Positions 1 to 64,000 of a stretch of 64,000 bases of DNA are shown here, in pieces. The translations under genes were made by a program, and so were the position numbers. The stretch covers positions 4,803,060 through 4,867,059 of the forward strand of contig OX359247.1 of the NCBI GenBank assembly GCA_947179485.1, written 5' to 3'. The stretch comes from Allacma fusca. Its lineage: Eukaryota; Arthropoda; Collembola; Symphypleona; Sminthuridae. Under the pieces are notes generated by a model. The model did no database searches, was not told where the DNA came from, and saw nothing but the letters and a program-made list of their open reading frames with translations. The number at the start of each line of letters is the position of its first letter. Positions within the stretch are counted from its first letter, which is position 1.

Positions 1-1337
1 AAATAATCATTCTCTTTCATGAGGAGCTCAAACTCCTGGATTCTATTGAAGTCAAGAAATTGTGGGAAAGTTTCTAGCCCGGGAGACTTTTCCAGTTGAG
101 ACTCGGGAAAAAAATTGGAGGTGTGGTGTCCTTGTAACCTTACTCAGGAGCATGGACATGGTCTAATGAAATATACTACGGGGATCTCATTTTTTTAATT
201 TTAGCCTCCTTCAAAATCCTTTGTGTTTCTATTTATTTTGTCCGTCAGTGTTTTTTTTTTGTTTTGGGGGGAGCGGGGGAAGGGGGTTGGGGAAAGTCAC
301 TCTGCATAAAACTTTTCAGGGCTTTAAATTGTCACGGAGACGGCAAACATCAAATATATCCGAGAGGTGAGAAAGAGTGAGGGAAATATGTACATGAGGG
401 AGTAGAAGAGTTGATGGAAGTGAGAGTCAAATTTGAAAAGCCTTGTTATTTTGGCAACAGTGTTCTTAGACTCACAGGACCTTTGCACTTTCCTACAAAA
501 TCCCTTGAAATTTTATGATTTCCATCCTTCTTTTATGCCTATAATATCAATTTACGCCTGTGTATGGGCTCACTCACTCAGGTACACTTCGCTCTGCCTT
601 TCCACTGGAGCTTTTTCCTCCATATAGCAGTCCCTGAATTTTTCCAGTCAGCATATGTATAAGCATGGATGTGTGTCATGGATAAATATTTTATGGTGTG
701 TGACAACATACATGAAGCCTGTGTCGACTTTATTTTTCCAGATCTTCCTTTTTCCTCCCTCCCATCGCAAATTCGTCAATTCTTACAACATTTTTTTTTC
801 ATTGAGGGAAGTATGTTTTAGCTATGCATGGTATTCCCATGGAATTTTTGAGAGGTTCAAACTTGAGATTGGCCCAGAATAATGTACATAACATGGGAGT
901 AGACTAGAGGATAATATAATGGAATAATACAACAACAACATACTAGTAAAAATTTTATTTGGCTAATTTAATAAATTGGCAACCCGTCAAATTCCTCTAA
1001 CCCAATTGTCCAAGTTGAAAATGTTCAAAGTTTTTACGAGCTACGGTTTTTTAATCAAGTTGAGCTCCTGAGAAAGTCTGGGTCTTCCAGGTACATATGT
1101 AGGAGCACACACGTACATCGGCATTTTGACAGTGGGGACTACGTACAAGGGTACTTTGAAATTTTTCCCAAGACCTGAGACACATGATACTTAGGTATTA
1201 GGGAAGTTAAGGAGGTCCTTGTTGTATTTTGAAATTCAATTGAGCTCAACTCAATGGGTTGGACGTGATGGCAAAATAAAAGAGGAATATATATGTGTGA
1301 GATTCTATGGTAATAAATTTTTTCTTCTTCTTTTTAG
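1..1337. other. Left-edge region upstream of the receptor exons, no gene seen
   Basis: I found no exon here that matches a known family. The stretch probably lies in an intron of the D2-like receptor gene, because the next exon (from 1338) opens inside the third cytoplasmic loop and needs upstream exons beyond the left edge. The short open frames have no recognisable content. There is a T-run and G-rich stretch near 248-285. Confidence 0.4.
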
Positions 1338-2861
1338 CAGGATCAGTGCAAAAGGAATGGACTGAACGTAGCCCCAAAGGAGGGTGAGCCTGCTGCTCTT
1401 CTGTCTCCAGGGGAGGCTTCCACTGGGAGCAACAAAAAGCCAGCAAGTCGATTCACAATTTGTAAAGTACACAAGGCGAGCCGGAAGAAGCGAGAAAAGT
1501 CCTCGGCAAAACGTGAGCGGAAGGCTACAAAAACCCTGGCGATCGTTCTCGGTAATTTTAATACTTTTGTCCCAAGTTACATCCAATGTGCTTTGCTCCA
1601 TCAAATAATTGTACAGGAGGGGGGGGGGGTTACTCTGTCCAACAAACTTCCGCCGGCTCTTGCCGCAAGGGTCAAACAATTTGTTTACTGCCCCGAACAA
1701 AAGTGTTTTTCCTCGTCGTGGTAATTACTCTTGTCCCTCGGAATTTCCAAAGGGAGTGATATCTGTAGTTTTTTTACTATCCCCGTTTATCCCCATATTA
1801 CGTACTCAATTACAACGTCATTTACTTTACTAAAGAACTAGATATAGATAATTATACCCTTTACTGAAAAAGTTCTTATTTGTACTGTCAGAGAGTTACT
1901 TTTTGTTATACAGTATATTTCATCCCCCCTTTGAAATATTTTATGGATAATGTTGAAATGTAAAATGTTTCATTTGCCGGAGCCAGGTCGTCGCTCAAAT
2001 CATTAGGGACTACTGTATGCGTAACAGCTCCCATTATACTACTTTTTTATGGAATAATCTTGGTTTTGTTGGGCAACTTGAGGTTTGAGAGATTTCATGG
2101 GAGCAATGACGTGGGCTGTTTTTATTACGACTACAACGTATACTGTAATAATTCCACTTTTAGCAGATGGACAATGTCAATTTGAAAATCCGTGTTTTTG
2201 AATACACCTTTTCCTACTTTTTTCCTGTTGGATTTTTTATGGTAAACTCGCTCCGCTAGTAGTTACACAGGGTAGTTACAGATTTTGAACTAAAGCATGA
2301 ACTAAAGGAAGATTTATAAAATCTGGAAGGGATTTCAGGATGACGAGGGAGTAATATTGAAACTTTTGAGCTCCTCCTCACAATGACTGTCAACAACAAG
2401 TTCTCTGCTCTTTTTCCGCTACCCAACTTAAATTTCCCTTTAGTTTCAATATTTATGCACTGGCCATAAATACATACGTCCATAAAGATATGGATTTAGG
2501 GTCCTGTCCTGAGCAATATTTCTGGCTGTAATTATTAACGGGTGGAGGGAGCAGGGATCTGGGGCACAGTGCGACTCGAAACATTGGCATACATTTACAT
2601 GTCCATTGTGCATGCTATATTAAAATATTTCCCTTTGATATTACAGGGTTATTCCTCATCTGCTGGCTTCCCTTCTTCACTTGCAATATCATGGATGCTA
2701 TTTGTACAATCTTCAAAGAAAACTGTAGCCCTTCACTTGCCATCTTCTTAACCACCACGTGGTTGGGGTATGTGAACAGCTGTCTCAATCCCGTGATCTA
2801 TACAATATTTAACCCGGAATTCAGAAAAGCTTTCAAGAAAATCATGGGATTTGCTACATAA
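1338..2861 (+). CDS. Dop2R: D2-like dopamine receptor, 3' part (two exons: 1338-1551, 2647-2861)
   Basis: Class A G-protein-coupled receptor for dopamine in the plasma membrane, expected to couple to Gi/o. Only the C-terminal part is in the window. Exon 1338-1551 follows a pyrimidine-rich acceptor and ends at a GTAATT donor. It encodes the basic end of intracellular loop 3 (KKREKSSAKRERKATKTL) and the start of TM6. Exon 2647-2861 follows a TTACAG acceptor and joins in phase 1. It gives the TM6 motif CWLPFF, an extracellular loop with Cys, then TM7 with the NPVIYTIFN (NPxxY-type) motif and helix 8 (EFRKAFKKI), ending at TAA 2859-2861. The very short tail after helix 8 and the TM6/TM7 wording fit invertebrate D2-like receptors better than octopamine or serotonin receptors. 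Subtype is inferred from memory of the family. The intron (1552-2646) holds a poly-G run near 1618. Confidence 0.85.
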
Positions 2862-5800
2862 AGTATCACAGTGGATGTCTACCATCTCATTCAGCTCATA
2901 TGTATCCAAGCCCAGAGGACTTCATATAACTACACAGCCAAACGTCCCCATACGGATTTTGTGCTCAAAGTTTTTAATTAATACTTTGACTCCCCCTTGC
3001 AAAATATGAATATGGATCAGATCGGTGCTGAGATCAGTTCAGTTTCCAGAATACATACACACCAGTATCTAAGTATAAATAGGAAAAACTCATTTACAAT
3101 AATGGAGTCAAGTAATTATGATGGAGTATACCTTACACACAGTTACCCCTTGACGATGTAAAAGGGGGAGTAATGTGGGGAGCTGTGAGCGTCAGCAAAG
3201 GAGCTGTGTCTCTACACTAATTTTAAGGACTAGGAAAAAGAGGATAACAAAAAAAAATATTTAAGAAATGGTGGACAACTTAAAAACTATTTTCTTTGCA
3301 TATGCAACATACTCAAAATTTTTGTAAATACTGTTGCTGCCGTGACCTGAGCTCGTTATACTTACTAAATGATTTGAACTTTTGCAGACTCGTCTGCACC
3401 ACTTCTTCATATAGGGTAGGATTTAGGAAATAACAATAAATAACAAAACTCTATAAGTAATTAGTTTCAATTTTCAGTGTGTGTAAAAGATTGCTATTAT
3501 TGCTAACAATAGCTAACATTCTTTAATCATGAATACATGGATGCGGGATGTCTAATGTACAAATCGTAATAATTGTTTAAATCTTTGTGATACAAAAAAA
3601 AATGTTAGCATCTCATGGTATTTGTAGTACTAAGATGAAATCAAGTTGATGTGATTGAAGTTTCCTCCTCGGATTAGCTATAAGTGTACGATTGATGAGA
3701 GAGTTTTGCGAAATGTGGATTTAAAAACTAAGGATTTCAAAATGTTTTTTTTTTCTTCTTCTTCTTCTTGAGCTGCTACTACAAAGTTTTGAAATTATCG
3801 CCTCGTTAAAATTTGAGCCCCGATTTTTCAAGGCGATAATATTCAAAAATAAAGGGCATTTTTTAATGGTAGCGTTTCAAAGGTGCAGTATTTATTTCTA
3901 CATCCAAAAACCCCACCATGCTATCACTGTGTTGCTTGTGTGAACGAGTCAGAGTCAGAACTATCTGCTGATATTCCTACACATTAAGGGTTAGAAGAAG
4001 TACACCATAAAATTTAAAGAGTTATGAGAAGAGAACGTGTTCAGAGGCTACTATGTCAAAAGTGGTTTCATCAGTTTTGATTATATAGCCTCTTTAAAAT
4101 AAAAAATAAGAAACTGAATTCGTCCGGAGGAGCGTGTGAAACTTAAAATAATATATTTGCTAATAATCTCGTTTTTTTTTGGAAATCAAACCATAAGTGA
4201 ACATTGATTGGGTGGCGCACTCTATATCCTTTCCAATGCAACCAAGATTTACAGCATCTTTTCACCTACAAAAATTGCGAGAACTTCTATTGAAATATGT
4301 ATTAGAAGCAACCTTCAATGTGTGTAAATTGTAATATTCATGATTCAAATATTTTATGGGGTACTCCAAGGACGTGTAACTGAAGGCCAAATTGAGATTG
4401 TTGGAAATGTTTGACTGAATCCAGAAAACATGGGAAGTTTTTTTTCTAACTTTGTTCTACACAGTCTATACTCATCTTCTTGCAATCAGCCCAGATTTAT
4501 TAATTCCAGAGGAGTAATAATTACTACTTTTCTCGGCTAAATCCCATCCCAGTAGTAGCACGCTGTTAAGTCTAATAATCGTATGGTCACTATATAATAT
4601 CTATCCTTTGGATACACAATTACTGTAATTAATTTAAGGAAAGGTTAAAAAAATTGATGTAATTTTTTACAAATGAATTGAATAATGTGTACGATATGTA
4701 CTCAAATAAAATAAAAATTCTGAGGGTATCACCTGTGTGGTTAAAAATAATTTTAAAAGCGCATATTATTCCGCTTGAAAATCAAAGTGTGTATCACTGT
4801 CAATAAATTAATGTTACTGTTAAAAGAAACAAGTTTAAATACCTCGTGCTATATACAGTTCCGTGTTATTTATGTTAGAGGAGTATAAAAACGTCAATAA
4901 AGTCTTAATTATTGTAATCAAATTATTCCATGGAAACATTCAATTTCAACCATGGGTACCAAGGTTTAGTCACATTTTTATTAATTATGAATTTTACAAA
5001 GGGATGTACATTTAAGGGGTGACAAAAGGGCTTTCCCCCAATACCATCCACTAGATTAATTGTTACAAAAAATATTCGATTTCCCCATTTTCTAGAATTT
5101 TCTCTTCCAATTTTTCAAAAGTTACTTCATCTCACTGGCCCCAAAACTCTTGATACAGCAGTTAAAAGACTTGAGATTTTTTTGAGAAAAACAATTTTGA
5201 AATTCGAAAAAAATTTAATTCAAATTTTAAAATTTCGAAAATATTTGTATAAATTTGATTGTCTGTAGCAGCTTAAAAGGGCTGCCGAAGAGGTACTCCC
5301 TTGAACCGCTTTAAAGAATATTTTAGAACCTAAAGTTTAGGTAGGGGCGGAAAAAACGTGAACCAATATTTGACTACAATGCCCCTCATCTTTGAGACTT
5401 GCCCTTTCCTCACTTCATTTCCTGTAATATCTCCGAATTTTGTCGATCCATTGTGTTCAGATTTCTCAGCGCGATGATTTCTATAGTAGCAAATTTTGAA
5501 ACCAATAAAATTTGTGACAAATGAGTCTACTGCATGAAAAATTGCGAATTTATTTTGGAAATTAAAAATCAAAGCACAATTTTTCCGGAAAAAACTCCGA
5601 CTTTGCTTCACTTTTTCTACCGCTGTGACCTTAAAGGGTTGACCTCAATCAATGCCGATAAATTTAAAAAATCTGTGAAAAGATTCTCATGAAAATGGGG
5701 CAACGAAAATTTTTGTCCAGCATGCTTAAGTGAACTAGGGGAAAGAAACCGAATACACATAAAAATACAAAACGCTTCCTATATTTACAATTCAAACCAT

Positions 5801-7861
5801 TCTTCAATTCCGGCATATTCAGTTTTTTAAATTAGGATTTTTTTTAAATATCAAAATACTAATCATATCAATTGATTGCTGGCATACCGTTTTTATGTCT
5901 AATTGGTAGAGAAAAGCAAAAATTTAGTTTCGGAACCTTGCTGACCTGATGAAGTAAAGTATTGCCGCTTCCAGCAAACAAGCCTCATTACAACGCTGCG
6001 AGTATGCAGGCACTTTTGACCAAGGAGCAAAAACAAATGCAATATCGCGTTCATGAAAAATAAAGTTAAAATACTACACTTTAGGCAAGATGACTTCAAC
6101 ATGATTCGTCGTGAAACAAAACTGAAAGCAATTCTTTACTTTGATTGCTTAAAATTTTCACACTTTGTATTCGCACTGATCAAGGCTTTCAGAGATTAAT
6201 TTGTGCTTGTTACAATTAGTATATGGGGTACTTGTACCTTCATTTTCCAAACAAATTATTTTTTACACAAGAAGCAATGCCACATCAGATTCAACAATTT
6301 ATTTGCCTCCAATGTATAATTATCTACATTAAAACTATGAAGACTGGTTGGTTCGCAATAATTACATCTAACAACATTTCACCTACCGACGTACATAACA
6401 ACATCAATAATGGTCTTACTTTCTGTACAATGATAAGCCGCACAGCGTTCAATAGTTAAAGATAGTTTTCCTACATTTAGATTTGGTTATTCCCGGATGC
6501 TTAGAGGTTCCTTCTTAGATGCAATACCACAATGTTTGTATAAGCTTTCCATGCATGCTTGAGTTAAAATCACCTTGTATCCTGTAACACAATGTTTGCA
6601 CTAGGTACATGTTTCACATTGGAAATAAATCTAAGAATTTATCATTTATAGTTATATTTATAATGAAATTTTCCCTGCCGGCTTGGTTCAGGTTATTGGG
6701 TAAGATTAAGTACACGCATAATTGCAGAATATGTTACACTGCGAGACCATGCTCGAGGTTCAACAAACTTTGTTATTTTAAAATATCGCAAAGAAACTAG
6801 GTGTACAACTCTAATTGCCTCAGCCATACAGTAACCAACTAGCAATGACTTTCCAGTAAGGCAAAGGTAATTTAATTTTTATTTCACTACCAGGTGAAAT
6901 TTCTTTATAACAATCTAAAAGCGCAAAATTTAGAAGACATTTTATTTGAGACCACCATTTTAAGTTGGTTCAGATTACACATATAGTACTTACGTAGATC
7001 TAAAAATGACTACAAGAAATCTGAATATTATGCATACACGTGTACATTTACTTTGGCAGTGAAAAACCGAGAGGTTACAGCCCAGGAATACATTGAGACA
7101 GGCAACTGAAATCCATGGAACAAGATATACTATTTGCTGTGTTTGTATCAACTTTCAACGGGCTTGGGTAAATGAGTGCAGATTCAATATTAATGCATTA
7201 ATATTTCTGTGACAAGGAATATATTTAGTTGGATAACAATTGACGAAAGTAAAGCATACAAAACCTTCTGACTGTATAAGCGCTTTAATATTAATGATTA
7301 TATTTTGTTTCAATTTGAATACTGAAAGGTTCTGCAACAATTTGCCAAAAAAACTTATAAATCATAATTATGGTAATTACATGAACAGTAACTAAATCTT
7401 TTAAGGTTGGATACATTTAGTATGTTCCACATTATAAATTAAGAGAAATGAATATTCTATAGGAAAACGAATGAGCCAAACTGTGTCTCCATTTAACATA
7501 ATACTATTAATGTTGACTAAAATGATTTATTTATAAGACGACTACAGTACAATCAATGTGACTCAAGGAGTAGCACATAATAAATTCTTACCAGCCCGTT
7601 GCACACAGTTGTTTCTTAATCCTTTATCACTTGATACCAGCCGACATACATATTATGCTAACGTCACTACAGTCGACACGATAGTCGAGAGTAGCATCTT
7701 CTTGATTCATTACATCTATGATAAATAATCTTTTCCTATGTACGCTCATGAACATATATCAGCGAGTGAATTTGTCTAAATTGCAGAATAACATCGTTAT
7801 AAACTTGAAGTTGCTCTTCAATAAATGCTGTTGAATCAATATTTTAAGTATTTATTCTCAA
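2862..7861. other. 5-kb intergenic region, no supported gene
   Basis: This region lies between the 3' ends of the receptor gene (+) and DLST (-), so both 3' UTRs must lie inside it. It is AT-rich. A short (CTT)n microsatellite sits near 3748-3770. Open frames on both strands are short and unconvincing. A possible AATAAA for DLST on the minus strand is at 7851-7856, close to the stop codon, so the real poly(A) site may be further left. Confidence 0.5.
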
Positions 7862-10701
7862 TTAAAGCTCTAGAAGCATATTTCTTGGGTCTTCAACAGC
7901 TGATTTGATTTTTCTCAAAAATAGTACACCCTCACGACCGTCAATAAGCCGATGATCATAAGTTAGCGCTACATACATCATGGGGCGTATTACCACCTGG
8001 AAAAGAAACGCAATATTAACGGTTATTCACAAGTACCATCCTTCTCAAAGTACCATTTCATTATCATATTGATGTGACTGGACTAATTCAAGTTTACTTA
8101 AGCATAGTGATTAAAAATAATAAAAAAACTTTTAATGCTGTAATAAAACTAATTATATGAATGATTACTATAGTTTTTCTTACTTGTCCATTACGGGCAA
8201 CTGGACGATCAAATATTCCATGCATGCCGAGAATTGCGGATTGAGGTGGATTAATAATAGGAGTTCCAAAAACCGAACCAAACACACCACCGTTAGAAAT
8301 GGTAAAAGTTCCACCATCCATATCTTCAACAGCCAGATTACCATCCCTAGCTTTCTCGCCAAGTTTACCCATGCTTTTTTCAATGTCAGCATAGTTCATA
8401 GACTCAACATTCCTTAAAACAGGAACTACGAGACCCTAAAAATTGGAAAATTACGGTTAGAATTTGAAACTTACAATTATTAGACTGACAACGAATATAA
8501 AACTTAACTAAAATAGTAATATATTCATAGACTACTTAAATAAATGTAACCACAACACTAGTAATAATTACCTTGGGTGTGGCAACTGCAACAGATATAT
8601 CGACGAAGTCTCGGTAAACAACGTCATTTCCGTCTATAACAGCATTTACAACCGGTTGATCTTGAAGAGCATAAGCAGATGCTCGAACGAAAGCAGACAT
8701 GAAACCAAGTTTAACTCCGTGTCTTTTCAAAAATGCTTCGCCGTGTTGCTTTCTCATTTCAGTTATATTGCTGCACAAAATGAAATCATTTCAAACCGTA
8801 GCTTCGGCAAGTAATTTTAACATTTATAAAAGTACTGAGTGAATTACAGTACAGCCTGGTGCCAAAGTTCAACAAAAATACCTCATATCGATTTCGTTAA
8901 ACGTTGTCAGCATGGCATTGGTATTCTGAGCATCCTTCAACCGCTGAGCGATACGTAACCTCATCCTGTTCATTTTAACTCGTTGCTCCGATCTTGTTCC
9001 AGTGATTTCTTTAGAGTAGTCTGCTGGAGGCACCTTCATAGAGAAACACAAACATCAGCTGGCTCATCAACACTGGACCGTACAAAAACATCCCTAATTG
9101 CTCTGACCTAACTACATCAAACTTATTTTAACATAGAGCTTACTTTAACCGAAGCAGATTGCAGCGGGGCTTGACGGGGAGTTGCAGGAACAGACTCCCG
9201 CGGCTTTGAGGGCTTTGGTGGTGGTGGAGGTGGCTGAGATGGAGGCGGAGCTGAAGACACCGGCGCTTGAGGTGGTGGAGCCTGCTGTTGTGTAGGTGGT
9301 GGTGGCGGTGGAGGTGGGGGTGGTGCGGATGCGGCTTCCTTGGGAGCAGCGGCGCTTTTTGCAGGAGCATCCCCTATAGTTAAAAAATCAATACTCAGTG
9401 GTTTTCATTTACCCATCTATTTTGGAAACTTCCAATTAGTTTGTAAGTAATTGGAATAGTTTGGAATTGTAGTTACCTGTAATTTTGAGTTTAAATAAAG
9501 GTTGACCAGACTTGACAGTGGTACCATCTTCAACCAACAATGCTTCAATTATACCGTTCCCTGGCGAAGGAACTTGAATAGATGTCTACAATAGAATAAA
9601 TAACTGTCATCGTTTTCCTCGATCGTAAGAACAAGCTACCGCGGTTCAGAATATGTTAAAACAGAATTATATATAACTACGGCTCATAAGTGGTGTCAGA
9701 AATAATTGTCATAATATAATTCAAAAAACAATGAAAAGATACCACGCTAACAAGCAATCACTCACCTTGTCTGTCTCGATTTCAGCTACAGTATCATCCG
9801 TCGCAACAGCATCTCCAACAGCTATAAACAGTCATAATAAATTAACATTTCCTAAACCATACCTCATCTACATCTAAAGGCTAGTCCCGCCGAGCTTAAT
9901 AAGCTTAATAAGTCCTCTGAATTTAATGACAATTACGTCATTAGAAGCCTGACTACACACATATAAATCTCCACACTAATCATTCCACGTAAAAACTATG
10001 CGTCACAGAACACACCTCTCTACCTGTACCTTGCACCTTGTCTGCAACCTGGAATGTAGCTTCTAATACATATCACATGGTAGTTGCAATTACGTAATCT
10101 TACCCACGTGCATTCTGTGCATAGTAAATACTAATAGTGACATACATTAGCAGTTAATACCAGTTCAAGTGTAAAATCAAACTCACCCTTTTCCCACCTG
10201 ACGTCTCCTTCACTAATTGAGTCTGCAAAAGGGGGGACATTGACCGTCCTCACCTCTTCACCCAGGTAAGCCGAAACACGGAAATATCTTACAATGGGCT
10301 CCCCTCCCGAAAAAGAGTTTCTTCTCAACAGGATCGGTTTCCTACAACCCAAAGAACCACCCCATGCATTAAATCCCACTCACACACAATTCTCAATGCT
10401 CTTTCTCATATTCCACCCAAAGAAAAACTCACGCCTTTCCCCATGTCACTGGTTGAGAAGCTAACACCGGTCTCCGGAAACCTCTCGTTAAAGACTGTGA
10501 ACTGTGATGATGGCATCTAATGTTCGCAATTTCTAAACACTGAAATCAAATCCAATAATAAAATATATCAATTTTAAAATATCAAATCCCGGTGCCCCTA
10601 TACCACCAAAGATTTACATACTGGATTAATGTTAATGCGGAAGAAGAGCATCTTACTTGACTAATATACTTCTGACTGCTTCGACCAGAGATTTTTAACA
10701 T
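7862..10701 (-). CDS. DLST: Dihydrolipoyllysine succinyltransferase, E2 of 2-oxoglutarate dehydrogenase (10 exons)
   Basis: Mitochondrial E2 core enzyme of the 2-oxoglutarate dehydrogenase complex in the TCA cycle. It moves the succinyl group from a lipoyl arm to CoA. Coding exons on the minus strand: 10657-10701, 10433-10539, 10187-10341, 9766-9821, 9477-9585, 9144-9373, 8882-9033, 8572-8770, 8184-8435, 7862-7996. All introns are GT..AG and the phases join to 479 codons plus stop. Residues 1-80 form a basic mitochondrial presequence with no acidic residue before Glu18. Lipoyl domain is about 81-155, with lipoyl Lys121 in the ETDK motif at an exon end. Residues about 158-234 are a Pro/Ala-rich linker. 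The catalytic domain (about 250-479) ends with DHRLIDG, giving catalytic His450 and Asp454. As in animal DLST there is no E1/E3-binding domain. I chose the ATG at 10701 because it starts the only phase-compatible presequence. Confidence 0.95.
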
Positions 10702-13250
10702 GATGATTCAATGTACCCAGATCTGGAAATATGAAATGGAAAGTAAAAATTAAAACTGGATCAAACTAACCTACAACCAGCAAAGCTTATGTTCAGTTGT
10801 GCAAGGTGAAAGGGAAAGAAATTTTGCAATGGAACTTTCCTTACCACCAGTAAGATATAATATGCTATTTATATATTGAAGAATAAGTTAAATGTGGGGT
10901 CGGTCGTTGTGTCGGTTTTCTTTCAGTATGTATTTCTCACTCTGGAATCTTCTCCTTGCCTACGCCTTTGAACTTGAACAGGGAAAGTTACTTGACTAAT
11001 CTTGTAAGTGATCCATTATTAATAGAACGGATGAAGCTATGATCTAGATTTGATTGAATTACAGTCCTTAAATGAGAGATTTTTTAAACACTGCAAAATA
11101 ACATTGCAAAGTCTCGGGACCTTCGAACCTACAAATTATGAAGATACACTTTTTGGTTGGGCATATAGACGATAACGTTAAGGGAAATCACACTCATTCG
11201 CTGCCATACTTCGCTCCTGTGCAATTGGATCTATCAAACCTACGCGGGTTGGTTCAAAGGCTTTCCTTTGGTATACAGTACTACGTATGTACATTAGTGC
11301 ATAAGCATTGCTCCATCTAAAAGTAATACAAATACATACGGAATATACATACCTTTACATTAAGCATACTTTTTATGCCTCATTTCATCCGCCCCACAAC
11401 ATGTCCCAGTTCTGGTTCACGCTTGTAATTCAAGCATACTACTAAACGATGGGTTCATGTGTCATTAAATCTGAAGTTTTGATATCAATAGCCAAACTGA
11501 ATTTTTAACATAAATTCCCTCAAGTTGCACAAATTTAGTCTAAGGAAGGCTTAAAATTGATTTTTTTAATTGTATTTTTTCTCCATTGTGCAAATTATCT
11601 ATCACTTGCTTGTTAGTGCCTGATGGTGACAGTCTGTTAGATGCCGAAAGCTTGCATATAATTTAGCTTGTTTAATAAAATTAACCACGTAAGCCAAAGA
11701 TATGGAATTAAGACTTAATATGTTAATTCACGTATTTATGATCATGGGACGAAAGGCTATTTACTTGGGCGAAGGGTCTGAGCCCGCACTTGGTACAATT
11801 ACTACAATTTCATGACTTCCACGATATTAATAGTAACTGCCCATGAATACACTTTTTAAATATTTATTTATGCTTAATTAAATACTAATTTATCCTTAGT
11901 GCTTCCTCCAGCAATTCCTTCAGTTCAGGATCACCCTTACAAAGCTTTCTAAAAACGGACTTTGAAAAGTGTATTGACCTGCTTTTGTGGTTAATTATTC
12001 CCCTGTCCTATCTGGATGGCACATTTTTCAAATTCGGCAACGCTCCTTTAAGTAACATTGCATGTATTCATACGGGAAATCCCGATCCGGGTTTAATTAT
12101 TTTCCCGGGACGGTGCAGGTTATTTCCATAGTTTTTGCTTTCGTAATTAGAACGTTCTATGTAGTACCTTCAAAAATCATTGGTAAAAATGTTACAAATA
12201 GCTACGCAGCCCCCCGGGAAAAAATTATGAAATTTACCGGGTAATAACGGGGAAACCCGGGTGTTTTTTAGATGTCGCCTTCTAAAAAGACCGCACAAAT
12301 TTTAATCTCTGGAGAAATTTGAGTAATGTCATTTTTATATAATATTCGTAACCCGCAAAATATTCGTAACCGAAATCCCAAAACCTGGGTTTTCTCACGA
12401 GTTTACCCACAACTTTCCACAACAAACGACACATATTTTTCATGTGGAAAAAAATTAGAAACTCCTAACTCCGACATCCAGCTGACTACAACGATTCACT
12501 AACATGAACCCTTAAAAGAAAGTTCTTTAAAAAGTTTCCATAGCGGGAAAGTGCACGGACACGAACTGTAGCATACACGCAGTGATTAAACACTGGTACA
12601 TACTGAACCTTCCCTATTTTATAATTAAGGAACACTATATGGAAAAATAAGTACGCACGATCAATGATTTGTTAACTATTTATTTGCATATACGATGAGA
12701 TGAGAGCCCGCAGAACGCGTCGAACGCGACGTATATTTAAAGGCAGCGGAAACAATACACTCTCTGGAATCAGGAATTGGATGGGAGCCATGTGTCCAAA
12801 GGAATGTTATGCTTATTATGTATACCTGCAGTAATAATGGTAGCTGTGGCGTAATAGGGCGGTCGGAACCACAGAGCAGAACGTTTGGAAGGAGCTCCTA
12901 GAAGAAATAATAGATCAATCTCATTTTGGTGTTACTGGCGTATACAGCTCTACTTTATAGCTCTGGCTGTGCCCAATTTTGTTGACCTTTGACATTTTAG
13001 CAAAGGAATTTTTATTACTGGATGAAGTTTACGCGTTTGGTGGAGCTTTAGTAAGTTGACGATTTAAATCCGACCCATTAAATTTTGTGGATGCTTTTTT
13101 TAAAATTAGAACATATAATCATATTAAAAAATAATACGACAGTCTTAGTAGGACTGGGTCTGTACGTTATAACGTTATAGACATTATTTTATTTTATTAG
13201 GGCAATTTTTGTTTTCAGGGTAAACAAATACGTATATCGGAACTGGAAGG
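10702..13250. other. Divergent intergenic region between DLST and the GTSF1-like gene
   Basis: This region holds the promoters and 5' UTRs of the two divergent genes. A pyrimidine-rich acceptor-like TTTTCAG at about 13212-13218 suggests a 5' UTR intron for the GTSF1-like gene. The segment 12060-12260 is rich in CCCGGG/GGGAAA words and may be decayed transposon sequence. I found no perfect terminal repeats or target duplication for it. Confidence 0.4.
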
Positions 13251-14422
13251 ATGTCGGAACCAATGATAAGGAGGAACTGCTTCAACAACGAAGAAAGAGG
13301 GTCTGTTCTGACCCGGCTCCATGAAACTGGGACGTTGGACGATTTCAAGTCATGCCCTTATAATAAGTCTCATGTCATGGCTGCGAGTCGATTCCAAATA
13401 CATTTGGTGAAGTGTCGGAAGGTAAGTACACATTAGGAATAATTAGTAGACTGACAAATTAGGGGGTAATTAAGAATGGGGCAGTGTGAGAAGGAAGTGT
13501 TTTGGGAGCCGTTGTTGCATTATTAAACACCCCGTGTGTTAATGTATATTTTTATATTTACAGCAAAATCCGGAAAAAGCAGCTCTGATTGATATTTGCC
13601 CCTATAATAACATTCATCATGTCTACAAGGATCAGATGGAACAACATTTGGTGGTGTGTCCACAGTACCATCACTTCCAACGGACAGTGGTCTCCTGTGT
13701 TAAGGCTAGAATGGAACGTGAGGCTGGATTGGGTGAGTTTTGGTCACTCCTTTGATAGCGGACATTCCACTTTGGATGTCTTGTCAAATATCTGACGTAG
13801 GAATTTGAGAAATATTTTATTTAATTGTTGTTTTAAGAACGTGCCGAGTCTGTGCTGAGTGTTTCTAAGAGTGAAAGTGGTTTTTCTGGTGTTAGCCGAC
13901 GCAGTCCGTCTCCACCACCGACCAAGGAGGAACAAGATTACTTGAAGGGTAAGAAAATGAAGTTTATAATGTTATATCACAGACCACCGAGAAGTCGGTA
14001 TTTTAAGGCGTAGTTATAAATTATAAATATTTCTTGAGCATTTAATGCTCGAGCAAAGGTGGACTCTTGTTGCTTGATTTTGAAGTTTAGTGATGGGGGA
14101 AAGGGGTTTGCTTTCTGATCATTTGGAGATATTTTCCTAGTCTGCGCAGATATATTGTTAGTGAGTCTGCATCAAAGAACACTTGTGGAGAATGCTTATG
14201 TGGAAATGAATACATTTTTTGTGCATGTAAACATTAATTTTAGGCTTTGTTGTTGGGGTTGGGGTAAACCAATTTGTATATTAAAATTGGTGAGTGCATG
14301 TTTTCCAAAGTAAAGAAAAATGATAAGCTATTACTGTTGCCTAACCTCTGCATAGGGGGAACATGAAAAATTATGTGATGGAATTAAAATTAATTTAATG
14401 TTGTTCTATAGAGTGGATGTGA
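13251..14422 (+). CDS. GTSF1: GTSF1-like (asterix-type) CHHC zinc-finger protein (4 exons)
   Basis: Small U11-48K-type CHHC zinc-finger protein. GTSF1 family members bind PIWI-piRNA complexes and promote transposon silencing. Exons 13251-13421, 13564-13732, 13838-13948 and 14412-14422 join with GT..AG introns to 153 codons plus TGA. The last exon adds only three codons and the stop. Finger 1 is Cys35, His41, His51, Cys55. Finger 2 is Cys69, His75 (or His76), His85, Cys89. Both finger starts carry the CPYN signature. The remaining tail is Ser/Pro-rich with acidic residues, the part that in known homologues contacts Piwi. Length is close to the family norm (human about 167 aa). A minor alternative is a paralogue of the GTSF1L type. 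AATAAA at about 14612 is a candidate poly(A) signal. Confidence 0.9.
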
Positions 14423-15157
14423 CTGGTAATAAGGAGATCTGACTGATTTTAGGACTGAATTGAAATCAACTACTGATTGTAACAATTTTCCTACTTTTTT
14501 CATGAATTATTGGTGTGTTCCATTTGGATACAAGTATTTTGTTAATTTTTGTACCGATTTTCGAATTGATGTAAGAAATCGATTTTTTTTATTTGGCATT
14601 GAAAAGTTTACAATAAATGGTTTTCCTACTGTAAAACAATCGATCATATGATGCATTACAATAATTATTATTTGCGATAAGAATCTAATTTGTTTAAGTC
14701 GATTCCTGTCCATTTTTATCTACAAATTTGCGAAAGATACTGCTATTTTATTAGCCTGCACACTCAAAATGTACAGTAGTAGCATGTGTTGTGTCGACCT
14801 CACGTGAACTTGCACTTGAATCACTTTATAGAAGGACTATTATTAAGTTACTTTGGTTCCATTAAAGTTGAAAAAGCTGTACTACAGCCACACTTGTTCT
14901 CACCCGTCGGTATTGCAACAAAGTGAACTTCCACTCCATATACCCAAAACAATTATCTTGAAAGCCGGAGCACCACAAATAAGTTGTTATTGTATTTTTA
15001 CAGTAAGGATTCCCAAAACATGAGTTTGTATATAAAGGTATAGAGGCAGAGAATTGTCAATGCATGGATGACATCCACATAAAATATAACAGACTGTACA
15101 CCACGTTTTAAATTTAGTACATTTACGCTTACAGTAACGATTATGATTCCGTGAAAC
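14423..15157. other. Convergent intergenic region between the GTSF1-like and FAF2 genes
   Basis: The 3' UTRs of the plus-strand GTSF1-like gene and the minus-strand FAF2-like gene face each other here. No further gene or repeat is visible. Confidence 0.5.
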
Positions 15158-17257
15158 TTAGGACTCCAGGTCGTACACAAACAACATTTCATTCCTTTGC
15201 AAGCCGAACTCTGAAAATGTGGGTGGATCATCATCATCACTGCTGGGCTTACATGGCAGCGTTCGCTTGGGGAAATTTGTAGCTATCTCAAAGAGATCTG
15301 GAGACATAGGGTGACTAAAAACGAAGTTATATAAGTGCTGCAAAGAAAACAATTAACAATTTCAGGTATACCTTTGCCAGCACACTCAAATATTCAAATT
15401 CTACTAAGAAAATTACAGTTCATGAAATACCTTTAAAGAGTCACTGCTAAGGAAACGACGTTCGAGTCGTTGACCATTTGGGAGTTTAATGATAACCCTA
15501 ATAACGTTAGCGGCATCAGGAGCGGGTTCCTCCTTAAGGTTCATGAGAGTGACGGACTTTCTTTGCTTGACACTCTATATGACACAAACAGCATTACAAA
15601 TTAAAACCACAACCCGAAGTGATTGAACAGTTTAAAAGTTATTCAGTTCGAAAGTCAGATACCTCCTTGCGTTCTATCTCCTCGTCCACAAGTCTTTGTT
15701 TTTCAAGTTCCTCCTGTCGTTTCTTCTCTTCAGCTTCCCTTTTCTTTCTATCTTTCTCTTGGTCAGCTCGAAGGGATTCTAGGTACGCCTCATCTTGCTG
15801 CGCTCGCAACGTCTGGGTCATGCTTCTCTCTAATCGATCTTGCCTTTCCGCGACTAGAAAGGCCTCATTGTCTGCAACTCCTTGGTGCAAACGGGCAAGC
15901 AATTCCTCCGGGTCGATGACTCCTTCGATTCTATAGAAATAATTTGAAATTGGCTCAATTTTTTCAATATAATTTTCGAAACCATCTCCAACAATGCATT
16001 ACCTGCCCACAACTGTCATCCTATTATTCTTCAATACAATCAACGCTAGGAACGGGTATGTATTTTCTCTCAAAGCTTGGGAGGTCCTGTAACCTTCTGG
16101 TTTGCTTACAGAACATGCCCAAAAGATCATGTTTTCGCGAATCAGGTCACGATACCCTTGATTAGGCATGACTAAGCGACAAAATGGGGCAGTATCAATG
16201 TGATCATCACAATGAAGGTACACCAACAAGAACTTCAGCTCCCTCTTCGCTTCCTGCAGTGCTTGACTGTAAGTACCCTGAAGTAATTTCAAGACATTGC
16301 AAATTAAAACATTATTAAACCACAAAGAACATTTAAAGCCCGCAAACATATTCTTTAATCTCGCCAATCAAAACTGCTATAATCATATTACCCTGTAAAA
16401 ATCGGGATGCACAGTTCCAAACTCAGCCTCATACTTTCTAATAAAATCGTCCACATCGACGGCCGGATCTGTGATAGCTATTTTTAAAATGGAAAGTATT
16501 TTAATGATTATTGGCAAAGCACTCAAAAACCAATAGATTCCCACACAATTTCATCATTTTTCGTTTAGTAAGATTATATACCTCGTCTGGGATCCCCACG
16601 AATAAACTGAAGACCATATCCAATGAAATTCCACAGATACCGAAAAAAGAATTCCATGGGGGCAGTAAAAACCTTCCATACCCATGAAAATATAGAAAAT
16701 GTTGGAGGCCTTCTTGCAGGAACTGTTGGGAATCGATTTGATGAAGAAGCTACAGAATTCGAGGCGGAAGAGTTCCCTTGGGGTCTTCTTGAAGTTGTAG
16801 CATTTTGAGCATCAATATGATTGTGATTCTGAAAAGGTGGTTGATCCATCGGCGGTTCGAAGCCCATCTGACCATTGATAGCTGCTATAATATCCCAATT
16901 GTGTCTGTCTAGAACTTGTCTGGACACGTCAATATCTTCCACTCCCGTAATTTGCTGCAAATATAAACAATCAAAATGAACAACCTTCACGGATCAACCC
17001 TTCCACAACATTAATGTACAAACTCATTCCACTATTACTAAAAAAATATTTTGAACTCCTTTAACTTTTATTTCAGGGAGTCTACCAATTATTATACAAA
17101 AACCGACTGCAATCAATAGTGACACACTAACCGCTTAACATAGTAATACTACTAAGATACTTACCTGAAATTCCAGTAGAGTTTCCATTTCCACATCCCC
17201 AATCTGAGGAGGTGGAGGACTGTTGGAATTATCTCCCTCATTCTCCGAAGAACTCAT
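15158..17257 (-). CDS. FAF2: FAS-associated factor 2 / UBXD8-like UBX protein (7 exons)
   Basis: Membrane-anchored UBX-domain adaptor that recruits the p97/VCP ATPase to the ER and lipid droplets in ER-associated degradation. Coding exons: 17165-17257, 16582-16954, 16392-16477, 16003-16277, 15663-15930, 15431-15574, 15158-15337. Phases join to 472 codons plus TAA. Domains: UBA about 18-60, a Ser/Pro linker, a hydrophobic hairpin about 115-150 that anchors the protein without crossing the membrane, a UAS thioredoxin-like domain about 185-300 with the family phrases QGTYSQAL-like, FWAC and ENTYPFLA, a long charged coiled coil about 300-370, and a C-terminal UBX domain about 385-472. Start chosen at 17257, the first ATG before the UBA helix. 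Length is near the human protein (445 aa). Assignment to FAF2 rather than FAF1 rests on the hairpin and the single UBA. Confidence 0.95.
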
Positions 17258-18923
17258 TATAACTATTATAAAAGAGTTTGATGTGATTAACTATTTTAAA
17301 ATTTTATACAACAATAATTTTTCACTCCAAATGATGTCTATGCCGTCAGTCCGTCCCAAACCACCAAATCTGTTAAAATTCCCAATAATTTTCACTATAT
17401 GACCAATTTCATTCAAAGGACTAACACCAAAATGCAGCAAACCACCGCACCGTGACGGTTATTAACAATGCACGCTTAAATGTATTTTAAGAAACAAAAG
17501 AATGCACTTGTATCATTTTTTCGAACGAGGCTAATTTTGTAGAGTCACTTTTGTTGAGGCGAGCACGTTTACTACTTCCTCACACACATTCAGGAAATAA
17601 ATGCAACCTTTGCAAGTAAGTATGTACACTACAAGCTATTTTGAGAATAATTCCAGTAACAAGTGTACTAACTCCAGTCATAACCGTGTATGGTTTCGTC
17701 ATACAATACTTACGTAGCTATTATTCTTTCTATAATTTATTATTTTGTATTTCTAAAATCTAAGTTTATTTTCCTCATCTGATAGACATACTTTGTCCTA
17801 CACCAACTTGAGAATCACAACTTGACTAAACGACTACAAAAACAGAGCTGAAATGACAAATCAAAATATCCACTTGTTTTGGAATTGGAGCAAGTCATCA
17901 GAGAGGCAAGTTTTGTGAGAAGATGTCGCAGAACCAGGAACTATACAAATGCGGGAAATGTAGTTCATTCAAATCCAAACATTATTTACCCTGAGCACCT
18001 ACCTTACCTTACAACCAAGATAAGAGTCAATGTACATACTTATACATGATGTTGGAAACCATACCTTTTGAAAAGGTAAATAGTAAAAAAATATTGAAGT
18101 TATTACCAGATGATTTATCTTATTCAAAAAGTTAGTCCACGAAAATATGCTAACTGTAGTTGACAACTCACCTAGTAGAGTACCCCTTACCATGCGTCCG
18201 TATGTGCATACATATGTTCATACTCTACTCACGCTAACTCCAAAGGCGCTTAGGCTTTTAATGCAACCAAATTTTGCGTAAATGATATGCAGGTCACTAG
18301 TAACTATGGGAATGAATTTGAATAAAATTGGGGAAATCGTTTTGGGTAAATTATTTTTTATTTCCAAACATGAGGCGGAAATGGAGACACGACATGTGCG
18401 GGGTGTTGTGAGACTCTAATTACTACACTTAAGTACCATTTAGTATAAAAAGAGTTGGGCCATCAAAAGAATTCCAAAGTCAAGGATAACTTTCATGACA
18501 AAGACCGACAGCAGACATGTGCATGTGTCATTGCTTCGAAGGATATAAAAGCCAAGTAAATTTTCTCGGCTAGTAAAATGTTCTTAGAGTTCTGAAAAAG
18601 TGTTCTTAAAAATTTCTGGAAAATATTTTAAACATTTTGAAATGTAGTTTGAAAATTCAAGAAAATAATTTAAGAATTTTCTAGAAATTCGTACTCAAAA
18701 AAAATGTTTTCGAAACTAACACGTACGAAAACAATTTAGATGATACGAATACGACACGTTAAAACCATTCATCAACCATTTAGAAACATTTTTGCAGCTA
18801 CTCAGCCGTTACGATTGACATCCCGTAGCAGTCGGTAGTGCTGTAATATTGTAAATTTTGTTTGTGGTTGTTGCTTTTGCCATGAATGGATTTGCATTGT
18901 TTTTGTGGTTACTGAATTATTGA
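17258..18923. other. Region upstream of FAF2, no gene seen
   Basis: It holds the promoter and 5' UTR of the FAF2-like gene at its left end. I see no coding exon, RNA gene or clear repeat in the rest. It ends at the 18-bp satellite. Confidence 0.4.
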
Positions 18924-19302
18924 ATTAGGGTTTGAATCGAAATTAAGGTTTAAATCGAAATTAAGGTTTGAATCGAAATTAAGGTTTGAATCGAAATTAA
19001 GGTTTGAATCGAAATTAAGGTTTGAATCGAAATTAAGGTTTGAATCGAAATTAAGGTTTGAATCGAAATTAAGGTTTGAATCGAAATTAAGGTTTGAATC
19101 GAAATTAAGGTTTGAATCGAAATTAAGGTTTGAATCGAAATTAAGGTTTGAATCGAAATTAAGGTTTGAATCGAAATTAAGGTTTGAATCGAAATTAAGG
19201 TTTGAATCGAAATTAAGGTTTGAATCGAAATTAAGGTTTGAATCGAAATTAAGGTTTGAATCGAAATTAAGGTTTGAATCGAAATTAAGATTTGATCGAA
19301 AT
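18924..19302. repeat. 18-bp satellite, about 20 tandem copies
   Basis: Near-perfect head-to-tail array of an 18-bp unit, GGTTTGAATCGAAATTAA. The first and last units show one or two changes and the interior copies look identical. Because 18 is a multiple of three, the array is open in several frames; the open reading frame on the minus strand is a repeat artefact. Confidence 0.97.
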
Positions 19303-20407
19303 TGTTCAAGTGGTGAATGGTCGATTATTCGCTAAAGTTTGGAAGCGCAAAATTGTTTAGTGAAATTCAAGTTTGGGCGTCAAAGTAATTGTACGTATTG
19401 TATTGGTTTGTGATTCAGATTGAGTTTCACATTTATTTAGAATTTTTTACGGGCGGCACCCATATCATCCATAAAAGGCAAAAGATTTAAAAAACAAAAT
19501 GATTGATTACATTGAGCAGGTTAAGTTAAATCAATAATTATTAAATAATTGATTTGTGATTATGCGTTGTAGTTTTTACAAAACTTATTCTATAATACAG
19601 CACCAGTTGTGGGCTCAAATTACATGTTTCAACATGTAATAATAATTATAATATTTCCCACTGGGAAATGCTTTTTCAGCCACCGTGACAAAATTATTTT
19701 ACCTGCATTCGGAGCTAGCTATTGCTAATTAAATGGTCTTGTTTCAAAACGGTTTGCAATATTTTTGGGGAGAGTAAAAACCATTTGCTATAAATTACCC
19801 GTGAGCTAGCTTTGTTTAATGGTTTTAGGCCTGATTTTTAGGTTAGGTGAATGGTGTATTATATATGCATGGTTCACATAGTATTTCAAGAAACTTGAGC
19901 GGCCAACTAGCTTCACCTTGAACATCTCGACTTTTATTGTCGGGGTATGGCTTGAAGTCCAGTGTGGTCGCTGCGAAGATGGAGGACAGCGAGAAATAAG
20001 TTCGGGTAGGCGATTTGGTATGCTAGACTTATGTAGGCGTACCCATACATGCCAGTTTGGGGGCGTTTACACATGCAAACACATTTTTTGTATGTAAAAT
20101 CAACCGTGTTGTAATAATTGGGTTACGTGGGTAATGATTATTGTTCGAACCAAATTTAGTTTACCCACCTTTCGACGACAACCAGTTAGGCACTCCGGAA
20201 TGTCCAAAAGGTGGGGGGAGCAAAATATTTTAATTAATTTTAGCTGCTCACTCAGTTTCTACAGTCAAACGTATGTATATGCATGGTTACAAATCATATT
20301 TCTCCCGCTAGCTCATACAGTATGTCAAATAATTATTCTTCCTTTTAGAGCCATCTGGCTAAACTATGAATAAAATTTTTACTTGAAAACATTTTGAGAC
20401 TAGTTAG
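19303..20407. other. Non-coding stretch between satellite and transposons
   Basis: AT-rich sequence with short open frames only. No recognised protein, RNA or transposon terminus. Confidence 0.4.
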
Positions 20408-20803
20408 AATATGCCACATGTGATTCAGTCTACATCCGAGAAACAGGGCGACCTCTAGTAGTTAGAATAAACGAACACAAGAGGTCTTAATTTCCAAGAA
20501 AATTCTTGAAAAAGTTTTCGCAAAAGAAAAATGAAAGGATACTAAACCGGCATGTTGTCCTTTTATTTCTGTGTTCGTTTATTCTCCGATGTAGACTGAA
20601 CAGAGCTGTTTTCAAGTCATGTTTTTACGCTGACCCGACCATGGACTAGACTTGGAATTGAATATCACGTCCAAAAATATGTTCAACCTGGACTTGATAT
20701 TTTGACTTGAGACTTGAACATGAATTTTCAAATCAGATTCCTTCACGTCATTTATTACATGACTTGGACATGAATAGGACTTGGAATGTGTGGTGTCAAA
20801 TGA

Positions 20804-20925
20804 CGTGACTTGATCATGACTTGAGACGTGACTTGATCATGACGTGAGACGTGACTTGATCATGACTTGAGACGTGACTTGATCATGACTTGAGACGTGT
20901 CTTGATCATGACATGAACATGGAAC
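20804..20925. repeat. 23-bp tandem repeat inside the hAT element
   Basis: About five imperfect copies of a unit read as GACTTGATCATGACTTGAGAC plus GT. Variants differ by CTTGAG/CGTGAG changes. Such subterminal arrays are common transposase-binding clusters in hAT elements; that role is inferred. Confidence 0.8.
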
Positions 20926-21099
20926 TTCAAGTCAATCAAGTTATATTTAATCATGTTATTGGTCATTAAATGACTAAAGTAACAAATAAAGTTTAAATAT
21001 ATCAACGAGTATTAAAAAATATTATGCAATTCAGGCATCCGTTTCTCCGAAAAAATTTTTAGCGATAGCTTCAGCTCGAACTTTATCGAAATTTAGCAA

Positions 21100-21270
21100 A
21101 TGGGATTTTAATCTTAGTCATGCCTTTATAGACATGCACACCTGAATACTTTCATCCATCATTGTCTCTTTTGGGTTAAAAGAGAGGTTCCAATTGAAAA
21201 TAAGCATTCCATTGGAACCCCATTTGAAGACATACTTAAATAGTTCATTAATGTTTGTCCATTCTAACAC
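21100..21270 (-). pseudogene. hAT transposase C-terminal (dimerisation) remnant
   Basis: One minus-strand frame reads PMECLFSIGTSLLTQKRQ followed by an in-frame stop. This matches the hAT dimerisation-region pattern in which Glu-Arg-Leu-Phe-Ser is followed by a hydrophobic strand and a Lys-Arg. The frame has several stops within 150 bp and the upstream catalytic part is absent. The fragment therefore confirms the hAT origin but encodes nothing functional. Confidence 0.7.
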
Positions 21271-22439
21271 TACACTTTTAACACCAGACAAACCTCTAAT
21301 AAAAAACGCTTTCTCGAAGGTTTAGGACTCCTTGATTGTTCCTGCGAATCTTAGTCAATGTTTCTCAGGTTGGGTAAGGTTTAAAACATGTGCAACCACC
21401 ACTTCCACGACAGTAACGGTAGGGAGTGCGACTTCTGTAGGAATTTGCAACACGTGAGTAAACGTCAACTGCTCGTTTAGACATGGGAATTGCACTTGAG
21501 GATTCAAGTCACTTCTTAAGTCACGTCATGTCGTTTAACTTGAACATGAAATAGACTTGGTTGTCAAGTCTTTTAGAATAACATGGACTTGAATAGACTT
21601 GAACACAAGTTCGTGTTCAAATTTCGTTAAGGAATTGACCCTCTACTTGAAATTTCAAGTCAAAATTTTCGTTTGCACGAACATGACTTGGACTTGGGAC
21701 TTGACTTGAATGAGCCAAGACAGACATATACTTGAAAACAGCTCTGAGACTGAATCACATGTGGTATATTATATGATGCATTAACATAAACCACCGGTAT
21801 TTAAATCTTCTGGGTCGTTGATGTTATTTAAGAAATGCTTTATTTTAACACCATGTGTAAATATAGGTTTCAATTTTAAAGTTCTTCAAAGAAGATTCGC
21901 TATGTAATTTGAAGCTGACTCAATAAAGGGAATAGGCACCCATCTTTGTTTTTCCGTGTATGATTCCTCCATAGTTAAATTGTTAATGGTTTGTTGAGAC
22001 GCCCGCCTTCTTCCTCATTTATTGGAATATTAGAAAAATTTCCCTTCCAAATTTTTCAAGTATTTGAATATAATAGCAATATAATTTGAATACGTAGTGA
22101 AAATGTTTTTTACTTCAAACATTTATAAGTAGCCCATTAATATTCTTAAAATTTATAAAATTGTCAGCGTTCGAAAAAGAGTCACGGATTCAAAAATACT
22201 ACCAATTTTTCAAGGAGCCAAGGAGGAAGTTTTTTCCAAAAGTGTCTTTGTGATTGCAATTAACGGGAATCAATGTTCATATCGTTGCTGAAGAAGCAAA
22301 ATGGTCAACGTGCGCAGGCTTATATAACAGGACGTTATATTGTCCTCTAAGCAATGTAATATTGAAGTTGTATCGTTGTATGGTACGACATGCTAATGTA
22401 AATGTATGATGTTTTATCTCACCTTTATTATGTACGAAG

Positions 22440-22812
22440 TAGTAATGCCAATGGTCTGGTCTGATCCAGATTTTATGAAACTGGTCTGGTCCAAAGCTCA
22501 GACCAGACCATTGGTCTGGTCCAGTTTTTCGGACCAGACCAGACCAAAGACCATGGTCCACAATACCATTGAGAGCAATTAAATAATCATGTTTTATCCA
22601 GTCAAATTCTTCTTTTATCCCTACAAATGACATTTTTAATTTGTTCCATGGGATTTCGTTAACTCATGATTTTTTATTTTGCGACCATGGTACTGTGGTC
22701 TGGTCCAAGTGTTGGTTCAAACCGGACCAGACCATATAAATCTGGGACCAGACCGGACCAGACCAATAACGGACCATTATAAATGGTCCGGACCAGACCA
22801 TTGGCATCCCTA
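22440..22812. mobile_element. Short hAT-type MITE with GGTCTGGTC repeats and 8-bp target duplication
   Basis: The termini TAGTAATGCCAATGGTCTGG (from 22440) and the complement of TAGGGATGCCAATGGTCTGG (to 22812) pair over about 20 bp with two mismatches. They are flanked by an 8-bp direct repeat GTACGAAG (22432-22439 and 22813-22820). The 373-bp body is dominated by copies of TGGTCTGGTCC in both orientations. The 8-bp duplication and terminus type point to hAT. No coding capacity. Confidence 0.88.
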
Positions 22813-23040
22813 GTACGAAGGTGCATGCGAGTATCTATACATAGCATGTTCATCGTACCATGACATTATGGGTGTTCATTTATCCCCCACTTTCTCATCA
22901 CTCACATTTTTTCATCACTCACTCTACAAAAATCATTCCTCCCATTCACCGATTCCCAACCACTACACTATATACTGCCATTCTAATTGCATTAAACCTG
23001 CAGGTGGAATATTTGTGAAATTTTAGGACTTTTGAGGTCG

Positions 23041-23682
23041 ATTTTTTGGAACTGTCATGGGCTAGGACGTTTCCTACTTCCAGTTCCCCAATTCTCAATG
23101 GAATTTCAATCTGATTACAGGTTCCTGACCCCTGACCCGTACTCTTACTAGTTATTGACTGATATCAAGAAATTTCAGTCATGAAATTTCCAAGTTGGAC
23201 TCTGACGATTTTTTGGAACTGTCATGGGCTAGGACGTTTCCTACTTCCAGTTCCCCAATTCTCAATGGAATTTCAATCTGATTACAGGTTCCTGACCCCT
23301 GACCCGTACTCTTACTAGTTATTGACTGATATCAAGAAATTTCAGTCATGAAATTTCCAAGTTGGACTCTGACGATTTTTTGGAACTGTCATGGGCTAGG
23401 ACGTTTCCTACTTCCAGTTCCCCAATTCTCAATGGAATTTCAATCTGATTACAGGTTCCTGACCCCTGACCCGTACTCTTACTAGTTATTGACTGATATC
23501 AAGAAATTTCAGTCATGAAATTTCCAAGTTGGACTCTGACGATTTTTTGGAACTGTCATGGGCTAGGACGTTTCCTACTTCCAGTTCCCCAATTCTCAAT
23601 GGAATTTCAATCTGATTACAGATTCCTGACCCCAGACCCGTACTCTTACTAGTTATTGACTGATATCAAGAAATTTCAGTCA
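23041..23682 (+). repeat. Left arm 167-bp tandem repeats of the Foldback element
   Basis: Units start at 23041, 23208, 23375 and 23542, marked by ATTTTTTGGAACTGTCATGG. The period is 167 bp and the last copy is partial. Copies are nearly identical, with a few changes in the last. Confidence 0.95.
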
Positions 23683-23689
23683 CACAAAT

Positions 23690-24548
23690 AATACAAGTGA
23701 GCCGAAAACCGACACTATGACAAACCCACATCATTGATGGGCCAGCTTGTCTCACTATATACCACTGTATTAATTAAATAATTAATGCCCACACAACAAT
23801 ATTAAGACTACACGCATGTAATCTAAGGGTTTCTGATAATGTTTTTGCCAAATCAAGTTGGCCTACATCTTTTACCAAGGATACACCACCCCGTGCTGTA
23901 TAACCGCATTCACCGGTGCACCACCCCGTTGATCCACACCCAGTGATGCGTCCGTTACGTTACTTTTACCGACAATAACGGAATAACGCCATTTTCTAAC
24001 GTAACGGCTTATATTTGGAGCAGTCAATAACGTAACGGTAACGGAACTAGTGTGTGGTAAAAATTTATCAGAATAACTATTACGCTTAAGCGTGTGTAAA
24101 TAGAAAACGATATTGTAACGTAACGTCACGCCATCAAATAAATATATGCATGTACATTATTATATACTATAATATTATTATATATCTATTATTGGCTTTG
24201 CTTGGAGTAACTGTGCGTGCACATAAACGGGGGAAATATTAACAACTTGAGTTGGTTGTGGATACCCTGGTCCCTGAGCATCATTTATGTATAGGTTACT
24301 GAAAACATGGCAAATTTCAATAGGAAGTTTTTGACCTTTTTTTGCTCAATCCACACGCTTTTGCTCACAAAGAAACAGTGTGTGATCGGCTTACGAATTC
24401 AGTTTTGGTTCTAACGAAGTTTTTAGTAGATAAGAACTAACCATGGAGAATACTGCTGCTTGTAAAAGGAGAAAAATGAATTTGAAAAAAGGACAAATGT
24501 TGTAATTTCCACACTGGGTAGTCGGGATGCGGATCACATTGCAGGTGA
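23690..24548. other. Central spacer of the Foldback element with AACGTAACG-rich segment
   Basis: Non-coding. The part 23940-24130 begins CAGTGATGCGTCCGTTACG and ends with an imperfect complement (GTAACGTAACGTCACGCC), with further AACGTAACG words inside. This resembles a decayed hAT-type MITE nested in the spacer, but I find no matching target duplication. Confidence 0.4.
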
Positions 24549-25690
24549 ATCAAGAATTTCTTGATATCAGTCAATAACTAGTAAGAGTACGGGTCAGGGG
24601 TCAGGAATCTGTAATCAGATTGAAATTCCATTGAGAATTGGGGAACTGGAAGTAGGAAACGTCCTTGCCCATGACAGTTCCAAAAAATCGTCAGAGTCCA
24701 ACTTGGAAATTTCATGACTGAAATTTCTTGATATCAGTCAATAACTAGTAAGAGTACGGGTCAGGGGTCAGGAACCTGTAATCAGATTGAAATTCCATTA
24801 AGAATTGGGGAACTGGAAGTAGGAAACGTCCTAGCCCATGACAGTTCCAAAAAATCGTCAGAGTCCAACTTGGAAATTTCATGACTGAAAGTTCTTGATA
24901 TCAGTCAATAACTAGTAAGAGTACGGGTCAGGGGTCAGGAATCTGTAATCAGATTGAAATTCCATTGAGAATTGGGGAACTGGAAGTAGGAAACGTCCTT
25001 GCCCATGACAGTTCCAAAAAATCGTCAGAGTCCAACTTGGAAATTTCATGACTGAAATTTCTTGATATCAGTCAATAACTAGTAAGAGTACGGGTCAGGG
25101 GTCAGGAACCTGTAATCAGATTGAAATTCCATTAAGAATTGGGGAACTGGAAGTAGGAAACGTCCTAGCCCATGACAGTTCCAAAAAATCGTCAGAGTCC
25201 AACTTGGAAATTTCATGACTGAAAGTTCTTGATATCAGTCAATAACTAGTAAGAGTACGGGTCAGGGGTCAGGAACCTGTAATCAGATTGAAATTCCATT
25301 AAGAATTGGGGAACTGGAAGTAGGAAACGTCCTAGCCCATGACAGTTCCAAAAAATCGTCAGAGTCCAACTTGGAAATTTCATGACTGAAATTTCTTGAT
25401 ATCAGTCAATAACTAGTAAGAGTACGGGTCAGGGGTCAGGAATCTGTAATCAGATTGAAATTCCATTGAGAATTGGGGAACTGGAAGTAGGAAACGTCCT
25501 TGCCCATGACAGTTCCAAAAAATCGTCAGAGTAAAACTTGGAAATTTCATGACTGAAATTTCTTGATATCAGTCAATAACTAGTAAGAGTACGGGTCAGG
25601 GGTCAGGAATCTGTAATCAGATTGAAATTCCATTGAGAATTGGGGAACTGGTAGTAGGAAACTGCTTGACCTTTGACAGTCCTACAAAAT
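24549..25690 (-). repeat. Right arm 167-bp tandem repeats of the Foldback element, inverted
   Basis: About seven units in the orientation opposite to the left arm, marked by TTCCAAAAAATCGTCAGAG at intervals of about 167-168 bp. Variants CTTGCCCATG/CTAGCCCATG alternate between units, so pairs of units may have been amplified together. The outermost unit is diverged (CAGTCCTACAAAATCGACC). Confidence 0.95.
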
Positions 25691-25872
25691 CGACCTCAAA
25701 AGTCCTAAAATTTCACAAATATTCCACCTGCAGGTTTAATGCAATTAGAATGGCAGTATATAGTGTAGTGGTTGGGAATCGGTGAATGGGAGGAATGATT
25801 TTTGTAGAGTGAGTCATGAAAAAATGTGAGTGATGAGAAAGTGGGGGATAAATGAACACCCATCATGACATT

Positions 25873-26774
25873 GCGGTATTTTTTTGGGTAACAAAATTCT
25901 ACGTTTGAAAGTTGATTCTGGATATTCAGTATCTAATTTAAACCTTTCCGCTTTTCAAAGCCATTAAAATTTTCAATAGCTGAAGTATCTGATTAGATAT
26001 TTGAAAAACAATATAAATACTAATTATGGATATTTTTAACGATGCGATTCGAATACAAATACTTGCACAACATGATAAATGAAATAAATGAAAAAAATAT
26101 GAATTTTTTACGGCACTTCATAAATCTTGTCTCACATTATCATTTCCTTATACATCAATTTTTGACTTTGAAAGATAATATTATGCTCAAATGAAACCCG
26201 TTTAAATTTGCTACCGACACAACATTTTGTAATATTTTCATGAATGACAAGCCGTCCTTGAAAACGATGCAAGTTCAGAAATTCTCATATGCAGCTTGTT
26301 ATCACGAATTTCCCCAACCTTCCTCTCTGTTCTTACAGGCCATGCCCACGACTATCAACTTAGAGACCTGTGGGATAGCTCATCTGAAAGCATAATCTGC
26401 AGCATATAACATCTAACTCCAAGTCATTTAATGATTCCTCCAGAATAAACACGTCGGTTGCCTTACTGTTGTATCCTGAACTTTCCACTTATAAGTGGAG
26501 AGTTTCTATGGAATTTAAATCTTCAAGCAATATCTCCCCCAAATCAAGCGATTTAAATGGGGGCAGTTCTTTTAGAGCCTACTTTTTTAAACACATCGGT
26601 TCTGGCTTTTATTGAGAAGCTTTTCTCCACACCTCCTAAGCTAACTCGAATTGAAAAGACGTAAAGCAAACAGCAGCTCTAAACTTGATTGACTGAATGT
26701 TAAAAACATTTCAGTAGTATATCGCGTCCCAGCTAGAGAGCATGCCGACTGCAAAGATTCCTGCCCAGCTAGCA
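25873..26774. other. Non-coding stretch between Foldback and CACTA elements
   Basis: AT-rich, no gene recognised. It contains the perfect 14-bp palindrome CCACTTATAAGTGG near 26487, of unknown meaning. Confidence 0.4.
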
Positions 26775-27293
26775 CACTGATATAAGTTTGATATCTAAAC
26801 GAAAACAGTTGAATGATACGTCTGATATCATTCTGATACAGATTATGTAACGTAAAATTGCAAAACGATATCTTAATGATTGGGAAATGTCCGCTTTTTC
26901 CTTTCGTTTTGGTCTCGTAGCGACATCGCATTATTCCCGATTTGCGATATAACAACGATACGTTTCCGAAACGCGCCATCTACTGCTTTTGTTATCGGTG
27001 CATACATATTTATTTTAGTGGGACGGTTACGAATTGAAGTGTAAGTCTATTTTTATTTTTTAAATACACGACTTTATTAATTCAGCAACACACGCTAAAA
27101 TGTATAAAATTTACAATTACTAAATAGACATGCAGTAATTACATAGGTCGCTCATAAAGCAGTCAGTGAAATTTTAATATTGTTGAAATTAGAAGAATCA
27201 AATCATCACAGACACACATTTCATAAGTCAATCAAATGATTAGGTAATTAAAGAAATGAAGATCCCGAAATCCAACTGCATATTTGTGCATCC

Positions 27294-29717
27294 TTACAGC
27301 ATAGCTTGGCCCTGCATTCAACAAAATAATGAACTGAATAATTGTCAGGAAAATTATTATAACATATAGCTAACTTCTATAAAATAAAACTACTTACTTT
27401 TTTGGCAGCGGATCTTTGAGCAGCTTTGATACGATCAGCAGTGTGTAACAACCACGACATAATGGTCGTTTTCATTGCTGCTTCAGTTGCTTCTGACGTA
27501 ATAAGCACCGACCGAATCGAATCTAAGTGCAAATAGTGTAATATGTAATAAATATGCAAGAACCAATTAAAATGAATATTATAATTAGTTTCGTATTGGA
27601 AATGTCTTTAATACCCAACATAAGGTTATAAGTCTCAAGATCCACGAATCTGGACTTTGCAGAGGTTCCATACATTGTAAAATTGCTAGTAACGTCATCC
27701 GTCATGAGTTTCTTGAAAATGCAATTAGTAACATCAGTCAGGTCCTTCCCACCGACCTTCGACAAACTCAATTTCTACAAAGTGGAAGCAATAAAATCAT
27801 TAAATCATCTGAATAATGCACGAAAAAATCTTAGTTTTAGAATTTATTAAACAATTATTGAATAAATTGACAACTAAATAAGTTTCAGGCTTACTGCACT
27901 TTCACGAAAACTTTGGTCCACTTTCAATTTGCTGTCGAATTCCAGAAACTTCGCCATGCATTTAAAGGGAAATCCGAAATGCACACTAGGCTCCACGCTT
28001 CTGGTATATATTTCCGAGGGCATTTTCAGACGAATATCTTCAATAGCAGCTACTATTGAATCCTGTTGAAGTTTTACGGAAGCAAAATTTCGGGCGCACA
28101 TAATTTTTAGCTCTGGCAAATCAATCAAAAAGGCATTTGAAGTGATTAGCACTGGTATTTATGAAGTTATATGCCAAAAATGTTAAAGGTATTGCAGTTT
28201 AGTCTCACAAAGTCAGATTAGCGTACCACAAAATTATTTCGGAGTGCCCCGTTTGTAACAATGTTTTAGTACCAGCCCACATGGATTCATATGGGTCTAA
28301 TATCATCTTCCAAAAGTCTAAAATTGCGATTGATTGAGCCATAATGAAAGCATAAAAATGATACGCAAATATTGAAACAATTAATAAACTTTACCCTACG
28401 GTTTTTGTTATAACTAGTAGTCGATCTATAAAAATGATATCAGGCTCAAATGAATCCTTAAAAACTTACTGGCACTCAATTGATCCGAAATATTTTTATA
28501 ACGGCAACAAAGAAATAATAAATGCCAAATTAAAAATATCATTGTTGCTCCATACGCATAATTCGTCCCCTTTCTCTGTAGGTCATGCCCACAGTAATCA
28601 ATATGGCATCATGCCGGAAAGCATGTTGCGATATTGTCTTGAAAATTCCGTGAAATTTTCTAAATGAGCGCCACGGTTCAGAAAATAATTTTGCTTCACA
28701 TTATGGACCTCTGGGACCACAAAAAAATAGAACAGGAAAATAAAAAAATGCGAAAGCTCCTTTAACAAGTTTTCTCCAAAGTAGGAATCAAATATTTTAT
28801 GACTCAATTATGTCAGCAAGAGGGTGTGAATCAGGTCATCCTGTACATACATACATATATTGCACATAAAATCTCGGAACATATATGATGTGTGAGGGTT
28901 ATACAGATCATATCCTGCATATTGTAACTATTAAACTGCACAGATAATAATAATTTAACGAACACAATTTCAGAATTACCGTACCTTCAATTTTCCTCAG
29001 AATATTGGCATTAGGGTCCTCGCTGATTTCGATAAAATCTGCTGTACGTTCGACAGGTGGGAGTGGAAAATTCCTGGTAACATTTGACGATGAGTAATTT
29101 GAATTTGTTGCGTCAAAAAGCTTTAGAGGTTGCAAAGCTGTTTGGGAACCGGATTCAAAGTAGTGTGGGTTCCGTTTCGCAATTGGAGGATCTGGAAGAA
29201 CGGGTCCTAGACTGTAATTTTTATGCACAGAGGAGGGTGAATCGTCTTCACTATCCGAACTTTGATGGGCACCCCTGATTGATTTCTTTCTTGAAGTAGA
29301 TGGCACGTGGCTACTTGATTGACGATTTGAAGTAGTTCCAACATCTTCGTAATCCGAATAATTTAGGAAATGTGGGATTTGCGACACCGCTTCCTCGTAA
29401 TCATCTGCAGGTTTGATGCCATAAGTTCAAACACAGCAATTATACTACAATTGTATATTTGGGTAAAGTACAAGTAAAAATTGTACTTATTGATTGAAAT
29501 ACTTACCGAACTCATGATAAATTTGGACATTAAACTTTTTCCACATTTTCCGGTTTGGAGGATCCTGGTTCCGGGCTGAAGTATAAATCTGCTCTAACTC
29601 GGTGTACTGAGGCCAGTAACATTTTTTTCTCCCAGCTTCATCTTGTGTCCAGCAACGAGGAACCACTTCAACCTCTCTTGTTTTTAAAAATAATGTCATT
29701 AAGAACGGCTTAGTCAT
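27294..29717 (-). CDS. DUF4806-domain protein carried by the CACTA-like element (6 exons)
   Basis: Exons 29507-29717, 28985-29404, 27895-28112, 27615-27774, 27398-27522 and 27294-27311 join by GT..AG introns in phase to 383 codons plus TAA. The first exon has the family opening, with EVEVVPRCW and then KCYWPQY. The middle is Ser-rich and acidic, likely disordered. The C-terminal ~150 residues fit DUF4806: FPFKCMAKFLEFD, then GGKDLTDVTNCIFKKLMTDD, and a final helix. Molecular function is unknown. Proteins of this class recur beside transposase genes in invertebrate genomes, so I infer an accessory transposon protein. All exons are open, unlike the neighbouring transposase. Its ATG overlaps the transposase stop codon (ATGA). 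The last 18-nt exon is the least certain; without it the frame ends eight codons further at a TAG. Poly(A) signal candidate AATAAA at about 27073-27078. Confidence 0.7.
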
Positions 29718-31569
29718 GATGACCCTGTGTGCAAAATAGGAAAAATTATAAAACGATTTTCGAACGGTAGTGCAAGACATTTCTGAAATACGTCTGCTAG
29801 CTTGTATATTTTAATGCAACTGGTTCGTTTCCCTGCCGAAATACCACACAAACTTGAATCACAGGGAGAACTATAAAAACTTGTTTGGTCGATAAACTTC
29901 TTCCCAACTATAACTGCATCACCAACAGCGTCATGTGTAACTGTTAGCACTATCACAATTGACCTATCATTCACCATACAAATGTTATCACCCGTTTGAC
30001 ACCGAATTTCAAAATTTTTGCAGAACACGTTTTTATATTGCTCGTTCGTAATATCAGTTGTTTCAATTCCTGACCATTTAAATTGTTTCTTTGTTGTGCT
30101 GCTGTATTTCCTTCTGGAGGTTTGTTTAGACAATCTTCGGTGAACCTGTTGAAGCAAGGAGTTTGGCTTTTTCAATAATTTCTTAATGGCTCCCAACTTA
30201 TTTTCAAACCGAAAGGCTGAAAAAGAATCTAGTACTCCGAATAGTTCTGCGTCATCAGCAATATGTATCAATCCATGAATATTGTAAGTAGCATGCTGTT
30301 TTCCGTATAGTTGGATAAATGTATTAACAAAATAAGCAAGTAATTCTCTGGCATATTGCAAATGGTCTTTTATCTTCACTGGGCAGCATAAAATCCTTAC
30401 AGCCACATGAAGACACAAAAAATGGTCATATAATTCTTTTCTCAACATATTCCGCAATGCAACTGGTCCACTATACAGAAGAAAGCTTCTCAGTTCTGTC
30501 GCTTTCCAATGATCAATTTCTTTTAAACTTCTGGGCTTTCTAACAAAATCTGTACCAAAATGTTTTGCCAAATCGACTAATTTTCCCGAAATTTGCTCTT
30601 GAAGGCTAGCACTTATTTTATAAGAAGAAACTGGTCCTCGTACCCACAAATAAATAAGTTTCCGCACTACACCGAGGCAAATCAAGTGCATGTAGTCAAA
30701 AGGCACACATTTAACCATATCAATCTGCAAAGACTCAATAATGGAAGTCCCTGTGTGATGTTTCGGATCGTCACGGCATCTGAAAAGTTCATCCGTTCGT
30801 AATTTTGCATCTGTTCCTGTAAATACAACTTTCCCTTCCCATGATCCATGTTCATAACATTTCCCGCAACCCCGATAGCCAGAATGGTTTTTAATTGCTG
30901 TTATAAAAGACCTAGCAGGAGCATCACATATAAAAGCACCGAATTGCACTGTGATCATTTTATTCCGATAGCACACCCCATCAACTAAAATTTTTCGAAG
31001 TTCGTCTACAAATTTGTATAAGTAGACATTAGGACCATCAGGTTTGGCTCTGCCACAATATATTCCCACTGGTTCCACAACTGACGAATGGGAGTTTACA
31101 GACACTAAAACGGGCCAAAACTGGACACTGTTGCTTCTCTGAATGGGAATTCCATCGATTCCTACTTGAATTTGCATAATTTCTGGAACTGCTTTCATCC
31201 CATCTAAACAAATTTTGATTGCATTTTCAAGCCCGAAGTGTACATAGTTACCCGGGGAAACCACATCAATTTGAGTTGTTTTGGGGGTTTTTTAAAGTGT
31301 TCGAGAATCTCTTGGAAGATTTTGAAAACAATTATGTCTTCCTAAAATGCGCAGCAATTCAGTCAGTGCGGACTGTGTAACACGGTGAGTAAGTGCCCAC
31401 TGGGATATTAGGCGGCTTACTGAATATTCCTCATCGTCACTCTCGGCACTTGTTTCGGTAAATTCACCTTCGCTAAAACATTCTTCATTAATTTCGGGAC
31501 TGTAATTTTCAATTCCTGTTGAATTTTCAAAAGCGATTGAATTATCGGCTGACTTTTGTAGGTCAATTG
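29714..31569 (-). pseudogene. Tnp2-like CACTA transposase, nonsense-mutated and split by insertion
   Basis: The frame is open from 31291 down to the TGA at 29714-29716 and continues in the same frame upstream to 31569, interrupted only by TAA at 31292-31294. Family landmarks: QVGIDGIPIQRSNSVQFW, PARSFI, a GCGKCYEHGSW zinc-type motif, HHTGTS and VPFDYMHLICLGVVRKLI, as in DDE transposases of the CACTA superfamily. The upstream part (31295-31569) carries an acidic segment and a conserved-looking helix before PRDSRTL, so the stop sits inside real coding sequence rather than a 5' UTR. The giant LTR element cuts the frame at 31570 and the N-terminal remainder should lie beyond the right window edge. 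The GTG at 31264 is only an ORF-finder start. Confidence 0.75.
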
Positions 31570-32085
31570 TGTTACATATGTATAAAAATATATGAAATTT
31601 GTGTATGTAAGTACTAAAGGTAAATAATGTACGATCGGTGCAGGGCCGCTCGCTAGCCCAAAAAGAGGCATGAAAGGCAACTCAGGAATGTGTCTATGTT
31701 ACACATGGACCATATGCACTGGATCAGAGTAGAACACGATCGCTAAAGTTACTCTCCAAGTAAGTGCCTGAGTTCCCATTGTAAGTGCATGCAGCTGTTC
31801 AATTCTCCTATGTGGTTGTAGTGAACACTTGGAGAGGAGAATATTGCACAATACCAGGATGCAGTATATATGTATATAATTGAATTAAGATAGTTTTAAG
31901 CATAGAATTAATACACTTTATGAATAACATGAGTGAATCATAGTCATGAGACTACAGGATGATTTCATCTCTAGTTTATGTATATAACATAGTTTGTAAG
32001 GAAATGATGAAATTTATTTCTTCATGACAAAGACTCCACGGAGCATTCCATGTTGCACATTGCAATTGCATATTGCACTATTTAG

Positions 32086-32093
32086 TATAAATA
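32086..32093 (+). promoter_or_regulatory. LTR promoter TATA box (TATAAATA)
   Basis: TATAAATA lies 516 bp into the LTR. An initiator-like TTAGTA at 32111-32116 is about 27 bp downstream. This would place the U3/R border near 32113. Confidence 0.6.
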
Positions 32094-32174
32094 TGGTTGC
32101 ATTTCTGCATTTAGTATGCTAGTTTTAGTCTGAGGTTCAGCCATGCATTATGCTGGATTGAACTCAGAATCTTC

Positions 32175-32188
32175 TAATCGTAAGTATA
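32175..32188 (+). promoter_or_regulatory. Strong splice-donor-like site in the LTR leader
   Basis: AATC followed by GTAAGTATAGG at 32180 is an almost ideal 5' splice site, about 65 nt after the inferred start of transcription. It could form a short leader exon for spliced subgenomic RNAs. Candidate acceptors just before the downstream ORFs are TATCTTTTAG (ending 51114) and AATTATAG (ending 51178). Confidence 0.5.
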
Positions 32189-32372
32189 GGTTAAGGATAG
32201 GAATAGGATAAGCATTAGGATAAATATTCCCATTACCTAGTCTTCATACTAGTAATGGAAGGGTCACTAATGTAAGGTAGATTGTGAAATAACACCACAC
32301 ACACAGAACACACATACTTAATATAAGACCGATATATTAAGGACATTTTATTTACAAATCATATTTACAAGT

Positions 32373-32378
32373 AATAAA
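32373..32378 (+). terminator. Poly(A) signal AATAAA in the LTR
   Basis: AATAAA about 260 nt downstream of the inferred transcription start. In the 3' LTR the same site would lie just outside the window and could direct 3' end formation. Confidence 0.45.
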
Positions 32379-32742
32379 GTATCAGCAAGTATAAAATTAA
32401 TCCTTTTATTATTCATTTCAGTTTTATTACAGCACCATAATATTAGTATAGGATAACTCCGCGCCGAACCTGGGCAACATATTGACTATTTTCCACCGAA
32501 AATAGGAGGTATGTCACATGGTGTTTGCTGCTAATTGGACCGAACCTCATTCTCATTGAGAATTTTTCATCAAAATTCGGGGAAATTCCACCGGAATGGC
32601 CCGCACCGCGGGGAAACTCATACTTTTCACTGAAAAGTTGAGCTTTTGACTCACGATTAGTCACATTTTGGGGGAATTATTATTCATGCACTGCATGTAA
32701 TAATCAGCCAGTCCTATTAGGACGCGGATTTCAAAATTTCAG

Positions 32743-32760
32743 TGGTTCCTGAGGTCAGGA
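32743..32760 (+). other. Candidate tRNA primer-binding site
   Basis: TGGTTCCTGAGGTCAGGA starts with TGG two bases after the proposed LTR end. Its complement fits a tRNA 3' end, with C61, a 7-nt acceptor strand, A73 and CCA. I could not name the tRNA. The site overlaps a perfect 8-bp inverted repeat (GTTCCTGA-GG-TCAGGAAC, 32745-32762), which could be the real reason for its form. Confidence 0.3.
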
Positions 32761-32762
32761 AC

Positions 32763-35700
32763 AAAAATTTAAACTTTCCAACTTTAAATTTTTCAACAAA
32801 GGAGGGGTATATCCGTACTTAAGTAAGTAAAAATAAATTTTGAAATTCAATTTTAACGGGTATTCGTCCTTTGAATATATGTATATATACATTAGACAGA
32901 TTTTGGAAATAATAGGCCTCCGAGAATATTACGTAACCAGATTATTTTGATAAAATTAGACAGGATTTTAATGAGAATTTATAAATACTCCCAAAAATAT
33001 CTTCCAAAATAAATTATTTAACAAGTGCCGTGACTTGGAAGCTCGAGGAACATTAGAGCAGAGTCAGGAGGGATTAAAAGTACAAGCTCTGGAAAAAGAT
33101 TACGGCCACTGGCTGCTCTAGTACAGAAACGCTTGGAAAATTAAATAAAACCACTGGTTTATATAAAATAAAAATAACGTCAATAATTCCTCAAATATAA
33201 ATTAACAAGTGCCGTGACTTGGAAGCTCGAGGAACAGTAGAGCAGAGTCAGAAGGGATTAAAAGTACGGGTGCACAAATTGAGAATACGGCCACTGGCTG
33301 CTCAAAATTCTTGTGTAACTTGGAAAATTAAATTGACCACTGGTCTATAAAATCTTAATGGTTAGCCAATCTGGTCTAATGCATTGGAATCCTTTAAAAA
33401 TTTTTACATGAATAGTCCAAGTGACGAACACTGATGTACATCAAGGTAAGCTTATATATTTTTGAAAATTATTCATAATCTAAGTCTTTAGGCTCGTCTA
33501 TGAGCCAGAGTAGGTTGCATATATGAACCTTCTCACACAAACTCACAAGGCAAATGAAATTTTATGAAATTTCATAAAAATGGCTACTACATGGCTGCCA
33601 CCTTTTTAATGTTAAGAAGCAAATTGGCAGGGACCATCCCCAATGGCGTTCCACTGGAACCATCAAAACTTGTCCCATAAGTACTACTTAGGGAGGTACA
33701 ACGCAACTATAGGGCAGAGAATGCAAGTAGTTCCCACAGGGATACATGCACCTCGAAGCTTCCTCTTAACCGAGGGTTCATCCCATGACAATGTCCCACA
33801 GGGACTACATACACACCATAAAGGACATGGTCCGGTGTAAATGTAACACATGTAAGATCCTATAGTAAGCTATGTATAGTTCCACTGGGACTTACGTACG
33901 CACTCTGGTCCAACAATGGTGGGGACCACCCCTCATTACGTCCCACAGGGACTACTTAACCACACTATAGGCATTGCCTGTGGTAAGTAGACAACTCCGT
34001 AGCAAATACATTGTTACACATACCCATTGGGGTGTAAATGTAGACCTATGCTACAACAATATAGGGGTCATCCATCCACTATGTCCCGAACCCTATGCTT
34101 CCAATTGCATAGTCAACTTCCAGGTTAGATGGTACAAGCACTCAACACATAGACATGGATATTATGTGAACATTAGGTAGGAGCTATCCACCTATTGTAC
34201 CCAAAGGCTACTTATGTGAGTCAATGGATAGGGAGCATATCATCCCATGGTTAATAGGCGCATACAGGGTACTACCCTATGCATATTGCATCTATAGCTA
34301 TGCATTACTAATGAGTCAATACAACTTGATCTAACATTAGGTTCATTAGCAGTCATGATAGTTAGCCATGATACCCGGTGTCTTGATTATACAGGGTAAC
34401 TAATATAATTTTAACTCCAATTATATTTTAAAATAGCTATGTACCTAAAGGATGGCTATTATTTAAATAATTTTTCAAAATTTGCTCCTTAACATTTAAG
34501 TACAATTAACATCCACATACAGGGTGACCCTTATCCATAAGCCTAAGTATTTTCATTTTTAGCACACACCTGACTATGGGCTAGTGCATATTATAGGAAA
34601 TTTGGAAGTATAGAATCTTTTGAGTAAAAATTTCTTCCTGAAATCCGAATACAGGGTGCAGGGCACATCTTCGCACAGAGTCAGGAATATAGAATGATCT
34701 CTCCATTTGGTCAGTATAGGTACAGGGTCAAGGATAGTATCTCCCTATAGTGGTCAGGTGAATACAGGGTCACTCAAAATATTGTTACTTCCAATGTTTC
34801 ACAGCAGAGCATAGCTGGACTGAAGGCAATTCTAGTTGCTAGTAATCTTAACAATCAACTCTGATAAGGGAATCATATAGGCTGATGTTAATACAGGAAC
34901 TATACGGCTTTCAAATAATTCCTAGGGAATACAGAGAGACGTGGGTCTTTTCTTTTCTAGTATAGATTGTTTGGAATACAGCGTACTCAGAGTTTCTTCA
35001 TGATTGGCTCTGACCGTGGTCATATAGGCTAATATGAATATAGAACTATTTCCAGTTATAGGGCATTCTAAGGATATAGATTGAGGAACAATTCTCCTTA
35101 TACAGATGAAATAGGAACTGGAGGTATTAGCTTGTTCTGCTACAACACTTTAAATCTTTTGGTATGTTTCTTAAGCATACTTACTAATTCTTTAAATCTG
35201 TTTTGGTTACCTGTCTATAGGAACCCATAGGTACCTTTAACTTTACAGCAATGGGAGCGTATATATGGAAGCCCCATTAGATACAGTATATCATACTGAG
35301 TTAGTTGAAGGAATTGGATAATTCCGGCATATAAGCATTCAGGGAGAGAATATCCTCAGGAATAGCTTGATGCAAGGCCAAATTGAACTAGACATCGTAC
35401 TGTGGGAACGTGAGTATAGTAAGTGAAGGTGTATCCATTTCTATATAGGCACAGTATATCACAGTGGCGGCTAGTATCACCCTATTGGATTTCCACTGTG
35501 TATAGCGCTTGTACTATGGATAGTCAGAAGCAGCTGTACCAGTAGGCAAAATGACGTAGTTTAAATGTATCGGTGAATAAGTTTTATTTCTTTTTGCCTC
35601 TGAGGCACAGATCACGGGATTCCCTCATATAGGGCCAAAACACAGAATAGAGCTTTCACAACAACTATAAATTCATACTAGTAGTAAGTATGAATGATGA

Positions 35701-37788
35701 GTTATAATTATACAGGGTACTCCCCTGAAAGGAGTTACTGACAGGAGTTCACTTGCGCAAATAATACTGGAGTTTGGATAAGTGAATAACTTAGCCCTGG
35801 AATAACCAGTAGTTCCGGGACTAGAAAATCCTATAGCTTGACGTAAAGCATATAGGCCTGGAATTTAAAATGAAAATTTGGATTTCAGGATAGTTATAAG
35901 GAAAGGAAATTCAACCGCCTATGGTTGAAGGAACTTTCGAAATTTCATATTTCACTCTTCAAAAATTCAGGTGGATCCTGAATGGTTAAAAATTAATTCC
36001 GGAATATTTTCCGAGGTACACTTACTTGCCTACGGACTTGTACTTCAAGTGCCCAAGCAGGTAGTGTTACTAATTGGCGGTAAAAATAAATCATGGAGCC
36101 TTCTTCATTTAGGACATGATTAATAAATTATACATGCTGTACTACCAGTATTGTAAAACAATTGGCGTTTGAAAAATTCTAGGCTTCTGTTAGGAGTATA
36201 TAGAATAAATCTTACTCTGTATACATCTGGTAGAAGCTAACCATTTTTCAAGATTTATTTCTACTCAAGAACTAACACACAGAGCTTAGAGGAGTTTCTA
36301 CTAAAAATATACAGCACACATAGAATACCTTCTAATACCCAAATGAGTGTGTACTTGGATATTATACAGAGCCTCTATAGGTGTCTATTCTTTAGTATAT
36401 AGAATTCCAACTAACGAAGCTTGTAACTTGGGAAAATGTTACAAATGGGCAAAAATAGTGACTTTCGGAGAAAGGATGTATGTATTGACAGGTAGTCTAA
36501 TATAAGTATAATTGGCGGGCGATTCCAAAATTCATGTCAATATATGCATATAGTGCATTTAGTTAAATTAATGACAAATTAGTTAACAATTAGGTTAAAT
36601 AAATAAATAATTAAGGTTTAGTAAGGCAGGTTCCGGTATTGGTAAAGTCCGTCATCGCAGCATTGAGGGCTTGGGTGACACCCATACTAAGCTCGCTTGC
36701 CTGCGATTTCAGATTTTACTAGTCAGCTGCGGGGAATAAACTTGGTTATAGAAAATACTTTAGTATCAATACGTAGTGTGTATAGTTCCCTCACTGGAAT
36801 GTGTGATCTTCAGGAGGCATAGACTGTAGCATTTTGTTGAGATAAAATTAGAAAATTAAGTTAGTTAAAAATTATATTGGAAATATTTCCCTTCTGGACG
36901 TATATGCTCGTCTCTGAAGAGAACTGAAACAGGCGCGAGCATGTACTTTCAGACGGTACAGAATATAACAAATACCAGGAGTTATAGAAGAGTGAATCCC
37001 TCGGAGGGAAGCATGTGATCCCCTCAGGAGTACAGGTCACAGGATAACCGGGTATCTTGGACAAAGATGTGGATTATGACTGGAGAAGGTTGGCATGTGG
37101 TATTAGGAAGATGCCACTCGCCTCCCGTCACGATCCACACTCTAAAAAATTCTACTAGTCACTTAGCGGGAAATGCATATAGGAAGAAAGAAGAAAAAAT
37201 TCATACAAGCCTACGCATACGCTGAAACAGCTTTACAACGTGAGTTTAAAATTGTGAAATAAATTCAAATTGAACTTAGGTTGTAAGGTTGTTAAAAAAA
37301 TAACAATAACACTGCACAACTTTAAGAAGTCCAGTGGAAACAACCGATTTATTTAACTAACTCCCAATGGGAAATACTCTTGATCAGTCTTCATCTACAG
37401 AATTCGAAAACTGGTGATTGTTGCTAAGGGTACCACTTCACCTTTGAAACCTCTGTGACAGACGTATACATGCGACTCTTGTAGTCCCGAGTGACCCGGT
37501 GAAAAATAGAGGGCAGATCATTACGATTGAGACCCGACCTCCGGTAAACCATCTTTAAAAATCAACTGCTCTCTGGTTGTATACCCAACGAATGTCTGGT
37601 TACAGTAAGGGGTGAAGGGGAAAGACTTCGAATAGTAACTCAACCTACTTCGATTATGTTAATATAGACCTATCAAGAGGGAATTTTGATTCAGTATAAT
37701 TTTCAACTTTCACTTGTGAACATCTCCGACTGAATTTCTGTTGAGTTGTACTTGCCTTAAGCTTACACGCTTATAGCTATACTTCACC
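32763..37788 (+). other. Non-coding 5-kb leader of the retroelement
   Basis: No open frame longer than about 68 codons. It contains the 184-bp duplication, clustered CCCACAGGGACTAC-like words (33.7-34.0 kb), six exact copies of ATACAGGGT (34262, 34389, 34517, 34649, 34762, 35710) plus one GTACAGGGT (34720), and many TATAGG words. It could hold packaging, splicing or translation-control signals; none is proven. Confidence 0.7.
33021..33352 (+). repeat. 184-bp tandem duplication in the leader
   Basis: Copy 1 runs 33021-33204 and copy 2 from 33205 to about 33352. Shared phrases are ACAAGTGCCGTGACTTGGAA, GCTCGAGGAACA, TACGGCCACTGGCTGCTC and ACCACTGGT. Copies differ by scattered changes and the second is shorter. 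Confidence 0.9.
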
Positions 37789-40700
37789 ATGCCTAATAAG
37801 AAACAACAACCACCACCACCTGAGCCTAGGCATCTTCGCTCTCGTGGTCCACCACCTGCTCATCAAGATGTAAGGGAGATAGAAAAGGCAAATAGGCTTC
37901 GACTTCGAGAACAATCAGAGTCATCCACCTCTAGCTTTTCTGTCATACCAAGTAACCCTTCTACTGGTGCTTCATCTGAAGCAAGTGTGAGTCCGGTTGA
38001 CAAACCTGACCCAATCACGCAAGATCAACAGGAGAAGGAAGAGACTGCGCCATCATTGACTGAAGGTGAAGGAGAAAGTTCCTTTCACTCGGCTCATAAT
38101 AGTCAAACACTTAGAGATTCCAGTAACACAGCGTATGAAAGCGTCATCTCAGGAGAAGGCGAAAGAGTTATTGAGAATGCCGCAGGAGATGTGATTTTGA
38201 TTGGCCCAGAGGCTGATCCTGAGACGGTAGGATTATTACAACAAACTATCGCACTTGTTAAGGAAGTGAAGGAACGACAGGAAAGTTCGAAAACTATTAT
38301 TAACACTTCTACAGCAGGGTCAAGCAGTAGTAGCGAAGCTCAGATTAGTCAGAGCCAATTAGAATCAAGCCATACTACAGGGTCTAGCAAGGGTTCTATA
38401 CAGGAAATAAAAGAACCTGAGGCAATAAAAACCCATACGTATACCACTGGAGTAGAGCCAGGTGTAGTACCAACCAATCACCCAACTCATACTTCCACAC
38501 CTAGCACTCAGGCTTCCACTCATAGGCAGCTAAGCTTGAGTAATGTGTCTCATATACAGGTGGAAACAATACGTGAAAATATTCCCACACCATCCAATCG
38601 GAGCATGGATGTGGATTATCGTATTCCAAGTACACCCATGTCATATCTTAATCTGCCTCATGGACAGCTGATACAGTCATCTATACAAATGATGATCCGA
38701 ATGGGCATAGATTTTGGTGATTTGAGTAGAAATCGTGTAGGTATAGCTCTAGCCGAACAAATTAGCATCAATAGAACCACTGGCTTTATTGAACTCACTA
38801 GAGCAGGGGAATACACGTATACCCTGGGGCATTTACGCTCTAGCCAACAACGACGTGTATATATTGGCTGGGACATATTTTTCTTCCGAATGCTCGATCG
38901 CATAAATATGCGACAACAAGGCCCGGAGTATTCAGAAGAGAATGCTCAAATAATATGGGAATTGGCCACCAACCTGGCAGCTCAAATACACGAGCACCCC
39001 ATACAAGTACATACGCTCATGACTCTCCTAGAAAGACGAGTATTGACAATACAGTTTACTACAGAGGAACTAGGTAGGCAGCATTTTGTGAGGGACCATA
39101 TGCCATTCTTTGACAATATAGGAATGAGACGTCTCCCACGAGCTATAGCCGCGGGGCCTAGACAAAGGGACACATCACAAATACCTGCTAGAGAGCGAGT
39201 TACAGTACATGAGCAATATAACCCAGAATATATACTCGTACGGCCCGTAGGCAGTATGCCTAGGGGAAGGAGGCTCTTTACTGAAGAGCAAGATGCATAC
39301 ACACAACCTGCTGTTAGACCAGATATGGTACATATGGGAACAAGTCCTGTAACATCTACGCATACGGAGATGGGAACAAGTCCTATAGTATCTACGCATA
39401 CGGATATGGGAACCAATACCACGCCACGACAAATGTCACAAGGGCTATTAACACGTCCTCAGGACTTGTTAACAAGTTTTCAAATGCAAGATATTAGCCC
39501 AAACACATTGGCTTCTCATGTCTCCATTAGAGACTTGCCGCATGTAACTGACGTAGGAACATCACCCCAGGCATCAGCAAGAGACTCTCCGCGTGGAGTG
39601 AATATAGGTACCTCCCCACATGTACATATGAGAAGCCCGCCGCATGTAGTCAATACGGCTACGTCACCGCATGTAGGGTTCGAACAATTTCTCAGAAGAG
39701 AAATGCATACTTCACCTATGAACGGCTTCTCTCAGCCACCTGCTACACGGCACATACACACAGCTACACATGATAGGGAAAATGCCTCAACTTCCCCTAT
39801 GAGTAGATCTTTTACTCCACGTTCTACACGAAATGCTCACTCAGCCACACATAGTAGAGAAAATGTATCAACTTCTCCAATTGGGAGACCGCCCACAATG
39901 AGACACTTTAACACCTCACCACTTGTCATTCCTAGATCAGACATAGGCTTATCTCCAACACATAATAGGCAAGAGACAGGCACCTCACCTATGCATAATG
40001 CTGTCACTCATAATATGGGTACTCAATCAACACCGCCACAGGCAGGAGCAAATATGGGTACTTCAACACTAGGAATTACACGCTTAAACCCCAGACCTGA
40101 TGTGAGAACCTTAGGTACTCAGGTAACACCACCTAGAGAGGGGATGATTACAGGAAGCACCGCCGTGCAAATTAACGTACATACGCAAGGATTAAATCCA
40201 AGCCCCGTGGCGTCCACCTCACGAGGAATGACAGCTCGACCACGGCTAAACTCAACAACTTTGACTTCTCAATTAGGAATCATTATTCCTCAACCAATGG
40301 AATTCCCACCTTTATCGCCAGGCGCCACTGTAAGAGGATATCCCTCACCGGGAGGTAGAATATATGGGCATAGGCCTGTCCATCATCCCGATGGGGAAGT
40401 CATCCAAAATACTGTGGACCAATATCCACAGGAACAGGCTTTGGGAGATTTAATTATGGAGGGCTATGCACCCACCACTAATATTCCAACTATACGATCA
40501 CCACGTGCAGGTAGATACTATCAGATAGGTCATCATATGATTACGGTATACCAAGGTACTAGAGGACAGCTGGTATACTATATACCACCAGAGAGGCGTG
40601 AAGGTGCAAGGCTGGTAAATCTTACAGTAGCAGAATTTCTAAGAAGGACTAGACAGAGAGATGTATCTCGTGTTCCTTCACCACCACCCGATGCTGAGCT

Positions 40701-43700
40701 ACGGCCAGCTCTGCGACCTCTTTCACCTAGGCCTACTTACCTGTCCATATACCGAACAGCTGATGGAGGAGACGTACATATACCTGGAGGGCTGGCTAAT
40801 AGAAGAAATGACCCAATACCTGAAGGAGCTACCTTCCAATATAGACTTGTATGGGGAGAAGTTCCACCAATCCATCACGAGCAGGAGGATGGTCGTTTCC
40901 ATAATATACCACGAAGTAATCATGAAGGTAGTAGTGATAATACTAACCCAAGCCAAACTTCCTCATCTCAGATGGAGTCAGAAGAACCAGAACAATCTGA
41001 AGAGGAAAGTGAAGACACCCCAAGCCAGGAGCCAGATATGTCAAGTATTGGACGAGATGACCAAGAACGGGACCAACCTAGTCCGGATGTAAATCCGCCC
41101 GCACCAAACGAACCAGAGCCTGAATATAATCCAAATCCCAACCGATCCATACATATTATGGGATATATGTCTCCTGGAGGAAGAATATATGGGCACCGAC
41201 CTGTACATGCGTTTGTAGGGGAACCCATACGTTTTCAAAATGATGAATGGATGATGCAAATGGAAAGAGGAAACCAATCAGCACGAGCTTTTGAATCAAC
41301 GTGCCCCATTCCCACCATACAATCACCCACGTCAAGGAGACATTACCAGGAATTTGGAGACCACGAAATAATAGTCTACCAACGTCCGGATGGGACAATA
41401 CATAATGGATTTGTAAGCCCATTATGGAACGCCAACGTAACGGGAGGTAGATTAGTTCGTATAAGAGCAGATGAGGTACTGGGAAGATTAGCTAGAGACG
41501 ATAGGACTCCATTGCCCCTTGCTAACTTAACAGATGTAAATCATATGATACCAGTTAGGCCAAGGTACTCCGTAATTTTTAATACTCCAATGACAGGACT
41601 CATTGAAGTACCAGGGGGCCATTATAATCCTCTTACCAGAGTTCCACAAGGGTCACAGGAAATAGGACGGCGGCCACTACAATATAACATTAATGGTGAA
41701 GTCATTCCGAATTTACCCGTGGCGTGGAACGAGGACGTTCCACCTCGTGTAAGGGAGAGATTTAATATAATGCAAAATTCGGCTGCTTCACAAACTTTTT
41801 TGCAACCAACCCACCCACAAATTAGGGAAAGTAGGGAAAACACAGCAACAGCTACCTCATCAAGGATAGCTGGGACTGTGGAGGAAGCAGGATCCATAAA
41901 TCAACCTAGAGGTCAAAATAGTGAAAATATGACTCAACAAATACCCCGAACACCTACATTCCGTGCGTTAGACGATAATAACAATAATCCACCACCCCCA
42001 GACAGACCAATAGCCAGGCCAACAAGAAGAAATTCGGTAGTAAGAATACCAGTATACTACACGTCATCAGGTCGCATATTAACAACACCACCACCTAACA
42101 ATCGACAGCTACATACGGCATACGTCACTCCTGACCAGCGAGATGACATGCTAGCAAGAAATCAATGTCAAATAGAGGAATCTATAATTATTCAAAGACG
42201 ACATGAGCAGCGACAAGTTAGGGAAGGTGAAAGGCAACGAAGAATGCAAGAATTGAGAAATGATAGAAGCTACTTTAGGATGCGAAGGGATGGTAGGTAT
42301 GTTATTTTTCAAGACCCAATCACAGGTGAGATTTGGAACTATAGACCATCGGTAAGAAATGATTTGAGAAGAAGACATGTGGGAAATGTCGAATTAGGCA
42401 CTCTCATCAGACAGCGAGGGTTCAGAACATGGTATCTACATACATCTGACGAAAGTTCAGAAGAGGAATACAGAGAGGAGGCAAGACCAGCTCGAGTAAC
42501 AGCACGTAGAAGCTCTACCAACGAGCAAGAAAGAGTCAGCGAAGACCCTAGACCTAGTCAAATGGTTACGGTACATCTAAACTTAGCTACACGGCAAGTT
42601 ACTTTTCGAGCACCAAATGTACGATGCTTTCTTACAGCTACTATACCACGAGCAGCATATGAGGAATATAGGAGCCGTCCTGACAACGGTGAAGCACTAA
42701 TACTTCGCATAAGGCAAGGCGACGCTCAACCATATGATACCGATGGGGAAATTTCAGAGACAAGGGCTGACAGATACAGAGCAACCTTGGATGATAATAA
42801 CATGGACAGATACCACACATACATTTATGCATTTGTGGATGAGAACGGCTTCATTAGCCAGAGACCATCAGGTACAATGGTAAGATTCTCACATATGGCA
42901 TTAAGTGCAGCACAAGATTTTCGTCTAAGAAATGATGAAGCTATCTTTGACGAACCACTATATGATGAGAGAGGTGTAAGGTATATTTCATTAGGCACAG
43001 AAATAACAAATTATGAGCCAGGAGAGTTACAATTCCTATCTAGAAATTATATAGGACCAAGTACAGAAGAAATTATACGAAACAAACCAAAAGACCCAGA
43101 TGAGGATGACTCAATGGAAAGTAATGACGAGGAGGAACCCCCCGGTTACAATGTCAACCGATCACCAAGGGCAGGTTTCAGTGGTCACAGGAATGACCCT
43201 GAAGCACCAAACAACCCCCCTCAAAGATGGCGAAACCATCCCATATATAATGATCATCCATCAAATCTCAATAGAAATAACTATGCAAGAAATAACCAAG
43301 GCCCCCGAGGGAACAGAAACCATCCAAGAAGAAATGAGGATGATTTCGAAGCAAGAAATAATGCGCGAAATAATGCAGATGTTAATAATAATTTAAATAG
43401 GGGGGAAAATATTAACCACCTCCCCCGACCACCATCACATTGGGTGTATAATGAATTAAACCCACAAATCCGTGATCAAAGTCATATAAGTCGACTACCA
43501 GGCCAGAGAAGACCAGAAGTAGAAAATCTGTTGAATGAGATACTTCTCACAGGACCAGTCTTGAGACTTAGGAACTTCAACCGTAGACACGGACGGCAAC
43601 GACCACCGCCATACCTTCGAGTAGGAGCAGGAGCACCTCCGGAGGAGCCCGACTCACCATCATCAAGTTCCGAGGAATCGGGAAGTTCAGACGGAAATAA

Positions 43701-45342
43701 CGTACCAATAATACCACTAAACCAGGGGGAACCCAGGAGAAGATATTTTAACATCCCGAGACCTCCAAATAACAATCCAAGACGACCGAACCAACCACCA
43801 GACAATAACTCACCACTACCAGACGAAGTGCCACAATTTGATTTCTTTGACGAAGGATTTGAAGAATTCGAACTGGACCCAGAAATGATGAACGGAGCTG
43901 AGCTCATGTATGGGTCAATCTCGTTCCAAATTGGAATTGACGACCCTACAGAAATTCTGGAAAAGGTCGAAATTCAACTATTAAGATTTCAAAACCGATC
44001 CGTAATGGACAAGGTCCGATATGCTATGCATATACTGAAGGAACCCTTCAAATCTTGGATCTCCATATGGATAAATAACGTAGGACTAGTCGACGGTTTT
44101 AACCACGCTGTAACTTGGGATATGTTCAGAGCAGCATTTATAGACCGGTACCAGATAAATCCACAAAGGTTAAGGACAGTTATGGAGCAAAGACGCATGA
44201 CTCCTAACGAGAATCCCATGACTTATTTGGATGCCAAAATTATGCTCATGAACAAGGTAAATCCAGAAATGGTTGACGGAGAAAGGATTCGGCTCGTAAA
44301 ATTAGGACTCTCACCTGAGGTATTAGCAGTCGTGTCTGGACGTAGACTTAGAAATTTAAATCATCTCATACTCATCATCCAACGATGGTGGGATGATAAA
44401 ATGACGTATGGCACCCAGAATAATTCTGGAGAGCCGAATGTCACGGATACTCTGAAAAACATTAATAAAACATTACAGGAGTTAGGACAGTCTAAAGAGA
44501 CCACGCAGGTGCAGGTGGCTGCATTAAATAACCTGCTGGAACAAAAACTATCAGTAGTGCCAAAGACTAATAAACCAGAGGAACATAATTCTAGAAATTT
44601 TACGAAATTTCAGAATAAAGACTCTGGAAATCAAAGTAGAAATAGTTCTTCAGATTGGGAGCCAAGTCAGAGGAATAGAGATTCCAATGGCAATCGTTCT
44701 CCTTCTCCCTATCCCGATCGCCGGCGGCAACAACGAGAAGGTCGTTGGGAAGAGAGAGAGAGCCGTCGAAGAGATAGGGATGGAGAGGAAAAAGTGAAAG
44801 GCTATTCTGACAATATAGAACAAAATAAAAACTATCCAAATAAGCCTGAAGGAGGAAATTGGAGAAGTAGACGAAATAGTCAGGAATATTGGAAAAGGGA
44901 AAATGATTTCCGACCAAATGATAACAGGGGAAATTTTCGGAGAAATGATTCGGGTAACCGATACCCCAGGAATAGTTCTGATGAAAGAGACACCAGGCAA
45001 AATTCCGGAGAAAGATTCTCACGAAATGAGACAAATAAGGGAAATAGGGATAGTTCATGGGAAGAGAATAAAAACTCAAAGCCATGGCGAGAAGGGCGTG
45101 ACTCTTCTCAATCTCCCGCTCTCCCAGCTCCAAGCTGGAAGCCCAGATTTGTCCCTCCTAAAGGTCAGAAAGAACAAGCACCTGTTGTTGAACAACCCGA
45201 GGATGCTTTAGTACCCGTATGTTACCAGTGTGGAAATTTCGGGCATAGACGAAACCAGTGTCCCGAAAATAAAAGGGATGACAGCCCTCATCCAAGTAAA
45301 ACCCAGTCGGGAAACGGATGGAGGGGGCAGCACCCCCAATAA
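37789..45342 (+). CDS. gag: Giant Gag polyprotein (2,517 aa)
   Basis: Structural polyprotein. The start ATG at 37789 has a good context (CACCATGCC). The N-terminal ~2,000 residues are an extension unknown in standard Ty3 Gag (300-500 aa). It contains an acidic Ser-rich region, a segment of (G/N)TSP-type reiterations (about 512-785), and at least two diverged ~200-aa repeats starting with SPGGRIYGHRPVH (about residues 850 and 1125); a third weaker copy begins near 1490. Residues about 2030-2220 look like the retrotransposon Gag capsid fold: helical, with FKSWISIWI, FRAAFIDRYQ and a PMTYLDAK-like turn. Then comes an Arg/Asp/Ser-rich tract and one CCHC zinc knuckle (Cys2478, Cys2481, His2486, Cys2491), the nucleocapsid signature. 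It ends at TAA 45340-45342, overlapping pol in the -1 frame. Confidence 0.9.
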   Translation: MPNKKQQPPPPEPRHLRSRGPPPAHQDVREIEKANRLRLREQSESSTSSFSVIPSNPSTGASSEASVSPVDKPDPITQDQQEKEETAPSLTEGEGESSFHSAHNSQTLRDSSNTAYESVISGEGERVIENAAGDVILIGPEADPETVGLLQQTIALVKEVKERQESSKTIINTSTAGSSSSSEAQISQSQLESSHTTGSSKGSIQEIKEPEAIKTHTYTTGVEPGVVPTNHPTHTSTPSTQASTHRQLSLSNVSHIQVETIRENIPTPSNRSMDVDYRIPSTPMSYLNLPHGQLIQSSIQMMIRMGIDFGDLSRNRVGIALAEQISINRTTGFIELTRAGEYTYTLGHLRSSQQRRVYIGWDIFFFRMLDRINMRQQGPEYSEENAQIIWELATNLAAQIHEHPIQVHTLMTLLERRVLTIQFTTEELGRQHFVRDHMPFFDNIGMRRLPRAIAAGPRQRDTSQIPARERVTVHEQYNPEYILVRPVGSMPRGRRLFTEEQDAYTQPAVRPDMVHMGTSPVTSTHTEMGTSPIVSTHTDMGTNTTPRQMSQGLLTRPQDLLTSFQMQDISPNTLASHVSIRDLPHVTDVGTSPQASARDSPRGVNIGTSPHVHMRSPPHVVNTATSPHVGFEQFLRREMHTSPMNGFSQPPATRHIHTATHDRENASTSPMSRSFTPRSTRNAHSATHSRENVSTSPIGRPPTMRHFNTSPLVIPRSDIGLSPTHNRQETGTSPMHNAVTHNMGTQSTPPQAGANMGTSTLGITRLNPRPDVRTLGTQVTPPREGMITGSTAVQINVHTQGLNPSPVASTSRGMTARPRLNSTTLTSQLGIIIPQPMEFPPLSPGATVRGYPSPGGRIYGHRPVHHPDGEVIQNTVDQYPQEQALGDLIMEGYAPTTNIPTIRSPRAGRYYQIGHHMITVYQGTRGQLVYYIPPERREGARLVNLTVAEFLRRTRQRDVSRVPSPPPDAELRPALRPLSPRPTYLSIYRTADGGDVHIPGGLANRRNDPIPEGATFQYRLVWGEVPPIHHEQEDGRFHNIPRSNHEGSSDNTNPSQTSSSQMESEEPEQSEEESEDTPSQEPDMSSIGRDDQERDQPSPDVNPPAPNEPEPEYNPNPNRSIHIMGYMSPGGRIYGHRPVHAFVGEPIRFQNDEWMMQMERGNQSARAFESTCPIPTIQSPTSRRHYQEFGDHEIIVYQRPDGTIHNGFVSPLWNANVTGGRLVRIRADEVLGRLARDDRTPLPLANLTDVNHMIPVRPRYSVIFNTPMTGLIEVPGGHYNPLTRVPQGSQEIGRRPLQYNINGEVIPNLPVAWNEDVPPRVRERFNIMQNSAASQTFLQPTHPQIRESRENTATATSSRIAGTVEEAGSINQPRGQNSENMTQQIPRTPTFRALDDNNNNPPPPDRPIARPTRRNSVVRIPVYYTSSGRILTTPPPNNRQLHTAYVTPDQRDDMLARNQCQIEESIIIQRRHEQRQVREGERQRRMQELRNDRSYFRMRRDGRYVIFQDPITGEIWNYRPSVRNDLRRRHVGNVELGTLIRQRGFRTWYLHTSDESSEEEYREEARPARVTARRSSTNEQERVSEDPRPSQMVTVHLNLATRQVTFRAPNVRCFLTATIPRAAYEEYRSRPDNGEALILRIRQGDAQPYDTDGEISETRADRYRATLDDNNMDRYHTYIYAFVDENGFISQRPSGTMVRFSHMALSAAQDFRLRNDEAIFDEPLYDERGVRYISLGTEITNYEPGELQFLSRNYIGPSTEEIIRNKPKDPDEDDSMESNDEEEPPGYNVNRSPRAGFSGHRNDPEAPNNPPQRWRNHPIYNDHPSNLNRNNYARNNQGPRGNRNHPRRNEDDFEARNNARNNADVNNNLNRGENINHLPRPPSHWVYNELNPQIRDQSHISRLPGQRRPEVENLLNEILLTGPVLRLRNFNRRHGRQRPPPYLRVGAGAPPEEPDSPSSSSEESGSSDGNNVPIIPLNQGEPRRRYFNIPRPPNNNPRRPNQPPDNNSPLPDEVPQFDFFDEGFEEFELDPEMMNGAELMYGSISFQIGIDDPTEILEKVEIQLLRFQNRSVMDKVRYAMHILKEPFKSWISIWINNVGLVDGFNHAVTWDMFRAAFIDRYQINPQRLRTVMEQRRMTPNENPMTYLDAKIMLMNKVNPEMVDGERIRLVKLGLSPEVLAVVSGRRLRNLNHLILIIQRWWDDKMTYGTQNNSGEPNVTDTLKNINKTLQELGQSKETTQVQVAALNNLLEQKLSVVPKTNKPEEHNSRNFTKFQNKDSGNQSRNSSSDWEPSQRNRDSNGNRSPSPYPDRRRQQREGRWEERESRRRDRDGEEKVKGYSDNIEQNKNYPNKPEGGNWRSRRNSQEYWKRENDFRPNDNRGNFRRNDSGNRYPRNSSDERDTRQNSGERFSRNETNKGNRDSSWEENKNSKPWREGRDSSQSPALPAPSWKPRFVPPKGQKEQAPVVEQPEDALVPVCYQCGNFGHRRNQCPENKRDDSPHPSKTQSGNGWRGQHPQ
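45309..45337 (+). promoter_or_regulatory. -1 ribosomal frameshift signal: GGGAAAC plus hairpin
   Basis: The heptamer G GGA AAC (45309-45315) is in the gag frame exactly as X XXY YYZ slippage requires. A 7-nt spacer is followed by a hairpin GGGGG-CAGCA-CCCCC (45323-45337), all before the gag stop. The -1 frame is open from 45300 through all of pol. GGGAAAC is a slippery heptamer used by PEG10 and by visna-type lentiviruses. This makes a Gag-Pol fusion very likely; initiation at the pol ATG (45318) is the alternative. Confidence 0.9.
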
Positions 45343-48300
45343 AAACTGACTCCAAAACTGACTTAAAAACTGACCTAAGTCCCTCCATAAATCCTTCAAG
45401 TAAAAATCCCGACAATTTAGACAAAACCGAACAAGACATACAAATAAGATTGGACGCATTTGCAGCTAAAACAAAACAAGTTAATATAGACGAGAGACAT
45501 TGTAACATTATTGACTTATCTCCGTGTCGAATTGCTTCCAGTAGTAAAGCTACCATACAAGTACACATTTGTAGTGCAGTCATACCTAGTCTACTTGACT
45601 CAGGAGCAAACAGATCGTTTATACAAAGGACTTTAGTACCACGATGTGCTGAGCTTAAAGAAGCTCCGAGCACTCTACAAGTATCTGTAGCTTCCGGAGA
45701 ACTTCATAAACCCATTGCCATAGCAAGGTTTCCCATAAAAATAGAAGGTCATGAACTCATATGGACAGGACTAGTTATGGAAAAGCTAGAACCCCTACTG
45801 ATAATTGGAGAAGATTTATTGGAACCTTTCTGCGTAGTGTTAGACTATGAAAGAAAAACAATTTCCAGTAAATACTTTGGAACAATCGCAATGGACCATG
45901 ACACACACTTGTACATGGGAACCAAGCAGAACGACACGGTATATGTAAAATCAGTATTTGCATTCAACCAACCACCGCCAGACTATAAATATGCATTACA
46001 AATAGCTAAAAATGTAGTAATACCACCTTATTGTCATATGAAGGTACCCATCTATTTGCCCAAGGATATTAAAAAGGACTTTTTATTAATACCCTCTGAA
46101 AAACTATATACTAAAACTAGACTACTAGTGGCAGCAGGAGTAGTCCCAAATGAGGACCCATATGCATTCATATTCAATCCTACTCCAAAGGCCAAAACTA
46201 TGTATTGGAAGACTACTATCGGACACGCTGAAAAAGAATTCGAAATATTAAAACTAAAGAGAGAGAAAATTAGGGATATTTCGAAAAGACTTACTCAACA
46301 ACAATTAGACTGTTTTGACATAAATCCATTATTACCACCCAAAGCACAAGCTCAGTATAGGGCATTATTATCACGATATCCAGAATGTTTTGCTTTTAAT
46401 AAAGGAGACCTGAAAGATCCAGCTTGGATAGAGCCAGTACGCATACATACAGGAGATAATCCTCCAGTACAATGTAAGCCATTTCCATGCTCCCCAGTAG
46501 AGAGAGAAAAAGTCAGAGAAGAAGTTCAGAAAATGTTAGACGCAGATATCATACGTGAGGTTAATGGACCATATAGCAGTCCTTTATTTCTTGTAAGGAA
46601 AAAGGACGGCACATTTAGGCCAGTTGTTGATTATAGGGGCTTAAATAAAACCATCACGGACCAAGTATACCCTATAGCTCGTATAGATGATATACTTATG
46701 CAGTTTAACAAGGCCGCTATTTTTGACACTCTTGACATGGAGAGTGGATTCTTTCAGCTACTCATACATAAGGATGACCAAGTCAAAACTTCATTTATCA
46801 CACAGGATGGTCTATACTGTTTTAAGCGACTGCCCATGGGCATAAAAATCGCTCCCTCAGCTTTTCAAAAAGCAGCAGACCAAATGTTAGCATCACTAAA
46901 ATTTCGAGGTGCTATGGTTTATTTAGATGATGTTATTTCTTATGGAGTAAACTTGGAAGATAAGTTAGCATCATTAGAAGAATTATTGCTGAGAGCAAGT
47001 AATAAAAATTTCAGATTCAAACCTTCCAAATGCAAGTTTGGATATTTTGAAGTCATAGTACTGGGATATAAAGTTTCCAGGCATGGAACAAGCCCAGATC
47101 CAGAAAAAGTAGAAGCCATAAAAAATATACCCGTCCCAAAATCTGAAACCGAAGCTCGGAGATTTTTTGGGATATGTAGCTTTTACCGAAGATATATCTT
47201 GAACTTTGCGGCCATTGCCCATCCCATTTCAAACGCATGGAAGGGAAGCAGTGGAAAATCCAAACTCAAAAAGAGAGTATATGCATTTGAGTGGAGCGAC
47301 GAGGCTACGCAAGCTTTTGAAAAACTTAAAGAAATACTTATTACAACGCCCGTATTAAAACACTTCAACCCTACACTGCCTTGTATACTACATACCGATG
47401 CTAGTATATCTGGGCTAGGCTGCTGTGTATTACAGGACGAAGGAGGGGAGCACCCTATAGCCTATGCTTCACGTACACTCATTGCTTCTGAAAAAAATTA
47501 CTCTGTGACAGAATTAGAGCTTACGGCCGTAATTTACGCTGTGAGAAAATTCCGACAATATTTATACCTAAGGAAGTTTCAAATAAGAAGCGATCACTTA
47601 GCATTATGTTATTTGAAACTACAAAAAAGTCCAAATCATAGAATTAATAAGTTTGTTTTCAAACTTCAGGAATTTGACTTTGTAGTCACATATAAAGCTG
47701 GAAACACTCATCTAGATGCAGATTTTCTATCCCGAGCAGCCCTCCCATATACGGAGGAAGACTTGATTGACACCGAGGACGACAGAGTTCTAGAATTAGA
47801 TCCTGCCGACTCGCTCATAAATAAAAAGCATTCTTCACGAAAGGAGCATAGGGATAGTCCTGAAAAACATGTAAAAATACCGGACTGGAATGTACCAGAA
47901 CCAATCATTAAACCAAGCATAACTCCAAAATCAACTCCAACCGCGGCTGTTATACAGACCACAAATATTGCACCAACGAACCACGGCTTCGATAATAATA
48001 TACAAAGCCATAGGACGCAGTGCAATAACAATGGACGTATTGCCTGGAAGAAAAATAATGACTGCCTGGAATTCCTAGTAATTGCACCAAGCACGAAGAA
48101 TGACTGGGAAGAAGATTATCTGGACCAAATTAAAGAAACAGAAAATTCCTACAACAACTATGTACAATATCAGCTTGTAAAAGCTAAAGAAAATTGGACT
48201 TTATCAGTAGATACTCTTATAGTAATACACACCTTTGGTATAACAGAAGATTTGAATGAAAATTCAGAAAATTTCAACCAAAACATATATTCAGATATTA

Positions 48301-51023
48301 TCACAAAAATTCAAAATATAGAAAGTTCAAATAAACTTTGTATTGAAGATACGTTGAAAGAACCACGGAAAAAATCAGTCTGTGCCATCGATGACACTCA
48401 AGAACAGCCAACGCCGTCACAGACTGAGATTTTACATGATAATGACCTGAAGCTGGAGACAATAAACACCGAAGCAACTCAAACCGTCGGAGTGAGATCA
48501 AGAAAAAACGACCTTACTCCAATGGTTCAAGATGCTCCCGGGTCAGATAATAAATCAGAAAATGCAGTTGAAAATGACCTAGAAGTAATCCAAGAATCCT
48601 CCGAACCAGTATCCAATGGAAAAACAGATACCTGTCCAGCGGATACTGAGACTAAAACCAGAAATTACCAAATTCCCTTTGAAGCCCTTGAAGATATGCT
48701 GAACCAGGAAGATAATGTGAAGCAAATAACTCAGTTGCCGGAACAAATGTACATGGACTCTACATGTAGCAAGTGTTCCGACAATCAGGTTATAAATTCA
48801 AAAGAAAACCAGGAAGCTGATCTTGAAAGGAGTACCTTCACCAAAGAAGAGGAAGAAAGGAAACGACTCCTCAGGGCAAATCAACAGGTGGAAGACTGGA
48901 TTAAGCAGGTAAAAGTCAGAACTCAACCGCCAAGGTGGAATAATAAGCACCACTTTGAGCGGGAAGACTTCTCACTTTCACCCACTCCGGACAGACTCAA
49001 GCTTACAGCTCAAAATTTGGAAACATTAAAATACCAAATTGAGGAAGGAGTAATAAGATTCCAGGATGGTAGAGGGTTCGAAATAATTAACAAAGCTACG
49101 CATCCGCCTCGGACGGCTAAAATTAAGCCCGAGGAAGAGGTGAGCTTTGTTAACAAAAACAAAGAGTCGGAACAGGAACTACAGCTTACCGGAGGAACTT
49201 CTCTCCAGGGATGCTCGGATGAGAATAATCAACCTCATCTACTCCTTAAGTCTTTAAAAGAGGAACCTCAAATGGAATTACTTCCTGAGCACAACTTGAA
49301 ACAAATGCAGGAGGAGGATCCAATCATAAAAATTATTCGAGAAAAACTTGACAATATTTCGACACTCCCACCAGAGGAGAGGCAAAAGTATTCCCATTAT
49401 TTTTACGACTCTGAGGGGCTCCTTTGGATTAAGGTCCGAGGAGAAGAAAAACTATTAGTACCCCGAGTAATTCGAAACTTTTTGTTAGGTAAAGCTCATG
49501 ATGGTTTGTTATGCGGAGGACATTTAGGTTATCATAAAACACTTGCCAGAATTAACCGTCGATATCATTGGAAAAATATTAATGTCTCAGTAGCTAAATA
49601 TGTACTTTCTTGTGAAAGTTGTCAGGCAGCTAAAAGAGTGTGTAAAAAGCCGGCTGGTTTTCTACACCCTATACGAGTAAATGAGACAGGGGATGCGCTA
49701 TGTATCGACCTTATAGGCCCTATGAATCGTAGTGTCTCAGGAATGAAATATATAGTCATTGCTCAGGACTATGTCTCAAAATTTGTGATTGCCGAAGCAA
49801 TACGTGACAAAGCTGCGGACAAAGTAGTAAACTTTCTAATAAACCGTGTCTTTACAAAGTATGGACTTTTCAAAAACATACTCTCAGATGCTGGATCTGA
49901 ATTCCGAGCCGAGGTAACAAAGAAATTACTGTCAGCTCTACAAATAAATCAAAAGATAAGTACAGCATTTCACCACAATAGCATGGGTCAAATTGAGCGA
50001 ACGGTACAAACCCTTAGCACGATGCTGAGTCATTACGCCCAAGACAAAGAAGAAAAATATTGGTGTAAATGTCTGCCCTATCTAATTTATGCTTATAATA
50101 CAAGTAAACATGATGTTACGAAAGAAACACCCTTCTTCATGATGTTTCATAGGGAGGCAATTAATGACTTCGATTTTACATTGCAAAGTGATGGGATTGT
50201 CACATTACCCGTTACTGATGAGCAAGCAAAACAGAGGGTAAAAAATGCCATTATGAAAATCAGACAGAAGCAAGATTATAGTAAAAAATGGTACGACGCT
50301 AAGAGGCGGGACGTTAAGTTTCGGTTGGGTGACACAGTAAGAGTTTTCACACCCATTCGAACTACGGGGAAATTAGAACGATTTCTACATACTTATCGAG
50401 GACCGTTTAAGATAATAGAAATTTTGGAGAGGGACAATTATAAAATACAGGATTGTTTGTCCCCTGACAAAATACAAATCGTCCATGTTCAAAGGCTCAA
50501 GAAGGCGGAGCGCCGGGTGGACTTGGAGGACACTTTCCGTTATGATCTAGATACTGATGCAGTAGAACTAGCCACGAATCTAGACTGGAACCGTCATTAT
50601 TCGATTGACAGCCAAAGGAGTAAGAGCCTCAAATCAATTCTGAAGTCCAGTCCTAAAGACAGAAATAGGGGAAGAAAAGTAACTTTTAATAAAAGAGTTC
50701 AAATAAGAGGAATACCATCAACCGCTACCCCGGAGCTTCCATTGGAAGTTGAGGAAAGAAGTGAAGAAGACAACACACTTCAACCCTTGGAGGAATCACT
50801 GATTCCCAGCATTCCAGACACAGTTGAGGCACCCATAGAATCACTGATTCATACTCCCGTGAGCTCGGATAGTCAACCCAGGCCAGGAGGATCACTGATC
50901 CCGCTACCCGAAGACAAGGAGGTTACCTACGAAGAAGCACTTGCTTCTGATAATAACGAAGAGGAACTTCCCAGGAAATACCCGACTCGGGTTCGGAAGA
51001 AACCAAACCGCCTGGATCTTTAA
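45318..51023 (+). CDS. pol: Pol polyprotein: protease, reverse transcriptase, RNase H, integrase (1,901 aa)
   Basis: Copies and integrates the element. Protease: Asp94-Ser-Gly-Ala in a retropepsin context. Reverse transcriptase about 385-600: Asp473 in TLDMESGF, LPMG, and catalytic YLDD at 535-538 (Asp537, Asp538). RNase H about 680-790: Asp694, Glu734, Asp759. Integrase about 1385-1740: zinc domain HLGYH...CESC (from His1401), then catalytic Asp1464, Asp1524, Glu1560 with exact D,D(35)E spacing, then a GPY/F module (YRGPFKIIEI, about 1693). The PR-RT-RH-IN order means Ty3/gypsy. Between RNase H and integrase lies a ~580-residue charged region of no known family, longer than the usual tether. 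No chromodomain is visible; the tail is acidic and ends in a basic RVRKKPNRLDL. Translation is probably by -1 frameshift from gag; the ATG given here is the first in frame. Confidence 0.95.
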   Translation: MEGAAPPIKTDSKTDLKTDLSPSINPSSKNPDNLDKTEQDIQIRLDAFAAKTKQVNIDERHCNIIDLSPCRIASSSKATIQVHICSAVIPSLLDSGANRSFIQRTLVPRCAELKEAPSTLQVSVASGELHKPIAIARFPIKIEGHELIWTGLVMEKLEPLLIIGEDLLEPFCVVLDYERKTISSKYFGTIAMDHDTHLYMGTKQNDTVYVKSVFAFNQPPPDYKYALQIAKNVVIPPYCHMKVPIYLPKDIKKDFLLIPSEKLYTKTRLLVAAGVVPNEDPYAFIFNPTPKAKTMYWKTTIGHAEKEFEILKLKREKIRDISKRLTQQQLDCFDINPLLPPKAQAQYRALLSRYPECFAFNKGDLKDPAWIEPVRIHTGDNPPVQCKPFPCSPVEREKVREEVQKMLDADIIREVNGPYSSPLFLVRKKDGTFRPVVDYRGLNKTITDQVYPIARIDDILMQFNKAAIFDTLDMESGFFQLLIHKDDQVKTSFITQDGLYCFKRLPMGIKIAPSAFQKAADQMLASLKFRGAMVYLDDVISYGVNLEDKLASLEELLLRASNKNFRFKPSKCKFGYFEVIVLGYKVSRHGTSPDPEKVEAIKNIPVPKSETEARRFFGICSFYRRYILNFAAIAHPISNAWKGSSGKSKLKKRVYAFEWSDEATQAFEKLKEILITTPVLKHFNPTLPCILHTDASISGLGCCVLQDEGGEHPIAYASRTLIASEKNYSVTELELTAVIYAVRKFRQYLYLRKFQIRSDHLALCYLKLQKSPNHRINKFVFKLQEFDFVVTYKAGNTHLDADFLSRAALPYTEEDLIDTEDDRVLELDPADSLINKKHSSRKEHRDSPEKHVKIPDWNVPEPIIKPSITPKSTPTAAVIQTTNIAPTNHGFDNNIQSHRTQCNNNGRIAWKKNNDCLEFLVIAPSTKNDWEEDYLDQIKETENSYNNYVQYQLVKAKENWTLSVDTLIVIHTFGITEDLNENSENFNQNIYSDIITKIQNIESSNKLCIEDTLKEPRKKSVCAIDDTQEQPTPSQTEILHDNDLKLETINTEATQTVGVRSRKNDLTPMVQDAPGSDNKSENAVENDLEVIQESSEPVSNGKTDTCPADTETKTRNYQIPFEALEDMLNQEDNVKQITQLPEQMYMDSTCSKCSDNQVINSKENQEADLERSTFTKEEEERKRLLRANQQVEDWIKQVKVRTQPPRWNNKHHFEREDFSLSPTPDRLKLTAQNLETLKYQIEEGVIRFQDGRGFEIINKATHPPRTAKIKPEEEVSFVNKNKESEQELQLTGGTSLQGCSDENNQPHLLLKSLKEEPQMELLPEHNLKQMQEEDPIIKIIREKLDNISTLPPEERQKYSHYFYDSEGLLWIKVRGEEKLLVPRVIRNFLLGKAHDGLLCGGHLGYHKTLARINRRYHWKNINVSVAKYVLSCESCQAAKRVCKKPAGFLHPIRVNETGDALCIDLIGPMNRSVSGMKYIVIAQDYVSKFVIAEAIRDKAADKVVNFLINRVFTKYGLFKNILSDAGSEFRAEVTKKLLSALQINQKISTAFHHNSMGQIERTVQTLSTMLSHYAQDKEEKYWCKCLPYLIYAYNTSKHDVTKETPFFMMFHREAINDFDFTLQSDGIVTLPVTDEQAKQRVKNAIMKIRQKQDYSKKWYDAKRRDVKFRLGDTVRVFTPIRTTGKLERFLHTYRGPFKIIEILERDNYKIQDCLSPDKIQIVHVQRLKKAERRVDLEDTFRYDLDTDAVELATNLDWNRHYSIDSQRSKSLKSILKSSPKDRNRGRKVTFNKRVQIRGIPSTATPELPLEVEERSEEDNTLQPLEESLIPSIPDTVEAPIESLIHTPVSSDSQPRPGGSLIPLPEDKEVTYEEALASDNNEEELPRKYPTRVRKKPNRLDL

Positions 51024-51186
51024 AAAGAAGAGGAAGATTTTCATTGAAAATCTCATCGCTGACGACCTCAACAGGACAACAGTAAAGCTAAGTAAAAATA
51101 TACGTATCTTTTAGGCACCATTCATAAAAATTAGGGCTAGAAGATATTTCCAAATTTCATAAAAATTCATAATTATAGGAAAGTTC

Positions 51187-51453
51187 ATGAGGGTTGTTAG
51201 CTGTGCCCCTTGTTTAGTTTGCACCACTACCCCCGACAATATTGCATTAGGCCATTCATTAAAAATTTTTAGGAGAGTAACATATTATCTTAGAAAAAAT
51301 AGACTCACGTACGACGGAATTTACGAAATTAAAGAAATTGTTAGTCCCACTCGGTTGGTAATTCAGAAAGTAAGCAAACCCCGTAGAATTCGATTTGTTA
51401 ACATAGTAGCTTATATTAATAATGAGCCAACAACAGTTAGAGGAGTCAACTGA
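51187..51453 (+). CDS. Small ORF resembling a detached integrase GPY/F module (88 aa)
   Basis: After two CxxC-like cysteines the sequence reads YDGIYEIKEIVSPTRLVI and then RFVNIVAYI. This follows the GPY/F pattern (Y-x-G-P-F/Y, I-x-E-I, then a strand and a second short strand), like residues about 1690-1730 of Pol. It lies 163 bp after the pol stop and overlaps the next ORF by 32 nt in another frame. An acceptor-like AATTATAG directly before the ATG could make it the first ORF of a spliced RNA. It may be a decayed duplicate or a small integrase-cofactor-like protein. Expression is unproven. Confidence 0.5.
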   Translation: MRVVSCAPCLVCTTTPDNIALGHSLKIFRRVTYYLRKNRLTYDGIYEIKEIVSPTRLVIQKVSKPRRIRFVNIVAYINNEPTTVRGVN

Positions 51454-54400
51454 AAAGACAGTTGATGTAAATGTGTGGCGACAATATGTACGTCACACAG
51501 ATATTGTGCGTCCTGACGCCAAGATATTGATGGCCAAAGATGGGACGCTAGAAGCAGTACATAGGGTAGATGGTAGGATCCCTAATAGGATGATCATCAA
51601 GACGGGGAGAAGTGAAAGTGCCCCTATGTACTCGGTAAGGATAGGTGCGCTAGGCCTTAAGTCTAGACGCATAGAGACTCTGTCTTTAGAAGAGCTCAAA
51701 GACGAACCTTTCTATTCAGGTTCGAAATTTTTCCCAGAGCATAGAATGCAAATTAAGCAAGAACACCGTGCTCCAGATGAGCTTGTGTTTCTTTTCAAAG
51801 ACGAACAGTGGAGTCCGACTCCAATAGGAGTACAAATTCCATATGCTGATAACCGCAATAGACAGGCAAATGATCCTTGGTTAATGGGACGTTTCAAAGG
51901 CGAAGCCCATGAAAGCACCCAGGGGTATACTGCTAAAGAAAAAGTCTGTCCATTTTTTGCTGACACCGACCTAAGGAGACTTAGGGCCGGTACTACGACC
52001 GATTCTCGGGCAAAAATGTTCCGTACGGGACAACAATTTAAAGTCCGGGAATCTAGTGACGAAGATGAGAGTAACTCACCGTCAAATAAGGCCAAACGGA
52101 GTACGCTCCCTAGGAAAGCAAAGAATCACAGTCCGGAACCAGGTTCCTCTGTGGAGAGAAAGAGGCGAGTATCTTTGTCTCCACCAGACACGTTTAAAAA
52201 ACATAGGACGCATAAGCGCAGGCCAAAAGCAACTAAAGTTAGAGAACTTGTTAGGGAGGAAGAAGCTGAAGCCTCTTCACAAGTGAAAGCTGTATATGGT
52301 CAAGGACCACAGACTGATTCTGATTCCAGTTCAGATATTGAGGCCGTGCATATAGTCGTAAATAAGCATGGGATAGAAAACTTAGCTCCACCTATGGCAG
52401 CTCTCCCAAAAACAGAAGTCATATGCACTTCTGAAGGATGTACTAAACCTCGGTATAAGAGTCTGTCAGTCGTAGGGTTCCAGCCCAAAGACGGCGAGTG
52501 TGAGGAACATATGATGACTCGCATCTCCAATGAAATGGAGCAGGAACAAATTTCCAGAGAACTGGCCAAGCATATCAGCATAATGGACAAGGATAGGAAA
52601 AAACGATTGAAGTTTTTAGATCATTGCTCAGCGGTGGAATTATTAGAAAACTCTCTGTCAGGAATGGTAGAGAGAAATATTCCCACTAAAGAAATAGTTG
52701 CATCTCGCAGAGATAGGCTCTACACACTGCATGAGTTTAGAGAGAAATGGGAACAGTGGAGGGAGGAAGTTAACTTCCAAAAATCATGTCAGGCATTACA
52801 CATAGACCCTGTCTCCCGCCCATTACTAGATGTCCCAGTTTTAGAAATCTTTTTGACTTCTCCTTCGGACATGGTCTCAGAATCTGAGACACTAACTCTA
52901 CATGCCGAAGTAGAGAAAGGCAATCCATGCCAGGCCGAAAGTCCTGAATTATATAAAGCCCTCACGGCACAAATGCCAAATGTCACATATGACCAAAATT
53001 TCCTAGAGGAAATTATGAGTATTGGTGTGGAGCCTGCAGGCCCACCACCAACCCCAGGTCATGACTTAGTAGAAAATTCAAAAATTTTGGAGGAAAATAT
53101 GCTGAAAGGCCCATATAATTCTCTAAAAATTCCCGAAGTGGATTTAGTGGAAATAACAAATTCCCCACCTATGTCTCCCTCAGCGCATATTAGAGGAGGT
53201 GGAGGGAATAGTAGAAGTGGAGTCATCCCAATTATAGGACTCTCACTATTGGTGGGACTTATTGTTATAGGTAACGTCCATGCAGATCCCAATCCACAGG
53301 GATTTTCAAATTCTCAACCCAAACAAAGAGCATTTTGGGAGAGGATCGACGAGAAATACATCAAAGAAAAACAAACTTTTGATGAAACGGCATTTACAGA
53401 GAAACCAGGCACAAAAATAAGTAAGGGCAAGGCTATGGGCATCGGAGGAACAAGTTTCGCTATAGGGACTATAGGATATGAGTTATGGGGAACCATTGTG
53501 AGGCCACCTTGGTACGGTTATAAATCCCAAGCAACTACGTGTACTAACATGTATCAAATAAGCTGGTCATTCATGAAAAGACAATGGTTTACTATGTCTA
53601 GTTTTTACTCCACTCTCGCTATTAATACATGGCAGTATATTTGGAAAAGCAACAGTTATGAGTCAGACCCAGTAGTCAGAAAATTCGAAATTGCTCAGGG
53701 AAAGAATAATTACCCTGTATGGTATAGCCATACATTCTCCCAAACCGCTCAGAAAAATACAAAACAACTGTATACTATTGGGCAAAAGGCTGTCAATAAT
53801 ACAGAGATCAATATCATAGCCGAACAGTGGAATTATATTGTATTACACGAACAGTGGGATATTCTACCCCACGTGATAATTATGCTGTCTGAAAATAGTC
53901 TAAATAATTCAAAGCACGACCAACTCCAATCCTATGTAAACCATTTCGCCATAAATATTATGAAATCCACACGCAGTCTCAAATACTGGATGCACGAAGG
54001 CATGGAACGCCTTGTAACTAACATAAATAGCAAAGTGATAGGTGAAAAAATGGCAGAAACTAGACAGCGAAGAATCATGCTCTTCCGCGAAGAGCTGACG
54101 GCCATTCACTATTTTGTGATGTCGGAACCAGAAGTTCTGACTCAAGGAATGAATGATTTTATCATTCCTAGGGATTCGCTTTTCCAACCAGGAGACTTAG
54201 TATTTCATACAAACGCGATTTTTTTCCCAAAAATTAATCTGACCATTGTAATTTCATTTCCAAGAGTCTTTACGGGATGCTTCACAGAAGAACTAGAAGT
54301 TCAGAACTGGCATGAAAGAATGGAAAGTTATTGTCAGGAAAGTAAAGCACATAATAGTATCCCAATCATTGAGGGCAATGATCACGCCCAGAAGAGGAAG

Positions 54401-56965
54401 GTAAATGAGAGAAAGATTGAGGCTTTTCTAGGTCCAGAGGGCATCTGGAAGCACCCTAAAGAAGATGTAAGCCTATGCGAGAAAGGAAAGATGTTCTTAT
54501 ATGAACTTGACACGTCAGGGCTTTATACTAGTACAGGGGTCCGGCATCAGGGTATCATTCAAACCCTTATGTGGTACATCATAAACTTTTTCACATACAT
54601 AGGCCCGGTCTACACTGCAGATAAGCCTTTAAAAAACGGTAATGATCCGCTGAGAGGTATTAAGACGGAAAATATTGATGAAAATCAGGCGGAAGAAATA
54701 GAAGTCATGCTGCCAAATACAATTGAAATAGCAGAGGAAGCATTGCCAGAAGGCATAAGGGACTCTAGTGGGCCAGATATTCTAATAAATATTGTTGAGG
54801 ATATTCAGGCCGCATCTCATACTGAAATATGGGGCTCTAGCATACCTGCTATACCAAAAGAAGTATTCGAGCAATGGCAGGCAGAGGCTGATAAGAAAAA
54901 TAGAACCTACGCACGTATAAGTCCATTCAGACGCGAAGACAGTAGTAATACTGCACACAGCAGTCAAGATAGGGCTAGAAGTAGGCAGCCTAGAATAACT
55001 CCAAATTCCCTTAGGCAAGAAGTAAACCCTCACACTACAGGACCATTGGCATATCAAGCAGAAGGGTTTCCAACCACCCAGCATATAAACCTTGTAGACG
55101 TGCTATATAAATTACCAGAAGTAGACCCTTTGGAAACATTAGAAGACGCACTAACTTTCGAGGCCATGATTTATGTAAATACAGCAAACTCTACAGATGC
55201 TTTCAGAGGAAATTTAGACTCAAGGGGAGAAACCCCCGAAATGGAAGCTACAATCAGTTGGTCAAGATATAGGGAAGCTAATGGTAGGGAAAGTGAGCTA
55301 TCACTTAGAAATCCTAGGAGAGGTCATCAGTGCTCAGGATGTAAGACAGAACTATCAGAAGACTATTATAAGTACAGGCAATATCCTCATACACTATTTG
55401 AAGGTCTGAGTCAATGTGAATTGACCAGAGAAGAGGAACAGTATATGATTATCTACCACATGTATAAAAACCTAGAAATAATAGAAGAAGTAGCTAAACC
55501 ACCCTCAGCTAGGAAAAAGTCTCCCACACGAAAGATTAGAAGGGAAACTTTTGCGGAAATTGAGAAGGGATTCAAAAACCTGGCTATTCAGTCTGTTAGA
55601 AATAACTTTGATTTAAAAACTAAACAGGCAGAGATTAAGAGGGATCAGGAGGAACAAGTGAGGTATAGGCGATTTCTTCTACAGGAATATGCAAGCCAGC
55701 CTCATTTACTCACTCTAGTAGATCCAAGGGAAAGAATAATAGCCACTGTATACACTACGGAAAAAACCAGAGTACCTCTGATAGATAGGCAATTGGAAGA
55801 TTTAGCCATAAATCTTAGCGTGCCAATAGGAAATTTAGGAGAGGAGGCGCTAAGCATCATTAGAGCCACCCAGAGACAATACAACTGGCGGAATGCTACG
55901 GAGGAGGCACCATGTAGAAGTCATTTAGGTATGCTATACGGACTCACAGGTAGGGAGATTAGGCGCATAGCCCTGCATATGTGGCTCGCTATAGGCTACG
56001 AACCGTCCTACGAAGTACAGGAAAAATGGATTCGTGAGTACTATATCACTAATTCACACCGTAGACGCATCATAAGTGAGTTGTATTTAGCCACTCTAGC
56101 CGCCATACCAACTCACCTATTACCTTTCAAGGAATTTCATGAGCTGGCCAAACAATGGTCAAGCCTAAATAAGGCTGTGCAGGAAATACAAAGGCACAAG
56201 TTAGCTCAAAAAATAGGGCAACCAGGACCTTCTTGGTTATTAGAGGAAAGGAATGAGTTATCTGACTCACACACTATTAATACTCTGCAGTATGTGGAAC
56301 AGAAGATTATGGCTCTGCACAAAGCATGTACTGGTTATGCACCGGAGAGATTGTATATACGCTATGAAGGAACAGTCAGGGAATATATCTCACCAATTAC
56401 CACTAATGAAAACACTGTAGATGAGCTAGGTGTAGCATTGGAACTAGATCGTATGCAGTTCAACAGAATTTATGAAAGGATGAAAAAATCATACAGACAA
56501 GGATATCTCCTACCCAATAAGTTTAAACCTGACTCCGGACAACCAGGAGTGACAAAACTATCGCATGTAAGTAAAATTATTACTCAGCTAGCTGCACCAG
56601 AATGGCAGTCGTTAGTAATTGACTTTGGAGATGGAAGCTATGGGTTTATCAGACTACTGTATGACTTAACTCACCTTTCTGACACTCAAATAGTATTAAG
56701 GGATTTAGAAGAAAGACTATTGGATCCACACTATGAAATTGATCCTGTATGCGCTGGAGGTTCTATCGCCTCATTATTAATCTTGAGAGACGATGAGCCG
56801 ACACGACGAATGATAGCAGCCATAAGGAGAAAATGGATGAAAGTTTTGGCAGAAAGCCCTGTAAGCCAAACAAGACGGGTGGTAATTTCATTCCGTCGCG
56901 AGCTTAACTTTCCATTCCTACAAGGGAAAGCTAAGACAGAGGACTCCGTTTTTGGACCTCAATAG
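51422..56965 (+). CDS. Large unrecognised membrane-spanning protein of the retroelement (1,847 aa)
   Basis: No family recognised. Residues 1-600 are hydrophilic, with a Ser/Asp-rich and Lys/Arg-rich stretch about 200-290 that looks like a nuclear or RNA-binding signal and a cysteine pair in CTSEGC (about 338). A hydrophobic segment about 600-620 (GVIPIIGLSLLVGLIVIG) ends in a signal-peptidase-like VHA-DP. The next ~420 residues have three N-glycosylation sequons (about 791, 829, 938), four Cys and many Trp/Tyr, as an ectodomain would. A second hydrophobic segment lies at about 1044-1062. The C-terminal ~780 residues are helical and charged, with a CSGC motif near 1303. The position after pol is where env lies in errantiviruses and retroviruses, so an envelope-like part embedded in a polyprotein is possible. 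I see no furin-type site plus fusion peptide arrangement that would settle it. Confidence 0.8.
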   Translation: MSQQQLEESTEKTVDVNVWRQYVRHTDIVRPDAKILMAKDGTLEAVHRVDGRIPNRMIIKTGRSESAPMYSVRIGALGLKSRRIETLSLEELKDEPFYSGSKFFPEHRMQIKQEHRAPDELVFLFKDEQWSPTPIGVQIPYADNRNRQANDPWLMGRFKGEAHESTQGYTAKEKVCPFFADTDLRRLRAGTTTDSRAKMFRTGQQFKVRESSDEDESNSPSNKAKRSTLPRKAKNHSPEPGSSVERKRRVSLSPPDTFKKHRTHKRRPKATKVRELVREEEAEASSQVKAVYGQGPQTDSDSSSDIEAVHIVVNKHGIENLAPPMAALPKTEVICTSEGCTKPRYKSLSVVGFQPKDGECEEHMMTRISNEMEQEQISRELAKHISIMDKDRKKRLKFLDHCSAVELLENSLSGMVERNIPTKEIVASRRDRLYTLHEFREKWEQWREEVNFQKSCQALHIDPVSRPLLDVPVLEIFLTSPSDMVSESETLTLHAEVEKGNPCQAESPELYKALTAQMPNVTYDQNFLEEIMSIGVEPAGPPPTPGHDLVENSKILEENMLKGPYNSLKIPEVDLVEITNSPPMSPSAHIRGGGGNSRSGVIPIIGLSLLVGLIVIGNVHADPNPQGFSNSQPKQRAFWERIDEKYIKEKQTFDETAFTEKPGTKISKGKAMGIGGTSFAIGTIGYELWGTIVRPPWYGYKSQATTCTNMYQISWSFMKRQWFTMSSFYSTLAINTWQYIWKSNSYESDPVVRKFEIAQGKNNYPVWYSHTFSQTAQKNTKQLYTIGQKAVNNTEINIIAEQWNYIVLHEQWDILPHVIIMLSENSLNNSKHDQLQSYVNHFAINIMKSTRSLKYWMHEGMERLVTNINSKVIGEKMAETRQRRIMLFREELTAIHYFVMSEPEVLTQGMNDFIIPRDSLFQPGDLVFHTNAIFFPKINLTIVISFPRVFTGCFTEELEVQNWHERMESYCQESKAHNSIPIIEGNDHAQKRKVNERKIEAFLGPEGIWKHPKEDVSLCEKGKMFLYELDTSGLYTSTGVRHQGIIQTLMWYIINFFTYIGPVYTADKPLKNGNDPLRGIKTENIDENQAEEIEVMLPNTIEIAEEALPEGIRDSSGPDILINIVEDIQAASHTEIWGSSIPAIPKEVFEQWQAEADKKNRTYARISPFRREDSSNTAHSSQDRARSRQPRITPNSLRQEVNPHTTGPLAYQAEGFPTTQHINLVDVLYKLPEVDPLETLEDALTFEAMIYVNTANSTDAFRGNLDSRGETPEMEATISWSRYREANGRESELSLRNPRRGHQCSGCKTELSEDYYKYRQYPHTLFEGLSQCELTREEEQYMIIYHMYKNLEIIEEVAKPPSARKKSPTRKIRRETFAEIEKGFKNLAIQSVRNNFDLKTKQAEIKRDQEEQVRYRRFLLQEYASQPHLLTLVDPRERIIATVYTTEKTRVPLIDRQLEDLAINLSVPIGNLGEEALSIIRATQRQYNWRNATEEAPCRSHLGMLYGLTGREIRRIALHMWLAIGYEPSYEVQEKWIREYYITNSHRRRIISELYLATLAAIPTHLLPFKEFHELAKQWSSLNKAVQEIQRHKLAQKIGQPGPSWLLEERNELSDSHTINTLQYVEQKIMALHKACTGYAPERLYIRYEGTVREYISPITTNENTVDELGVALELDRMQFNRIYERMKKSYRQGYLLPNKFKPDSGQPGVTKLSHVSKIITQLAAPEWQSLVIDFGDGSYGFIRLLYDLTHLSDTQIVLRDLEERLLDPHYEIDPVCAGGSIASLLILRDDEPTRRMIAAIRRKWMKVLAESPVSQTRRVVISFRRELNFPFLQGKAKTEDSVFGPQ

Positions 56966-59900
56966 GAAACTAAATATACACATTTAGAAGCTTATCTCGC
57001 TATATGTAGGTGGGGCCAGATAAGTCGAATCCCCCCTATGAAAACTATCCCGAGGGATGGGGCGAGGGAAGGTTCACCTATAACAGTAACAAAATATAAA
57101 ATGTAATAAAAAGCAAACCAAAATACTCTAAAAATGACATAAAAAGAAAAGGGGTAGAGAAAGAAGATAACTCCTAGCAGTGACCAGTATATAACAGAAA
57201 AATAATAAGTTGATCCTAGCTAGGAAGTTGTACCCAAAGGCCGCAAGAATAGAGAATATGTAGGAGAGAAAATTCAATATTGTATTAATAAACAATAAGT
57301 CTATTTTAATCAGCACTTATGTTGTATAGTGACAGACGTACACTTATAGTACAACAAACAACGGTGAAAATAAGATATTTAATTTGAGCCAGTAATAAAT
57401 TACAGATATGGCATCCACAGTACCCTGATCAAGTCATTAGTTCCAGGGAAAGGTATATCCTAACCTTTTCGGTCGAGAAGTAATGTTTGGGAAAAATACC
57501 CCCTCAGGCTTCAAGTAACCATAGAGCTACTAAGCAGGTACTTTGACTTAGGTTTGAAAGAGGGCCGTAAGATAAAAGAACCTACCGACAGGTGGATTAT
57601 CCTAAACAAATTAGAAAGGTAGTAATGTACTGTGTCAACATTGTGTGACAATTAGCGGAAATATGGGATCCAAACACAACAAGAATAACAACTAATCACG
57701 CGAGACCAATAGTCAACAAGTTCCTGAGTGTTCCATTCTTTGGAGAGAACATAATATCTAGGGAGCAGCTTAACTCGCCCGTAAAACTTGGCATTTTCTT
57801 TTCCAATATCTCTAAAACAAACAGAAATTATGACGCTAATGACCGTAGGCAGCCACGTACCATGCACTCTCTACTTCAGTCACCTCCATGGGTCAAGCTG
57901 AGGCTTTGTGTCCAATGTAAGAACAAATTTTCAATAGGAATGAATCATTTTTTAAAAAAAAAAAAAAAAAACAGACTTAGGAGTTGTCGCGCTTATTATC
58001 ATCTAAATTCTTTGCGGAGGTTGAGACAATAAGATCGCTCATAGCGCTAACAAAATTATACATGGAATAATTATTCCTGAGGATATGAGGGAAAAATAAT
58101 TAACACGTATAACATTTCAGCATAAAAATAAAATAGGGCTTGAATGCCTGCAACTCAATGAATATGAAAATATTTGGACACTTATGGAGAGAAAGGAGAT
58201 GTGAAAACAATAGTATAACTACAGAAGTTAATCTTTCTGTATTTCTTGACATGGTGGCATGTAAATATTGGAAGGAAATTGATCCAAGAATGTTAAAATT
58301 ATGTTGTAAACTGTCAAGTGAAGTAGGAGATCTACCAGTATGGCTAATCAGAGTTTAGAAACAACACGAAAATACTTCGTCAATGTAGGACCGCTCAATG
58401 ACAAATTGGTCCCGTCATCACCGTAAGAAATTGTTGGGTAACAATTGGCACGAATAATGGTGTCCGATCATGACTTGGCGTTTTTAATCAGATTCAAAAA
58501 TCAATTATATAGACAAATAGTAGATAAGTGACATTTTCAAGTCGAAAAATACACTTGTCAAGTTAAAATAACAAGGGAAAATTTAACTGGAATCTAATAC
58601 ACACTTTCCGATGGATGCTTGAAATAAAGTCACGAATTCTTTAGGACACAATAATCAAAATAAAAATACAAAACATGATTTGAGGATGCTTCTTTATATG
58701 AACCGAGAAAATCATAACTCTGTCCCATAACTGTAGGCATTTGAATGGTATTGGATTGGAAAAGAAAATAAATTTAGCCGAAGATCTAATTAAATAGCCC
58801 GAAAAGAGAAGAATTTTGTGATAGCTAGTTCATCACAAAATTCGACTCAAGAACCTAGAATATACGGGAAATTGGTCACTAAAAATTTAAAATATTTGGA
58901 AAATAATTTTTCACCAGTATAGAGTCTATATGTACACAGTATATATACATATTAAGTTGTTTTCCAGTTTTGTAGGCTCCTGATGATATGAGGGAAAACA
59001 AAACACATGTATAAAATCAAAGTATTAAATATTAATGTAAAAACTTATAGGAACGTACAATTTTTAACATCGCACAGTGGGACAGGACCGAGTTGCATAG
59101 TAAAACGGGGCCGAGCTGTTGTGTGATCTATCAGAGAAAGAATATTATTTGATACAGTATATCATTCCACTTCGTTCCTACTAGCTGACCAATTATGTAT
59201 CACCCTAAAAATTAAATAATGGGGACCACCCAGGATTCGTCATAATGATAATCTTCTAGCGTAGTTGTGAGAATCTTCTAGCGTAATTGTGAAGGTACTA
59301 TCACATATTCCTGTAAGAAATATCCCTTATTTAAAAGTAGAATCAGAACTAGAACCATACAGAAGAAAATTGCAAATCAAAAATCTTGGAACAAAACCGT
59401 AAATGAGAATCAATTGACATTATTTTGATCGAACTGCTAACAAGGGTTTACGTAAGAATTCTATGACGTTACACCATTAGACTAGGGAATGAATCTGTAA
59501 GTCAGGCAAAGGTAATCTGTCAATGAGGTAGTAAACCAAGAGTACATCTACTAGGTACAGTTGCGTCAAGAAAAACAATTGATCTCAGGATTTAATCATT
59601 GGCTCGGATTTAAAATTTTGCATATGTTCCAGCCGAATAAACCAAAGAAATTCGGAAATAGTAGTCATAATTCACAGGTTCCTTCCAAGAACACGTTAAA
59701 AAATTACAGGGAATATTATTATTAATTCACCATTCAAAATTATTACTGAAACTTCAGATTCAGTCGCATTATTAACACGAACAAATGCAATTCTTCCACT
59801 CGTATATTCAGTGTCAGAATCATCACGATGAGCGTTTCAACAAATTTTCAACAAATCCTAATAGTCATTGCCGAGAAAACAGAATATCCAAATTATGATC

Positions 59901-61560
59901 ATTGACTCAATTAGTTTTAGTCTAGACCGTACAATCTGTAGGAAAATAAACTTTTGCATCCACGAAAATGACATGTGTCCTATTTTCGGGTGAATTTAAT
60001 CAAACCAACAAAAATTTCAAGAAACACTCATTCATACCACTCACACTATTCATTGGCAAACTCAACCATTTCCAGCTACACTTTCAAGCTAAAAATAGTA
60101 CATACCCCTACCAACTTACACAAAGTACACCTGTCCAGAAGTTAGGAATAGAAGTATGGATTAAAGTGCTATAGTGGAAACGAATACAAGTGTGTCCACT
60201 ACGTACGGTAGTTCATGCTAGGAAACTGAGGAAAACCTGAATAACTCAGAAATTTCCTATGGAGCAAAATTAAGACGAAAACAGTCTAAAGTCAGGGAAA
60301 AGATCTAGTTTTCGCAAGTTAAGAAGTAAAGATCACTCATGATCATTCTAGGAATTGTAACGCCCAAAACTACCGAACATTTCGTAAAAGGCAAAATTGT
60401 CATATCTTTCAACGTGTTTAAAGCTACTCATGAGGCTAGCACGGAAGGAAACGCTATAAGTCCAGGTATTGAGGCAAAAGGAGGTACAATTCTGACGAAG
60501 ATCCTGAGCTAGATCTATGGTAAAAAGTGGTAAAAACATATATATAATTCAAACTCAATTTATAACTGACGGAGGAAAATTTAGGGTCCGCACGAAGTAA
60601 ATAGTCAAAAGTTCCAAATACAGAAAGTATGTATACTTTCAAATTTTCCGAACTTTCAAGAATGACTTGCCGACGGGCAGGGACTATTTTTGAGAATTTA
60701 CTGACCTGTGGTCCTTCCAACAAGAAATTTACCTCAGGACAGCTCATAAATATGGTCATTCCAACCCCATTATAATTTTATTTCCCAATTAATACATATA
60801 TGTTAACTTCAAAATACTAGAGAATTGTTTCTAGGAAGTATTCGGAGCTAAAAACCCAAAGCTGAAAAAGTATGCTATTTAAAAATAATAGTACGTACCA
60901 GTAGGACAGAAAAGTTCAAGGGCAGGGTTGTTATCCTCCTTAACATAGCGTATTGCCTTGAACATAGGGATTTTAAACTTTGAGCATAGTATGTATACCA
61001 TTAACCTATCCCTTGTTATCCAAAAGGTTAATAACATGGCTAAATTATTTCAAAACATTTCTAAAGGAATATGAATAGGGTTCATGAATTTTGTGAATGC
61101 CAATGGCAGCGGCAGAACATTCAAGGTCAGCGGATTCTAGATAAATTCATGGCAGGAATATATTCCGATAGAAATGCATATCTCTACCTACTCATAGAGT
61201 ATAACTATAATTATACGCAGTAGGGTAACTAGGCATATAATATGAAATGTATAACAAAAGTAGGAAGTAACGGGATATAGTGTATACGATAACAACGTTT
61301 GTAAACATTATGAAAATGTATGAGATAAAACCCAAGGCCAAGAAAAGGTTCTTGACTTTAAATGACACATAACATCTGTGAATGTTTATATGTAAATATA
61401 GGATGAGTAACTTGACGGTAGTATACTATGTATACGTATTACTCAATGATTGTGAATAGTGGGAGCAACTACCCATAATGGTTCTCCTCCCGCTTAGGGG
61501 AAAACACAAACCCTTTTGTATAAAAACTAGGTTAAGTGATACTAAAACATCAAAACCATA
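56966..61560 (+). other. 4.6-kb gene-free segment of the retroelement
   Basis: No convincing ORF on either strand. Holds an A-run at about 57953-57970, a 23-bp tandem duplication around CTTCTAGCGTA (59260-59305), and scattered TATATA words. Because the rest of this copy is intact, the segment is probably retained sequence (non-coding RNA, intron or regulatory DNA) rather than decay. Confidence 0.5.
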
Positions 61561-61564
61561 TCAG

Positions 61565-61600
61565 TATATAAGGTTAGGGTATGATCTTGGGAATTCAGTT
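61565..61600 (+). promoter_or_regulatory. Internal core promoter (TATATAAGG + TCAGTT initiator) before the first small membrane ORF
   Basis: TATATAAGG at 61565-61573 and an arthropod-type initiator TCAGTT at 61595-61600, with the initiator A 32 bp from the TATA start, are correctly spaced. The next ATG is the small ORF at 61687, about 90 nt downstream, giving a short 5' UTR. Confidence 0.6.
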
Positions 61601-61686
61601 CATTCTGTTACTCCAAGACGCAAACATCAGTTAGAATAACCTACGTAAAAGTTCCCCAAGAAAATTGTGATTGTGAAAAAGACACT

Positions 61687-62193
61687 ATGTCAAAAATTGT
61701 AATCCTGTTAACCATAATGATTGCCTTAAGTGGAACCGAAGCTGGTTGGAAATTCTGGAAAAAAGGATACGAAGCCACGTATAAGGTAGTGTCAAATAAA
61801 CCCGGATATTTTAGCCGATTCGGAACTTTTCTAGTGAGCAAACTGACTCCAACGATTGCCTTAGCCACTACATGGGCAACAATAGACCGCATTATCCATG
61901 GAAAACCCTTGGAACAGGAGGACATAGCAAAAATGGCAGCTGGAGGCAGCGGAGTCACGGTATTAGGACTGGGAATTGCGTATTATTTCCTGAAGAAAAG
62001 GAATACACCACCTGCAGAAACGAATAGTGACAGTGAACCCCTAATCCAACTCCATGATTCCCCTAATCCCACCACAACAGCTACAAAAACGGAAGCCAAA
62101 ACAGCTTTACAGTCACAAATAGACCAACTAGCGGGAATAAAGGTTATTAAGCGTTTAGAGCCACAACCAAAACTTGTAAATACACATTTATAA
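61687..62193 (+). CDS. Small signal-peptide/transmembrane protein (168 aa)
   Basis: Unrecognised. Residues 1-19 form a signal peptide (MSKIVILLTIMIALSGTEA). A Trp/Lys-rich amphipathic segment follows. Residues about 80-98 are a Gly-rich hydrophobic span (GSGVTVLGLGIAYYFL) followed by KKR, a stop-transfer pattern, and then a ~65-residue polar tail. This predicts a single-pass type I membrane protein with about 60 luminal residues. The full open frame, good start and own promoter-like signal upstream argue for real expression. Possible roles (envelope accessory, viroporin-like) are speculation. Confidence 0.7.
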   Translation: MSKIVILLTIMIALSGTEAGWKFWKKGYEATYKVVSNKPGYFSRFGTFLVSKLTPTIALATTWATIDRIIHGKPLEQEDIAKMAAGGSGVTVLGLGIAYYFLKKRNTPPAETNSDSEPLIQLHDSPNPTTTATKTEAKTALQSQIDQLAGIKVIKRLEPQPKLVNTHL

Positions 62194-62491
62194 ATACTAA
62201 CAAACAAAACAAAGTAGAAAACTTAGAAAATTCTATAATTTAAAAAGAAAATATTATTGCATATCAAATTAAAGTGTATAAAGTTTGTAACAATCATTTT
62301 CGAACTTAGGAAGTCTTGAAAAGTTTCAAAAACTGACATTTTTACGGGAACAGCATTTTAAAGTCAAATAGGAATTCCTTTATTATCAAGTACTATTACA
62401 GTAGTTGAAGGCAAACTAAGACCTTTTGTCACTCAGCACTAAATAGCGGCAGCAGGTATACGCGTGCATAGACCAAGTTTCCAGTGTAAAT

Positions 62492-62911
62492 ATGTATATA
62501 ATAATAATTTTCAGTATTTTAAACCTTCTTACACCCATTCAATGTTTTAATCCCGAAACTAAAGTCAACTTAGAAGAATGGTGGGATAAATATACGAAGG
62601 GGTTCAGAAATTATTTTACTGGCTGGACTCAAGAAGAGTTAGAGCAAGAGCGACAAAGGCGACGAGAAGGTCGACAAATGATGGAGACAAGTCTATGGCT
62701 GCTTAAGGTGACAGGGATAACTATTGTCATATTACTAGTCTTGATACGTTTATGTAGGAATTATTGCTCAGTATCAAAAGCAAGAAAAGTTATCTGTTGC
62801 AACTTTATTTGTTGGACAATAACTAGGTTCTGTAAAAATCAGGGAAAGGAACTTAAGAGAATGAATAAGGACGAAAATGAGGAAATTATTATAATAATGG
62901 AAAATCCATGA
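62492..62911 (+). CDS. Second small signal-peptide/transmembrane protein (139 aa)
   Basis: Unrecognised. Signal peptide at residues 1-18 (MYIIIIFSILNLLTPIQC), a Trp-rich acidic segment, a very charged helix (EELEQERQRRREGRQMM, about 48-64), then a transmembrane span about 68-86 (LWLLKVTGITIVILLVLIRL). The Cys-rich juxtamembrane stretch (about 88-112) could be palmitoylated, and the tail is acidic. Layout parallels the preceding ORF: signal peptide, short ectodomain, one span, cytosolic tail. It may share the upstream transcript, since I see no well-spaced promoter of its own. Confidence 0.7.
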   Translation: MYIIIIFSILNLLTPIQCFNPETKVNLEEWWDKYTKGFRNYFTGWTQEELEQERQRRREGRQMMETSLWLLKVTGITIVILLVLIRLCRNYCSVSKARKVICCNFICWTITRFCKNQGKELKRMNKDENEEIIIIMENP

Positions 62912-63271
62912 GAGGATAAGACAAGAGAAAGAGAGACTTATAAATGTATATACACGTATTAAAATTAATGATTACATATTTGTTTGAAGCATATTACTAT
63001 ACCATAGCTATAAGAATTATAATGATTAATAAGATTCAAGATTGTAATAAATACAAAAGTGCACGATCCACCACATTATATTGTCAATTGAACCCTTCCA
63101 TCCCAAGTTGACAATACCCACAACAGCGCTATATTGTACCTAAAAGTGCTACAGTTATAATATTATGTAAAAATAATTATAAGCACACAGAAACATTGGA
63201 AAATTCCACTCATTTATTACAAATAACTGTAAAACACAAATTCCATGAAGTGTTCCGAGGACGGACCAAAC
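62912..63271 (+). other. 3' non-coding segment before the polypurine tract
   Basis: AT-rich sequence between the last ORF and the 3' LTR. No further feature seen. Confidence 0.5.
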
Positions 63272-63283
63272 GAAGAAGAGGAA
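63272..63283 (+). other. Polypurine tract (GAAGAAGAGGAA)
   Basis: Twelve purines directly abut the 3' LTR start (TGTTAC). This is the position and composition needed for plus-strand DNA priming during reverse transcription. Confidence 0.85.
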
Positions 63284-64000
63284 TGTTACATATGTATAAA
63301 AATATATGAAATTTGTGTATGTAAGTACTAAAGGTAAATAATGTACGATCGGTGCAGGGCCGCTCGCTAGCCCAAAAAGAGGCATGAAAGGCAACTCAGG
63401 AATGTGTCTATGTTACACATGGACCATATGCACTGGATCAGAGTAGAACACGATCGCTAAAGTTACTCTCCAAGTAAGTGCCTGAGTTCCCATTGTAAGT
63501 GCATGCAGCTGTTCAATTCTCCTATGTGGTTGTAGTGAACACTTGGAGAGGAGAATATTGCACAATACCAGGATGCAGTATATATGTATATAATTGAATT
63601 AAGATAGTTTTAAGCATAGAATTAATACACTTTATGAATAACATGAGTGAATCATAGTCATGAGACTACAGGATGATTTCATCTCTAGTTTATGTATATA
63701 ACATAGTTTGTAAGGAAATGATGAAATTTATTTCTTCATGACAAAGACTCCACGGAGCATTCCATGTTGCACATTGCAATTGCATATTGCACTATTTAGT
63801 ATAAATATGGTTGCATTTCTGCATTTAGTATGCTAGTTTTAGTCTGAGGTTCAGCCATGCATTATGCTGGATTGAACTCAGAATCTTCTAATCGTAAGTA
63901 TAGGTTAAGGATAGGAATAGGATAAGCATTAGGATAAATATTCCCATTACCTAGTCTTCATACTAGTAATGGAAGGGTCACTAATGTAAGGTAGATTGTG
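63284..64000 (+). repeat. 3' LTR, cut by the window edge
   Basis: The 717 bp to the window end match 31570-32286 with no mismatch or gap that I could see. It includes the TATA box, initiator-like site and splice-donor-like GTAAGTATAGG (63894). Confidence 0.97.

What the first reader, a model, noticed from the sequence alone, without database searches (positions are those of the whole stretch)
31570..64000. Intact giant LTR retroelement of at least 32.4 kb
LTR starts 31,714 bp apart, no visible difference in 717 bp of LTR, PPT at the LTR edge, all catalytic residues present and every long ORF open. Most Ty3/gypsy elements are 5-10 kb. From memory, only planarian Burro and plant Ogre elements approach this size. 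Identical LTRs mean a very recent, possibly ongoing, transposition.
Basis: partly seen in the sequence, partly recalled or inferred. Interest (0 to 1): 0.93.

Follow-up and report, generated by a model that had tools for sequence, protein, structure and literature searches.

The report
Giant retrovirus-like element in a springtail
A springtail chromosome carries a recently inserted, coding-intact retrovirus-like jumping element 32.7 kb long, several times the usual size, and it belongs to a group of giant elements in that genome whose extra proteins are unknown yet preserved by selection.

Summary
Window 31570-64000 is a full-length Ty3/gypsy-type LTR element cut by the window's right edge. 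In the whole genome it is 32,663 bp with two identical 949-bp LTRs and a 4-bp target duplication, ATTG (not AATTG). Two uninterrupted paralogous copies of its insertion site show that it inserted. The host is a springtail; assembly span and chromosome lengths fit Allacma fusca. The genome holds at least three related families: A/A' (30-33 kb; one copy 38 kb), B (32 and 36 kb) and C (about 25 kb, at least 19 LTR pairs). All eight A, A' and B pairs tested have nearly identical LTRs and their own 4-bp duplications. Gag ends a 2,521-aa ORF1; Pol (1,907 aa) is reached by a conserved -1 frameshift signal. ORF3 (1,851 aa) and two small 3' genes have signal/membrane-segment features by hydropathy. The ORF1 extension and ORF3 are under strong purifying selection (dN/dS 0.06-0.09) and matched nothing known in our searches. 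RT has no supported sister in our limited tree. Best reading: a recently active giant retroelement, possibly retrovirus-like; envelope function is suggested by layout only. New variant of a known kind (giant LTR elements).

The parts
31566..31569 (.). left copy of the 4-bp target-site duplication ATTG (right copy lies just beyond the window, at window position 64233-64236)
31570..32518 (+). left LTR, 949 bp, TGTTAC...GTCACA
32519..32526 (+). candidate primer-binding site TGGTGTTT; 8-nt complement to the CCA-tailed 3' end of a tRNA-Val-like sequence
   Evidence: the tRNA-Val label is recalled
32519..37776 (+). 5.3-kb leader, no open stretch over 74 aa on the + strand; contains a 184-bp tandem duplication at 33018-33353
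37777..45342 (+). ORF1 (2521 aa, first ATG 37789): 2.1k-aa N-terminal extension + capsid-like region (by eye) + one CCHC knuckle
40339..42006 (+). tandemly duplicated module in ORF1 (aa 855-1129 and about 1130-1410)
45217..45267 (+). CCHC zinc knuckle at the C-terminus of ORF1
45309..45337 (+). -1 frameshift signal: GGGAAAC, 7-nt spacer, 5-bp G/C hairpin; same in the A and A' copies looked at, one loop base different in B
45300..51023 (+). ORF2 Pol (1907 aa): protease, RT, RNase H, about 560 aa unassigned, H2C2 zinc domain, integrase core, C-terminal domain
51410..56965 (+). ORF3 (1851 aa, ATG 51422), no known domain; homologous along its length in families B and C
53222..53278 (+). ORF3 hydrophobic segment (aa 605-623), signal-anchor-like by hydropathy, also in B and C
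54062..54073 (+). ORF3 furin-type motif RQRR (aa 885-888); RQRR in B and RTKR in C at the same alignment position
54554..54610 (+). ORF3 second hydrophobic segment (aa 1049-1067), borderline, also hydrophobic in B and C
61687..62193 (+). small gene o4 (168 aa): signal-peptide-like start and a weaker further hydrophobic segment (hydropathy); 66% aa identity to B
62492..62911 (+). small gene o5 (139 aa): signal-peptide-like start + transmembrane-like segment (hydropathy); 58% aa identity to B
63272..63283 (+). polypurine tract GAAGAAGAGGAA
63284..64000 (+). right LTR, first 717 of 949 bp in the window
29714..31681 (-). host repeat with a transposase-like frame (by eye; no Pfam match), 525 + 129 aa with one stop between, cut by the left LTR

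Best explanation
This is a recently inserted, coding-intact giant Ty3/gypsy-type LTR retroelement in a springtail. Inferred working, step by step: the LTR drives a genomic RNA of about 31-32 kb; ORF1 gives a Gag with a 2.1k-aa N-terminal extension; ribosomes shift -1 at GGGAAAC to make Gag-Pol; protease, RT/RNase H and integrase act as in other Ty3/gypsy elements; a tRNA (candidate tRNA-Val) and the polypurine tract prime the two DNA strands; integrase inserts the copy with a 4-bp duplication. ORF3 and the 3' genes o4/o5 would be made from further (probably spliced) RNAs and give membrane-associated, possibly furin-cut proteins, most likely for particle envelopment or spread. Shown by sequence: LTRs, TSDs, empty sites, open ORFs, frameshift-type signal, selection, several recent copies. 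Inferred: expression, frameshifting itself, particle formation, envelope role. The confidence below is for the element and its retrotransposition, not for the envelope role.
For: Identical 949-bp LTRs and TSD ATTG. The joined flanks occur uninterrupted, 600 of 600 positions at 99%, at C12:51150973 and C1:49191334. RT, RNase H and integrase zinc-domain profiles above their Pfam cut-offs; protease and integrase core below theirs, but PFV integrase matches at E 4.9e-16 and Ty3 Gag-Pol is the best PDB match, E 2.3e-105. Heptamer and hairpin present in 4 of 4 copies looked at: window, C1:3.6M, A' C8:64.1M, B C1:43.2M. dN/dS 0.09 for ORF1 (against C1:3.6M and A') and 0.06-0.09 for ORF3. ORF3 homologous along its length in B (57%) and C (28%), with hydrophobic segment and R-x-K/R-R at aligned positions. 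LTR pairs identical in 4 of 4 A elements and 1 of 2 A' elements although the A LTRs differ from the window's by 2-6%. Family C: 19 LTR pairs among the 40 of 102 candidates scored, 16 of them 24.0-24.4 kb apart.
Against: No expression data. The capsid assignment of ORF1 rests on my reading plus one CCHC knuckle: no Pfam gag domain was listed and the AlphaFold model was unusable. ORF3 has no Pfam match (chance-level only, 89) or convincing PDB match (two at E 1.2; none), and its model was unusable, so envelope function rests on layout alone. The tRNA match is only 8 nt; the first tRNA pattern gave 31 matches against 25 for its reversed control and the second 31 against 104.
Confidence: 0.92

Rival explanations
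1. It is a giant but non-infectious retrotransposon: ORF3, o4 and o5 serve intracellular steps (RNA condensation, membrane-bound assembly sites, host-defence suppression), not envelope function.
For: No fusion or glycoprotein domain in Pfam or PDB for ORF3; ORF3 has about 600 aa before and about 780 aa after its hydrophobic segments, unlike a usual Env (recalled); the region after RQRR does not begin with an obvious fusion peptide (by eye); the second hydrophobic segment is borderline (1.27).
Against: Signal-anchor-like segment, furin-type motif and C-terminal hydrophobic segment recur at 57% and 28% identity; two small proteins with signal-peptide-like starts in A and B and one such frame in C. 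R-x-K/R-R also occurs elsewhere in ORF1 and ORF3, so the motif alone is weak.
Confidence: 0.45
2. It is a relative of the planarian Burro elements, for example acquired horizontally.
For: Similar total size and Ty3/gypsy pol; Burro too has extra genes and an env-like region (PMC6431247, passages).
Against: The review gives Burro gag, env-like region and pol in one 4,873-aa ORF with BIR, BCL2-like and MATH motifs; here Gag and Pol are separate ORFs in -1 phase, ORF3 follows Pol, and no such domain was listed.
Confidence: 0.07
3. Assembly artefact or chance nesting: an ordinary-sized element whose LTRs were joined across unrelated host sequence.
For: HiFi reads are usually shorter than 32 kb, so no single read need span it (general knowledge).
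Against: Eight of eight tested A, A' and B pairs have their own 4-bp TSDs; two empty sites; three further A elements (spacings 31,800, 31,782 and 37,097) share the internal ORFs at 97-99%.
Confidence: 0.01

Closest known systems
Burro elements of planarians (Ty3/gypsy-like; PMC6431247, passages)
   Same: Total over 30 kb, Ty3/gypsy pol, much extra coding sequence, suspected env-like region, several families in one genome.
   Different: Burro internal region up to 25 kb (review), here 30.8 kb; Burro fuses gag, env-like region and pol in one ORF with BIR/BCL2-like/MATH motifs; here Gag ends ORF1, Pol follows in -1 phase, a separate 1,851-aa ORF3 and two small membrane-protein-like genes lie downstream; host is a hexapod, not a flatworm.
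Ogre elements of plants (same review passages)
   Same: Giant Ty3/gypsy LTR elements with extra ORFs.
   Different: Ogre size comes largely from long LTRs (1.9-6.5 kb) with an 11-13 kb internal region; here LTRs are 0.95 kb and the internal region is 30.8 kb.
Insect errantiviruses (gypsy/mdg4-like endogenous retroviruses; all features recalled)
   Same: gag, pol, then a third ORF; arthropod host; 4-bp target duplication; -1 frameshift.
   Different: Errantiviruses are about 7-9 kb (recalled); no Env homology was found for ORF3. No reference errantivirus was in the RT tree; the insect-derived sequences in it (bee, ant, beetle) are not sisters of the window sequence, the beetle one being most similar at 38%.

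Membership tests
Ty3/gypsy LTR retroelements (Metaviridae) | LTRs with TG..CA ends and 4-6 bp target duplication | tested here: met
   TGTTAC..GTCACA, ATTG duplication
Ty3/gypsy LTR retroelements (Metaviridae) | pol order PR-RT-RH-IN | tested here: met
   Pfam stretches PR 83-176, RT 432-592, RH 665-792, IN 1387-1735; RVP 18.6 bits (cut-off 20.7) and rve 26.6 (32.6) are below their cut-offs, the others above
Ty3/gypsy LTR retroelements (Metaviridae) | RT sequence closest to Ty3/gypsy | tested here: met
   best PDB matches 7q5b Ty3 Gag-Pol 356.6 bits and 4ol8 255.2, then 8r0s 152.5 and 7ksf 115.8; HIV entries about 30
Ty3/gypsy LTR retroelements (Metaviridae) | Gag capsid plus zinc knuckle | tested here: inconclusive
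   CCHC knuckle found; capsid region by eye only, model poor
Burro | gag, env-like region and pol fused in one giant ORF | tested here: not met
   three separate ORFs in three frames
Burro | BIR, BCL2-like, MATH-TRAF motifs | tested here: not met
   none listed for ORF1-ORF3 pieces up to E 10 (HMMER's filters drop most above 0.1) or whole ORFs up to 0.1; HHpred-type searches as in the review were not possible
Burro | sequence kinship in RT/IN | not testable with these tools
   Grohme et al. 2018 not held; no Burro sequence in reach
Ogre | very long LTRs (1.9-6.5 kb) | tested here: not met
   949-bp LTR
Ogre | extra ORF upstream of gag (recalled) | tested here: not met
   leader has no + strand open stretch over 74 aa
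Retrovirus / errantivirus (with Env) | third gene encoding an envelope glycoprotein | tested here: inconclusive
   ORF3 signal-anchor-like segment, R-x-K/R-R and second hydrophobic segment recur in 3 families, but no Env domain

The most novel reading that the evidence does not exclude
The group is a lineage of giant endogenous retroviruses of springtails: a genomic RNA over 30 kb is packaged by an oversized Gag into particles enveloped by a new type of glycoprotein encoded in ORF3, with accessory membrane proteins o4 and o5, so that the elements spread between cells or individuals.
Probability: 0.35. Interest if true: 0.92.

Novelty: new variant of a known kind. Interest (0 to 1): 0.74.

Why it matters
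[quoted passage not shown] A hexapod genome with at least three families of 25-36 kb elements, several with identical LTRs and open frames, makes those limits testable in a further lineage. The internal region (30.8 kb) is larger than the 25 kb that the review gives for Burro. Nearly 4,000 codons of unknown but selected protein (ORF1 extension, ORF3) may hold a new solution to packaging a giant RNA or a new envelope type.

Tried and rejected
Structure prediction of the presumed capsid region (pLDDT 46.7) and of ORF3 aa 590-1111 (pLDDT 29.9), both from single sequences before relatives were known: unusable, no fold search done. Homologue search of ORF3: the 7,984 candidates sharing most words were scored, none at E <= 0.01. 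Homologues of Pol: 55, the top ten 32-35% identical over 22-26% of the query, no close relative. RT tree with 37 of these 55 hits (14 dropped as too short, 4 without an RT match): the window sequence has no supported sister. Relatives in viral contigs: none. tRNA primer: first pattern 31 matches against 25 in its control; second pattern 31 against 104, though it showed one tRNA-Val-like 3' end at five places, so the primer is a candidate only. Termination-reinitiation at ATG 45318 was considered for Pol expression and put second after the GGGAAAC signal was found; it is not excluded.

Literature: searches listed no report of giant LTR elements in springtails. Of the springtail genome papers I saw passages only: Allacma (PMC10427803: no occurrence of 'repeat' or 'transpos'), Holacanthella (PMC5644144: Gypsy 27,612 copies, 2.0% of the genome), Orchesella dallaii (PMC12693562: Gypsy/DIRS1 0.83%), Folsomia (PMC5490193); none of those passages mentions giant elements. 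The library lacks most subscription papers and all bioRxiv; supplements were not open to me.

Host as planarian rejected: a complete FAF2 gene at 15158-17257 is 61% identical to Orchesella cincta (99% covered) and 57% to Folsomia candida (100%); the named proteins of other animals among the 120 listed of 550 reach at most 49% at 90% coverage or more, and 57% over 69% in one case (Nephila pilipes).
Full report
1. Observation. The two LTR starts lie 31,714 bp apart and the 717 bp of right LTR inside the window are identical to the left one (the repeat was also found in the unguided repeat search). The window lies at G000:C10:4803060-4867059 of a 392.7-Mb genome in 91 contigs. With the genome to the right, the LTR is 949 bp (TGTTAC...GTCACA), both copies identical, flanked by ATTG on both sides. 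The element is therefore 32,663 bp (C10:4834629-4867291), with an internal region of 30,765 bp.

2. Proof of insertion. The left LTR cuts a host repeat that carries a transposase-like frame on the minus strand (29714-31681; transposase by eye; no Pfam match). Joining 300 bp left of the element to 300 bp right of it (one TSD copy) gives a sequence that occurs uninterrupted, 600 of 600 positions at 99%, at C12:51150973-51151572 and C1:49191334-49191933. These are paralogous empty sites. Five matches were found in all: these two, the two flanks themselves and one partial copy.

3. Host. The left part of the window holds ordinary animal genes. An intact seven-exon FAF2 (UBXD8) gene (15158-17257, minus) is 61% identical to Orchesella cincta and 57% to Folsomia candida; named proteins of other animals reach at most 49% at 90% coverage or more among the 120 listed of 550 hits; the best hit, 92% over 72%, is a JGI sequence without organism name. 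That paper gives 95 scaffolds, here 91 contigs; C12 was not compared. The species name is an inference from these numbers.

4. Anatomy. The leader 32519-37776 has no + strand open stretch over 74 aa. ORF1 (2,521 aa) ends in a CCHC knuckle; before it lies a stretch that I read as a Ty3-type capsid (by eye; the AlphaFold model was unusable). The preceding 2,100 aa gave only two chance-level Pfam matches, E 0.15 and 0.17, and contain a duplicated module of about 270 aa (alignment score 230, or 157 without its first 16 residues, against shuffles of mean 43-44, s.d. 6-7). ORF2 (1,907 aa) carries protease, RT, RNase H, zinc-binding domain, integrase core and C-terminal domain (protease and integrase core score below their Pfam cut-offs); its top ten homologues are 32-35% identical. 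ORF2 lies in the -1 frame. At 45309 stands GGGAAAC in the ORF1 phase G-GGA-AAC, followed after 7 nt by GGGGG-CAGCA-CCCCC. This arrangement is unchanged at C1:3.6M and in A' (C8:64.1M), and in family B (C1:43.2M) it differs in one loop base while neighbouring bases have diverged; these are the four copies looked at. That GGGAAAC is a known retroviral slippery heptamer is recalled. ORF3 (1,851 aa) follows after 386 bp. Two small genes at 61687 and 62492 and a purine tract end the internal region.

5. A group of giants. LTR search: 42 matches from 40 candidates, among them four pairs of 97-100% identity over the 717-bp query and two pairs of a sub-family A' at 84% over the full LTR. Spacings: 31,714 (window), 31,800, 37,097, 31,782 (A), 29,476 and 31,633 (A'). 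All six have their own 4-bp duplications (ATTG, CAAG, GAAG, ATAC, GTAG, TACC); the LTRs within a pair differ by 0, 0, 0, 0, 0 and 5 substitutions (plus 2 gap columns in the last). Family B: two tested pairs, C1:43.2M (3 of 1,129 differences, ATTT) and C8:55.2M (1 difference and 1 gap, GAAG), with spacings of 35.2 and 31.2 kb. Family C: 40 of 102 LTR candidates were scored; by my grouping they form 19 pairs and 2 singles, 16 pairs with 24.0-24.4 kb spacing, the others 23.3, 33.7 and 18.0 kb; TSDs of C were not examined. Pol of family C is 72% identical over protease-RT-RNase H and about 51% over the integrase part; frames of 2,251-2,252 aa are listed for 14 copies, one of them with a TAG inside its aligned integrase stretch (25 of 3,152 candidates scored, so a lower bound). 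A further relative at C8:44.4M has a 2,420-aa frame. Solo LTRs with 4-bp duplications are seen at C8:59.1M, C1:1.83M, C1:0.46M and C10:61.2M, 4 of the 6 single LTRs looked at. All three long ORFs are without stops in the window copy and at C1:3.6M; the other A and A' copies carry stops, frame breaks, deletions or insertions in at least one of them.

6. Selection. Between the window copy and other copies dN/dS is 0.092 for ORF1 (C1:3.6M), 0.095 (A'), 0.087 for the N-extension alone (A'), 0.134 for the capsid-knuckle part (A'), and for ORF3 0.074 (C1:3.6M), 0.058 (C1:52.9M) and 0.091 (A', open piece only). Against family B dN is 0.33 (ORF1) and 0.35 (ORF3), with dS 2.0 or saturated. o4 and o5 are 66% and 58% identical to B; o5 is 97-100% identical in five further A and A' copies with dN below dS. 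So the unknown proteins look needed by the element. ORF3 aligns along its length in A, B and C (57% and 28%; the B piece ends before its frame break).

7. What ORF3 may do. It has one clear hydrophobic segment (aa 605-623), followed about 260 aa later by RQRR and another 160 aa later by a second, weaker hydrophobic segment. All three recur in B and C at aligned positions (RTKR in C). R-x-K/R-R also occurs at other places in ORF1 and ORF3, so the motif alone proves little. o4 and o5, and one 250-aa frame in C, begin with signal-peptide-like segments and hold a further hydrophobic segment (hydropathy only). This layout resembles envelope and accessory membrane proteins, but no Env domain is found in Pfam or PDB. 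I hold envelope function at about even odds.

8. Recency and recombination. Zero differences between the two 949-bp LTRs, repeated in all four A elements whose LTRs differ from the window's by 2-6%, mean that several source lineages inserted recently; no clock for springtails was used. Divergence between copies changes abruptly: the window copy differs from C1:3.6M by 1.0-1.6% in the four 500-bp blocks from 49,910 to 51,909 and by 6.8-7.6% in the next two, inside ORF3. This suggests template switching between co-packaged RNAs; gene conversion would look similar.

9. Comparison. Burro and Ogre are the known giants (PMC6431247, passages; Grohme et al. 2018 not held). The architecture differs from both (see membership tests). 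In an RT tree of 38 sequences the window stands without supported sister; that set lacks Burro, Ogre and errantivirus references, so placement below Ty3/gypsy is open. Paper searches listed no report of giant LTR elements in springtails, and passages of four springtail genome papers give at most repeat totals; repeat annotations may already contain fragments.

Noticed in passing
window 23039-23682 and 24555-25692: Two arrays of a 167-bp tandem repeat in opposite orientation, within an 823-nt inverted repeat of 97% complementarity.
   Followed up: no
window 18923-19303: 21 copies of an 18-bp tandem repeat, open in several frames.
   Followed up: no
window 2532-2861, 8094-8435, 15158-17257: Host genes: a GPCR exon and a dihydrolipoamide-succinyltransferase-like exon (both by eye) and a complete FAF2 gene.
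   Followed up: partly
window about 51270-51440 (between ORF2 and ORF3): A short frame reads like a second integrase C-terminal (SH3-like) module (by eye, from the sequence).
   Followed up: no
G000:C1:2696994-2728137: Four family-B-like LTR copies at steps of about 10.04 kb (2696994, 2707031, 2717072, 2727114), a possible tandem array built on an LTR element; further copies up to C1:3.00M.
   Followed up: no
G000:C9:25446362-25452917 and 25478145-25484700: At least 6.5 kb on either side of a family C element are 100% identical: a tandem duplication, or both haplotypes assembled in tandem.
   Followed up: no
G000:C10 about 5 Mb: The window (4.80-4.87 Mb) lies close to the edge of a heterozygous inversion reported on chromosome 3 from about 5 to 45 Mb (PMC10427803, passages).
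   Followed up: no
LTR of A versus A' (L002 against L026, L028): The first 300 bp of the LTR differ by 28% and the next 300 by 14%, while the later blocks and adjoining internal sequence differ by 0.7-6.4%: the promoter part evolves or is exchanged faster.
   Followed up: no
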